From Phycisphaerales bacterium (lineage in GTDB: Bacteria; Planctomycetota; Phycisphaerae; Phycisphaerales; UBA1924), in contig JANQQG010000132.1 of the NCBI GenBank assembly GCA_028285065.1, forward strand, positions 1 to 45,616: a stretch of DNA of 45,616 nucleotides, given 5' to 3'. The notes under the pieces are model-generated. The model saw only the letters and a list, made by a program, of their open reading frames with translations. It ran no database searches and was not told the DNA's origin. Below, piece after piece: positions 1 through 45,616 of the stretch (position 1 is its first letter; each line of letters opens with the position of its first letter). Made by a program: the position numbers and the translations under genes.

Positions 1-2370
1 CGCGGCGAGTCGCTCGTCGGCGAGCATCTCGCGGAAGGAGACGGTGTTGCCGATGTTGCCGAGCGAGAGCCCGCACACGAGCCGATGCGCCGTTTGGTCG
101 ATCGGATCAACCGCGGTGAGATCCACACCGTCGTCACGCTCGGCGCCAACCCCGTCTACAACGCCCCGGCCGGCATGGGCTTCGCCGATGCGTTCGCCAA
201 GGTCGACACGCGGATCACGCTCAGCGTTGACCCCAACGAGACCGTCGCGGCATCGAACTGGCGCCTCAACGGGACCCACTTCCTCGAGGCGTGGGGCGAC
301 GTCGAGGCCGTCGACGGGACGCGATCCGTCGTCCAGCCGATGATCGCACCGCTCTACGCAGGGCACAGCGACCTCGAGGTCCTCGCGGTCCTGATTGGTG
401 ACGAGATCGACGGCGAGACCGCAGACGGGTACGCGATCGTCCGTCGCGCCTGGACGGCGGCCCTCGGCTCGAGTGGCTTCGAGAAGACGTGGCGGCGCAT
501 GCTCCACGACGGCGTCGCCGTTGGCCTGACCTCGACTCGGGCGCTCGTGCCGACGATCGATCCGTCGCGCGTCGGGACGACCCTGAGCGGCATGACGCAG
601 GGGGCCGCGCCGAGCGAGCAGTCGCTCGAGCTGGTCTTCCTCCACGACGTGATGGGCGACGGACGCAACGCGAACAACCCATGGCTGCAGGAACTGCCCG
701 AGCCGCTGACCCACATCGTCTGGGACAACGTCGCGATGATGAGCCCCGGCACGGCCGAGGCGCTCGGAATCATGCAGGGCGCCGAGACCGCCGAGGTTCA
801 GAAGGCCAAGGTCGTCCGTCTGAGCGTTTCGGGACAGGACCTGGACATCGCGGCGTGGGCCGTGCCGGGCCTGCCGGACAACACGGTGCTGGTCCCGGCG
901 GGGTACGGTCGTGAGGTCGTCGGTCGCGTCGGCGAGGGCGTCGGTTTCAACACGTTCAAGCTGCGGACGAGCGGCGCGACGCTGAGCGCCGTCGGCGTCA
1001 AGGCGAACAAGACCTCGACGCGGTACCCGATCAGCGGGACCAGCCAGCACGGCGCCCTCGAGGGGCGTGCGCTGTACCGCGAGGTCGACCTGCCCGCGTG
1101 GAACAAGTACGGGGAGGACCCGTTCAAGGGCAAGAGCGACGACGAGAAGAAGCACTACCTCAAGGACCACTACGGGCGCGAGCGCGACCTGAACTTCGCG
1201 GAGATGCTCCCGGGCGTGCCGCTGAGCCACACGCCTGCGAACGTCAACGCCTACGACAACCCGCAGCGCGGGACGAAAGCGCCCCCGCCGGCCACGGGCG
1301 AGGTCAACGAGCTGGGCGAGCGTCCGGACTTCGCGGACCCGAAGAACCCGCAGTGGGGGATGACGATCGACCTCTCGACGTGCACGGGCTGCAACGCCTG
1401 CACGATCGCGTGCCAGTCGGAGAACAACATCCCCGTCGTCGGCAAGGTCGAGGTCAACAAGGGACGCGTGATGCACTGGATCCGCGTCGACCGCTACTTC
1501 GTCTCGACCGCTTCGCACCATGCGAAGAACCCCGGTCGCGACCACCCGCGCGACCCGGAGATGTCCATCGCGTTCCAGCCGGCCGCGTGCGTGCACTGCG
1601 AGAACGCACCGTGCGAGACGGTCTGCCCGGTCAACGCGACGGTGCACGGGCCCGGTGGGACCAACGACATGGTCTACAACCGGTGCATCGGCACGAGGTA
1701 CTGCGCCAACAACTGCCCGTACCGCGTCCGGCGCTTCAACTGGTTCGACTACGGCGTCGCCAAGTTCAAGGGCGATTTCTACGGGTCCGAGACCATCGGC
1801 GGCGCGCCTAACGGCAACGTCAACCTCGTCCCGCCTCGCCTCCGCGAGAAGCTCGACGAGATCTCCAAGATGCAGATGAACCCGGACGTGACCGTCCGGT
1901 CGCGCGGCGTCATGGAGAAGTGCACGTACTGCATCCAGCGCGTCAACGAGGCCCGGTTCAACGCGAAGGTCCAGAACCTGAACGCCATCCCGGACGGGTT
2001 CTTCCAGACCGCCTGCCAGCAGTCGTGCCCGGCCGAGTCGATCGTCTTCGGCGACATCAACGACCCGGAGTCGCGCGTCAGCAAGAGCCGCGCCTCGGGC
2101 CGGTCCTACCTGATGCTCGGTTACCTCAACACACGTCCGCGGACGAGCTACCTCGTCTCGCTCCGCAACCCCAACCCGGCAATCCGCGAGCCCGAGGTCG
2201 ACCCGTTCAAGGGGCACGGGCACGGCGGGGGCCACGACGACCACGATCACGACCAGGGCGACGGTGAGGGGCACGCCCTCGGCGCACCGGGTCGTTTCTT
2301 CGACAAGGCCAAGGCCTTCGCTGACGACGGGTACCGCGTCAGCTTGACCGTCCTCGGAGGCTCGGCATGA
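1..2370 (+). CDS. actB: Alternative complex III iron-sulfur subunit ActB (5' end missing)
   Basis: Electron-transfer subunit of alternative complex III, which oxidises quinol and feeds cytochrome c or an oxidase. The frame is open from base 1, so the start lies upstream; 789 codons are visible. The first ~440 codons match the molybdopterin-oxidoreductase-like half, which in this family holds no molybdenum cofactor. The rest is a ferredoxin-like module with cysteine groups [11 protein letters not shown] (codons 461-471), [13 protein letters not shown] (from 530), [13 protein letters not shown] (from 562), CTYC (641-644) and CQQSC (bases 2014-2028), as expected for three [4Fe-4S] and one [3Fe-4S] cluster. 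A His/Asp/Gly-rich stretch (about 2214-2276) lies close to the C-terminus and is not part of the cluster-binding core. The stop overlaps the actC start by 4 bases. ActA, the multihaem subunit, is presumably just upstream. Family assignment is firm; the N-terminus cannot be judged. Confidence 0.95.
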
Positions 2371-3953
2371 GCACGATCCACCCCGACGAATACGGAGCGA
2401 GGCGGGCGGCCGGCCTCGAGGGCGCGCCCATCGAGCCGGTCAACGACCCGGAGACGCTCGACGGGACCATCATCGACGACCCGTCGACGCGCCCGCCGCT
2501 CGTCCTCAACGACCGCTCCTTCCACGACATCACCAACATCGTCTGCGGGTACGCCGAGAACAAGCCCGGAAGATGGTGGATGCCGGTCTTCGGGCTGGTC
2601 GCGACCATCGCCTCCATCGGCGGGCTGTTCATCCTCTACCTGCTGATCACCGGCGTCGGCACGTGGGGCCTGAACAACCAGGTCGACTGGGCCTGGGACA
2701 TCACCAACTTCGTCTTCTGGATCGGTATCGGCCACGCCGGAACGCTCATCAGCGCCATCCTCTGCCTGCTCAAGCAGAAGTGGCGCACGAGCATCAACCG
2801 TGCGGCCGAGGCGATGACGATCTTCGCCGTCATCTGCGCCGGCACGTTCCCGGCCATCCACGTCGGGCGCATCTGGTTCATCTGGATGGTGTTCCCGATC
2901 CCGAACTCGAACGCGATCTGGCCGAACTTCCGCTCCCCGCTGCTGTGGGACGTGTTCGCGGTCTCGACGTACGCGACGGTCTCGCTGCTGTTCTGGTACA
3001 TGGGGATGATCCCGGACCTGGCGACGCTGCGTGACCGGGCGCACCTCGAGCACATGAAGAACCCCAACGGGCGTCGACTGCTCCCGTTCCTGCCGGTGAC
3101 GGTCAGCCGCTTCCGCGCCTCGGCGTACGGGCTGTTCGCCGTCGGCTGGCGGTTCTCGAGCCGCCACTGGATGACGTACGAGCGTGCGTACCTAATCCTG
3201 GCGGGCATCTCGACCCCGCTCGTGTTGTCGGTGCACTCGATCGTTTCGTTCGACTTCGCGACGAGTGTGCTCCCCGGTTGGCACACGACGATCTTCCCGC
3301 CGTACTTCGTCGCAGGCGCCATCTTCGGCGGGTTCGCGATGGTGCTGGCGCTGATGATCCCGGCGCGTGAGCTCTACCCGAACATGAAGGACCTGATCAC
3401 GGTCCGCCACCTCGAGAACATGGCCAAGATCATCCTGGTCACGGGCTCGATGGTCGGGTTCGCGTACTCGATGGAGTTCTTCATCGCCTGGTACGGCGGC
3501 AACCAGAACGAGTTGTTCGCGTTCATCAACCGTGCGACGGGGCCGTACGCCTGGGCGTACTGGACGATGATCTCGTGCAACGTGATCTCGCCGCAGTTGT
3601 TCTGGATCAAGCGATGCCGCACCAGCCCGGTGTGGATCATGATCGTCGCGCTCGCGGTGACGGTGGGGATGTGGTTCGAGCGGTTCGTGATCATCGTCAC
3701 GAGCCTGCACCGGACGTTCATCCCGGGCCAGTGGGGGATGTTCTACCCGACGATCGTCGACATCATGATCTTCGTCGGGACGATCGGGATCTTCCTGACG
3801 CTGTTCATGCTGTTCCTGCGCTTCCTTCCGGTCTTCGCGATGAGCGAGATCAAGAACGTGACGCCGCAGGCCGACCCGCACGCCGGTCACGACGACCACG
3901 CGCACGACGACGACGGACACGATTCGACGCACGCCCAGACGGAGCCCGCATGA
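2367..3953 (+). CDS. actC: Alternative complex III NrfD-like membrane subunit ActC
   Basis: Polytopic quinol-interacting subunit of alternative complex III, of the NrfD/PsrC family (528 residues, the usual size). After a soluble ~70-residue N-terminus there is a long run of hydrophobic helices, about ten, with polar kinks such as HVGRIWFIW and [11 protein letters not shown] that are typical of ActC/ActF proteins. The C-terminal ~25 residues are rich in His and Asp (about 3877-3930) and would lie outside the membrane. The ATG overlaps the actB stop (ATGA) and its own stop overlaps the actD start in the same way, indicating translational coupling. In this family it forms the membrane quinol site with the ActB clusters next to it; that role is taken from family knowledge, not shown here. 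Confidence 0.95.
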
Positions 3954-4534
3954 TGGGACTTCTGACCCGAAGCGCACCGCGGACGGTGTACAAGACCGAG
4001 GCCGGCGAGGTCGTCTACGGGATGATGGCGGAGTTCGCCACGCCCGCCGAGATCTCGCACGCCGCCGAGAAGGTCCGCGACGCGGGCCACTCAAGGTGGG
4101 ACGTCTACGCCCCGTTCCCGATCCACGGGATCGACGAGGCGATGGGCTTCAAGCACACGCCGATCGCGCTCGCCTGCGCACTGATCGGGCTCACCGGCGC
4201 AGGGCTCGGCTTCCTGCTGCAGTGGTGGGTTACCGGGCAGGCATACCCGATGGTCGTGCAGGGCAAGCCCTTCACGGCCTGGGAGTCGTTCATCCCGATC
4301 ACGTTCGAGCTGGGCATCCTCTTCACGGCGTTCACGGCGCTCGGCGGGATGCTCGCGTTCAACAAGCTGCCGATGTTCTACCACCCGCTCTTCAAGAAGG
4401 AGCGGTTCCTCCGCGTGTCGGACGACCGGATGATCATCTGCATCGAGGCCGCCGACCCGAAGTTCGACCCGACCAAGACGCGCGAGCTGCTCGAGAGCGC
4501 CGGCGCGACCAGCATCGAGCTGGTGGAGGAGTGA
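3950..4534 (+). CDS. actD: Alternative complex III subunit ActD (DUF3341 type)
   Basis: Small membrane subunit of alternative complex III, 194 residues. A soluble N-terminal part ([20 protein letters not shown], a ferredoxin-fold-like start typical of DUF3341 proteins) is followed by two hydrophobic helices (about residues 65-87 and 103-127), separated by the short loop [13 protein letters not shown], and by a soluble tail with [13 protein letters not shown]. The start is the ATG at 3950, overlapping the actC stop; a second in-frame ATG follows at 3953 and cannot be excluded. Order and length match ActD in other act operons. In known complexes it packs against ActC and ActF; no redox centre is expected and none is visible. 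Confidence 0.92.
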
Positions 4535-4539
4535 GCACG

Positions 4540-5370
4540 ATGGCAATGGCCAGCACAAGCAGGTTCGTCGCCGGGCTGGGCGTCGTCGCGCTGTGCGTGG
4601 GCGTCGCGCTCCCGCTGGCGGGCTGCCGCGGCGAGCGCTCCGACAAGCCCCCGCGTCAGTTCCTCCCGGACATGGACGACTCGCCCAAGTGGAAGGCGCA
4701 ATCGGAGTCCGAGTTCTTCGAGGACGGGCGCACGCAGCGCGTCCCCGTTGAGGGCGTCGTGCCCTTCGGGTACGAGCCCGTCGCCGGCGGCGAGAGCCGC
4801 GCGGAGATGCTCAAGTACGACGATGCGTTCTACCGCGGGCTCGAGGGCGACTCGTTCCTCGACACGATCCCCGCGTCCGTCCCGGTCGATGAGACAATGC
4901 TCCGAGTCGGCCAGGAGGTGTACAACATCAACTGCGCCGTCTGCCACGGCTTCGGCGGCGATGGCGACGGGTCGGTCGGCGAGCGCTGGCGCACCGTCCT
5001 GCCGAGCTTCCACGATTTCAAGTACAAGGACCCCGCCCAGCGCACCGGCAAGGACGGGTACCTGTTCAACGTTGCACGCTACGGCGTCTGGGACACAGTC
5101 ACGATCGCCGACGGTGTCGTGTCGCACAGCGGCAACCAGCGCATGCCCGGCTACGCCGAGAACGTCAGCGAAGCCGAGGCGTGGGCGGTCGTCGCTTGGA
5201 TCCGCGTGATGCAGAACTCACGGACGTACGACGTGGCCGAGGCGCCCGCCGAGTCGCGCGAGCGTCTCGAGCGTGACCGGCCCGAGCCGACGCCGCTCCC
5301 GAGCGTGCCCGGCATGCCCGGCGACGGCCCCGAGTCCGAGCAGGCAATGAACGAGGAGGGCGCCCAGTGA
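4540..5370 (+). CDS. actE: Alternative complex III monohaem cytochrome c lipoprotein ActE
   Basis: Monohaem cytochrome c subunit of alternative complex III, 276 residues. The N-terminus is a lipoprotein signal ending in the lipobox LAGC (Cys29), so the mature protein should be lipid-anchored on the outer face of the inner membrane. The haem site is CAVCH (residues 132-136), and a GNQRMPGY segment downstream supplies a likely axial Met. The start is chosen at the ATG at 4540 because GGAGG at 4525-4529 is ten bases upstream; an in-frame GTG at 4531 overlapping the actD stop, and an ATG at 4546, are alternatives. The tail is Pro/Glu-rich and low in complexity. The stop overlaps the actF GTG (GTGA). 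It should receive electrons from the ActB/ActA side and pass them to the downstream oxidase. Confidence 0.92.
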   Translation: MAMASTSRFVAGLGVVALCVGVALPLAGCRGERSDKPPRQFLPDMDDSPKWKAQSESEFFEDGRTQRVPVEGVVPFGYEPVAGGESRAEMLKYDDAFYRGLEGDSFLDTIPASVPVDETMLRVGQEVYNINCAVCHGFGGDGDGSVGERWRTVLPSFHDFKYKDPAQRTGKDGYLFNVARYGVWDTVTIADGVVSHSGNQRMPGYAENVSEAEAWAVVAWIRVMQNSRTYDVAEAPAESRERLERDRPEPTPLPSVPGMPGDGPESEQAMNEEGAQ

Positions 5371-6683
5371 GCCAGGCCGCCACGCAACCGATGCCAGCCG
5401 GCGACGACGCCAACGCCCCGCACGTGCGGGCCCGCGCCAAGCTCAACGAAGATCAGATGCGCTTTGCGCCGGGCACCGGCTCGAAGTTGTACGTGCCGCT
5501 CGGCGTTCTCGGTGTGATCTTGATCGCCGCGACGCTGCTCGTCGGCATGATGGGTGGCAGCGCCAAGCAGGCGATGGGCGCGTACCACGTCGGCGTCATG
5601 CTCACGCTGTACCTCTCCATCGGCGGGCTCGCGCTGGTGATGATCCTCCAGCAGTTCAACGCCGGCTGGGCGGTGACGGTCCGGCGTCCGCTCGAAGCGC
5701 TCGGCTCGATCATCCCACTCTGCTTCATCCTCTTCATCCCGATCCTGCTCATCGAGATCTTCTCGGGCGGGCTCATCTTCAAGTGGATGGATCCGGCGCT
5801 CACAGACCCCAAGAGCTCGTCCTACGACGTGCTCGCGGCCCACAAGAAGCCGTTCCTCAACACCACATTCTTCGCTGTCCGTGTGTTCTTCTACTTCGGC
5901 CTGTGGTCGTACTTCGGGTGGCGTCTGTGGGGGCTGTCGCGCCGCCAGGACGAGACCGGCGACAAGTGGCTCACCGCCCGCGCACGCTACCTCAGTTCGT
6001 TCGGCATCCCGCTGGTGGCGCTGACGGCCGCCTTCGCGTCCTTCGACTGGATGATGTCGCTCGACTTCCACTGGTACAGCACGATGTTCGGCGTCTACTT
6101 CTTCGCCGGCGCGCTGATGAGCACCGTCGCGGTGCTCGCCCTGGTCCTGAGCGTCCTCAAGCAGAAGGGCAAGCTCGGGGACGCTGTCAACGCCGAGCAC
6201 CTGCACGACGTCGGCAAGCTCCTGCTCTCGTTCACCGTCTTCTGGGGCTACATCGCCTTCGGTCAGTACTTCCTGATCTGGTACTCCAACATCCCCGAAG
6301 AGTCCGCCTGGTTCTGGCTGCGCCAGCAGGAGGCGACCGGATGGAAGAGCGTCTTCATCCTCCTCTGCTTCGGGCACTTCCTGATCCCCTTCCTCTACCT
6401 GCTCTTCCGGCGCGTCAAGCGCACCGCGATCCTGCTGTCGATCGCGGCGGTCTGGCTGCTCATCATGCACGTCGTCGACGTGCTCTTCATCATCAAGCCG
6501 GCGCTCGGCAAGCCCGGCGCTCCGATGCCCGCGATGGAGAGCGTCTGGCTCGATGTGCTCGGCCTGGCCGGACCCGTCTGCCTCTTCACGGCCGCCCTCA
6601 TCTGGCGGATCACGTCCAGCCCGCTGATCCCGATCAAGGACCCGCGCCTGCACGAGTCGCTGGCGCACAAGAACGTCGTCTAA
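5367..6683 (+). CDS. actF: Alternative complex III quinol-binding-like membrane subunit ActF
   Basis: Polytopic membrane subunit of alternative complex III, 438 residues with about ten hydrophobic helices; ActF is a shorter paralogue of ActC. The translation starts at GTG, inside the actE stop (GTGA), giving MSQAATQPMPAGDDANAPHV, a soluble leader before the first helix at about residue 42. Motifs in the core such as FASFDWMMSLDFHWYSTMFG and FGQYFLIWYSNIPEE are characteristic of the family (annotated as quinol:cytochrome c oxidoreductase quinone-binding subunit 2). It is the last of the act genes; a 99-base gap follows before the next reading frame, long enough for an internal processing or promoter site, but I see no convincing hexamers in it. 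Confidence 0.93.
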   Translation: MSQAATQPMPAGDDANAPHVRARAKLNEDQMRFAPGTGSKLYVPLGVLGVILIAATLLVGMMGGSAKQAMGAYHVGVMLTLYLSIGGLALVMILQQFNAGWAVTVRRPLEALGSIIPLCFILFIPILLIEIFSGGLIFKWMDPALTDPKSSSYDVLAAHKKPFLNTTFFAVRVFFYFGLWSYFGWRLWGLSRRQDETGDKWLTARARYLSSFGIPLVALTAAFASFDWMMSLDFHWYSTMFGVYFFAGALMSTVAVLALVLSVLKQKGKLGDAVNAEHLHDVGKLLLSFTVFWGYIAFGQYFLIWYSNIPEESAWFWLRQQEATGWKSVFILLCFGHFLIPFLYLLFRRVKRTAILLSIAAVWLLIMHVVDVLFIIKPALGKPGAPMPAMESVWLDVLGLAGPVCLFTAALIWRITSSPLIPIKDPRLHESLAHKNVV

Positions 6684-6782
6684 CCGAGCCTCTGATCCTC
6701 TTTGGGGCCCTCAAGACCCGCCGGCATCCGCCGACCCCCGCCCCGCGAAGTGCATAGTGTTTTCAGGAAAGATTGAAAGCCA

Positions 6783-7223
6783 ATGAGCGACCACCACGGC
6801 ACCGAGCACGCGCACCACGTCCAGTACGACGTGGAGGGAGACGACCCGTTCTTCGCGCACGACTCCGAGGAGATGAAGGCGCTTGACTCGGCCCACACGG
6901 AGGTCGCCAACGCCAAGCTCATCACCGGTGTCGGCGTCTTCGGCTTCCTGCTCGTCGTCGTGACGTGCGTGATCGTCTACGGCTACTTCCGTTGGTACAC
7001 CGTCCGCGTCGCCGACCGCAACGTCAGCCAGGAGGGCGGCTCGCACGTCGAGCGCGACTTCTGGCTCGCCGGTGGGCTCCGCGACCTCCAGACCCGTTGG
7101 TACTCCATGACGGAGCCCGACTGGATCGAGCCCGATCCGAACATCCCCGGCGATGAGCCGGTCCTGCAGTTGCCGATGGATGCCGCCAAGGCCGCCACGA
7201 TCGCGCAGTACGAGAACCGCTAG
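6783..7223 (+). CDS. Hypothetical single-helix membrane protein between act and cox genes
   Basis: I do not recognise the family. The product is 146 residues: a His/Asp/Glu-rich N-terminus (MSDHHGTEHAHHVQYDVEGD), one hydrophobic helix at about residues 46-68, and a C-terminal ~80-residue domain with ERDFWLAGGLRDLQTRWYS, then an acidic Pro-rich segment. The helix is followed by RWYTVRVADRN, so the C-terminal domain probably faces outside, though topology is uncertain. It lies 99 bases after actF and 20 before the SCO gene, on the same strand, so it is most likely co-transcribed with the respiratory genes. A structural or assembly role for the complex III/oxidase pair is inference from position only; the His-rich start could bind metal. 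Confidence 0.75.
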   Translation: MSDHHGTEHAHHVQYDVEGDDPFFAHDSEEMKALDSAHTEVANAKLITGVGVFGFLLVVVTCVIVYGYFRWYTVRVADRNVSQEGGSHVERDFWLAGGLRDLQTRWYSMTEPDWIEPDPNIPGDEPVLQLPMDAAKAATIAQYENR

Positions 7224-7243
7224 AGGCCCGTGACTTCGAGACC

Positions 7244-8146
7244 ATGATCCGCAACGCCGCCAGCCTGATCGCACCGTTCCTCGCGTCGCTCGCGATGGGT
7301 GTCGGTGCGCACGCGCAGGACTTCGGCAAGCCGTCGCCCTTCCTCCAAGAGACGCCGAAGGAGATCGACGGTCTGACGATCGAGGACCGCCTCGGCGAGC
7401 CGGTCCCGATGGATCTCGAGTTCACCGACTCGACGGGGCGCACGGTGACGCTCGGTGACTGTGCGCTCGACGGGCGTCCGATGCTGCTGCAGATGGTCTA
7501 CCTGCGATGCCCGCTGCTCTGCCCGCGTTCAACCGAGGAGCTGATCGACTCGCTGAACGAGATCAGCCTCGACATGGGCGAGGACTACTCGCTCGTGCTC
7601 GTCACGTTCGACCCGCGCGATTCGACGGACGATGTCCGGTTCTACCGCGATGTCACGTTCGCGCAGTACGCCAAGTCCAGCTCCGACAGCGCCAAGCAGG
7701 GCCTGCGGGTCCTGACCGCGACGCCCGACAACGCGCAGACCCTCGCCGACTCGATCGGCTTCCAGTACCGATACCTGCCCAAGAGCGGCGAGTACTCGCA
7801 CGGGACCGCCGTCTTCGTCGTCACGCCGGACGCCAATCTGTCCAGGACCATCACGGGCCTGAGCTACCCATCCAGGGACCTCAAGATCGCTCTGCTCGAA
7901 GCGGGCGATGGCAAGATCGGGACGACCTTCGACCTGATCTGGATGTCCTGCTTCCAACTCGATCCGGATACCGGCACCTACGTCCTGGCCGCCTACCGCT
8001 TCATGCAGTTCAGCGGCGTGTTGTGCGCCGTTGTGCTGGGCTCGTTCATCTCGTTCCTGGTTGTGCGGGACCGTCAGCGTCGGGCGCGAGCCCTGTCGCA
8101 GTCGCCCGCGCCCGCAACCGTCGCACTCACGGGGACCGCCCGATGA
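7244..8146 (+). CDS. SCO1/SenC-family copper chaperone for cytochrome oxidase
   Basis: Copper-delivery protein for the CuA site of cytochrome oxidase, thioredoxin-like fold, 300 residues. A signal peptide ends near ...GAHAQ (residue ~25). The copper motif is CPLLC (Cys89 and Cys93, the SCO CxxxC pattern), and the third ligand is His186 in YSHGTAVF. Strand VLVTFDPRDS is the usual SCO element after the first helix. Unusually for a secreted SCO, a hydrophobic helix follows at about residues 250-272 (FSGVLCAVVLGSFISFLVV), so the domain may be tethered by a C-terminal anchor. The gene overlaps ctaC by 4 bases (ATGA), which ties it tightly to the subunit it should metallate. Confidence 0.93.
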   Translation: MIRNAASLIAPFLASLAMGVGAHAQDFGKPSPFLQETPKEIDGLTIEDRLGEPVPMDLEFTDSTGRTVTLGDCALDGRPMLLQMVYLRCPLLCPRSTEELIDSLNEISLDMGEDYSLVLVTFDPRDSTDDVRFYRDVTFAQYAKSSSDSAKQGLRVLTATPDNAQTLADSIGFQYRYLPKSGEYSHGTAVFVVTPDANLSRTITGLSYPSRDLKIALLEAGDGKIGTTFDLIWMSCFQLDPDTGTYVLAAYRFMQFSGVLCAVVLGSFISFLVVRDRQRRARALSQSPAPATVALTGTAR

Positions 8147-9240
8147 CCTCACCCGTACTCGCCCAGCAGTGGCTGCAGGATCAGTTGCTGACCGAGCCCG
8201 GCTCGACCGGTGCCGCCACGACGGATGGGCTGTTCATGTTCATCACGTGGATCTCGATCGTGTCCTTCGTGCTGCTGATGGGCGCGATGACGTGGTTCGT
8301 GATCCGCTACCGGCGCGCCGGCGGCAGAGCGCCGATCCGCTCGGCGTCGCACAACACACCGCTCGAGCTGACCTGGTCGATCGGTCCGCTGCTCATCCTC
8401 GTCGTTGTCTTCTTCTGGGGCTTCCACGGCTACGTCGAGAAGATGTCCGCCCCCGCCGGCAGCGAAGAGATCGTCATCCGCGGGTTCAAGTGGGGATGGG
8501 ACGTCACCTACGACTCGGGCAAGCAGCCGAGCGAGCTCGCCTACCCCGGCGTCGGCGCCCCGGATCAGAACATGGTCCCGGTCATCAAGGTGCCGGCCGG
8601 ACGCCCGGTGCGTCTGCGTCTGTACTCCTCGGACGTCATCCACTCGTTCTTCATCCCGGACTTCCGCGTCAAGCGCGACGTGATGCCCAACCGGTACACG
8701 AGCTTCTGGTTCGAAACGCTCGAGGACAACCCGGAGCCCGAGGTTATCCCCATCCTCGACGAGACCGGCGCCCCCGTCATCGATCCGGACACGCAGCAGC
8801 CGATGACCAAGCTGCAGTACCCGCGCCACGTCGTGTACTGCGCCGAGTACTGCGGCGACAGCCACTCCCAGATGATGGCCTTCATCGAGCCCGTACCCGA
8901 AGAGGTCTTCCAGGAAGAGAAGTACATGGTCACGGTCTTCCCGACCAAGTGGGAGTTCGGCGAGTACATCTGGCAACGCCAGTGCTCGACTTGCCACTCC
9001 GTCGATGGCTCGGGCGGCACCGGACCGACCTGGAAGGACATCTGGGGCAAGACCCACAAGTTCTCGAACGCCCCCGACACCGTCGTGGACGAGAACTACA
9101 TCCGCGAGTCGATCATCTACCCGCAGGTCAAGCTCCGCGAGGGCTACGGGAGCGACATGAACTCGTTCGTCCTGACCGAGGAGGAGTTCGAGGGCATCAT
9201 CGCGTACATCAAGTACCTCAGCGGCGAGGAGCCCGAGTAA
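8143..9240 (+). CDS. ctaC: Cytochrome c oxidase subunit II with fused cytochrome c domain (caa3 type)
   Basis: CuA subunit of a haem-copper oxidase, 365 residues. Two hydrophobic helices (about 28-52 and 76-96) precede the cupredoxin domain. CuA ligands are visible: His167 in [10 protein letters not shown], then Cys233, Cys237, His241 and Met244 in [12 protein letters not shown]. The C-terminus is a fused monohaem cytochrome c domain with CSTCH (281-285) and a candidate axial Met in GSDMNSF, which makes this a caa3-type enzyme able to take electrons directly from complex III. The start is the ATG overlapping the SCO stop. A short insertion around residues 200-225 ([14 protein letters not shown]) sits between the first ligand and the CuA loop. 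Confidence 0.95.
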
Positions 9241-9271
9241 TCACCGCCGGCGCGACGCCGGAGAGAAGACC

Positions 9272-11032
9272 ATGAGCACGATCGAATCACTCCCAACCGG
9301 TCACGCCCACGACCACCACGACGCGTCCTACCTCACCCCCAAGGGCGGGTTCTGGACCACGATCATCGATTGGGCCACCACGGTGGACCACAAGAAGATC
9401 GGCGTGATGTACCTCGTGGCCATCCTCGTCATGTTCTTCCTCGGGGGCGTTGCCGCCCTCGCGGTCCGCATGGAGCTGTTCGCGCCAACCGCGTTCGAAG
9501 CGGGTGGCGTGATCAAGAACCAGGTCCTGACCGGTGACGGTCTGGCCGGCGGGTACCAGAACTACAACCGCGTGATGACCCTGCACGGGCTGATCATGGT
9601 CTTCCTGGTCATCGTCCCGTCGGTCCCCGCGAGCCTCGGCAACTTCCTGCTCCCCCTGATGATCGGGGCGAAGGACGTCGCCTTCCCGCGCCTGAACCTT
9701 GCCTCCTGGTACATCTACCTCTTCGGCTCGATGTTCGCGATCCTCGCCGTCCTCCTCGGCGGCGTCGACACCGGCTGGACCTTCTACACCCCGTACTCCA
9801 CCACGACCGACGCCGAGTATTGGCGCGTCGTCTGGATGGTCCTCGGCGCCTTCATCCTCGGCTTCAGCTCGATCTTCACCGGCCTGAACTTCGTCGTCAC
9901 GGTGCACAAGCTCCGCGCGCCGGGCATGGGCTGGTTCGACATGCCCCTGTTCGTCTGGGGTATCTATGGGGCCGCGGTGATCCAGGTGCTGGCAACGCCG
10001 GTGGTCGGGATCACGCTGCTCCTGATGATCTTCGAGCGGTTGTTCCGAGTGGGCGTGTTCGACCCGGCGCTCGGCGGCGACCCGGTGCTGTTCCAACACT
10101 TCTTCTGGTTCTACTCGCACCCGGTCGTCTACGTGATGATCCTGCCGGGCATGGCGATCATGAGCGAACTGATCGCGGTCTTCAGCCGCAAGAAGATCTT
10201 CGGCTACCGAGCCGTGGCGTTCAGTTCGCTGGCCATCGCGGGCATCTCGTTCATCGTGTGGGGCCACCACCTGTTCACCAGCCAGGGCCCCGTCGGCGCG
10301 GCCGTGTTCAGCGCCCTGACGTTCCTTGTGGCGATCCCATCAGCGGTGAAGGTCTTCAACTGGATCGCGACCCTGTACAAGGGCTCGATCGATCTGAAGA
10401 CGCCGATGCTCTACGCGTTGTCGTTCCTGTTCCTGTTCTCGATCGGCGGGCTGACGGGGATCTACCTCGGCGCGTTGTCGGTCGACCTGCAGCTGCACGA
10501 CACGTACTTCATCGTCGCGCACTTCCACTACGTGATGATGGGCGGGACGATCATCGCCTTCGTCGGCGGGATCCACATGTGGTGGCCCAAGATGTTCGGG
10601 CGGATGTACAACGAGTTCTGGGCCCGCATCGGGTGGGCGTTCGTGTTCGTCGGCTTCAACGTCACGTTCTTCCCGCAGTTCATCATGGGCTCGCAGGGAA
10701 TGCCGCGCCGCTACGCGGACTACGTCGACGAGTTCACGATCTACCACGTGATCTCGACGGTCGGTTCGTGGCTGCTGCTCGTCGGCTTCCTGATCCACCT
10801 GTTCGTGTTCCTGCACTCGCTGGTCGCGGGCAAGAAGGCCCCGCCCAACCCGTGGGGCGCACTGACCCTCGAGTGGACCCACACCGGGCCCACCCCCATC
10901 GAGCACAACTTCCACCACGAGCCTGTCGTGACACACGGCCCGTACGACTACGACGACGTCCCGCCCCCGCAGACCCGCCCGGGTGAGTTCCCAATGCCGG
11001 ATCCGCTCCCCGAGGGCGCCGAGCGCCACTGA
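9272..11032 (+). CDS. ctaD: Cytochrome c oxidase subunit I, A2-like haem-copper oxidase
   Basis: Catalytic oxygen-reducing, proton-pumping subunit, 586 residues with about twelve helices. Low-spin haem ligands are His105 (MTLHGLIM) and His419; CuB ligands are His283, His332 and His333 (WGHHLF); the high-spin haem ligand is His417 in [13 protein letters not shown] (409-421). Helix VI reads FYSHPVVY: Tyr287 is the cross-linking tyrosine, and the Glu of the usual GHPEV is replaced, with Tyr-Ser just before the His. That YS pattern marks the A2 subfamily of haem-copper oxidases. A His-rich leader (GHAHDHHD, residues ~10-17) precedes the first helix, and the C-terminal ~50 residues are a soluble tail. 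It begins 31 bases after ctaC, with AGAGAAG just upstream as a ribosome site. Confidence 0.96.
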
Positions 11033-11077
11033 CCCGACCGTCCCTTTCGCCCTCCACTCGGCGAGAACGAGAAACAG

Positions 11078-11773
11078 ATGTCCACGATCAGCACAGACTC
11101 AGGACATGGCGGGCCGGCTCAGGACGAGCGCCCGTACCACGAGCAGTACCACGCCGCCCACCATTTCCGAAACCGCGACCACGAGTTCGACGCGGTCAAG
11201 ATGGGCGTGTGGCTCTTCCTCGCGACGGAGATCCTGCTCTTCAGCGGGATGTTCTGCGCCTACGCCGTCTTCCGCATGCTCCACCCCGAGGCGTTCATCA
11301 ACGGCTCGCACTACCTCGACGTCGAGTACGGCTTGATCAACACGCTCGTCCTCCTCCTCAGCTCATACACCGTCGCCGCCGGCGTGCGCTGCGCTCAGGT
11401 CGGCGACCTCCGCGGGCTGAAGCGCAACATCCTCATCACGCTGGTCTGTGGCGTCGCCTTCTTGGCCATCAAGGGCATCTTCGAATACGGGCCCAAGGCC
11501 ATGCAGGGCAAGCTGCCCGGCGTCTTCTTCAGCTACCCCAACGCCCACGACCCCAACGAGCCGCTGTGGTGGGGCGTGTACTGGGTCGCGACCGGCATCC
11601 ACGCCAGCCACGTGATCGTCGGCATCGGTCTGTTCATCTGGCTCTACCTGCGGGCCAACAAGAAGCACTTCGGCCCGCGTCACTACACGGCCGTCGAGGG
11701 CGTCGGCCTCTACTGGCACATCGTCGACATCGTCTGGATCTTCCTGTTCCCGATGCTCTACCTGATCCACTGA
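11078..11773 (+). CDS. ctaE: Cytochrome c oxidase subunit III
   Basis: Subunit III of the haem-copper oxidase, 231 residues with five predicted helices, the short bacterial form. The diagnostic start of helix I is KMGVWLFLATEILLFSGMF, and the final helix contains YWHIVDIVWIFLFPMLYL, both hallmarks of the family. The N-terminal 30 residues are hydrophilic and His-rich (YHEQYHAAHHF). It lies 45 bases after ctaD and 74 before ctaF. Subunit III stabilises proton uptake by subunit I in known enzymes. The small size and the absence of the first two helices found in long subunit III proteins agree with a caa3 enzyme whose extra helices are elsewhere, here possibly in ctaF. Confidence 0.95.
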   Translation: MSTISTDSGHGGPAQDERPYHEQYHAAHHFRNRDHEFDAVKMGVWLFLATEILLFSGMFCAYAVFRMLHPEAFINGSHYLDVEYGLINTLVLLLSSYTVAAGVRCAQVGDLRGLKRNILITLVCGVAFLAIKGIFEYGPKAMQGKLPGVFFSYPNAHDPNEPLWWGVYWVATGIHASHVIVGIGLFIWLYLRANKKHFGPRHYTAVEGVGLYWHIVDIVWIFLFPMLYLIH

Positions 11774-11847
11774 CCCCCCTCTCCTCCCTCCCCTTCCTCT
11801 TCCGTTCCCTCCCTGCCTCGCCATTTCCCCCGTCAAGCGAGACGAGC
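11774..11847 (+). other. Pyrimidine-rich spacer between ctaE and ctaF
   Basis: The 74-base gap is almost purely C and T from about 11774 to 11830 on the + strand, then ends in a purine-rich stretch (AAGCGAGACGAG) that can serve as ribosome-binding site for ctaF. An unstructured C/U-rich RNA of this kind is a possible Rho-loading or processing site and could set subunit IV levels, but nothing in the sequence proves a function. Confidence 0.35.
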
Positions 11848-12573
11848 ATGTCCGAGCAAGCCGCAACTTCGCACGCCGAGCCGCACCTCGAGGATCACGC
11901 CGAGCATCACGAGCACGTCATCGTCCCGAAGATGACGCTGCAGCTGACGCTCGCCGTGCTGGTCTTCTTCACCGTGCTGACGGTGCTGCTGTCGATGGGC
12001 GAGGCGTGGATCGCAAACGAGTTCGACATCGTGATCCCACAGCTCGTCAACGTCGCGATCGCACTCTCGATCGCGTCGATCAAGACGACGGTGGTCGTGA
12101 TGTTCTTCATGCAGCTCAAGTACGACAACCCCCTCAACACGATGGTCTTCATCTTCACCGTGCTGACGGTGCTCTTCTTCCTGGGCTTCACCATGCTCGA
12201 CCTCGGCTTCCGTGGGTCGATCAACCGGTTCGAGACGGACTACATCAAGAACGGGGGCAGCGGGCACCAGCTCTCGATGCCGTACGTCGAGGACGTGATG
12301 GAGCGGACGGGCATCCAGATCCCGGCTGACGCCCCGACCGCGATGGCGCGGGCGGCCCGCATCGCCGACCCCGACAACGTCAAGGGCAAGCCCGGCTACG
12401 TCAAGGTCAAGGACCTGCACCACGACGACCACGACCACGGGCACGGTCACGAGCACTCCGACGCAGGGAAGTCCCGCCCGGGGCACGGGATCACCATCAC
12501 GGCCCTCAAGCCCGAAGGCGACCATGACGGGTCGCGCGATGGTGACGGGCACGACGACGACGGCGAACACTGA
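11848..12573 (+). CDS. ctaF: Cytochrome c oxidase subunit IV-like protein with His-rich tails
   Basis: Small membrane subunit of the oxidase, 241 residues. Three hydrophobic helices (about 31-50, 61-89 and 98-118) with IKTTVVVMFFMQLKYDNPLN in the middle match the prokaryotic subunit IV (CtaF/COX4_pro) family. The protein is twice the usual ~110 residues because of a long soluble C-terminus ending in an extreme His/Asp/Gly-rich tail (12415-12460 and 12520-12570), and the N-terminus is also His-rich (HAEPHLEDHAEHHEHV). These tails look metal-binding. The start ATG at 11848 follows the AAGCGAGACGAG purine stretch. Assignment as subunit IV is good; the function of the extra tail is unknown. Confidence 0.88.
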   Translation: MSEQAATSHAEPHLEDHAEHHEHVIVPKMTLQLTLAVLVFFTVLTVLLSMGEAWIANEFDIVIPQLVNVAIALSIASIKTTVVVMFFMQLKYDNPLNTMVFIFTVLTVLFFLGFTMLDLGFRGSINRFETDYIKNGGSGHQLSMPYVEDVMERTGIQIPADAPTAMARAARIADPDNVKGKPGYVKVKDLHHDDHDHGHGHEHSDAGKSRPGHGITITALKPEGDHDGSRDGDGHDDDGEH

Positions 12574-12617
12574 GCCCGCGCGTCATCTGACGCGGCGCGC
12601 TCCGCGAAGGCACGACC

Positions 12618-13424
12618 ATGGAACGCGCGCGCAAGCTTGGCATCATCGTCGCACTCGTCAGCGGGGTTGTCTTCGCGTTCAGCCTCGTCTCGCTGATGCG
12701 CGCGATCGAGGCGCACAACGAGCGAGCAGACTTCCCGTTCTACAGCTTCGAGGTCCTCGACGGACGCGAGCTGACCTGGTCGGGTCGTGACATCACGCTT
12801 ACCGACTTCACCGACGACGAAGGGCGCGCGTTCATCAAGCTCGAGTACGGGGACCTGGTCATCGACATCCCCGTCCGCGAGCCCACCGCCAAGAACCTGC
12901 CGACCCTCGGGCTCTACAACGAGTGGGCGAAGGTCCTGGCCATGGCCGAGGTCGAGCGCAACGACGAGGGTGAACTCGACGCCATCGAGGGCACCGGGCG
13001 CATGCTCATCGTCACTCGGCGCACCCCGGAGGGGTACGACTCCGAGACCTGGGGGCGTGTGAGGCGCAAGGACTGGACCTTCGACTACTACACGCTCGAA
13101 ACGGACGGGACCGTCACAACCGAGACCTGGCGATGGCCGCCGTCACGACACGAGAGCGACGAGCAGCGTGCGTCCAACCCGATCCCGCCGCTCGGTGAGC
13201 GCACCTGGCAGTACCAGGCCGCGATGCACGTGATCCCCGCGCTGAGCGTGCCGAAGCAGAAGTTCAAGAACACGGCCCTGTGGTACGAGAACGTCGGCCC
13301 GGTGCTCCCGATCGCGGGGATCAGCGCACTGGCCTTCCTGTTCGGTCTCGGCTTCGCGTTCAGCCCACGCAAGGCGACCAGCGCGACGTACGAGGAGCCG
13401 GAGCAGCAGGCCCCGACTCGCTAG
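12618..13424 (+). CDS. Hypothetical membrane protein at the end of the oxidase operon
   Basis: No family recognised. The product has 268 residues with a helix at each end: an N-terminal one (about 5-28, IIVALVSGVVFAFSLVSLM) and a C-terminal one (about 230-252, PVLPIAGISALAFLFGLGFAF). Between them lies a ~200-residue, probably periplasmic, domain rich in charged and aromatic residues (DWTFDYYTLETDGTV) with no Cys pairs or haem motif. It starts 44 bases after ctaF and is followed by a strong hairpin, so it is probably the last gene of the operon. A role in oxidase assembly or stability is a guess from position. The presence of two unknown membrane proteins in one respiratory operon is noted as a finding. 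Confidence 0.75.
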   Translation: MERARKLGIIVALVSGVVFAFSLVSLMRAIEAHNERADFPFYSFEVLDGRELTWSGRDITLTDFTDDEGRAFIKLEYGDLVIDIPVREPTAKNLPTLGLYNEWAKVLAMAEVERNDEGELDAIEGTGRMLIVTRRTPEGYDSETWGRVRRKDWTFDYYTLETDGTVTTETWRWPPSRHESDEQRASNPIPPLGERTWQYQAAMHVIPALSVPKQKFKNTALWYENVGPVLPIAGISALAFLFGLGFAFSPRKATSATYEEPEQQAPTR

Positions 13425-13497
13425 GCCAATCCGCGATGTGAAGGCACGGAAGGATGCACGCGCACGTCTGTGGTCATCGGCGCGCGCAGTGGCACTT

Positions 13498-13526
13498 GGG
13501 TGGTGGGGTGGTGGTGGGGGGGGAGG
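13498..13526 (+). other. G-run tract, possible G-quadruplex
   Basis: Runs of three, four and eight G separated by single T or TGGT spacers lie downstream of the oxidase operon, just before the terminator hairpin. The spacing allows an intramolecular G-quadruplex. It may simply reflect biased base composition. Confidence 0.3.
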
Positions 13527-13537
13527 CGGAAACGACA

Positions 13538-13562
13538 ACGCCCCCGCCGTGGGCGGGGGCGT
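13538..13562. terminator. Strong hairpin ending the respiratory operon, between convergent genes
   Basis: Perfect 11-base-pair GC stem (13538-13548 with 13552-13562) with a three-base loop, lying between the + strand oxidase operon and the - strand OmpA-like gene. On the - strand it is followed by TTGTCGTTT, on the + strand by a weak T-containing stretch, so it may serve both directions. Confidence 0.65.
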
Positions 13563-13702
13563 GTCGGTTCCTTCAAGGTCTCACGCTCTCCTCCATCCTC
13601 CGAGTCGCGCCTCGCGCAGCACGATGTGCTGTTGATCGGCGGACACGGAAGAGGTCTGAAGCGCGTGCGTTGTTCTTGGCTGAACTTGTCTGAGTCGCGC
13701 GC

Positions 13703-14581
13703 TTACTTCACGACCTCGACCGGTTCGGGAGTCGCGGGCGTGGCGCCGGCGGGCTCGGTCGGGTCGTTGTTCGTACGCGTGGTCGGGGTCATGTTGGGGT
13801 CACCCGCGTCGATGCGCTTGGTGACGTAGATCTCCACACGCCGGTTCCGAGGGGTGCCGCCGTCGGCCGAGTTCGGGACGAGCGGGCGCATCGGGCCCCA
13901 GCCGGCGATCTCGACGCGGGTCGGATCGACGCCGAAGCCGACGAGCTCGTTGCGGACCGAGATCGCTCGGTAGGCCGAGAGGTGCATGTTGGTCGGGAAG
14001 CGGTCGCGGGACTTGCCGATCTTCTGCGAGTCGGTGTGACCGACCACGCGGATGTCGTACTGCTGACCCGCTGCCGAGGCGAGGACCTTGGCGACCTCCT
14101 GGAGGCTGCCCTTGGCGCTCTCCTTGACGACGTCGGAGCCCGAGCCGAAGGTCAGGTCGCTGGTGAAGCGGAGCATCCCACGATCCGGGTCGTAGATGAC
14201 CAGGCCGGGGTTGGCCTCGGCCAGGGCCCGCAGGGCCATGTCGGTCTGGGGGTCGAGCTGTCCGAAGCCGACGTTGCGCAGGGCCTCGTCGAGCTCACGG
14301 ATCCGCCGGTCGTACTCGGCGATCAGCGAGTCCTTGTCCCCGCGCACGTCCACCAGCGCGTCGCGCTCGGCAACCATGCGCTGGTAGTCGGACTGCAGGC
14401 GTTCGAACTCGGCTCTCAAGCCGGCGTTCTCGCGGGTGAGTCTGGTGTTTGCGTCGGTCAGTGCGCGGTTCGACTCGGCGAGGCCGGCGTTGTCGCCAGC
14501 GCACCCCCCGAATCCAAGGGTCGCAACCCCCATGACCACGACACCGACCCGTCCGACCATCCGTCCATATCCGGTTTTCAT
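13703..14581 (-). CDS. OmpA-family peptidoglycan-associated protein, probable lipoprotein
   Basis: Envelope protein of 292 residues. A hydrophobic leader ends in FGGC (Cys27), a slightly atypical lipobox. Residues ~30-95 are a heptad-rich coiled coil (SNRALTDANTRLTRENAGL and onwards), then an OmpA-C domain at about 125-260 with VVGHTDSQKIG, NMHLSAYRAISVRNEL and RVEIAGWG...PRNRRVEIYV, the conserved peptidoglycan-binding features. A Pro/Thr-rich tail closes it. The coiled coil plus OmpA layout resembles MotB/Pal-like envelope tethers, but there is no membrane helix of MotB type. A GGAG lies six bases before the ATG. The gene is transcribed away from the amidohydrolase; the 127-base gap between them should hold both promoters. 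Confidence 0.9.
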   Translation of the reverse strand: MKTGYGRMVGRVGVVVMGVATLGFGGCAGDNAGLAESNRALTDANTRLTRENAGLRAEFERLQSDYQRMVAERDALVDVRGDKDSLIAEYDRRIRELDEALRNVGFGQLDPQTDMALRALAEANPGLVIYDPDRGMLRFTSDLTFGSGSDVVKESAKGSLQEVAKVLASAAGQQYDIRVVGHTDSQKIGKSRDRFPTNMHLSAYRAISVRNELVGFGVDPTRVEIAGWGPMRPLVPNSADGGTPRNRRVEIYVTKRIDAGDPNMTPTTRTNNDPTEPAGATPATPEPVEVVK

Positions 14582-14708
14582 CGCACACTCCGTTGCTTAG
14601 CAGGCACGCCGACGCGTTCTCGCCCGCGTCGCACGCTGAGGATACCGTGCCGCGTCAGATGCGTCCTGCCGCTGTGGCTCATCCGTGCCAGATCTCTTGA
14701 GTTTTTCT

Positions 14709-16106
14709 GTGGGTATTGAATCACGCATCCTCGTGCGCGCCGCCGGCGCGGCCTGCCCCTCCGGGCGCGCCGTCGCACCCGCGCACGCGCTCATCGAACT
14801 CGAAGGCAACGATCGCGCACGACCCGAGCGCGCGACGCTCCTCGCCATCGGCTCGCCCGATGAGGTCTGTGCCCACGCGGGTGTTTCCGGTGCCGACGTG
14901 ATCGATCGTCCGGGCGGGGTCTTGATCCCGGGAATCGTCAACGCCCACGCGCACTTGGACTTAACGCACATCGGGCCGCGACCGCACGACGCCGACGACG
15001 GCTTCGTCGCGTGGGTCGACGCCATCCGCGAGCGCCGCGCACGCACGGATGCGGACATCGCGGCATCGGTCCGGCGCGGGATCGAACTCTCCCGGGCCGC
15101 CGGCGTGGTCGCGGTCGGGGACATCGCGGGTGCTCCCGACGGGACGCCTTCGCTGGTTCCGTGGCAAGTCCAGTCTGAGCAAGGGCTTGGGGGTGTGTCG
15201 TTCGTCGAGTTCTTCGCGATGGGGCTCCGAGAGGCAGCGGCACTCGAGCGGCTCGAAAGCGTCCTCGCTCGTGGCGCGGCGCTGCGCTCACCGGGTGGCT
15301 CCCCTAGGCTCGGCTTGCAGCCGCACGCTCCAAACACAGTCTCACCAAACGCTTACCGGAGCGCGGTCGATCTGGCGGGTCGTTTCGGGCTGCCTCTCTG
15401 CACGCACCTGGCCGAGACCCCCGAAGAGCGTGAGTTCATCAGTGCCGCCAGCGGCCCGCAGCGGGGCCTGCTCGAGGGCGTCGGCGCCTGGACCGACCAG
15501 TTGCTCGAGGTCTTCGGCAAGGGCCGCCACCCGGTCGAGCACCTGTCACAGGTCCTTGGGCTCGCCTCCTTCTTGTGCGTCCATCTGAACGACGCACCGG
15601 ACGAGGCGATCGAGATTCTCGCCCGGACCGGTGCCGCGGTGGTCTACTGCCCACGCGCTTCGGCCTACTTCGAGGCCGAACGTCATTTCGGACCTCATCG
15701 GTACCGGGACCTGCTGGCCGCCGGTGTCCCGGTCTGCCTGGGGACGGACTCGCTCGTCTGCCTGCCCAGCGAGGCCGCACGGACGCCAGGGGAGCCGGGA
15801 GAGGGCGTCGGTACAGGGATGGGCACGCTTGAGGAAGCCAGGTTCCTGGCGGCCAGGGACGCCCTGGATCCCGTCGTGGCTCTGGAACTGTGCACGCGAG
15901 CCGGCGCGAGGGCGCTCGGGCTCGATCCGATGGCCTTCACACTCCTGGCCGAGCGCCGGGGCTCGCATGACCTGGCGGGGCTGAACTGTGTCACAGGTGC
16001 GGCAAGCAGGGCGGCAGGCGGGTCGTTGCACGAAACGGTGATCCGTTCGGCGGCGTCGTGCGAACTCCTGTTTGCCGCGACACGGTCCGATCAGACGGGA
16101 AATTGA
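14709..16106 (+). CDS. Amidohydrolase (TrzF/aminofutalosine deaminase-like)
   Basis: Metal-dependent hydrolase of the amidohydrolase superfamily, about 465 residues. Motifs in order: HAHLDLT (metal-binding HxH, residues 80-82), CTHLAETPEE (third His plus Glu), CVHLNDAPDE (fourth His) and CLGTDSL (catalytic Asp). This set fits the deaminase branch (cytosine/guanine/aminofutalosine deaminases). In a respiring bacterium making menaquinone by the futalosine route, aminofutalosine deaminase is an attractive substrate guess, but the sequence does not decide it. Start is uncertain: GTG at 14709 gives the usual short N-terminus (MGIESRILVRAAG); an in-frame GTG at 14685 would add eight residues. Neither has a convincing ribosome site. 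Confidence 0.85.
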   Translation: MGIESRILVRAAGAACPSGRAVAPAHALIELEGNDRARPERATLLAIGSPDEVCAHAGVSGADVIDRPGGVLIPGIVNAHAHLDLTHIGPRPHDADDGFVAWVDAIRERRARTDADIAASVRRGIELSRAAGVVAVGDIAGAPDGTPSLVPWQVQSEQGLGGVSFVEFFAMGLREAAALERLESVLARGAALRSPGGSPRLGLQPHAPNTVSPNAYRSAVDLAGRFGLPLCTHLAETPEEREFISAASGPQRGLLEGVGAWTDQLLEVFGKGRHPVEHLSQVLGLASFLCVHLNDAPDEAIEILARTGAAVVYCPRASAYFEAERHFGPHRYRDLLAAGVPVCLGTDSLVCLPSEAARTPGEPGEGVGTGMGTLEEARFLAARDALDPVVALELCTRAGARALGLDPMAFTLLAERRGSHDLAGLNCVTGAASRAAGGSLHETVIRSAASCELLFAATRSDQTGN

Positions 16107-16208
16107 CCCTGTCCGACCGATGAACCCGTCTACGATTTGTCCGCTCCGATCGCCGGCTTCTGACGCAGTGCAGCCGTCCGTCTCCTCGCCCCGTTCCGAC
16201 GCAACTCC

Positions 16209-18935
16209 ATGAGCGCCAAGTGGATCCAAGCCAAGCGCTGGGATGACCAGCACCTGCCCCGCTTCGGGTGGCCGTTGCGTTCGATGGCGTCGTCGCTGGG
16301 TGCCCGGACGACGGCGATCGCGGTGACGCTGCTCGTCGCGATGTATGGGGTTGGCGCGGGGCTGCTGGTCTCAGCCGGCGAACTCGGGACGGGTGGCGTT
16401 CTCTTCGGTGCCGGCGTGCTCGCCTTCCTGGTGCTCCTCCCGATCAAGGCGCTGCTGCGCGCGTTCAGTTCGATTGCGCTCGCGGTCGTGCTGCTCTCGT
16501 TCGTCGCGCTTTACGGCACCCTCGCGTCGGTGCCGATCGGGATGCTCGCCAAGGTCCCCGGCCTTGCGCTCTACGGACTCGCGGGTGTCGTCTGCGTCGG
16601 AGGCGGGACGTTCCTCCTGACCTTCATCCTCCACAAGGCGCTCCGCGCGATCGGCGCATCCTCGGCGCTGCGCTTCTCGGGCGTGCTGCTCGGCGGGATC
16701 GTGATCGGCGTCGGCGCCGTGTGGCTGTGGGCGCAGTTCGCGTGGCCCGCGCCCGAGTGGGCGACGGGCATGTTCGGCGACTTCGCCAAGAAGTACGAAG
16801 CGACGACGATCCGGCGTCTTCCGATCCTGGAGATGTCGGAACTCGAGTTCTATGCGTGGTGGCCGCTCCGTGTCGTGCTGCTCGCGTTCGTTGCGAACAT
16901 GGTGGTCGCGACGTTCCGCCGGATCGAGTTCAGCTTCCCGAACCTCGGCGTGCTGACGGTGCACACGGGGATCGTCGTGATCGCGCTCGGCTCCGTGTAC
17001 TACGGCGCGTCGAAGCGCGAGGGGGACATGCTGCTCCAGGCGGGTGACCCCTCCCCCGACGGGATGCCGACGATCGGCCCGGCGGATTCCGGCTTTTACG
17101 ACGACATGACCGCGGCGCTGTGGGTGATCGATTCCGCGCTGCAGATGCGACAGTTCCCGCTCCCGGGGCTGCCGCGTTACAACGACTACAACCTCGGCGC
17201 GGTCGGCGGCGTGTACGTCGCGGCCGAGCCCGAGAAGGTGCGTTCGCTGACGGGGCTCTCGATCCCGGTGCAGACGCGGTTTGGCGACGAAGACCACGCG
17301 CCGTTCCAGGACGTTTCGATGCGCGTCGTCGGGTTTGCGAACTACGCGGAGCCGGTCGACCAGGGCATCCCGGTCGAGTCGGATGACCCGCGTTGGGCGC
17401 TCACCGCGAGCCGTCGCTTCGAGATCCTGGGTGCCTTGCCCGAAACGCGCGAGGAGGATGGCGAGTACCAGTTCCTCGGGCGTTTGGACGTCGATTGGGC
17501 GATCCCGGCGGGCCGCGTCGCGACGGGCATCGAGGGCGCGCTCGTGCTCGAGGCGACGCGGGGGATGTCCGAGGAGCGTTGGAACGACCTTGCGACCACG
17601 CTCCCGGCGTCAGGTGACGACGCGCTCATCATCGAGGTTCCCGAGGCCGGCTTCCGTGAGGTCATCGTGATCGAGCCGGGCATGCAGATGGACCTCGGGG
17701 AGACCGGGTGGTCGATCGGGATCGAGTCGATCCTGGACGAGCCCGACATGCCGCTGATCACCGAGGGGTACCAGGGTGCATCGTCGAGCCTCGTGAAGGT
17801 GCGCGTGACGCCGCCCTTGGCTGTCGAGCCCGCATTCACCCGTTGGGTCTACCATCGCTTCCCGGAGATCGGGCAGGACATGCTCGACGCGCAGACGCCC
17901 GACGGGCGTCCGATGCGCAAGGACCCCGACGAGCGGATCCGCCTGTCCTACATCGATGCGAGCCGCATCCACGTCTACCTCGATGAACGCGCCGACGATG
18001 GTGGGCGACGCGCGATCGTTCGTCTCCCCGGCGCGGCCGACGACAACCGGCGCCCGATCGTGATCGATGAGATCGGCAAGGACGCCGACATCCCCGTGAT
18101 CGGCGACGTGCTTGTGCTCCGCGAGGAGGCACGCCTGATCCCCGTCGAGGTCCCGCGCGTCGTGCCCGAGCACGAACGCGACCGGGCCCGCGTCGGCAAC
18201 CGATCGGCCGCGATGATCGCGGTCGAGGTCAAGATCGATGACGACTCACCCTCGCCCGCCGCCGGGTGGCGCGACACGCGTTGGCTCCCGTTCGGTCGGT
18301 ACGCGCGGCTCGACGCGATGCGTCAGGCAAGGAACATCGTGCTCCCCGACGGGCGGAGCCTGAACCTGCTGTTCGGGCGCCAGCGCCACCGCCTTCCCGG
18401 ACTGTCGCTGCGTCTCGTCGACTTCGAGATGGACGCGTACGCGCACTCGATGGTCGAGCGCGACTTCATCTCGACGCTCGAGATCACGCGCCGACTGCCC
18501 GGCGACGAGGGGGCCGAGGTCTTCCGCGACATCACCAGCATGAACAACCCGCTGTCCGTGCAGTCCAAGCTCCCGCGCCAGCATCGCGGCGGGCCCGTCG
18601 GGAGCGCGATCGGTGGCGTCGTGTCGGCCATCGCGCCGGACAGCTACAAGTTCAGCCAGGCGGGGTGGGATAGCCAAACGTGGAACCAGACGAAGGAGGC
18701 CGTCGACCGGGGCGAGCTTCCTCGTCCGCTCGCGCGTTTCACGATCCTCGGCGTCGGGAACAACCCAGGCATCCGGGTCATTGCGCTGGGCTCGGTGATG
18801 ATGTCGATCGGCATCCCGTGGGCGTTCTACATCAAGCCGCTGATCATGCGTCGGCGCAAGAAGAAGATCCAGCAATCCCTGAAGCGCGACGCCATCGAGG
18901 CCGGTCGCGCGGGCCAGGAGGGCGTTGAATCATGA
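16209..18935 (+). CDS. resB: ResB-like cytochrome c biogenesis protein, unusually long
   Basis: Membrane component of the System II cytochrome c maturation pathway, which presents haem to apocytochromes outside the membrane. 908 residues, against ~400-650 for typical ResB/Ccs1. The first ~290 residues hold about six hydrophobic helices; LGVLTVHTGIVVIALGSVYY (around residue 243) followed by ASKREGDMLL is the diagnostic ResB segment with its conserved His. A ~570-residue soluble outside domain follows and a last helix is near 855-880 (VIALGSVMMSIGIPWAFYI), ending in a basic RRRKKK stretch. The stop overlaps the ccsA start by 4 bases. Family call is good; the enlarged domain is a planctomycete-like feature of unknown role. 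Confidence 0.88.
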   Translation: MSAKWIQAKRWDDQHLPRFGWPLRSMASSLGARTTAIAVTLLVAMYGVGAGLLVSAGELGTGGVLFGAGVLAFLVLLPIKALLRAFSSIALAVVLLSFVALYGTLASVPIGMLAKVPGLALYGLAGVVCVGGGTFLLTFILHKALRAIGASSALRFSGVLLGGIVIGVGAVWLWAQFAWPAPEWATGMFGDFAKKYEATTIRRLPILEMSELEFYAWWPLRVVLLAFVANMVVATFRRIEFSFPNLGVLTVHTGIVVIALGSVYYGASKREGDMLLQAGDPSPDGMPTIGPADSGFYDDMTAALWVIDSALQMRQFPLPGLPRYNDYNLGAVGGVYVAAEPEKVRSLTGLSIPVQTRFGDEDHAPFQDVSMRVVGFANYAEPVDQGIPVESDDPRWALTASRRFEILGALPETREEDGEYQFLGRLDVDWAIPAGRVATGIEGALVLEATRGMSEERWNDLATTLPASGDDALIIEVPEAGFREVIVIEPGMQMDLGETGWSIGIESILDEPDMPLITEGYQGASSSLVKVRVTPPLAVEPAFTRWVYHRFPEIGQDMLDAQTPDGRPMRKDPDERIRLSYIDASRIHVYLDERADDGGRRAIVRLPGAADDNRRPIVIDEIGKDADIPVIGDVLVLREEARLIPVEVPRVVPEHERDRARVGNRSAAMIAVEVKIDDDSPSPAAGWRDTRWLPFGRYARLDAMRQARNIVLPDGRSLNLLFGRQRHRLPGLSLRLVDFEMDAYAHSMVERDFISTLEITRRLPGDEGAEVFRDITSMNNPLSVQSKLPRQHRGGPVGSAIGGVVSAIAPDSYKFSQAGWDSQTWNQTKEAVDRGELPRPLARFTILGVGNNPGIRVIALGSVMMSIGIPWAFYIKPLIMRRRKKKIQQSLKRDAIEAGRAGQEGVES

Positions 18936-20719
18936 CCCGTGTGTATCCGGTTTGGGTGCTCCTGATCGCGGGCGTCGTCCTGGCGTTGACGCCGGGCGCG
19001 CGCGCACAGCAGCCGGGCCTCGCGGGGAACGAACACCCCGAGGCGGAGCTGGTCAGCCAGACGGAGGCGGCCAACCCGTTCGAGCCCACGCCGGCGCCGC
19101 CATCGCGTTCGGTGCAGGACAAGCGCGCGTTGGCGGAGGCGCTCGACCTCGAACCGCTCCGATCCCTCCCGGTCTCGCACGCCGGGCGCGTCAAGCCGCT
19201 GGACACGCTGGCGCGCGACACGGTCCGCATGATCACCGCCAGGGGCGTGTACTTCGACCTCGAACGCGTCGAGGGGCGCAAGGCCTCGCGCAAGCTCAGG
19301 TACGACCCGCTGTTCACGTTCTTCGACATGATGATCGACCCGGCGTACTACGCCGACAAGCCGCTCATTCACGTCGAGTTCCTCCCCCTGCGCGAAGGAT
19401 TGCTCGAGCTCGCGTACCCGAGCGACGAGGAGCAGCGCGAGCGGTGGAAGAAGATCGGCCGCCTCCCGCCGACGTTGATCAACGCGCACATGCCCGCCAT
19501 GTGGGCGGCATACGAGTTCGATGACGCCCATCGACGCGGGCGGAGCAAGGTCAACGTCGGCCTCGGACTGTTTGTCCAGTCGTGGCAGAACCTGTTCCTC
19601 GTCGCGCCGGAGTCGACCGACGACGAGTGGCCGCACATCTCCCAGCTGTCCGAGTCGCACCCGGCGCGTGCCGAGCTCGACAACCTCGTCGCCGCATGGC
19701 GTGCGGGGGACGCGGAGGCCGCGAACAAGGCCATCGTCGCGATGGCCGATGCGCTCGGTTCGATCAACCCCGAGATGCACCCTGGCTCGCGCGCAGGGGT
19801 CGAACTCGCGTACAACCGTTTCCAGCCGTTTGAGTGGGGGTTCTGGGTCTACCTTGTCTCGCTGATCGCGCTTCTGCTCGCGTTCGGAACAGGTCGCGCA
19901 TGGCTGGGCGCGTTCGGCGTCACCACGCTCTTCGTTGCCGTGCTCTTCCACGGCGCCGGTTTCACGGCACGCTGCATCATCGCCGAACGCTTCGCGATCC
20001 AGAACCAGTTCGAGTCCATGATGGGACTGTCGCTCTTCGCAGCGCTCGTCGGCCTCGGCATCATGATCCTGCGCAGGCAACCGCTCTTCGGCGCGGCAGC
20101 GGCGGGCGTCGGCTTCATGGTGCTCCTGACCGCTCAGGCCGGCGTGCCCGGGATGACGATCGAGCGCGAGGCCGCGATCCTGAACACCTCATGGCTGCTG
20201 AAGTACCACGTGACGACGGTGCTCTCGTCGTACGGGCTGATCGCCCTGGGCATGATGTGCTCGCTGTTCTTCCTGCTCACGCACTACACCGCCAAGCTCC
20301 GTCCTTCGGCGACCCAGGCCGATGCGGGCGCCGCTGGTGGGGGAGTGGCGGAGGTCTCGGCGGAGGCCCTGGGTCTTGGCGGCGACGCGCCGCGCGGCCC
20401 GCAGCGCGTGCTCAGCGACCTGGACACAGCCCAGATGGTCGTCCTGCAGCTCGCGTTCTGGACGCTGGGCGTCGGCATCTTGCTCGGCGCGTGGTGGGCG
20501 GACCACTCCTGGGGACGCTGGTGGGCGTTCGACCCGAAAGAGACGTGGGCGCTGATCACGTGGATCGTCTACCTGATCGTCATCCACCTGCGCTTCAGCA
20601 TCGCGGGGAAGCGACGCGCGCTCGTGACCGCCTGGCTGAGCATCGTCGGCTTCATCGTGATGATCTTCACGTACTTCGGCGTCAACCTGCTCCTGCCCGG
20701 CCTGCACGCCTACGCATAG
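18932..20719 (+). CDS. ccsA: CcsA/ResC-type cytochrome c haem lyase component with N-terminal extension
   Basis: Haem-handling partner of ResB in System II cytochrome c maturation, 595 residues. The C-terminal ~300 residues carry the helices of CcsA and the haem-binding WWD motif region, WWADHSWGRWWAFDPKETWA, with conserved His around it. The N-terminal ~300 residues are extra: a signal-like helix ending ...GARAQQPG, then a soluble domain with LPVSHAGRVKPLDTLARDTV, a segment found in long CcsA proteins of Bacteroidetes and Planctomycetes. A Gly/Ala-rich loop (about 465-490) interrupts the helices. Translationally coupled to resB (ATGA). It would serve the haem sites of ActE, CtaC and the unseen ActA. 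Confidence 0.92.
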   Translation: MTRVYPVWVLLIAGVVLALTPGARAQQPGLAGNEHPEAELVSQTEAANPFEPTPAPPSRSVQDKRALAEALDLEPLRSLPVSHAGRVKPLDTLARDTVRMITARGVYFDLERVEGRKASRKLRYDPLFTFFDMMIDPAYYADKPLIHVEFLPLREGLLELAYPSDEEQRERWKKIGRLPPTLINAHMPAMWAAYEFDDAHRRGRSKVNVGLGLFVQSWQNLFLVAPESTDDEWPHISQLSESHPARAELDNLVAAWRAGDAEAANKAIVAMADALGSINPEMHPGSRAGVELAYNRFQPFEWGFWVYLVSLIALLLAFGTGRAWLGAFGVTTLFVAVLFHGAGFTARCIIAERFAIQNQFESMMGLSLFAALVGLGIMILRRQPLFGAAAAGVGFMVLLTAQAGVPGMTIEREAAILNTSWLLKYHVTTVLSSYGLIALGMMCSLFFLLTHYTAKLRPSATQADAGAAGGGVAEVSAEALGLGGDAPRGPQRVLSDLDTAQMVVLQLAFWTLGVGILLGAWWADHSWGRWWAFDPKETWALITWIVYLIVIHLRFSIAGKRRALVTAWLSIVGFIVMIFTYFGVNLLLPGLHAYA

Positions 20720-20728
20720 GCGCAAGCC

Positions 20729-21475
20729 ATGCCGCTCAAGCCGAACCCCGCCCCGCGCGACTTCTACGAGACCGATCCCGTCACGCTTGCCAAGCGCCTG
20801 ATCGGAGCCCGGCTCGTGCGCACGCTCGAGGACGGAACGTGCCTTGCCGGCACCATCGTCGAGACCGAGGCGTACCTGGGCGTCGAAGACAAGGCGGCAC
20901 ATTCGGTTGGTGGACGTCGCACGGCGCGGACCGAGGCGATGTTCGCCAGGGCGGGAACCAGCTACGTCTTCATGACCTACGGGATGCACCACTGCTTCAA
21001 CGTGGTTTGCGGCGGCGTGGATGTGCCGGTGGCCGTCCTCGTGCGTGCGCTCGAGCCCGTCGAAGGAGAGGAGGAGATGTTCGTCCGGCGGGGCCCCGCG
21101 GCGCGGAAGGCGACAGATCTGTGCTCCGGACCGGCGAAACTGTGTCAGGCCTTGGCCATCGACCGACGGCTCAATGGTGTGGACCTCGTCGGGGATCCGG
21201 GCGTCTGCATCGAGTTGGGCGGGCAAGTCGGGGACGGGGTGTTGAGGGGGGTGGGCCGGATTGCTGAATCCGAGCTTGCGAACACACCCCGAATCGGCGT
21301 CGATTACGCGCAGGAATGGGCCGCGGCGCCCCTGCGGTGGTTCTTGAGGAAAAGCCAACACGTCTCGGGTTCGCGTGCCGAAGAAACCAGACCACTCCCC
21401 GTGGCGAAAGTCATGGATAGCATTGGCAGAGCCGTCGTCTCGGGCGCCGGCGCAATGGGTGAGAGGACCCCGTGA
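20729..21475 (+). CDS. DNA-3-methyladenine glycosylase, AAG/Mpg family
   Basis: Base-excision repair enzyme that removes alkylated or deaminated purines, 248 residues. The conserved core is clear: AGTIVETEAYLGVEDKAAHS (catalytic Glu and the DNA-binding loop), GRRTARTEAMF, GTSYVFMTYGMHHCFNVV, and SGPAKLCQALAIDRRLNG. Length is a little above the usual ~200, with an extra ~35-residue C-terminal tail of no obvious motif. It starts nine bases after ccsA, without a promoter-like sequence in between, and its stop overlaps the next gene's GTG by 4 bases, so repair and cytochrome assembly genes appear co-transcribed. That pairing may be chance. Confidence 0.93.
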   Translation: MPLKPNPAPRDFYETDPVTLAKRLIGARLVRTLEDGTCLAGTIVETEAYLGVEDKAAHSVGGRRTARTEAMFARAGTSYVFMTYGMHHCFNVVCGGVDVPVAVLVRALEPVEGEEEMFVRRGPAARKATDLCSGPAKLCQALAIDRRLNGVDLVGDPGVCIELGGQVGDGVLRGVGRIAESELANTPRIGVDYAQEWAAAPLRWFLRKSQHVSGSRAEETRPLPVAKVMDSIGRAVVSGAGAMGERTP

Positions 21476-21858
21476 GCGAACACGGCCAGATCAATCTCGA
21501 CGCCATCCGCCAGCAGGCCGAGCGCTTCAACGACGAGGCGTTCCAGTTCATCCGTGATGGCCTGGCGTACACGCTGAAGATGCAGCAGGCGGAGCACGGC
21601 TCCGACGAGCAGCGTCACGTGACCGGCCAGGAACTCTCGATCGGTCTGCGTGACCTGGCCATCAAGCGGTACGGGATGCTGGCCGAGACGGTCCTCAAGC
21701 GCTGGGGCATCCTGCGGACGGACGACTTCGGCGTGCTCGTGTACGCCATGATCGACCGCGGCGAGTTCCGCTCCAGTCCCGATGACTCCATCGAGGACTT
21801 CCAGGGCGTGTACGACTTCGCCGAGGAGTTCCGCGGCCTCTGGCCCTCCTGCAACTAA
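21472..21858 (+). CDS. Minf_1886-family small protein (Planctomycetes/Verrucomicrobia)
   Basis: 128-residue soluble protein matching, by eye, the uncharacterised Minf_1886 family: an N-terminal helix (IRQQAERFNDEAFQFIRDGL), VTGQELSIGLRDLAIKRYG, VLKRWGILRTDDFGVLVYAM, and DSIEDFQGVYDFAEEFRG. Function is unknown; the family is restricted to the Planctomycetes-Verrucomicrobia side of the tree, which supports the taxonomic reading of this window. The start is GTG at 21472, inside the stop of the glycosylase gene, so translation is coupled. There is no signal peptide, helix or metal motif. Confidence 0.85.
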   Translation: MSEHGQINLDAIRQQAERFNDEAFQFIRDGLAYTLKMQQAEHGSDEQRHVTGQELSIGLRDLAIKRYGMLAETVLKRWGILRTDDFGVLVYAMIDRGEFRSSPDDSIEDFQGVYDFAEEFRGLWPSCN

Positions 21859-21978
21859 CCTCTCCCGCCGCCCCCTCACTGAGAACTTGAGAACGGTTGC
21901 TTGTCCCATGCGCCCCTCCGAGCGGCTCACGGGCGGTCCTGTGCGTCGTGAGGCCGGATCGGGTAGCTTCATGCGGCC

Positions 21979-23532
21979 ATGGCAAAGCCAGACGAAGCTC
22001 CGAAGAAGCCCAAGAGCGACACGAAGCCGGAGCCCCAGGGGGGCGAGAGTGGGGGTGACGCGCTCGACTGGCGTCACGTGCACCTCTGGCAGATCCAGCC
22101 GGTGCGCGACGTGCTGGTCGTGCTCGCGATCGTCGGGATCTTCTACCTGGGCTATGTGCTCCGGGTGGTGACGGTCCCGATCCTGCTGGCGTTGATGCTG
22201 GCGTACCTGTTCGAGCCGGTGGTGAGCCGGCTGTGCCGCGTCAAGTGGATCTCGCGCCCCGGCGGCGCCTCGATCATCATCGCTGCCGTCGTGCTCGTGG
22301 TGCTGATCCCGGTGACGCTCGGCGTCGGCTACGGGGCGGTGCAGGGCGTGGGGGCTGCCAGGAACCTGTCGCGCATCAGCGGGAACATGCTGACCGTCGT
22401 CGATCGGATCGACATCGAACCCGTCGTGTTCGACGACGAGGGCGAGTTCACTGGGTTCTCACCGATCCTCGATTCCGACGCTGGCACAGGGACGGCCGCC
22501 GAGGACGGTGCGCGTCTCGATGCCGCCCGAGCCAACGAGGCATACGAGGCGCTCCCCGGTCTGCTCAAGCAGGTTGTGCGTTACTACGCGGCCTCCGTCG
22601 AGGCGGAGCAGGCGACCGGGGCCGCGATCGATGCGCTGCGGAACGACGATGAGGCCCCGGCGCCGGCTGAGGACGCGCCGGCCGACGAGGAGGTCGCGGG
22701 CGCGGGCGTCGACGAGAGTGGTGGGGGTGGGGGGGCGAAGGAGCTCCCGCCTAGCCGTGCGGCTCAGCCTCGGATCATCAGCGTCATCTTCGGGTGGCTT
22801 GAGGCCAACGCGAGCGCGATCGCGGGGCGCGCGTTCGGGACGGGCGTCGACGCGGCGACCGCCGTCGTGCGCACGTTCACGTCGATCTTCATGCTCGGCT
22901 TCGCGCTCTTCCTGACCGGCTTCTTCTTTTTCTTCTTCTCAAGCGCCTACCCCGGCGTGCTGGAGTTCGGCAAGAAGCTCATCCCGGGAACGAAGAAGGA
23001 TCGCGCACTCGAGCTCATCACAAAGTTCGACGGCGTGGTTGCCGGCTTCGTGCGCGGACGTCTGACGATCGCCTTCGTGCTCAGCGTGCTCTTCACGGTC
23101 GCGTACTGGATCATCGGCGTGCCGGCGCCGCTGGTGCTGGGGCCGATCATCGGGATCCTCAGCGTGGTGCCGTACCTGTCGCTGATCGGAATCCCGCTGA
23201 CGATCATCGGCCTCGCGCTCGAGCAGCACACCGGCGTGTACGGGCAGTGGTGGTGGATTGTGGGCGCGCCGATCGCGGTGTACATGATCGTCCAGTCACT
23301 CGACGACTACGTGCTGACCCCGATGATCCAGGGCAAGACCACGGATATGGACACCCCCTCGATCGTCTTCGCGTCGATCGCGGGCGGCGTGCTGTTCGGG
23401 TTCTACGGCGTGTTGATCGCGATCCCCGTGGCTGCCTGCTTGAAGATCGTGATCCGCGAGATCCTGTGGCCGCAGTTCAAGGAGTGGTCGGAGGGCCGGA
23501 GCAAGGACTTCTTGCCGCTCGGGCGGGAGTGA
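21979..23532 (+). CDS. AI-2E/PerM-family membrane transporter
   Basis: Polytopic membrane protein of the AI-2E exporter (PerM/YdiK/TqsA) superfamily, 517 residues. Helices near 38-60, 65-85 and 95-120 are followed by a large soluble loop, then the C-terminal helix set with the family motif GPIIGILSVVPYLSLIGIPL. The loop (about 140-260) contains an acidic Ala/Pro-rich insert (EAPAPAEDAPADEEVAGAG) and a Gly run, longer than in characterised members. The first ~30 residues are a hydrophilic Lys/Pro/Gly leader. Substrates vary in this family (AI-2, Na+/Li+ antiport, unknown), so no substrate is given. It converges on ffh with 12 bases between stops, too little for a separate terminator. Confidence 0.88.
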   Translation: MAKPDEAPKKPKSDTKPEPQGGESGGDALDWRHVHLWQIQPVRDVLVVLAIVGIFYLGYVLRVVTVPILLALMLAYLFEPVVSRLCRVKWISRPGGASIIIAAVVLVVLIPVTLGVGYGAVQGVGAARNLSRISGNMLTVVDRIDIEPVVFDDEGEFTGFSPILDSDAGTGTAAEDGARLDAARANEAYEALPGLLKQVVRYYAASVEAEQATGAAIDALRNDDEAPAPAEDAPADEEVAGAGVDESGGGGGAKELPPSRAAQPRIISVIFGWLEANASAIAGRAFGTGVDAATAVVRTFTSIFMLGFALFLTGFFFFFFSSAYPGVLEFGKKLIPGTKKDRALELITKFDGVVAGFVRGRLTIAFVLSVLFTVAYWIIGVPAPLVLGPIIGILSVVPYLSLIGIPLTIIGLALEQHTGVYGQWWWIVGAPIAVYMIVQSLDDYVLTPMIQGKTTDMDTPSIVFASIAGGVLFGFYGVLIAIPVAACLKIVIREILWPQFKEWSEGRSKDFLPLGRE

Positions 23533-23544
23533 TCGTCAGCGTGT

Positions 23545-25059
23545 TCAGCGCTTGCGCTTGCGCTGCTTGACGCCGCGGCGCTTGCCGCTGCTCTTGGTCG
23601 AGCCTTTCGTCCGCAGGCCGGGAAGGCCCGCCAGCCCGCCCATCTCGCCCGCCATCCCGCCACCGGATGCCATCTCTTTCGCGGCCTTGACCTTGTCCTT
23701 GCCGCTCAAGCCCGCCATGGACTTGGTGAGCTTGGAGATCGCACCGAACTGCTTGACGAGCCCGCCGACCTGCTGCGTGTCGGTTCCGCTCCCCTTTGCG
23801 ATGCGTCGGCGCCGTGAGTTGGAGATGACGCTGGGCTTGGTGCGCTCCTCGGTCGTCATGGAGCTGACCATCGCCTCGGTCTGATCGAGCTGCTTGTCGT
23901 CGATGTTGACGTCCTTGAGCATGCTCCCGACGCCCGGGAGCAAACCCATGACTTGCTTGAGCGGGCCCATGCGGCGCAGCGTGCGCAGCTGCTTGAGGAA
24001 GTCGTCCATAGTCAACTCGCCGCGCATCATCTTCTCTTGGATGCGCTCGGCCTCTTCGTCGCTGACCTCGTCGCGCGCCTTCTCGACGAGCGAGACGACG
24101 TCGCCCATGCCGAGGATGCGCCCGGCCATGCGCTCGGCGTGGAACTCCTCGAGGGCCGCGATCTTCTCGCCGACACCGATGAACTTGATCGGGGCGCCCG
24201 TGACGCGCTTGACGCTGATCGCGGCGCCGCCGCGCGTGTCCGAGTCGAACTTCGTCAGGATCACACCATCGACGTTGAGGCGCTCGTGGAAGGCCTTGGC
24301 GCTGTTGACGGCGTCCTGGCCGGTCATCGCATCGACGACCAGGAAGATCTGCTGCGGCGAGAGCGCGTTGTTGACCTTGTGCAGCTCGCCCATCAGCTCG
24401 TCGTTGACGTGCAGACGACCGGCCGTGTCCAGGATGACCGTGTCGATGTTCTCCTTCTGGGCGTGCTTGAGGGCGCGCTGGCAGACCTTGACGGCCACGC
24501 CGACGGCCTTGCCGTACTCGGCGCACTGATCGGGCTCCCCGTAGAACTCGATCTTCGCCGAGCCCGGTGCTTCGTCGCGGACCTGCGCGGCGAGCGTCTC
24601 GAGCTGCTCGACGGCCGCCGGTCGCTGGAGGTCCGCCGCGACGAGCAGGACGGAGCGCCCGCGCTTCTTGAGGTAGGCGGCCAGCTTGCCGCAAGTCGTG
24701 GTCTTCCCCGATCCCTGGAGCCCGCACATCATGATGACGGTCGGTCCGGGCGACGCGCGGAGCACGCCGGGCGTCGGCCCACCCTCTTCGGGCCTGCCGC
24801 CGAGGAGCTCGACGAGCTTCTCGTTGACGATGCCGATGACTTCCTGCCCCGGCTTGAGGCTCTTGGTGACCTTGCCGCCGATCGCCTGGTCGGAGACTTC
24901 TTCAATGAAGTCGTTGACGACGTCATAATGGACGTCGGCCTCCAGAAGCGCATCGCGCACTTCCGTCATCGCGTCTTTGATGTTTGATTCAGAGATCGAG
25001 GCCTTGCCGCTGAGCTTGCGGAAGACGTTGCCGAAGCCATCGCTGAGTCGGTCGAACAC
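23545..25059 (-). CDS. ffh: Signal recognition particle GTPase Ffh
   Basis: Protein subunit of the signal recognition particle, which targets membrane and secreted proteins to the translocon; 504 residues. N domain, then the GTPase with GLQGSGKT (103-110), DTAGRLHVND (201-210) and TKFDSDTRGG (259-268), then the Met-rich M domain with the RNA-binding helices NSRRRRIAKGSG. The start is set at the GTG at 25059 because it gives the conserved MFDRLSDGFGNVFRKLSGKA and has AGGAG six bases upstream; an in-frame start at 25155 would add 32 residues lacking homology. The tail is Gly/Met-rich and ends in a run of basic residues. No 4.5S RNA gene was recognised nearby. Confidence 0.97.
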   Translation of the reverse strand: MFDRLSDGFGNVFRKLSGKASISESNIKDAMTEVRDALLEADVHYDVVNDFIEEVSDQAIGGKVTKSLKPGQEVIGIVNEKLVELLGGRPEEGGPTPGVLRASPGPTVIMMCGLQGSGKTTTCGKLAAYLKKRGRSVLLVAADLQRPAAVEQLETLAAQVRDEAPGSAKIEFYGEPDQCAEYGKAVGVAVKVCQRALKHAQKENIDTVILDTAGRLHVNDELMGELHKVNNALSPQQIFLVVDAMTGQDAVNSAKAFHERLNVDGVILTKFDSDTRGGAAISVKRVTGAPIKFIGVGEKIAALEEFHAERMAGRILGMGDVVSLVEKARDEVSDEEAERIQEKMMRGELTMDDFLKQLRTLRRMGPLKQVMGLLPGVGSMLKDVNIDDKQLDQTEAMVSSMTTEERTKPSVISNSRRRRIAKGSGTDTQQVGGLVKQFGAISKLTKSMAGLSGKDKVKAAKEMASGGGMAGEMGGLAGLPGLRTKGSTKSSGKRRGVKQRKRKR

Positions 25060-25377
25060 GGATCGCTCCTGGCCCCATCCCACTGGCGGGGGTGGCGCTG
25101 GTCGAGTGTGGTTGGGATCAGGGTTGCCTTGACCGCGGCAGCGGGATGATAGCAACGTGTGAAGAGTGCATCGGGATTCGACACCAGACGGCGCTCGTGG
25201 GCGACAAGGTGCGGGATAGTGGGGGTGGGAGGGGGGTGGGGTCTGGTAGATTCGTTGTCACGCACGCAGCGTCGCGTGCCGGCGCATCCCACGCGCGTCG
25301 AAGCGCGAAGGTGTTGGGTCGGTGTTCGCCGGGGGTGGACGTAGGGGAGACGGACTCGAACAAACGGAGCCAGTCGC
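25060..25377. promoter_or_regulatory. Divergent intergenic region with a G-quadruplex-like tract
   Basis: This 318-base gap separates ffh (-) from the first array gene (+) and must hold both promoters. It contains a very regular G tract at 25221-25241 (runs of 5, 3, 6 and 4 G with single-base spacers) about 140 bases before the + strand start, and TAGATT at 25247-25252 that could be a -10 element. The ffh ribosome site AGGAG lies at its left edge. No gene or RNA was recognised. Confidence 0.4.
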
Positions 25378-27549
25378 ATGACACGAACGACCATGTTCTC
25401 GATGGGCGCTCTCCTCGGAGTCACCGGGCTGTGCGCCCCCGCGCTCGGGCAGGGCGAGATTATCCAGCCGGTCTCGGCGAGTACCTCATATGTCGAGCTC
25501 TTCTCCGGTTCCGGCGTCGTTGCTGGCAACCTCGTCGATCAATCCGGGCTGTCCGCGCCCTACACGAGCGGCGTGACCGACTTCGACACCTTCGTCGCGG
25601 CGGAGGATGGCGCCGGGTCGAGCAACTTCGACCATCTGCTTGCGAACAGCAACGGACAGAACCAGCCGAATGGCGTCGTGGACCCGGGTGGGACCATCAC
25701 GCTCGACCTCGGCTCGGAGATCGCGATCGACGCGCTCGCGTTCTGGAGCGAGACCGGGAACGAAGCGATCACGGCGTTCAACCTGCACGCCGACGATGAC
25801 GACGACTTCACGAACGGTGGCACGACGCTGCTCGGGTCGTACAGCCCGGCGGCGACGGTCGATGGCCAGGCTTTCTCCTTCGACGCCGTTTCGACGCGGT
25901 ACGTCCACATGGAGGTCACCGGTCACGGCGGGGGCAACTGGATCCGAGCAAACGAGATGGCCGTTCGCGCGGCAACCCCCTCGAGCAAGCCGATCCTCCA
26001 GCCGACCGACGTCACCAGCTCTTACAACACCGGATTCTCGCCGTTCGGCCTCGGGAACGTGTTCGACCAGTCGGGGCTGAGCTCCCCCTACGTGAGCGGG
26101 GTCACAGACTTCAACGCCTACATCGCGAGCGTGATCGGTGGCGGCGGGAACAGCGCGCACGTTCTTGCCAACAGCAACGGTCAGAACCAGCCCAACGGCA
26201 TCGTCGATCTCGGCGGCACTTTCACCATCGACCTCGGAGCCCCCACACCGATCGACGCGCTTGGATTCTGGAACCGCGAGGGCAACGAGGCGATCTCCGC
26301 GTTCTCGCTCTACGCCGATGATGACAACGACTTCACCAACGGAACCACGGCCTCGCTCGGCAGCTACGTCCCGCTCCTGATCCGGGCCGGCCAGACCATG
26401 GCGTTCACGCCCACCATTACCCGCTACCTGCACATCGAAGTCACCGGGCACGGCGGCGGGAACTGGATCCGCCTCAACGAGCTCGCGGTTCGCATGGCCG
26501 GCGACGAATGCGAGTGTGCCATCCCCGTCGGCAACGAGACCGTCCTCGGCAACCTCAACGACAACTCTGGCTCGACCGGCGACGACAGTTCGTGCGCGTT
26601 CAACGACAACATCGATGAGTGGTACTGCTACACGGCGCTCAGCGACGGCACGCTGACCGTCACGACCTGCAACCCGGGCTCCGACATCGACACCGTCCTG
26701 AGCGCGTTCGACGCTTGTGGCGGGGTCGAGATCATCTGCAACGACGACACCGTCGGTTCACCGATCGAGTGCGTCCTCGAGGGGCTCAACCGCCTCTCGA
26801 CGATCTCGTTCGCGGTCGTGGAGAAGACGACCTACTACATCCGCGTGTCCCCGTTCAACGACGACCTGGACTTCACCGGCTCCGGCACAGGCGCGTACGA
26901 GATCACGTTCGCCGGCCCGACGGTGTCCACCGGCGACGAGTGCCCCGATGCCGTCGCGATCGGCGAGGAGTGCATCGTCCGCGACCTGAGCCTCAACACC
27001 GGCTCGACCGGCGACGACAGCTCGTGCGCGTTCAACGACACCATCGACGAGTGGCTGGTCTACACCGCCTCGGCCGACGGGCGGATCCGCATCACGACGT
27101 GCAAGCCCGGCACCGAGTTCGACACGACGCTGAGCGTCTTCGATGACTGCCCCGAGAACTCCGGCGCCGAAATCATCTGCAACGACGACACCGTCGGGGC
27201 GCCCGCCGCGTGCGACCTGTCCGGGCTGAACCGCAAGTCCACGGTCGAGATCGACGTGATCAACGGCGACCAGTACTTCATCCGCGTCGGCGTCTTCAAC
27301 GACGACTTCACCCAGCAGGGCGCGTTCGGTACCAACTACGAGATCGGGATCACGCTGCTCTGCCCGTGCGACTGGAACGGCGACGGCAACCTCAACGACC
27401 AGGACTTCTTCGATTGGGCCAACGACTACTTCAGCCAGACCGGCCCGCAGGGCAACTTCGACTTCAACGGCGACGGCAACCAGAACGACCAGGATTGGTT
27501 CGACTTCGTCAACTGCTTCTTCAACCCGCCTCCGCAGTGCCTGAACTGA
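25378..27549 (+). CDS. Secreted GC-type dockerin protein with two discoidin-like domains and two six-Cys repeats
   Basis: 723 residues. Signal peptide 1-24 (cut after PALG). Two tandem copies of a ~170-residue module (about 29-200 and 205-373) share DQSGLS.PY.SGVTDF, LANSNGQNQPNG.VD, TITLDLG, and VTGHGGGNWIR.NE.AVR; the shape resembles discoidin/F5-8C carbohydrate-binding modules. Then two six-Cys PPC-like repeats (375-518 and 519-660) and the dockerin-like end (662-723) with loops DWNGDGNLNDQD and DFNGDGNQNDQD, flanked by CPC, NCFF and a final Cys. It is the largest array member and the only one with the discoidin-like pair. CGGAG eight bases before the ATG supports the start. Its second repeat is nearly the same as that of the gene at 36395. 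Confidence 0.9.
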   Translation: MTRTTMFSMGALLGVTGLCAPALGQGEIIQPVSASTSYVELFSGSGVVAGNLVDQSGLSAPYTSGVTDFDTFVAAEDGAGSSNFDHLLANSNGQNQPNGVVDPGGTITLDLGSEIAIDALAFWSETGNEAITAFNLHADDDDDFTNGGTTLLGSYSPAATVDGQAFSFDAVSTRYVHMEVTGHGGGNWIRANEMAVRAATPSSKPILQPTDVTSSYNTGFSPFGLGNVFDQSGLSSPYVSGVTDFNAYIASVIGGGGNSAHVLANSNGQNQPNGIVDLGGTFTIDLGAPTPIDALGFWNREGNEAISAFSLYADDDNDFTNGTTASLGSYVPLLIRAGQTMAFTPTITRYLHIEVTGHGGGNWIRLNELAVRMAGDECECAIPVGNETVLGNLNDNSGSTGDDSSCAFNDNIDEWYCYTALSDGTLTVTTCNPGSDIDTVLSAFDACGGVEIICNDDTVGSPIECVLEGLNRLSTISFAVVEKTTYYIRVSPFNDDLDFTGSGTGAYEITFAGPTVSTGDECPDAVAIGEECIVRDLSLNTGSTGDDSSCAFNDTIDEWLVYTASADGRIRITTCKPGTEFDTTLSVFDDCPENSGAEIICNDDTVGAPAACDLSGLNRKSTVEIDVINGDQYFIRVGVFNDDFTQQGAFGTNYEIGITLLCPCDWNGDGNLNDQDFFDWANDYFSQTGPQGNFDFNGDGNQNDQDWFDFVNCFFNPPPQCLN

Positions 27550-27578
27550 GCCTGCACACAACCTGACCCCTTCACCAG

Positions 27579-27614
27579 CGGCCCGCGCCACCACGGCGCG
27601 GGCCGTGTCTTTTT
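27579..27614 (+). terminator. Rho-independent terminator after the first array gene
   Basis: Perfect 11-base-pair GC-rich stem (27579-27589 with 27595-27605), five-base loop, followed by TGTCTTTTT. Thirty bases after the stop of the 25378 gene. Confidence 0.88.
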
Positions 27615-27749
27615 CCCGGCCCCTTGTTCTGGATATGCAAGTCTGCTTTGGCACGACAACCGGGCGGACTTCTCACGCATTCGGCGATCTCCATGGTGCG
27701 GGCGTGCGAAGAGTCCCGCTCTGCGAATCGCAACCTGAAGGAGGTTCTG

Positions 27750-28976
27750 ATGCCCGTCTCGTGCCGTGGCCGTGTTCCGTTGAACCGAGTCGCTGGGGCG
27801 CTGTGCGCACTGCTGGTCACGCCAACCGCCCTCGCCGGCCCCGGCGTCGCGACCGGCCCGGGCATCATCTACTCGACGTTCACGCCGGAACAAACCTATG
27901 TGAGCGGCGGGGGGACGATCGTCCGCGGGCCCGACGTCATCGCGGCAGCGGCGGTCCGGGTCGCGGTCCCCTTCACGCCCGCGGCAGACGCAGCCCTCAA
28001 GAACGTGCAGGTCGGCATGGCCAATGACGGTCAGTCGCCCGTGCACGCGACGGAGCTCGCGATCTTCACGAGCACCGGGAGCGGGCCCGGCGTGCTCATC
28101 GAGTCACTGGGCGTCCAGACGAGCTTCCAGGAACTCCCGGCGGGCGCCAGCCCGACCACCTACTCGTCGACGCTCCAGCCCACGCTGCTCGCGGGCACCG
28201 AGTACTTCGTCGTGGCGCGATGGGCTGCGAACGACTCGTCGGCTGTCTGGGCCCCGACCCTCACCGGCGTCACCGGGCGGTGGATTCAGTTCGATGACGA
28301 CCCGTGGTCGTTCAGTCCGTTCCCCACTCCCTCCGTCCAGGTCAACGCGGTGTATGACGGCGACGAGTGCGCCGTGGCCGGACGCCTCCAGAAGGGTGAG
28401 AACCCCGGCTCCCTCGTTGACAACACCGGGAGCACCGGCGACGACTCGTCCTGCGCCTTCAACGACACGATCGACGCGTGGCATCGCTACACGGCGCCGG
28501 ACGACGGCACGCTCACGCTGACGACGTGCCACCCGGGCACCGAGTTCGACACGGTCCTCAGCGTCTTCGACGCGTGCGCGGGCACCCAGCTCGCGTGCAA
28601 CGATGACACGAGCCCGATCGTGCCCGCGTGCGAGCTCGGCGGCCTGCACCGCAAGTCGACGGTCGAGCTCGACCTTGCCTCCGGGCAGAGCGTCTTCGTC
28701 CGCGTCTCGGTCTTCAACGATGACTTCTCGGGGAGCTTCGGGACGGGAGAGGGCTACGTCGTCGTGCTCGATTTCGTGCCCGAGCCGCCCTGCCCCTGCG
28801 ATTGGAACGGCGATGGCGCGCTCAACGACCAGGACTTCTTTGACTGGGTCAACGATTTCTTCGATCCCGACCCCGGCAAGGGCGGCGGACCCGACTTCAA
28901 CGGCGATGGGTCCGTCAACGACCAGGATTGGTTCGACTTCGTCAACTGCTTCTTCGGCAACGTCTTCGGCTGTTGA
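27750..28976 (+). CDS. Secreted GC-type dockerin protein with choice-of-anchor-like N-domain and one six-Cys repeat
   Basis: 408 residues. The start is the ATG at 27750, preceded by a strong AAGGAGG (27738-27744); an earlier in-frame ATG at 27624 has no such site and sits at the preceding terminator. Signal peptide about 1-29 (ending TALA). Residues ~30-200 form a beta-rich domain (VRVAVPFTPAADAALKNVQV, AGTEYFVVARWAAND) that resembles the N-terminal modules NCBI calls choice-of-anchor R; I hold that name loosely. One six-Cys PPC-like repeat (204-345) and the dockerin-like end (348-408) follow; the spacer between the two calcium loops is changed to DPDPGKGGGP, and the protein ends exactly at the closing Cys. 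A terminator follows, so it is probably monocistronic. Confidence 0.88.
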   Translation: MPVSCRGRVPLNRVAGALCALLVTPTALAGPGVATGPGIIYSTFTPEQTYVSGGGTIVRGPDVIAAAAVRVAVPFTPAADAALKNVQVGMANDGQSPVHATELAIFTSTGSGPGVLIESLGVQTSFQELPAGASPTTYSSTLQPTLLAGTEYFVVARWAANDSSAVWAPTLTGVTGRWIQFDDDPWSFSPFPTPSVQVNAVYDGDECAVAGRLQKGENPGSLVDNTGSTGDDSSCAFNDTIDAWHRYTAPDDGTLTLTTCHPGTEFDTVLSVFDACAGTQLACNDDTSPIVPACELGGLHRKSTVELDLASGQSVFVRVSVFNDDFSGSFGTGEGYVVVLDFVPEPPCPCDWNGDGALNDQDFFDWVNDFFDPDPGKGGGPDFNGDGSVNDQDWFDFVNCFFGNVFGC

Positions 28977-29037
28977 TGTTCCGGGCGTCGATCGCCGGCA
29001 TCGCTTGGCTGATGTCCCGCATTGAGGTCTTCGCAGC

Positions 29038-29070
29038 GGCCCGCGCATCTCGGAGCGCGGTCCCCTTTTT
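29038..29070 (+). terminator. Rho-independent terminator
   Basis: Nine-base stem with one mismatch (29038-29046 with 29055-29063) followed by CCTTTTT, 61 bases after the stop of the 27750 gene. Confidence 0.7.
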
Positions 29071-29085
29071 CGCGCGGACCCACCG

Positions 29086-29160
29086 GTTTGGTGGTCGGGA
29101 TCCGACCCGAGATCGGTGTTGACCGGTTCCTTCCGGACCTGGTGATCGGCAAACTGGGCG
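29086..29160 (+). repeat. Duplicated leader, copy 1, with a 6+6 palindrome
   Basis: This 75-base stretch aligns without gaps to 30842-30916; by eye about 57 of 75 bases agree, the best parts being the first 27 and last 8. It contains the palindrome GGTCGG-GAT-CCGACC (29093-29107) and ends in AAACTGGGCG. It lies upstream of the 29218 gene and may carry its promoter or an operator. Confidence 0.6.
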
Positions 29161-29217
29161 TGCGGCGTCGGCCGTGGGGGAGGGGGAGGGGGTGCCGGCA
29201 CCGCAGGAGCCCAAGCA

Positions 29218-30816
29218 ATGCGCGAATCACCCGTCCGCATCTGTGCGATGTGCATGCTCGTCGGTGTGTTCCTCGGCGCCGGCCCGGCCGGCGCGCAGGT
29301 CGGGAACGAATGCCCGGACGCCGCACCAATCGGCCTCGGTGCCACACTCGGCGCCCTGACCAACAACACCGGCTCGACGGGCGTCGATGACGACTGCAGC
29401 CTCGGCAACACCATCGACGAGTGGTACGTCTTCACGGCGCCGATCGATGGCTGGCTGCGCATCGATACGTGCGACGCCGCGACCGACTTCGACACGGTCC
29501 TCTCCGTTTTCGTGGCGTGCCCGGAGGTCGGTGGTGTGGCGATTGAGTGCAACGACGACTCGAGCTCGCCAGGTTGCGGCCTCGGCGCCCAGGGGCTGCT
29601 CAAGTCGAGGCTTGCCTTCGCGGCTGAGGCAGGAACGTCCTACCTCATCCGTGTCTCGGCGTGGGCCAACGACCTCGACGGGAGCGGGGACGGGACCGGC
29701 TCGTTCCTGCTGAGCCTCTCGCTGACGCCGTGGGACGGGGACTCGTGCCAGTTCGGCGCCATCCCGGTCGAGAACGGGACCTACAGCGGGAGCCTCGCCA
29801 ACAACTTTGGCCTCGGGGGCGACACGGACTCCTGCGGGTCCGTGAACACGATCGATGAGTGGTACGTCTACCAGGCCCTCGCAGATGCGACGCTCACCGT
29901 GACCACCTGCAACGCGGGCACGGACTTCGACACCGTTCTCTCGGCGTTCGAAGCCTGCCCGCTGGACGGGGGTGTGCAACTCGTGTGCAACGACGACACG
30001 CCGCCCCCGGCGCCGTCGGACTGCAACATCGTTTTCATGGGGAATGTCTTCACGCGCCGATCGACCATCTCGTTCCCCGTCGAGGAGAAGGCGCGCTACT
30101 TCATCAGGGTCTCGGCGTTCAACGACAACCTGACGGGGCTGGGCGGTCAGGGCAACTTCGTGATCAGCTTCAGTGCGCCGACGATCTCGCTGGGTGACCA
30201 GTGCCCGGGCGCACTGCCGGTCGGGGACGGTTCGTCCGTGGGATCGCTGATCGGCAACTCGGGCGCATCGGGCGACGACAGCTCCTGCGGGGCCGGGGAC
30301 ACCATCGACGAGTGGCTCGCCTACACGCCATCCGCGTCCGGGCGGGCCGCCATCACAACGTGCATGCCCGGCACGAACTTCGACACGACGTTGGCGGTGT
30401 TCGACGCATGTCCCGTGGGCGGGGGCGTCGAGCTCGCCTGCAACGACGATCGCGTCGGCCCGGACCCCGCGTGCGATCTCAGCGGGTTTAACAACAAGTC
30501 CTACGTCGAACTCGACGTGGTCGCTGGCGTCGAGGTCTTTGTACGCGTCTCGGTCGTCGGTGACACGTTCATTGAGAACGGGAGCTTCGGGCACAACTAC
30601 GAGATCGCGATCGAGCTCGTCTGCCCCTGTGACTGGAACGACGATGGGAGTCTGAATGACCAGGACTTCTTCGACTGGGTGAACGACTACTTCACACAGA
30701 CCGGGCCGCAGGGGCAGTTCGACTTCAACGAGGACGGCTTCTCGAACGACCAGGACTGGTTCGACTTCACGAACTGCTACTTCAGCCCGCTCCCGCCCTG
30801 CGCGGGCCTGCCCTGA
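29218..30816 (+). CDS. Secreted GC-type dockerin protein with three six-Cys repeats
   Basis: 532 residues. Signal peptide about 1-26 (CMLVGVFLGAGPAGAQ region). Three tandem six-Cys PPC-like repeats begin near residues 30, 173 and 326; each has IDEWxxY/F, a TTC or DTC cysteine, FDTxL and xCNDD. The third repeat (GDQCPGALPVGDG, then GASGDDSSCG) is the most typical; the first is more divergent (SPGCGLGAQGLLKSRLAF). Dockerin-like end 469-532 with loops DWNDDGSLNDQD and DFNEDGFSNDQD. AGGAG eight bases before the ATG fixes the start. The N-terminus (MRESPVRI) and leader match those of the next gene (MREASTRI), so the two are tandem duplicates at their 5' ends. Confidence 0.9.
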   Translation: MRESPVRICAMCMLVGVFLGAGPAGAQVGNECPDAAPIGLGATLGALTNNTGSTGVDDDCSLGNTIDEWYVFTAPIDGWLRIDTCDAATDFDTVLSVFVACPEVGGVAIECNDDSSSPGCGLGAQGLLKSRLAFAAEAGTSYLIRVSAWANDLDGSGDGTGSFLLSLSLTPWDGDSCQFGAIPVENGTYSGSLANNFGLGGDTDSCGSVNTIDEWYVYQALADATLTVTTCNAGTDFDTVLSAFEACPLDGGVQLVCNDDTPPPAPSDCNIVFMGNVFTRRSTISFPVEEKARYFIRVSAFNDNLTGLGGQGNFVISFSAPTISLGDQCPGALPVGDGSSVGSLIGNSGASGDDSSCGAGDTIDEWLAYTPSASGRAAITTCMPGTNFDTTLAVFDACPVGGGVELACNDDRVGPDPACDLSGFNNKSYVELDVVAGVEVFVRVSVVGDTFIENGSFGHNYEIAIELVCPCDWNDDGSLNDQDFFDWVNDYFTQTGPQGQFDFNEDGFSNDQDWFDFTNCYFSPLPPCAGLP

Positions 30817-30841
30817 CCGCTTGAGCCGGACCGGACCGTCA

Positions 30842-30916
30842 GTTCGGTGGTCGGCATCCGACCCGAGACTGGCCCCGGCGAGTTTCATCCGGACCCGCCG
30901 GTCGCCAAACTGGGCG
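30842..30916 (+). repeat. Duplicated leader, copy 2, with a 6+6 palindrome
   Basis: Partner of 29086-29160. The palindrome is GGTCGG-CAT-CCGACC (30849-30863): both arms are kept while the centre has changed, which hints that the inverted repeat itself matters. It lies between the 29218 stop and the 30963 start. Confidence 0.6.
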
Positions 30917-30962
30917 GATGGCGCCGGCCTCGTGGGGCGGCCTCGCCTCAGGAGACCAAGTC

Positions 30963-32543
30963 ATGCGCGAAGCATCCACCCGCATCAGCGCGCTGTGCGC
31001 GTTCGTGGCCGTGTCGTTCGTTGTTGCACCTGCCGTCGCGCAGGACGGCGACGAGTGCACCGACCCGATCCCCGTCGGTGATTCGTTGTTCGTCACCGAC
31101 ATCTCGGCCAACACCGGCGCAACCGGGAACGACTCGACCGCCTGCGGCGGGTTCGACTCGATCGACCAGTGGTTCAGGTATGCAGCGCCGGCGGACGGGG
31201 TGCTCAACATCAACACCTGCAACCCCGGCTCTGAGTTCGACACGGTGCTGAGTCTCTACAACGCCTGCGGGGATCCCGATTTCGCGTGCAACGACGACTC
31301 GGTTGGCGCGTTCCCGTCCTGCGAGCTTGGTGGGTTGAACCGGCTGTCGAGCCTGACCATTCCGGTCTCCGATGGCCAGGTGCTTCTCGTCCGCCTGAGC
31401 GCGTTCCAGGATCAGATCGGCACGGGCCTCGCCGAGATCTCCTTCTCGGGGCCCGATGACCCGGCCGGCGAGGACTGCGAGGATGCGATCGAGGTCGAGG
31501 AGGGCACGTTCACCGGCAACCTCGCAGACAACACCACGATTCCCCCCGTCGTCGGCCCCGACTACAGCAGCTGCGGCGGCATCATCGGCGTCGCCGACAC
31601 GTACGACGAATGGTGGGCCTACACCACACGCGCCCGCGGAACCCATTCCGTCAGCACCTGCATGCCAGGCACGCTGTTTGACACCGTGCTGAGCGTCTGG
31701 GACGGCTGCCCCGACGAGGGCGGCGTCGAGATCGCATGCAACGACGATGCGAGCGGTCCCGGTGACTGCTCACTCGGTGGCCTCAACCGCAAGTCCTACC
31801 TGACGTTCTTCGGCGAGGAGAAGCACACGTACTACATCCGCGTCTCGGTCTACAACGACGACTTCAACTGTTCCGTCTGCACAGGGACGGAGTACGAGAT
31901 CCGGATCGCCGGCCCGAGCGCCTCGAGCGCCGACGAATGCCCGATCGGGACAAACGTCGCCGAGGGGACCTACCTGCGCAGCCTCGACCTGAACACCGGG
32001 TCGACCGGCGACGACAGCACCTGTGCCTTCAACGACACCATCGACGAGTGGTTCGACTACACGGCCACGTACGACGGGACCGCGCGCATCACCACCTGCA
32101 ACCCGGCGACGGAGTTCGATACGGTCCTGAGTGTGTTCGCCTCGTGCGGCGGCGCTCAGATCGCCTGCAACGACGACACGCCGGGCGCGCTACCAGCGTG
32201 CAGCCTGGGCCCACTCAACCGCAAGTCGACCCTCGAGATCCCGGTCGTGGCCGGCACGTCGTACCAGGTGCGCGTGAGCGTCTTCAACGACGACTTCTTC
32301 GGAACCGGCGGGTCCGGCCACAACTACGAGCTGACCATCCGCCTGCTCTGTCCGTGCGACTGGAACGACGATGGGAACCTCAACGACCAGGACTTCTTCG
32401 ATTGGGCCAACGACTACTTCACGCAGACCGGCCCGCAGGGCGGCTTCGACTTCAATGGCGACGGCAACGAGAACGACCAGGACTGGTTCGACTTCATCAA
32501 CTGCTACTTCACGCCGCCTCCTGTGTGCGGAGGTGGCCAGTAG
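30963..32543 (+). CDS. Secreted GC-type dockerin protein with three six-Cys repeats
   Basis: 526 residues. Start set at the ATG at 30963, eight bases after AGGAG (30950-30954); upstream in-frame codons lie in the leader and would spoil the signal peptide. Signal peptide 1-26 (APAVA). Six-Cys PPC-like repeats start near 29, 169 and 322. Repeat 2 is a variant: YSSCGGIIGVADTYDEWWAY replaces the usual NDTIDEW segment, and an added CSVC lies just before TGTEYEI. Dockerin-like end 463-526 with DWNDDGNLNDQD and DFNGDGNENDQD. The same order of repeat types occurs in the 32709 gene, its closest paralogue in the array. Ligand and anchor are unknown. Confidence 0.9.
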   Translation: MREASTRISALCAFVAVSFVVAPAVAQDGDECTDPIPVGDSLFVTDISANTGATGNDSTACGGFDSIDQWFRYAAPADGVLNINTCNPGSEFDTVLSLYNACGDPDFACNDDSVGAFPSCELGGLNRLSSLTIPVSDGQVLLVRLSAFQDQIGTGLAEISFSGPDDPAGEDCEDAIEVEEGTFTGNLADNTTIPPVVGPDYSSCGGIIGVADTYDEWWAYTTRARGTHSVSTCMPGTLFDTVLSVWDGCPDEGGVEIACNDDASGPGDCSLGGLNRKSYLTFFGEEKHTYYIRVSVYNDDFNCSVCTGTEYEIRIAGPSASSADECPIGTNVAEGTYLRSLDLNTGSTGDDSTCAFNDTIDEWFDYTATYDGTARITTCNPATEFDTVLSVFASCGGAQIACNDDTPGALPACSLGPLNRKSTLEIPVVAGTSYQVRVSVFNDDFFGTGGSGHNYELTIRLLCPCDWNDDGNLNDQDFFDWANDYFTQTGPQGGFDFNGDGNENDQDWFDFINCYFTPPPVCGGGQ

Positions 32544-32708
32544 CGGAGGCTCGGCCTCGAGAGTCTCGGCGTGACCCGCGGCCGCGCCCGAACGCTGTTT
32601 GCGCCAGGGCGGGTTTCTTGCGTTCGGCCTTCCATGCGGGGCGTCCGGGTGTCATGATTGGCTGTGGCGCCTGTGTTTGCTTGTACGCATCGATGGAGGC
32701 CTGCCGTG

Positions 32709-34262
32709 ATGGTCCCTTGTTCTCGAGTTCGCACGTCCCTCGTCGCCCTCGCGTTCGCCCTGAGCGCGCTCCCGGCTCTCTCGCAGACGGGGGATGAGTG
32801 CTCCAGCCCGATCGTGGTCGGCACGGGCACCTTCGTGGCTGACCTCTCGCTCAACACAGGTTCGACCGGCGATGACTCGAGCATGTGTGCTTCCGACGAC
32901 ACGATCGACCGGTGGTACCTGTACATCGCGCCCAGCGCCGGCACGCTGACCGTGAGCACCTGCAACCCGGGGACTGAGTTCGACACGGTGCTCAGCGCCT
33001 ATTCGACCTGCGGCGGCCCGGACATCGCGTGCAACGACGACTCGGCCGTCGTGCTCCAGGCCTGCTCGCTCAACGGGCTCAACCGCAAGTCGATCATGAC
33101 GGTCCCGGTCAGTGCGGGCCAGAGTGTCCTCGTGCGACTGAGTGCGTTCCGAGACCTCATCGGCAGCGGGCAAGCGCAGATCACCTTCGCGGGTCCGCCG
33201 GAGCCGCCCGGCTACGACTGCCAGGGGCCGATCGAGGTCGGCGACGGGACGTTCATCGGCGACCTGGGCGACAACGTCGGGATCGGGCCGGATGACAGCT
33301 CGTGCGGTGGCATCGTGGGCGTCGCGGACACATACGACGAGTGGTACGCCTACACGGCGCGCGCCGACGGGACAGCTTCGGTCAGCACGTGCATGCCCGG
33401 CACGCAGTTCGATACCGTCATCAGCGTCTGGGACGCATGCCCGCTCGCCGGTGGCGTCGAGCTCGCCTGCAACGATGACGCCTCGGGGCCCGGCAACTGC
33501 GACCTCGGGGGGCTCAATCGGAAGTCGTACGTGACCTTCCCGATCCGTGAGAAGCGCACCTATTACGTCCGCGTCTCGGTCTATGACGATGATTTCAGCT
33601 GCCCCGTCTGCACGGGAACACAGTACGAGATCCGCTTCGCCGGCCCCTCGGTCTCCAGCGCCGACGAGTGCAACATCGGACTGAACGTCGGCGAGGGCAC
33701 GTACCTCCGTAGCCTCGATCTCAACACCGGCGCGACCGGCGACGACAGCTCGTGCGCCACGAACGACACCATCGACGAGTGGTTCGACTACACGGCCACC
33801 GCCGACGGGCTCGCGCGCATCACTACATGCAACCCCGGGACAGAGTTCGATACCGTCCTCTCCATCTTCGATGGCTGCGCGGGGGCGGAGATCGCCTGCA
33901 ACGACGACACACCCGGTGCGCCGGCCGAGTGCAGCCTCAGCGGGCTGAACCGCAAGTCCACGATCGAGCTCTCCGTCACCGACGGCACCAGCTACCAGAT
34001 CCGCGTCAGCGTCTTCGGCGACAACTTCACCACGGCACTCGGTATGAACTACGAGCTGTCTATCACGCTGCTGTGCCCGTGCGATTGGAGCGACGACGGG
34101 AGCCTGAATGATCAGGACTTCTTCGACTGGGTGAACGACTACTTCACGCAGACGGGGCCGCAGGGCCAGTTCGACTACAACCAGGACGGGAACGAGAACG
34201 ACCAGGACTGGTTCGATTTCGTCAACTGCTACTTCACGCCGCCGGCAGGGTGCCTGCCCTGA
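32709..34262 (+). CDS. Secreted GC-type dockerin protein with three six-Cys repeats
   Basis: 517 residues. ATG at 32709 is nine bases after GGAGG (32695-32699); the codon before it is GTG and could also start. Signal peptide 1-25 (ALSALPALSQ). Six-Cys PPC-like repeats start near 28, 168 and 319, the second with the VADTYDEWYAY variant and an added CPVC before TGTQYEI, exactly as in the 30963 gene. Dockerin-like end 456-517; its first calcium loop is DWSDDGSLNDQD, with Ser instead of Asn at loop position 3, the second DYNQDGNENDQD. Only 64 bases separate it from the phosphatase gene, with no terminator seen, so read-through is possible. Confidence 0.9.
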   Translation: MVPCSRVRTSLVALAFALSALPALSQTGDECSSPIVVGTGTFVADLSLNTGSTGDDSSMCASDDTIDRWYLYIAPSAGTLTVSTCNPGTEFDTVLSAYSTCGGPDIACNDDSAVVLQACSLNGLNRKSIMTVPVSAGQSVLVRLSAFRDLIGSGQAQITFAGPPEPPGYDCQGPIEVGDGTFIGDLGDNVGIGPDDSSCGGIVGVADTYDEWYAYTARADGTASVSTCMPGTQFDTVISVWDACPLAGGVELACNDDASGPGNCDLGGLNRKSYVTFPIREKRTYYVRVSVYDDDFSCPVCTGTQYEIRFAGPSVSSADECNIGLNVGEGTYLRSLDLNTGATGDDSSCATNDTIDEWFDYTATADGLARITTCNPGTEFDTVLSIFDGCAGAEIACNDDTPGAPAECSLSGLNRKSTIELSVTDGTSYQIRVSVFGDNFTTALGMNYELSITLLCPCDWSDDGSLNDQDFFDWVNDYFTQTGPQGQFDYNQDGNENDQDWFDFVNCYFTPPAGCLP

Positions 34263-34326
34263 TCGACGCGCACGGGGTCGGTGCTGGCGCGGTCGGTACA
34301 CTCGGGTCCTCGCAAGGAGGACCCGC

Positions 34327-36198
34327 ATGCCCACCCGTGTCATCATCCCCGTGCTCTGGCTCGCCTGGCTCGGTGCCGCCGCCCCTGCAGCTGGTCAGCC
34401 GACTGAGCTGCACTGGCGTTTCGACGAGAGCGCGTTCGACGCGGGTGTGTTCCGTCCGGTCACGGGCGACATGGAAGCACGCCTCAACGCCTCGTCGGCG
34501 CGGTTCGCGCCCGATGAGGCCGGCGCCGGGCTGACCCGCGACGGCAGCCGCACCGCCATGATCGTGCGCTCCGACATCGGGGGCGACGTCGACCTCCTGC
34601 CCGAAGACGCCATGACCGTCTCGGCCTGGGTCTCCCTCAGTTCGACGACGCGGTGGGGGGGAGTCGTCGGCGTGATCGAAGACAACGGTGGCGCCGAGAA
34701 GGGCTGGATCCTCGGCTACAACGACTCCGTCTTCACGTTTGGGCTCGCTTCGACCGGCGCTGACGATGGCGACGGCGTCATGACATACCTCGAGGGCGAT
34801 GCGCCGATCGTCCCCGGGCGCTGGCACCACGTCGTCGGCGTGTTCGACGGGCGCGAGATGCGCCTGTACGTCGATGGGAAGCTCGACGCCGGGACCGAGG
34901 CGCAGACCGGCGCGATCCTCTATGACCGAGGGGCACCGCTCGCGATCGGCGGGTACCTCGACTCCAACGAGGACCATCCGCTGCACGGGCGCATCCGCGA
35001 AGTACGGATCGAGCCGCGCGCCCTCACGACGACCGAGATCACGCGCCGCTTCCGCGCGGACCAGGCGCTGACGCGCCTCGAGCCCTGGTTCGACACGTCG
35101 CTCAACTGGGTCGTCGAGCCCTACCTCTGCCACCCACGCCTCGATGGCATGGCAGTGCTCTTCGAGACCTCGGCACCCGGTACGGCACGCGTCGAGTACC
35201 GCTCGGAGGATGGGCGTCACGCCGGCGAGGACGAGGGGCTTGTGCCGGGCACCATGCACGAGGTCATCCTCGACGGGCTCAATCCCAACACCAAGTACTT
35301 CTACCGCGCGATCGTCACGAACACGGACGGGTCGGAGCTCGCAAGCGCACTGCTGACCTTCCGCACCGCCTCGACGCCAGACATGCCGTACACGTTCGTG
35401 GCGATCGGCGACACGCAGTCGCAGCCGCAGGTCGTCAAGCGTGTCTCGGACCTCGCCTACGAGCACCGCCCGAACTTCATGGTGCACGCAGGCGACCTGG
35501 TCTCGACCGGCTCGAATAAGCGCCACTGGACGGGCCACTTCTTCCCGAACATGCAGCCGCTGATCGGGCGCGTCCCGATCATGCCCGTGCTCGGCAACCA
35601 CGAGCAGGACGCGCCCAACTACTACAACTACTTCGCTCTGCCTGGGCCGGAGTACTACTACTCGTTTGCCTACGGCAACGCCGAGTTCTTCATGATCGAT
35701 GCCAACAAGGACCTCCGCCCCGGTACAGAGCAGCACGAGTGGCTCGACAAGGCGCTCGGCGAGTGCGAAGCGACCTGGAAGTTCGTCGTCCACCACCAGC
35801 CCGCCTACACGTCTGACTCCAACGACTACGGGGACACGTACAAGGGCCCGTCAACGCGTGGCGACGCACGGGCGCGACAGCTCATCCCCCTCTACGACAA
35901 GCACGGCGTCGACATCGTCTTCTGTGGGCACGTCCACGACTACGAGCGCACCTTCCCCATCAAGCACGAACGTCCGGCCACGCACGCCGATGGCGGTGTG
36001 ATCTACGTGACAACAGCAGGTGGCGGCGGGCATCTCGAGGACTTTGACCCCGCCAACACGTGGTTCGGGCACAAGAAGGCCCGGCGTCACCACTTCTGCT
36101 ACGTCGCCGTCAACGGACCGGAACTCGAGTTCCAGGCGATCGACGAGGAGGGGCGCCTGTTCGATGTCATGACGCTGAAGAAGGACGTGCGCCGCTGA
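34327..36198 (+). CDS. Exported metallophosphatase with LamG-like and Fn3-like domains
   Basis: 623 residues, calcineurin-like phosphoesterase. Signal peptide 1-23 (AAAPAAG). Residues ~27-240 are a LamG/concanavalin-like beta sandwich (VSAWVSLSS, GRWHHVVGVFDGREMRLYVD). Residues ~260-350 look like the Fn3-type N-domain of purple acid phosphatases (LDGLNPNTKYFYRAIVTN). The catalytic domain has GDTQ (361-364), HAGDLV (387-392), GNHE (423-426), HHQP (489-492) and GHVHDYER (534-541), the five metallophosphatase motifs with dinuclear metal ligands. It probably hydrolyses phosphate esters outside the cytoplasm; the substrate is unknown. AAGGAGG lies six bases before the ATG. Unlike its neighbours it has no dockerin-like end and no six-Cys repeat. 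TACACT at 34297-34302 may be its own -10 element. Confidence 0.9.
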   Translation: MPTRVIIPVLWLAWLGAAAPAAGQPTELHWRFDESAFDAGVFRPVTGDMEARLNASSARFAPDEAGAGLTRDGSRTAMIVRSDIGGDVDLLPEDAMTVSAWVSLSSTTRWGGVVGVIEDNGGAEKGWILGYNDSVFTFGLASTGADDGDGVMTYLEGDAPIVPGRWHHVVGVFDGREMRLYVDGKLDAGTEAQTGAILYDRGAPLAIGGYLDSNEDHPLHGRIREVRIEPRALTTTEITRRFRADQALTRLEPWFDTSLNWVVEPYLCHPRLDGMAVLFETSAPGTARVEYRSEDGRHAGEDEGLVPGTMHEVILDGLNPNTKYFYRAIVTNTDGSELASALLTFRTASTPDMPYTFVAIGDTQSQPQVVKRVSDLAYEHRPNFMVHAGDLVSTGSNKRHWTGHFFPNMQPLIGRVPIMPVLGNHEQDAPNYYNYFALPGPEYYYSFAYGNAEFFMIDANKDLRPGTEQHEWLDKALGECEATWKFVVHHQPAYTSDSNDYGDTYKGPSTRGDARARQLIPLYDKHGVDIVFCGHVHDYERTFPIKHERPATHADGGVIYVTTAGGGGHLEDFDPANTWFGHKKARRHHFCYVAVNGPELEFQAIDEEGRLFDVMTLKKDVRR

Positions 36199-36394
36199 GG
36201 CGCCCCGAGTGGCCGTTGTCACGGGTTCTCGACGGCCCGAGCCGCACCGAGACCGGCCCGTCGGCTCTCCTCCGAACCCCGCTCGGTTTGCGTGCTCCGA
36301 TGCCCCCCGGTCGGGTGATTCCGTCATTCTGGGCCGAGCAGCCAGCGCACTGTGGTAGCGTGGTATCCGTCATTCCATCTCTCGAGGGATCCAG

Positions 36395-37642
36395 ATGCCC
36401 CGACTCCGCCTGCTGTCGTGCGCCGCCTACGCGCTTGGTTTGCTCGCCCTGACGAGCGCAGGCGACGGGCTCTGTGTCCACGCGGGCGCGCAGGTCTTCC
36501 CCACCCTCGCGGCCGCGCAGGTCACGGTCAGTGCACCCCTGCCCGGGCCCAACGACGAGTGCTCGGGCGCAACGCTGGTCGGCGACGGAACTGTCTTCGG
36601 CAGCCTCGCAGACAACACCGGCTCGAACGGCGATGAGACCACCTGCGCGAACGACGACAACGACACCATCGACGAGTGGTACTGCTACACCGCCGTCGGC
36701 GACGGAACGCTGACCGTCACCACCTGCAACCCCGGCTCGGACTACGACACCGTCCTGAGCGCCTTCGACGGCTGTCCGGAGAACGGGGGCGTGGAGATCG
36801 CCTGCAACGACGACACGGGCGGTGCGCCCGCTGAGTGCGGACTGCCGCGCCCTGGCGGGGGCACCATCATCCGCCTCTCGACGATCTCCTTCCAGGTCGC
36901 GGAGAATCAGACTTATTACATCCGCGTCTCGGCATTCGACGACGATCTCACGGAGTTCGGCGGCACGGGCAACTTCGAGATGACCCTCACGGGACCGACA
37001 ACAACCGGCGGCGACGAGTGCGCCGATGCGGTCACGATCCGCGAGGAGTGCCTCACCCGCGACCTGGGCGACAATACCGGCTCGAACGGCGATGAGACCT
37101 CCTGCGCGAACGATGACACCATCGACGAGTGGCTGGTCTACACCGCGTCGGCCGACGGCCGGATCCGGATCACGACATGCAAGCCCGGCACCGAGTTCGA
37201 CACGACCATGAATGTCTGGGACGACTGCCCCGAGAACGCCGGTTCCGAGATCGTGTGCAACGACGACACTCGGCCGGGCGGGCTGCCCGAATGCGACCTG
37301 TCCGGGCTGAACCGCAAGTCCACTGTTGAAGTCGACGTCACCGCGGGGGCGAGCTACTTCATCCGCATCGGTGTCTTCGCCGATGACTTCACGATGCAGG
37401 GCGGCTTCGGGACCAACTACGAGATCGGGGTTGAGTTCCTCTGTCCGTGCGACTGGAACGGTGACGGGAACCTGAACGACCAGGACTTCTTCGATTGGGC
37501 CAACGACTACTTCAGCCAGACCGGCCCGCAGGGCGGCTTCGACTTCAACGGCGACGGCAACGAGAACGACCAGGACTGGTTCGACTTCACCAACTGCTAC
37601 TTCGCCAACCCGGGGCTGCCCGGCTGCGTCGACGAGCGGTAG
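36395..37642 (+). CDS. Secreted GC-type dockerin protein with two six-Cys repeats
   Basis: 415 residues. The leader has one hydrophobic stretch (LLSCAAYALGLLALTSAG) followed by a ~25-residue Ala/Val/Pro-rich linker (to residue 50), so the cleavage site is unclear. Two six-Cys PPC-like repeats (from about 53 and 206) use the variant GSNGDETTC/GSNGDETSC. The second is almost the same as the second repeat of the 25378 gene (EWLVYTASADGRIRITTCKP), also at DNA level. Dockerin-like end 350-415 with DWNGDGNLNDQD and DFNGDGNENDQD, NCYF, then a short tail after the last Cys (VDER). GAGGGA five bases before the ATG supports the start. A terminator follows. Confidence 0.9.
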   Translation: MPRLRLLSCAAYALGLLALTSAGDGLCVHAGAQVFPTLAAAQVTVSAPLPGPNDECSGATLVGDGTVFGSLADNTGSNGDETTCANDDNDTIDEWYCYTAVGDGTLTVTTCNPGSDYDTVLSAFDGCPENGGVEIACNDDTGGAPAECGLPRPGGGTIIRLSTISFQVAENQTYYIRVSAFDDDLTEFGGTGNFEMTLTGPTTTGGDECADAVTIREECLTRDLGDNTGSNGDETSCANDDTIDEWLVYTASADGRIRITTCKPGTEFDTTMNVWDDCPENAGSEIVCNDDTRPGGLPECDLSGLNRKSTVEVDVTAGASYFIRIGVFADDFTMQGGFGTNYEIGVEFLCPCDWNGDGNLNDQDFFDWANDYFSQTGPQGGFDFNGDGNENDQDWFDFTNCYFANPGLPGCVDER

Positions 37643-37677
37643 AACCCCGCTCGCATCGGGACCCTGCGATCAGATCC

Positions 37678-37712
37678 GCGGCTCGCGCATTCGATGGCGC
37701 GGGCCGCTTTTT
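37678..37712 (+). terminator. Rho-independent terminator
   Basis: Eleven-base stem with one G-T pair (37678-37688 with 37697-37707), eight-base loop, then five T. It follows the 36395 gene by 35 bases. Confidence 0.85.
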
Positions 37713-37868
37713 GATCGGAGAGGCTCGGTCGCAACCGGGCGGGCTGACGTCGGTTCGAGACGGGTGCGGACCCGTGTCTGGGCCGCCTGAGCGTTGATCC
37801 GACGCACATCGGGGTGGGCCGGATGACAGGTCTGGGTATCCTGCCCGGACCCCAAAGGAGATCCCACC

Positions 37869-38978
37869 ATGATCCGCACGATGCTCTCTGCCGCGCTGTT
37901 GACCGGTCTGGTCGCCAGCGCCGCGCCGTGTTCGGCCCAGGAGGCCGCCAACAACGACTTCCCGGCCGCCTGGCACTTCTACGGGAACAACCCGGACCGC
38001 TGGGCCCAGATCGAGCCCAAGCTCAAGGCGCTCGTCGGCAAGGACGCGCCAGCACTCGAGATCGGTGACTGGCACGGAGACGGCGGCAAGTCCATCGAGG
38101 ACATGAAGGGTGACATCATCCTCATCGACTTCTGGGCCACGTGGTGCGGCCCGTGCAAGGCCGCCGTCCCCGCCATCAACGAGATCAAGGACCACTACGC
38201 CGGCTCCGGCGTGAAGGTCATTGGTGTCTGCGGCACGCGCGGCGCCGAGACCATGACCAAGGTCGCCGACGACCACCACATGGCGTACCCCACCGCCGCC
38301 GACCAGGAGGGCAAGACCGCCAAGGCCTACGGCGTGCAGTGGTGGCCCTACTTCATGCTCGTCGACACCAAGGGCAAGGTCCGTGCCGCGGGTATCTCCA
38401 CCGGCCACCTCGAGGACGCCGTCCGCAAGATGCTCGAACTCGAAGGCAAGACCCTCCCGCCGAAGATCGGCGACACCGGGGGCGACGTGACCGCGATCGT
38501 CCCGGCCGATTGGCTCGAGGGCAAGGGTGAGCTGCGCGAGACGCTGACCGCGATGCACGGCAAGGCCGCGCCCAAGCTCGAAGTCAGCGAGTGGATCAAC
38601 GCCGACGCCATGGCACTCGCTGACCTCGAGGGCAAGATCGTCGTCCTCGACTTCTGGGCCACTTGGTGCGGCCCGTGCATCGCCTCGATCCCCAAGAACA
38701 ACAAGAAGTACGACGAGTACAAGGACCGCGGCGTGGTCTTCATCGGTGTCTGCCACCCGCGCGGCGTCGAGAAGATGCCCGCCATGGTTGACGACAAGGG
38801 CATCCGCTACCCCGTCTGCGCCGACCCGGAGGGCAAGACCATCAAGACCTACAACATCAAGAGCTTCCCGGACTACACCGTGATCGGGCGTGACGGCAAG
38901 GTCGTGGCCGCCGACGTCCGCAACGACAAGGTCTGGGAACTCGTCGAGCGCCTGCTCGACCAGGACAGCCAGGGCTAG
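37869..38978 (+). CDS. Exported protein with two TlpA-like thioredoxin domains
   Basis: 369 residues. Signal peptide about 1-23 (SAAPCSAQ). Two complete thioredoxin/TlpA-like domains in tandem, each with FWATWCGPC: active-site Cys93/Cys96 and Cys267/Cys270. Each has a TlpA-type strand before it (IILIDFW, IVVLDFW) and the GKVRAAG or GKVVAAD strand after it; each also has an extra Cys soon after the active site (VCGTRG, VCHPRG). The tandem arrangement is unusual; most TlpA/ResA proteins have one domain. AAAGGAG lies eight bases before the ATG. It sits in the middle of a cluster of Cys-rich secreted proteins, so a role in making or reducing their disulfides is a reasonable inference; electron transfer for haem attachment (ResA-like) is the alternative. 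Confidence 0.93.
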   Translation: MIRTMLSAALLTGLVASAAPCSAQEAANNDFPAAWHFYGNNPDRWAQIEPKLKALVGKDAPALEIGDWHGDGGKSIEDMKGDIILIDFWATWCGPCKAAVPAINEIKDHYAGSGVKVIGVCGTRGAETMTKVADDHHMAYPTAADQEGKTAKAYGVQWWPYFMLVDTKGKVRAAGISTGHLEDAVRKMLELEGKTLPPKIGDTGGDVTAIVPADWLEGKGELRETLTAMHGKAAPKLEVSEWINADAMALADLEGKIVVLDFWATWCGPCIASIPKNNKKYDEYKDRGVVFIGVCHPRGVEKMPAMVDDKGIRYPVCADPEGKTIKTYNIKSFPDYTVIGRDGKVVAADVRNDKVWELVERLLDQDSQG

Positions 38979-39035
38979 AGCGGCTCCAACCCGACTCCGT
39001 CCCCCCCGTTTGGCCCCCAAGGCATCGCTTCGCTC

Positions 39036-39075
39036 AGGACCCCGGCGCTCGCCGCCGGGGTCCTGTTTGCTTTCC
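39036..39075 (+). terminator. Rho-independent terminator after the double-thioredoxin gene
   Basis: Perfect 12-base-pair stem (39036-39047 with 39053-39064), five-base loop, then GTTTGCTTTCC. 58 bases after the stop. Confidence 0.82.
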
Positions 39076-39111
39076 GGACCGTCGGCAACCCGCCCGAGAT
39101 CGCGGGATCCC

Positions 39112-39140
39112 TTGGATCACGACGCCCCAGCCGCCATACT
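39112..39140 (+). promoter_or_regulatory. Promoter-like site, TTGGAT-17-CATACT
   Basis: TTGGAT at 39112-39117 and CATACT at 39135-39140 with a 17-base spacer, about 60 bases before the ATG at 39202. CATACTG recurs before the next three array genes. Confidence 0.5.
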
Positions 39141-39201
39141 GGTCATGCGGGGTCGCGCGGTGCGTTGCCGAGCGCGCCTGCGCCGAAGGGAGCTGCCTCA
39201 C

Positions 39202-40335
39202 ATGCGTCCGATCTGGTGGCAGCTTCTGGCCAAGCGACTCGGGGCGTGGGCTGTCGTGGGAGCGGTGGGGGGCGCATGCGCACCCGCCCTCGGCGGGGAC
39301 GTCTGCTCGACGGCCACACCCGTTGGCGTTGGCACGCTCACCGCAGTTCTCTCGGACAACTTCGCCTCCGGCGTGGTCGACTCCTGCGGCTTCGGCAACA
39401 CCGTCGACGAGTGGTACACCTTCATCCCCGTGACCGACGGGGAACTCCGCGTAAGCACCTGTCACCCGGGCACCCAGTTCGACACGGTCCTCTCAGTCTT
39501 TGACGCCTGCCCCGCCGATGGCGGCGTGGAGATCGCGTGCAACGACGATGCGCTCACCGCGCCGCTGTCATGCGAGCTCGGCGGGCTCAACCGGTTCTCG
39601 AGCGTCGGCGTCGGCGTCTCCGCAGGCGTTCCGTACTTCATCCGGGTCTCGGTCTACGCCGACAACTTCGGCTGCGATGTGTGCACTGGGACCTCCTATG
39701 AGATCTCGTTCGATCTGATCATCGGGCCCGGCAACGACGAGTGCGCCGGCGCCCAGGGTGTGGCGACGGGGGCCACCCCCGGCAGCCTGCTCGACAACAC
39801 GGGCCTGACCGACGACGATGACTCCTGCGCCATCAACAACTCCATCGACGAGTGGTTCTCCTACACCCCTGGATCGAACGGTCCGGCCATGGTGACGACT
39901 TGTTCCCCCGGCACGACGTTCGACACCGTGCTGAGCGTCTTCGACGGATGCTCGGGGGCCGAGATCGGCTGCAACGACGATGCGACGGGCATCGTCCCGC
40001 CCGAGTGCGCGCTTCCAAGCGGGGCCGTGCGCAAGTCCGTTGTCGAGTTCATGGCCCAGCGCAACGCGACGTACTACATCCGTGTCTCGGCGTTCAACAA
40101 CGCGGTGGGCGGGGGCGAGTTCGAGTTGATCGTCGACGGTCCGGAGGTGTTCTGCGACTGCGATTGGAACTTCGACGGGTTCCTCAACAACACCGACTTC
40201 TTCGACTTCGTCAACGACTACTTCGATGGCGCCGGTCCGATGGGGCAGGCGGACTACAACGCGGACGGGTTCCAGAACGCCCAGGACTTCTTCGACTACA
40301 TCAACTGTTTCTTCAACCCGCCGGCAGGCTGCTGA
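39202..40335 (+). CDS. Secreted GC-type dockerin protein with two six-Cys repeats
   Basis: 377 residues. Start set at the ATG at 39202, ten bases after AAGGGA, because it lies downstream of the promoter-like site and leaves a normal signal peptide (about 1-31, ending APALG); an in-frame ATG at 39145 would put a basic Arg-rich stretch in front. Two six-Cys PPC-like repeats (from about 33 and 178); the first has the added CDVC before TGTSYEI. The second repeat has a Pro/Gly-rich linker (CALPSGAVRKSVVEF). The dockerin-like end (318-377) is the most divergent in the array: CDC instead of CPC, loops DWNFDGFLNNTD and DYNADGFQNAQD, spacer DGAGPMG. It ends exactly at the last Cys. Confidence 0.9.
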   Translation: MRPIWWQLLAKRLGAWAVVGAVGGACAPALGGDVCSTATPVGVGTLTAVLSDNFASGVVDSCGFGNTVDEWYTFIPVTDGELRVSTCHPGTQFDTVLSVFDACPADGGVEIACNDDALTAPLSCELGGLNRFSSVGVGVSAGVPYFIRVSVYADNFGCDVCTGTSYEISFDLIIGPGNDECAGAQGVATGATPGSLLDNTGLTDDDDSCAINNSIDEWFSYTPGSNGPAMVTTCSPGTTFDTVLSVFDGCSGAEIGCNDDATGIVPPECALPSGAVRKSVVEFMAQRNATYYIRVSAFNNAVGGGEFELIVDGPEVFCDCDWNFDGFLNNTDFFDFVNDYFDGAGPMGQADYNADGFQNAQDFFDYINCFFNPPAGC

Positions 40336-40366
40336 CCCATCCATCCCCCAGTCCAGTTGGTCTCCG

Positions 40367-40386
40367 TCCCCAGCACACGCTGGGGA
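40367..40386 (+). terminator. Hairpin after the 39202 gene
   Basis: Perfect 8-base-pair stem (40367-40374 with 40379-40386) and ACAC loop, without a T run. It ends eight bases before the CATACT box of the next gene, so it may end transcription or act in the next promoter region. Confidence 0.45.
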
Positions 40387-40393
40387 TGCTTGG

Positions 40394-40442
40394 CATACTG
40401 ATGCCGGCAGCCGGAGGGACGGTGGGGTGGGGGGTAGGGGGG
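40394..40442 (+). promoter_or_regulatory. CATACT box and G-run leader before the 40464 gene
   Basis: CATACT at 40394-40399 has the sequence shared with neighbouring genes, but no good -35 hexamer at the usual distance; a hairpin occupies that place. Runs of 3, 4, 6 and 6 G at 40416-40442 would lie in the transcribed leader just before the ribosome site GCGGAGG and could form an RNA G-quadruplex. Confidence 0.4.
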
Positions 40443-40463
40443 TGGTGAGCGGAGGCGCCGGGC

Positions 40464-41156
40464 ATGCGCAGGTGTGCGGGTTCCGTAGCTGGTGCGTTCC
40501 TGCTGGCGATCGCATCGCCTGTCCTTGGCCAAGACGAGTGCGCTCAGGCCACGCCAGTGGGCAACGGTACGTTCATCGCCGACCTGGGCGACAACACCGG
40601 CCCGACAGGCGACGACTCGTTCTGCGCCGACGCCGACACGATCGATGAGTGGTACTCGTTCACACCGAGCCAGAGCGGGTTCCTCATCGTCTCCACCTGC
40701 AACCCGGGTACTCAGTTCGATACGTCACTGATCGCGTACTTCGACTGCGCCGGTGACCACGCCGTCTGCAACGACGACGCCATTGGTGCGCCCGCCGAGT
40801 GCGCACTCGGGCCGGCGGATCTCAACCGCAAGTCGACGCTGGACTTCTTCGTCCTCGAGGGGCTGACGTACTACATCCGTGTCTCCGTGGTCAACGACGA
40901 CTTCGCCGCACAGGGCGGATCCGGAACGCAGTACGAGATCACGTTCGACGGCCCGCCACCGATCATCCCGGCGTGCCCCTGTGACTGGAACGGGGACACG
41001 TTCCTGAACAACACGGACTTCTTCGATTGGGTCAACGACTTCTTCAGCCAGTCCGGGCCGCAGGGTCAGTCCGACTTCAATGAGGACGGCTTCGAGAACA
41101 ACCAGGACTGGTTCGACTTCATCAACTGCTTCTTCACGCCGCCAGGGGCTTGCTAG
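40464..41156 (+). CDS. Small secreted GC-type dockerin protein with one six-Cys repeat
   Basis: 230 residues, the minimal array architecture. Signal peptide 1-22 (ASPVLG), one six-Cys PPC-like repeat (24-170) opening directly with DECAQATPVGNG, then the dockerin-like end (171-230). The first calcium loop is DWNGDTFLNNTD: Thr replaces the conserved Gly at loop position 6; the second is DFNEDGFENNQD. GCGGAGG lies eight bases before the ATG. The next gene (41273) is the nearest paralogue: same architecture, with ANTEIVCNDD/DHAVCNDD and GPADLNRKST/GPTNLNRKST variants found only in these two. It probably marks a recent duplication. Confidence 0.9.
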   Translation: MRRCAGSVAGAFLLAIASPVLGQDECAQATPVGNGTFIADLGDNTGPTGDDSFCADADTIDEWYSFTPSQSGFLIVSTCNPGTQFDTSLIAYFDCAGDHAVCNDDAIGAPAECALGPADLNRKSTLDFFVLEGLTYYIRVSVVNDDFAAQGGSGTQYEITFDGPPPIIPACPCDWNGDTFLNNTDFFDWVNDFFSQSGPQGQSDFNEDGFENNQDWFDFINCFFTPPGAC

Positions 41157-41198
41157 GGCCGATCAGACGGGGCTCACCGTCAATCGCCGGGCTGACCC

Positions 41199-41227
41199 TT
41201 CACTTGGAACCCGCGCCGTGGCATACT
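41199..41227 (+). promoter_or_regulatory. Promoter-like site, TTCACT-17-CATACT
   Basis: TTCACT at 41199-41204 and CATACT at 41222-41227, 17-base spacer, about 45 bases before the ATG at 41273. Second of the four CATACTG sites with a full spacer. Confidence 0.45.
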
Positions 41228-41272
41228 GGGTGATGCGTCGTGGGGGTCGATTCCAACTCGGAGGTGTCCAAG

Positions 41273-41968
41273 ATGTTCAAGCTCGCGATTGCCGCAACGG
41301 CGACTGGTGCGCTCTTTGCCAGCCCGGCCCTCGCCCAGGATGAGTGCGTTTCGGCCATCCCCGTCGGCAACGAGACGCTGCTCGGGGATCTCGTCGACAA
41401 CCTTGGTCTCTCGGGCGACGACAGTTCCTGCGCCTTCAACGACCTCACCGACGAGTGGTACAGCTACACAGCCGGTGGCGACGGGATGCTCCGTGTGACG
41501 ACCTGCAACCCGGGCACGATCTTCGATACGACGCTCAGCGCGTTCTTCGATTGCGCCAACACCGAGATCGTCTGCAACGACGACACGGTCGGCGCTCCGA
41601 CAGAGTGCCAGCTCGGACCCACCAACCTCAACCGCAAGTCGACGATCGAGTTCGCGGTCACCAACGGCACGACCTACTTCGTCCGCGTCGCCCCCTGGAA
41701 TGACAGCTTCTCGACTCAGGGTGGTTCCGGAACGGTCTTCGAGATCACCTTCGACGGACCCCCGATCGCGCCCTCGTGCGCCTGCGATTGGAACAACGAC
41801 GGCTTCCTGAACAACTCTGACTTCTTCGACTGGGTCAACGACTTCTTCAGCCAGTCCGGCCCGCAGGGCCAGTTCGACTTCAACGAGGACGGCTTCCAGA
41901 ACGAGCAGGACTGGTTCGACTTCGTCAACTGCTTCTTCACGCCGCCCGCCGGTTGCCCCATCGTCTAG
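41273..41968 (+). CDS. Small secreted GC-type dockerin protein with one six-Cys repeat
   Basis: 231 residues, paralogue of the 40464 product. Start at the ATG at 41273, seven bases after GGAGGT (41260-41265); an in-frame GTG at 41240 would add 11 residues and has no such site. Signal peptide 1-21 (ASPALA), one six-Cys PPC-like repeat (23-168) in which the usual NDTIDEW reads NDLTDEW, then the dockerin-like end (169-231) with CAC instead of CPC and loops DWNNDGFLNNSD and DFNEDGFQNEQD. Three residues follow the last Cys. A hairpin follows at 41991. Confidence 0.9.
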   Translation: MFKLAIAATATGALFASPALAQDECVSAIPVGNETLLGDLVDNLGLSGDDSSCAFNDLTDEWYSYTAGGDGMLRVTTCNPGTIFDTTLSAFFDCANTEIVCNDDTVGAPTECQLGPTNLNRKSTIEFAVTNGTTYFVRVAPWNDSFSTQGGSGTVFEITFDGPPIAPSCACDWNNDGFLNNSDFFDWVNDFFSQSGPQGQFDFNEDGFQNEQDWFDFVNCFFTPPAGCPIV

Positions 41969-41990
41969 CAGTGTTTGGGGGTCTCCCGTT

Positions 41991-42030
41991 GCCCTCGCGC
42001 CCTCCACCGGGCAGGGGTGGGCGTGAGGGC
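41991..42030 (+). terminator. Hairpin after the 41273 gene
   Basis: Twelve-base stem with one G-T pair (41991-42002 with 42019-42030) and a 16-base loop that itself contains short complementary runs. No T run follows, so it is a terminator candidate only. Confidence 0.45.
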
Positions 42031-42145
42031 GATCGCGCAACCACACCGAGTCCTTCGACTGGGTCAGTGATCCCCCCGGCGCACCTTTCTCATGTCGGGC
42101 GTCTCGCCCTGAGGCGTCCGCAGAGGCCCTTTGTCGCTCCGTGCC

Positions 42146-42174
42146 TTTCCAGATCGGCTCCTCCCGTGCATACT
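42146..42174 (+). promoter_or_regulatory. Promoter-like site, TTTCCA-17-CATACT
   Basis: TTTCCA at 42146-42151 and CATACT at 42169-42174, 17-base spacer, about 60 bases before the GTG at 42234. The extended CATACTGGG matches the site before 41273. Confidence 0.45.
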
Positions 42175-42233
42175 GGGTCCGGGTGTTGCGAAGAAAGCAA
42201 CGCCATCGCTCATCAGCCGGTCGGAGGTGCGGC

Positions 42234-43769
42234 GTGACGCGATCCGCGTTTGGACTGATCGGTTTGTTCTCGGTCGGTATCGGTGCGTCCGTCTGCGCCG
42301 CGCAAGGCACGTGCGAGACGGCCATCACCGTCGGCAACGCCGAGACAGCTGGCACTCTTGCCTTCAGCATCGCCGATCCCGACGACGTGACGTCCTGCGG
42401 GGCGGATGACCTGCAGCGCCATTGGTACCGCTACGTCGCGGGCGCCGACGGGCAACTGATCCTCACGACATGCCATCCATTCACGCGGTTCGATTCCGTC
42501 ATCGCCGTGTTCGATGGCTGCGGGGGCGCCGAGATCGCCTGCAACGATGATGATCCTGCACCGATCTGCCTGACTGGGCAGCAGGAAGGCTCCTCGAGCA
42601 TGATGATCCCGGTCGTCGAGGGCCGGTCGTACTCGATCCGTGTGTCGAGGGTCGCCGGCAGTGACGGCGACAGCTACGTGCTCACGACGAGCGGCCCCCC
42701 GGAACCCTTGGGGCATACATGCCTGCGGGCGATCCCCGTCTCCGACGAGACGCTGATCGACGACTTCGCCGACGTACCCAGGAGCCCACGGGTCGTCTCG
42801 TGCCTGACGCCGCCGCATTCGACCGATATCGCCAAGTGGTACCTCTACCAGGCGCGCGCCACCGGTTCCCTGACGATCAGTACATGCCACGCGCAGACGC
42901 AGGTCGGAACCGTGCTCGAGGTGTACGAGTCGTGCGCGCCGGGCGCCTTCAGCGTCGCGTGCGCCGCCGAGCCGTCCGAGGGCTCGCCAGCATGCCCTGT
43001 GCCAGGAGGCGATGCGACCACCCTGAGCGTCGACGTGACCCTGGGCGGCTCGTACCTCGTCCGTGTGTCGAACGCGATCCGCGGCGAGCGCGGGACATAC
43101 GAGATCAGTTTCGACGGCCCCGAGGCGAGCGGAGATGAATGCCAGGAGGCACTGGTCGCGACGGACGGCACCTTCATTGGCGATCTCGTCGACAACACCG
43201 GCTCGACCGGCGACGACTCCGACGGGTGCGCCGACCTGCGGGCCGGAGGTGACACCATCGACGAGTGGTATACCTACACCGCACGAGCCGACGGACAACT
43301 CACCGTCTCGACGTGCAGCACCGATACGCAGTTCAACACCGTCCTCAGCGCCAAGCGACTGCTCGCCGGCCTCCGCTCCTGCGGGACGGGTCTTTCGGCG
43401 AACTGCAACGACGACGCCGGCGTCGGCTGTAGCCCGCAAGCGTCGGGCGGGTCGTCGCTCACCATCGACGTCGAGCAGGGCTGGGAGATCGCTGTCCGGG
43501 TCTCGGTCTACGACGACGACTTCACGTCGCTCGGGGGCCACGGGACCAAGTACGCCATCACGTTCGATGGCCCCACCCCGTGCGCGTGCGACTGGAACCA
43601 GGACTTCGCGCTCAACGACCAGGACTTCTTCGACTGGGTCAACGACTTCTTCAACCAGGCTGGGCCGCGCGGCACGTCCGACCTCAATCAGGACGGCATC
43701 CAGAACGACCAGGACTGGTTCGATTTCATCAACTGCTTCTTCGCCCCACCCGCCACCTGCCCGAACTAG
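42234..43769 (+). CDS. Secreted GC-type dockerin protein with three divergent six-Cys repeats
   Basis: 511 residues. The start is GTG at 42234, six bases after GGAGG (42223-42227), giving MTRSAFGLIGLFSVGIGASV as signal peptide; an in-frame ATG at 42141 lies upstream of the CATACT box and is rejected. Three six-Cys PPC-like repeats (from about 25, 160 and 300). Repeats 1 and 2 are the most divergent of the array: repeat 1 has QRHWYRY for IDEWYxY, and repeat 2 has AKWYLYQ and loses the CNDD motif (ACAAEPSEG). Repeat 3 is typical but has an insert (KRLLAGLRSCGTGLSANCNDD). Dockerin-like end 450-511; the first loop, DWNQDFALNDQD, has Phe at the conserved Gly position. It is the last array gene. 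Confidence 0.88.
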   Translation: MTRSAFGLIGLFSVGIGASVCAAQGTCETAITVGNAETAGTLAFSIADPDDVTSCGADDLQRHWYRYVAGADGQLILTTCHPFTRFDSVIAVFDGCGGAEIACNDDDPAPICLTGQQEGSSSMMIPVVEGRSYSIRVSRVAGSDGDSYVLTTSGPPEPLGHTCLRAIPVSDETLIDDFADVPRSPRVVSCLTPPHSTDIAKWYLYQARATGSLTISTCHAQTQVGTVLEVYESCAPGAFSVACAAEPSEGSPACPVPGGDATTLSVDVTLGGSYLVRVSNAIRGERGTYEISFDGPEASGDECQEALVATDGTFIGDLVDNTGSTGDDSDGCADLRAGGDTIDEWYTYTARADGQLTVSTCSTDTQFNTVLSAKRLLAGLRSCGTGLSANCNDDAGVGCSPQASGGSSLTIDVEQGWEIAVRVSVYDDDFTSLGGHGTKYAITFDGPTPCACDWNQDFALNDQDFFDWVNDFFNQAGPRGTSDLNQDGIQNDQDWFDFINCFFAPPATCPN

Positions 43770-43819
43770 AGGCGGGCCCTCGCGGCTACCACGCCTCGGC
43801 GTGCGAACAATCCGGCCTG

Positions 43820-44389
43820 ATGCGGGTCTTTCGCCTCCGAGCTACCGACTCCCACAACCCCGGCAAGGACGACCGCCTCGTCGAGGTCATCGCCAACACC
43901 CCGGGTGAGGCCCAGGCCCACGCCGAGCGGTGTGGGTATGCCGTTCGCTCGATCGACGCCAACCCGTCGGATTCGACCTCGGACGAGGCCTCGGACGTCC
44001 TCTGGGCAACCGATCCGATCGTCTGCCCCTCCTGCGGCTGGGCGCTCGAGGGCCAGCCGATCACCGACGGCATGATCACCTGCGCGAGCTGCACGACGCC
44101 GGTGCGCCTGATCAGCTTCGAGGATCAGGTCCGTGGGCCGGGCTCACCGCTCCGGTTGCCCGGGACCGCGGGCGACGACGGGCCCGCTCCGAGCGCCGGT
44201 CGCGCGGCCGCGATGGGCGCCATCGCATGCGGACTGATCGGCCTCGTGGTGATCCCGGTCGTCCTCATCGGGATCCTCCTCGCTTGGCATGCCATGCGCG
44301 CCTCCGGCGGGCAGCGCGGCATCCCCGGGCTTGCGGCCTCGCTGGCAGCGGGCGCGGTCGGGCTGATCCGTCTGATCCCCGGCCTCTGA
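43820..44389 (+). CDS. Hypothetical zinc-ribbon membrane protein
   Basis: 189 residues, no family recognised with certainty. An N-terminal soluble part (MRVFRLRATDSHNPGKDDRL, then a segment on ageing of residue pairs EAQAHAERCGYAVRSID) precedes a zinc ribbon with CPSCGW...CASC (two CxxC pairs about 20 residues apart). The C-terminal ~60 residues hold two hydrophobic helices (AIACGLIGLVVIPVVLIGIL and LAASLAAGAVGLIRLI) with an AWHAMRASGG turn, similar to small DUF4190-type membrane modules. There is no signal peptide, so the zinc ribbon is probably cytoplasmic. The ATG at 43820 has only a weak ribosome site. The gene ends one base from the stop of the convergent polymerase gene. Confidence 0.7.
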   Translation: MRVFRLRATDSHNPGKDDRLVEVIANTPGEAQAHAERCGYAVRSIDANPSDSTSDEASDVLWATDPIVCPSCGWALEGQPITDGMITCASCTTPVRLISFEDQVRGPGSPLRLPGTAGDDGPAPSAGRAAAMGAIACGLIGLVVIPVVLIGILLAWHAMRASGGQRGIPGLAASLAAGAVGLIRLIPGL

Positions 44390-44390
44390 G

Positions 44391-45616
44391 TCAGCGCTTC
44401 AGCCAATCGTGGAGCCTCGACGCGTCCCACGTGTTGATGCAGCGCTCGGGCGTGACCCACCCGCGCCGGGCCGTCGCCACGCCGTAGCGGAGGTTGTCGA
44501 ACCCGGTCGGGCGATGCACGTCGCAGTCGATGGCGATGAGTGCGCCCGCATCGATCGCCGCCCGTACGTGCGTGTCGCGCAGGTCCAAGCGCATCCAGTG
44601 TGCATTGATCTCGAGGGCCACATCGTTCGCGGCGGCGGCCTTTGCGATGCGCCCGATGTCGATCGGAAGCCCCTCACGCTTCCCGATCACGCGCCCCGTC
44701 GGGTGTCCGAGGATCCGCACGCTCGGGTGCTCGATCGCGCGCAGCAGACGCTCGTTCGCGACGTCCGGCTCCTGCGTCAGCGCCGCATGGGGCGATGCGA
44801 CGACGATGTCCAACTGCTCGAGCACCTCGTCGGGGTAATCCAGCGAGCCGTCGACCAGGATGTCCACTTCCGAGCCCGCGAGCACCCGGATCCCGTCATG
44901 TCGCGAATCCGCCGCCCGCACCGCCTCGACCTGCGCCAACAGATCCTCGATCGACAGCCCGTTCGCCTGCACGCTCGAGCGTGAGTGGTCGGTCACGGCA
45001 ATCGTGTGGAACCCCCGCGCCTTCGCGCCCTCGATGAGCTCGTCGAGCTTCATCCGACCGTCTGAGGCAGTCGTATGCGCGTGCAGTTCAGAGACGACGT
45101 CCTCGACCTCGACCAACCGCGGCGTTTCGGGGGCGTCCAACTCCCCGCGATCCTCGCGCAGCTCGGGCGGGACCCAGGTGACGCTGAGTTCGTCGTAGAT
45201 CGCCTGCTCCGTCTCGGACGCGACCGGCGCGATCCCGCGCTTCTGGGGCGGCGTCTCGTCGTCGTCCAGCGGGTACAGCCCGTACTCGTTGAGCGTCAGC
45301 CCTTTCTTGAGCGCACGCTCGCGCAGGCGGACGTTGTGCTCCTTCGAGCCCGTGAAGTACATCAGGGCCGCGCCCCAGCTCTCTCGGGGCACGACGCGCA
45401 AGTCGACCTGCACCGTCGCGCCGTCGTCCTTCCCCCACCGATCGTCGCCCGCCTCGCCGAGGCGCACGCGGACGGACGACTTGGTCTGGCCTGCGGCGAT
45501 CACCTGCGTCACGTCATCGGCGCCGCGGAAGGCCTCGTGCACCGCCTCCGGTTCCTCCGACGTGGCCAGGATGTCGATGTCGCCGATCGTCTCCTTCCCG
45601 CGCCGGAGCGACCCCG
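44391..45616 (-). CDS. polX: PolX-family DNA polymerase/PHP-domain protein (5' end missing)
   Basis: Bacterial family X DNA polymerase with a C-terminal PHP phosphoesterase domain; 408 codons are visible and the start lies beyond the window end. The first visible residues, GSLRRGKETIGDIDILATS, are the palm active site (GDxD metal ligands). The fingers/thumb part ends near QAIYDELSVTWVPPELRE. The PHP domain has ELHAHTTASDG, AVTDHS, GSEVDIL, VASPHAAL, LGHPTGR, EINAHW and IAIDCDVHR, the full set of metal ligands for a trinuclear site with 3'-5' exonuclease or phosphatase activity in characterised PolX proteins. A role in base-excision repair fits. Convergent with the zinc-ribbon gene. The N-terminal HhH region cannot be seen. 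Confidence 0.95.
   Translation of the reverse strand, partial: GSLRRGKETIGDIDILATSEEPEAVHEAFRGADDVTQVIAAGQTKSSVRVRLGEAGDDRWGKDDGATVQVDLRVVPRESWGAALMYFTGSKEHNVRLRERALKKGLTLNEYGLYPLDDDETPPQKRGIAPVASETEQAIYDELSVTWVPPELREDRGELDAPETPRLVEVEDVVSELHAHTTASDGRMKLDELIEGAKARGFHTIAVTDHSRSSVQANGLSIEDLLAQVEAVRAADSRHDGIRVLAGSEVDILVDGSLDYPDEVLEQLDIVVASPHAALTQEPDVANERLLRAIEHPSVRILGHPTGRVIGKREGLPIDIGRIAKAAAANDVALEINAHWMRLDLRDTHVRAAIDAGALIAIDCDVHRPTGFDNLRYGVATARRGWVTPERCINTWDASRLHDWLKR

Follow-up and report, generated by a model that had tools for sequence, protein, structure and literature searches.

The stretch of DNA that we analysed (the window) comprises 45,616 nt from a Phycisphaerales bacterium, and its region 25378-43769 holds ten intact ORFs, all on the + strand. 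The ten encoded proteins share one build: an export signal, one to three six-cysteine repeats, and a C-terminal paired EF-hand-like domain, which we refer to as the tag. The first gene (25378..27549) encodes a signal peptide, two F5/8 type C (discoidin) domains, two repeats (26500-26922 and 26932-27357) and the tag (27361-27543), while gene 2 (27750..28976, ORF open from 27624) encodes a signal peptide, a choice-of-anchor R-like domain, a single repeat (28359-28784) and the tag (28791-28973). The next three genes each encode a signal peptide, three repeats and the tag: gene 3 (29218..30816; repeats 29302-29730, 29737-30183 and 30193-30621; tag 30622-30804), gene 4 (30963..32543, ORF open from 30918; repeats 31047-31457, 31467-31922 and 31932-32345; tag 32349-32528) and gene 5 (32709..34262, ORF open from 32658; repeats 32790-33203, 33213-33650 and 33663-34070; tag 34074-34256). 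Gene 6 (36395..37642) has an N-terminal signal sequence, two repeats (36551-37000 and 37010-37438) and the tag (37442-37627). The remaining proteins begin with a signal peptide and are encoded by gene 7 (39202..40335, ORF open from 38890; repeats 39295-39720 and 39733-40146; tag 40153-40335), gene 8 (40464..41156; repeat 40530-40958; tag 40974-41156), gene 9 (41273..41968, ORF open from 41240; repeat 41336-41764; tag 41777-41959) and gene 10 (42234..43769, ORF open from 42141, with a likely GTG start; repeats 42309-42704, 42711-43127 and 43131-43577; tag 43581-43763). Several of the listed ORFs thus open upstream of their likely starts, which we place at 27750, 30963, 32709, 39202, 41273 and 42234.

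An earlier, sequence-only reading of this DNA had described the same ten genes, densely clustered at a single locus, and this layout stands, with the addition that two unrelated + strand genes break the run. Both encode exported proteins that lack the tag: the first (34327..36198) combines a LamG-like domain with a purple-acid-phosphatase-like metallophosphoesterase, and the second (37869..38978) has two TlpA-like thioredoxin domains with two CGPC motifs. The N-terminal modules that had been noticed in two of the proteins were also recovered; the discoidin pair of gene 1 scores 46.7 bits with PF00754 (cut-off 28.2), and the choice-of-anchor R domain of gene 2 reaches 29.8 bits against a cut-off of 30.

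Gene by gene, the repeats number 2, 1, 3, 3, 3, 2, 2, 1, 1 and 3, as previously counted, and a profile built from them recovers all 21 with E values from 2.6e-38 to 5.4e-63, including the degenerate middle repeat of gene 10. The six conserved cysteines described for each repeat are borne out: C4, C32, C57, C73 and C80 are invariant in 21/21, and C91 is present in all but the last repeat. Covariation was uninformative about their disulfide pairing because the cysteines are too conserved. Profile matches place the array repeats in Pfam PF23759 (GBD_T9SS_assoc, galactose-binding-like), a known family without a clear function in which the six cysteines are conserved throughout. Seven of the ten array proteins exceed its gathering cut-off of 27 bits (28.6-58.2 bits), genes 1 and 9 fall below it (26.6 and 19.2 bits), and gene 8 has no match. 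Compared with the rest of the family, the array repeats form a longer subtype, marked by the DNTGSTGDDSSC and LNRKS motifs and with few close relatives (L142, L144, L145 and L147), and they are joined to a GC-type dockerin, not to a type IX secretion (T9SS) tail.

The earlier suggestion that the repeats resemble PPC domains holds for the fold and not for the sequence. An AlphaFold2 model of the repeat from the gene 9 protein, based on a 50-sequence alignment, has a pLDDT of 91.3 and was used instead of a mediocre ten-sequence model (pLDDT 77). Its best PDB matches are collagen-binding/PPC domains, with ColG s3b and a PPC domain in front (E 7.6e-5, TM 0.67 by target length), and since this confident model lies closest to such domains, it supports a PPC/CBD-type beta-sandwich as the predicted, not solved, fold. 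The likeness to the nearest of these, ColG s3b, comes with only 14% identity and with six conserved cysteines on the side of the array repeat; the PF04151 (PPC) score of the array proteins is at most 18.8 bits against a gathering cut-off of 25.9, and sequence comparison gave no convincing match to a solved relative.

In the repeat tree, genes 4 and 5, 1 and 6, and 8 and 9 are sister pairs, and last repeats cluster with last repeats and penultimate with penultimate, a topology which shows, at the level of sequence, that the array grew by whole-gene duplication. Strong terminator-like hairpins of the intrinsic type lie on the + strand after gene 1 (27578..27606; 12 pairs, 11 of them GC, and a T run), after gene 6 (37678..37707; 11 pairs, 10 GC, and a T run) and after the thioredoxin gene (39035..39065; 13 pairs, 11 GC). 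A single operon is disfavoured because these hairpins separate the genes. A promoter-like (-10-like) element, CATACTG, precedes gene 7 (39135..39141, + strand) and genes 8 to 10 (40394-40400, 41222-41228 and 42169-42175). The coordinated function once proposed for the array is thus at most faintly suggested by this element, which is common to the last four array genes only, and the hairpins after several genes speak against it. CATACTG was rejected as a genome-wide mark of tagged genes, with only 2 copies, both coding, in about 246 kb of other stretches of the same genome.

The paired calcium-loop, dockerin-like domain reported at the C-terminus is indeed present on every array protein (10/10), with 29 invariant columns. 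Its distribution extends well beyond the locus: in this fragmented assembly (87% complete) we found the tag on 70 unique ORFs, 7 residues or fewer from the stop in 66 of them, and the roughly 60 non-array ORFs carry cargo as varied as peptidases, a multicopper oxidase, MauG-like proteins and other enzymes. In the tag tree, the array tags are spread among the others without forming a clade, and since 9 state changes are needed to account for them, they are not a separate class. We therefore regard the cluster as a local gene expansion that uses a genome-wide C-terminal tag. An array-specific partner is disfavoured because the array tags are mixed among the genome's other tags.

By profile comparison, the array tag can be classified as a divergent GC-type dockerin (NF041540, dockerin_GC, GC-type dockerin domain-anchored protein), with which it shares the C-terminal paired calcium-loop domain, a leading and a terminal cysteine, and many copies per genome. 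Array tags score about 14-21.5 bits (14-17.7 as proteins; 15-21.5 in the genome search) against a curated cut-off of 29, whereas non-array tags of the genome reach up to 29.6-47.1 bits and exceed the cut-off on contigs C63, C104 and C141. The array tags further differ from NF041540 in a W/F-rich 'NDQDWFDFVNCFF' core and in an extra cysteine pair, C3/C52, which roughly half of the genome's tags carry. The members of this pair occur or are absent together in 70 of 71 tags (37 with both, 33 with neither, 1 discordant), and for Cys1 and the terminal cysteine the corresponding counts are 57, 7 and 6; both pairs are predicted to form disulfides that would clasp the tag. Independent cysteine switches on supported branches number only 5 (median p 0.0625). 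A literature search for GC-type dockerins found no paper under that name.

All 37 family genomes examined contain the tag family, often in dozens of copies. With the tags of relatives sampled from the top of the profile match lists, mean tag identity is 0.51-0.75 within a genome and 0.24-0.60 between genomes, and the nearest neighbour lies in the tag's own genome in 150 of 155 cases (shuffled mean 35). Recent domain spread or gene conversion could yield the same within-genome likeness, instead of co-evolution with a receptor.

Taking these results together, we consider it probable that exported binding proteins have undergone a lineage-specific tandem expansion at this locus, and that their C-terminal tag sorts or anchors them through a putative genome-specific receptor other than a cohesin. 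A signal peptide would take each array protein out of the cytoplasm, and the protein would fold into one to three PPC-like beta-sandwiches, probably with three disulfides each. The divergent GC-type dockerin would then serve as the genome's general sorting or anchoring tag, not as a cellulosome-style cohesin plug, and may be read by a putative genome-specific envelope receptor or secretion machine. The most likely roles of the beta-sandwiches would be to bind a glycan, matrix or metal ligand at the surface or to serve as spacers; a putative role of the array in adhesion or surface display is plausible. The sole candidate receptor association comes from contig C150, where a gspD-gspE pair lies immediately upstream of tagged genes.

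The C-terminal domain could instead be a mere calcium- and disulfide-stabilised cap without a receptor, shared through domain shuffling, on proteins that are simply released. Recent shuffling alone could produce the within-genome likeness of the tags, and no receptor was found; however, the near-absolute C-terminal position over some 70 ORFs with diverse cargo fits a signal better, and a cap has no need to drift as a set. It also speaks for a signal that, outside this phylum, the repeat family is coupled to different C-terminal sorting signals: at the Bacteroidota loci L151 and L163, PF23759-family repeats end in a T9SS type A sorting domain (TIGR04183/PF18962, over cut-off), which occupies the same position as the array tag and is unrelated to it in sequence. 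We thus hold the cap to be unlikely. The array proteins themselves carry no T9SS sorting domain, PF18962 having no match in the genome.

Less probable still is a cellulosome- or planctosome-like extracellular scaffold, in which the tags would be true dockerins held by cohesin scaffoldins and the array would supply binding subunits. A planctosome built on cohesins and dockerins has been put forward for a lineage of freshwater planctomycetes (PMC6461901), and the array tag resembles cellulosomal type I dockerins in its EF-hand-like loop-helix duplication and in weak profile similarity, its best solved-structure matches being cellulosomal dockerins (E 0.04-0.9). The two systems differ in that the tags are strictly C-terminal, with paired, conserved clasp cysteines, and in the cohesin partner, for which we searched the genome and 60 relatives. 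The PF00963 profile, which could miss a divergent cohesin, had no match at E <= 1 in the 87% complete genome and hence none in the window, as had been observed, and 34 of the 37 tag-bearing family genomes gave no cohesin match (3 did). The scaffold with a dedicated partner that had been suggested is therefore disfavoured, given this result, the tag's varied cargo on about 60 other ORFs and the intermixing of the array tags.

Finally, a very improbable reading takes the repeats not for dedicated binding proteins but for remnants of degraded secreted enzymes, namely their PPC-type accessory domains. It can appeal to the PPC-like predicted fold and to such domains being a typical feature of secreted peptidases, but domain profile searches recognised no catalytic domain among the ten array proteins, most of which consist of repeats and tag alone, and the ORFs are intact, with dN/dS of about 0.3-0.4 between sister genes.

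Dockerin-like domains are often taken as a sign of cellulosome-like scaffolds; in the family studied here, their behaviour resembles that of a C-terminal sorting tag, since they often number dozens per genome, are nearly always last on varied cargo (in the window's genome), mostly occur without a detectable cohesin, and are alike within genomes and different between them. If they do act in this way, one receptor or translocator per genome is predicted, the question of the partner becomes testable, and a cellulosomal annotation of such proteins is better avoided. The array exemplifies how a surface-type repertoire can be amplified by tandem duplication in such a lineage. More tentatively, the family as a whole may share a C-terminal sorting system with a putative, previously undescribed receptor that is not a cohesin: each genome would mark dozens of its exported proteins with an EF-hand-like tag, clasped by disulfides and written in a "dialect" of its own with which the receptor co-evolves, and the array would be one genome's amplified surface repertoire. 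Conservation of the array itself in relatives was rejected, the repeat profile finding no repeat over 90 bits among 60 of them; one relative, G029, has a separate, parallel run of repeat-plus-tag genes of similar architecture.

All ten plus-strand array genes (25378-43769, numbered 1 to 10) are present and intact, and the 21 repeats that the sequence-only reading had counted in them were each regained by their own profile in a search of the genome (E 2.6e-38 to 5.4e-63), where the best match elsewhere to the profile built from all 21 reached 91 bits. Five of the six cysteines proposed as conserved are invariant in the repeats, while the sixth is absent once. The C-terminal paired calcium-loop domain (hereafter the tag) is indeed shared, its ten copies having 29 invariant columns in common. 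As judged by sequence, the mature protein in most array genes opens with a repeat right behind the region where the signal peptide is likely cleaved, and we infer both export and a ligand for these proteins.

The tag reaches well beyond the array. A profile of the ten array tags matched 73 places in the genome, on 70 unique ORFs, and in 66 of these the stop lies no more than 7 residues beyond the tag. Among the cargo are subtilases, reprolysin-type metallopeptidases, a multicopper oxidase, a MauG-like enzyme, a glucose/sorbosone dehydrogenase, endonuclease I and several choice-of-anchor proteins. On the tag tree the array tags are dispersed among the others (9 changes for 10 tags); therefore, the array has no tag class to itself and presumably no dedicated partner. 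The cut-off of the NCBIfam GC-type dockerin model (NF041540) is passed by some of the genome's tags and by none of the array's, and the best PDB matches of the tag are solved dockerins, at weak significance (E 0.04 upward). A 5.2 kb contig labelled Longimicrobiales (L143), probably mis-binned and from a near relative, also carries a tag with 74% identity to the array's.

The absence of cohesin, first noted for the window, extends to the genome, a fragmented assembly of 262 contigs and 87% completeness in which none was found at E <= 1. NF041540 matches occur in 37/37 genomes of the family, often at least about 81 of them, and a cohesin match in 3/37; cohesins are encoded in the lineage on which the planctosome proposal was based (PMC6461901). 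We infer a receptor for the tag. In a comparison of eight genomes of the family, mean tag identity was 0.51-0.75 within genomes versus 0.24-0.60 between them, and 150 of 155 tags had their nearest neighbour in their own genome (shuffled labels: mean 35, maximum 50); the effect size may be inflated, since the relatives' tags were the top-ranked entries of profile hit lists and the window's genome was sampled with its own profile. Tags differ all the same among the six genomes sampled with one same model. The pattern would arise if each genome had one reader that evolved together with its tags; it would also arise from gene conversion, or if a single domain had recently spread inside each genome.

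Two cysteine pairs recur in the genome's tags. In 37 of them Cys3 and Cys52 occur together, in 33 neither occurs and in 1 only one of the two does; for Cys1 and a C-terminal Cys the corresponding counts are 57, 7 and 6. The Cys3/Cys52 pair shows about 15 switches on the tag tree, with no pairing in the opposite direction; well-supported branches carry only 5 of these (median p 0.0625). This pattern predicts two disulfides that would tie the ends of the tag domain together.

Other lineages join the same repeat family to other C-termini. Proteins of two Bacteroidota loci (L151, L163) have a C-terminal T9SS type A sorting domain that exceeds the cut-off, and those of three Planctomycetota loci (L150, L152, L154) have hydrophobic tails of IPTVSQWGLLIL-type or IPTVSQWGLLILTLTLLVLAK-type that resemble a CTERM sorting signal, an identity confirmed by no NCBIfam model. 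Thus, the repeats seem to travel with whatever C-terminal signal their lineage uses. On contig C150 of the window's genome, tagged genes are immediately preceded, on their own strand, by gspD-like secretin and gspE-like (GspE-type) ATPase genes (L174:3454-8092), a single case that only suggests a type II secretion route for tagged proteins. Five secretin genes of the genome exceed the cut-off, and no T9SS tails were found in it. A PEP-CTERM-like protein was observed amid tagged genes of C150 (L173:10864-11550) and one exosortase is encoded on contig C20, which suggests that the genome has two C-terminal sorting routes side by side.

The likeness of the repeat to PPC domains stands as fold and not as sequence family. 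PPC gave only sub-threshold matches in the array proteins, and the repeats of 7/10 passed the cut-off of PF23759 (GBD_T9SS_assoc). An AlphaFold2 model of one repeat, built with 50 sequences (mean pLDDT 91.3, pTM 0.88), found as its top solved structures the ColG collagen-binding domain and a collagenase pre-peptidase C-terminal domain (TM by target length 0.67-0.69, E between 7.6e-5 and 9e-5), which therefore supports a PPC-like fold; CBM35/CBM6-type sandwiches rank further down. The six cysteines are a trait of the wider family and not peculiar to the array, each position being filled in 120-139 of 147 repeats.

In the repeat tree one group holds the last repeat from each of genes 1, 6, 4, 5 and 3 and another the penultimate repeats, and genes 4 and 5 have sister first repeats, which is what whole-gene duplication gives, several of these forks having moderate support only. 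Sister genes (dN/dS about 0.3-0.4) are maintained and not decaying. No repeat above 90 bits was found in 60 relatives; therefore, the array is lineage-specific among the genomes compared. The nearest relatives of its repeat subtype are on MAG contigs labelled Alphaproteobacteria (L142), Thermoanaerobaculia (L144, L145) and Phycisphaerae (L147), and some of these labels may be binning errors. Named relatives of the repeats and tags suggest that the window's genome belongs to a Phycisphaerales-like planctomycete. Contig C42 of G029, a relative in the same family, has its own series of adjoining plus-strand genes, several with 1-4 repeats and a C-terminal tag (L179:1-20000 and L180:1-2000), in a different tag dialect (SVQDIFDFL); expansions of such genes therefore recur.

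The run of array genes is broken by two genes outside the family, a LamG and metallophosphoesterase gene (34327-36198) and a gene (37869-38978) whose exported product contains two TlpA-like thioredoxin domains (two CGPC motifs). A disulfide-related role for the latter is tempting; no counterpart was noticed in the G029 run. Strong terminator-like hairpins follow gene 1, gene 6 and the thioredoxin gene, and a single operon is unlikely. The last four array genes may have a promoter type in common: CATACTG has four copies in the window, every one 45-64 bases ahead of their starts, a number reached in 5/100 shuffles with position not yet considered, and no copy was found upstream of other tagged genes. 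Upstream of the array, an Alternative complex III / cytochrome oxidase type gene set with an SCO1-like protein (1-12573), ResB/CcsA-like cytochrome c biogenesis genes (16209-20719) and ffh on the minus strand (23545-25155), all named from translations only, form an ordinary housekeeping neighbourhood.
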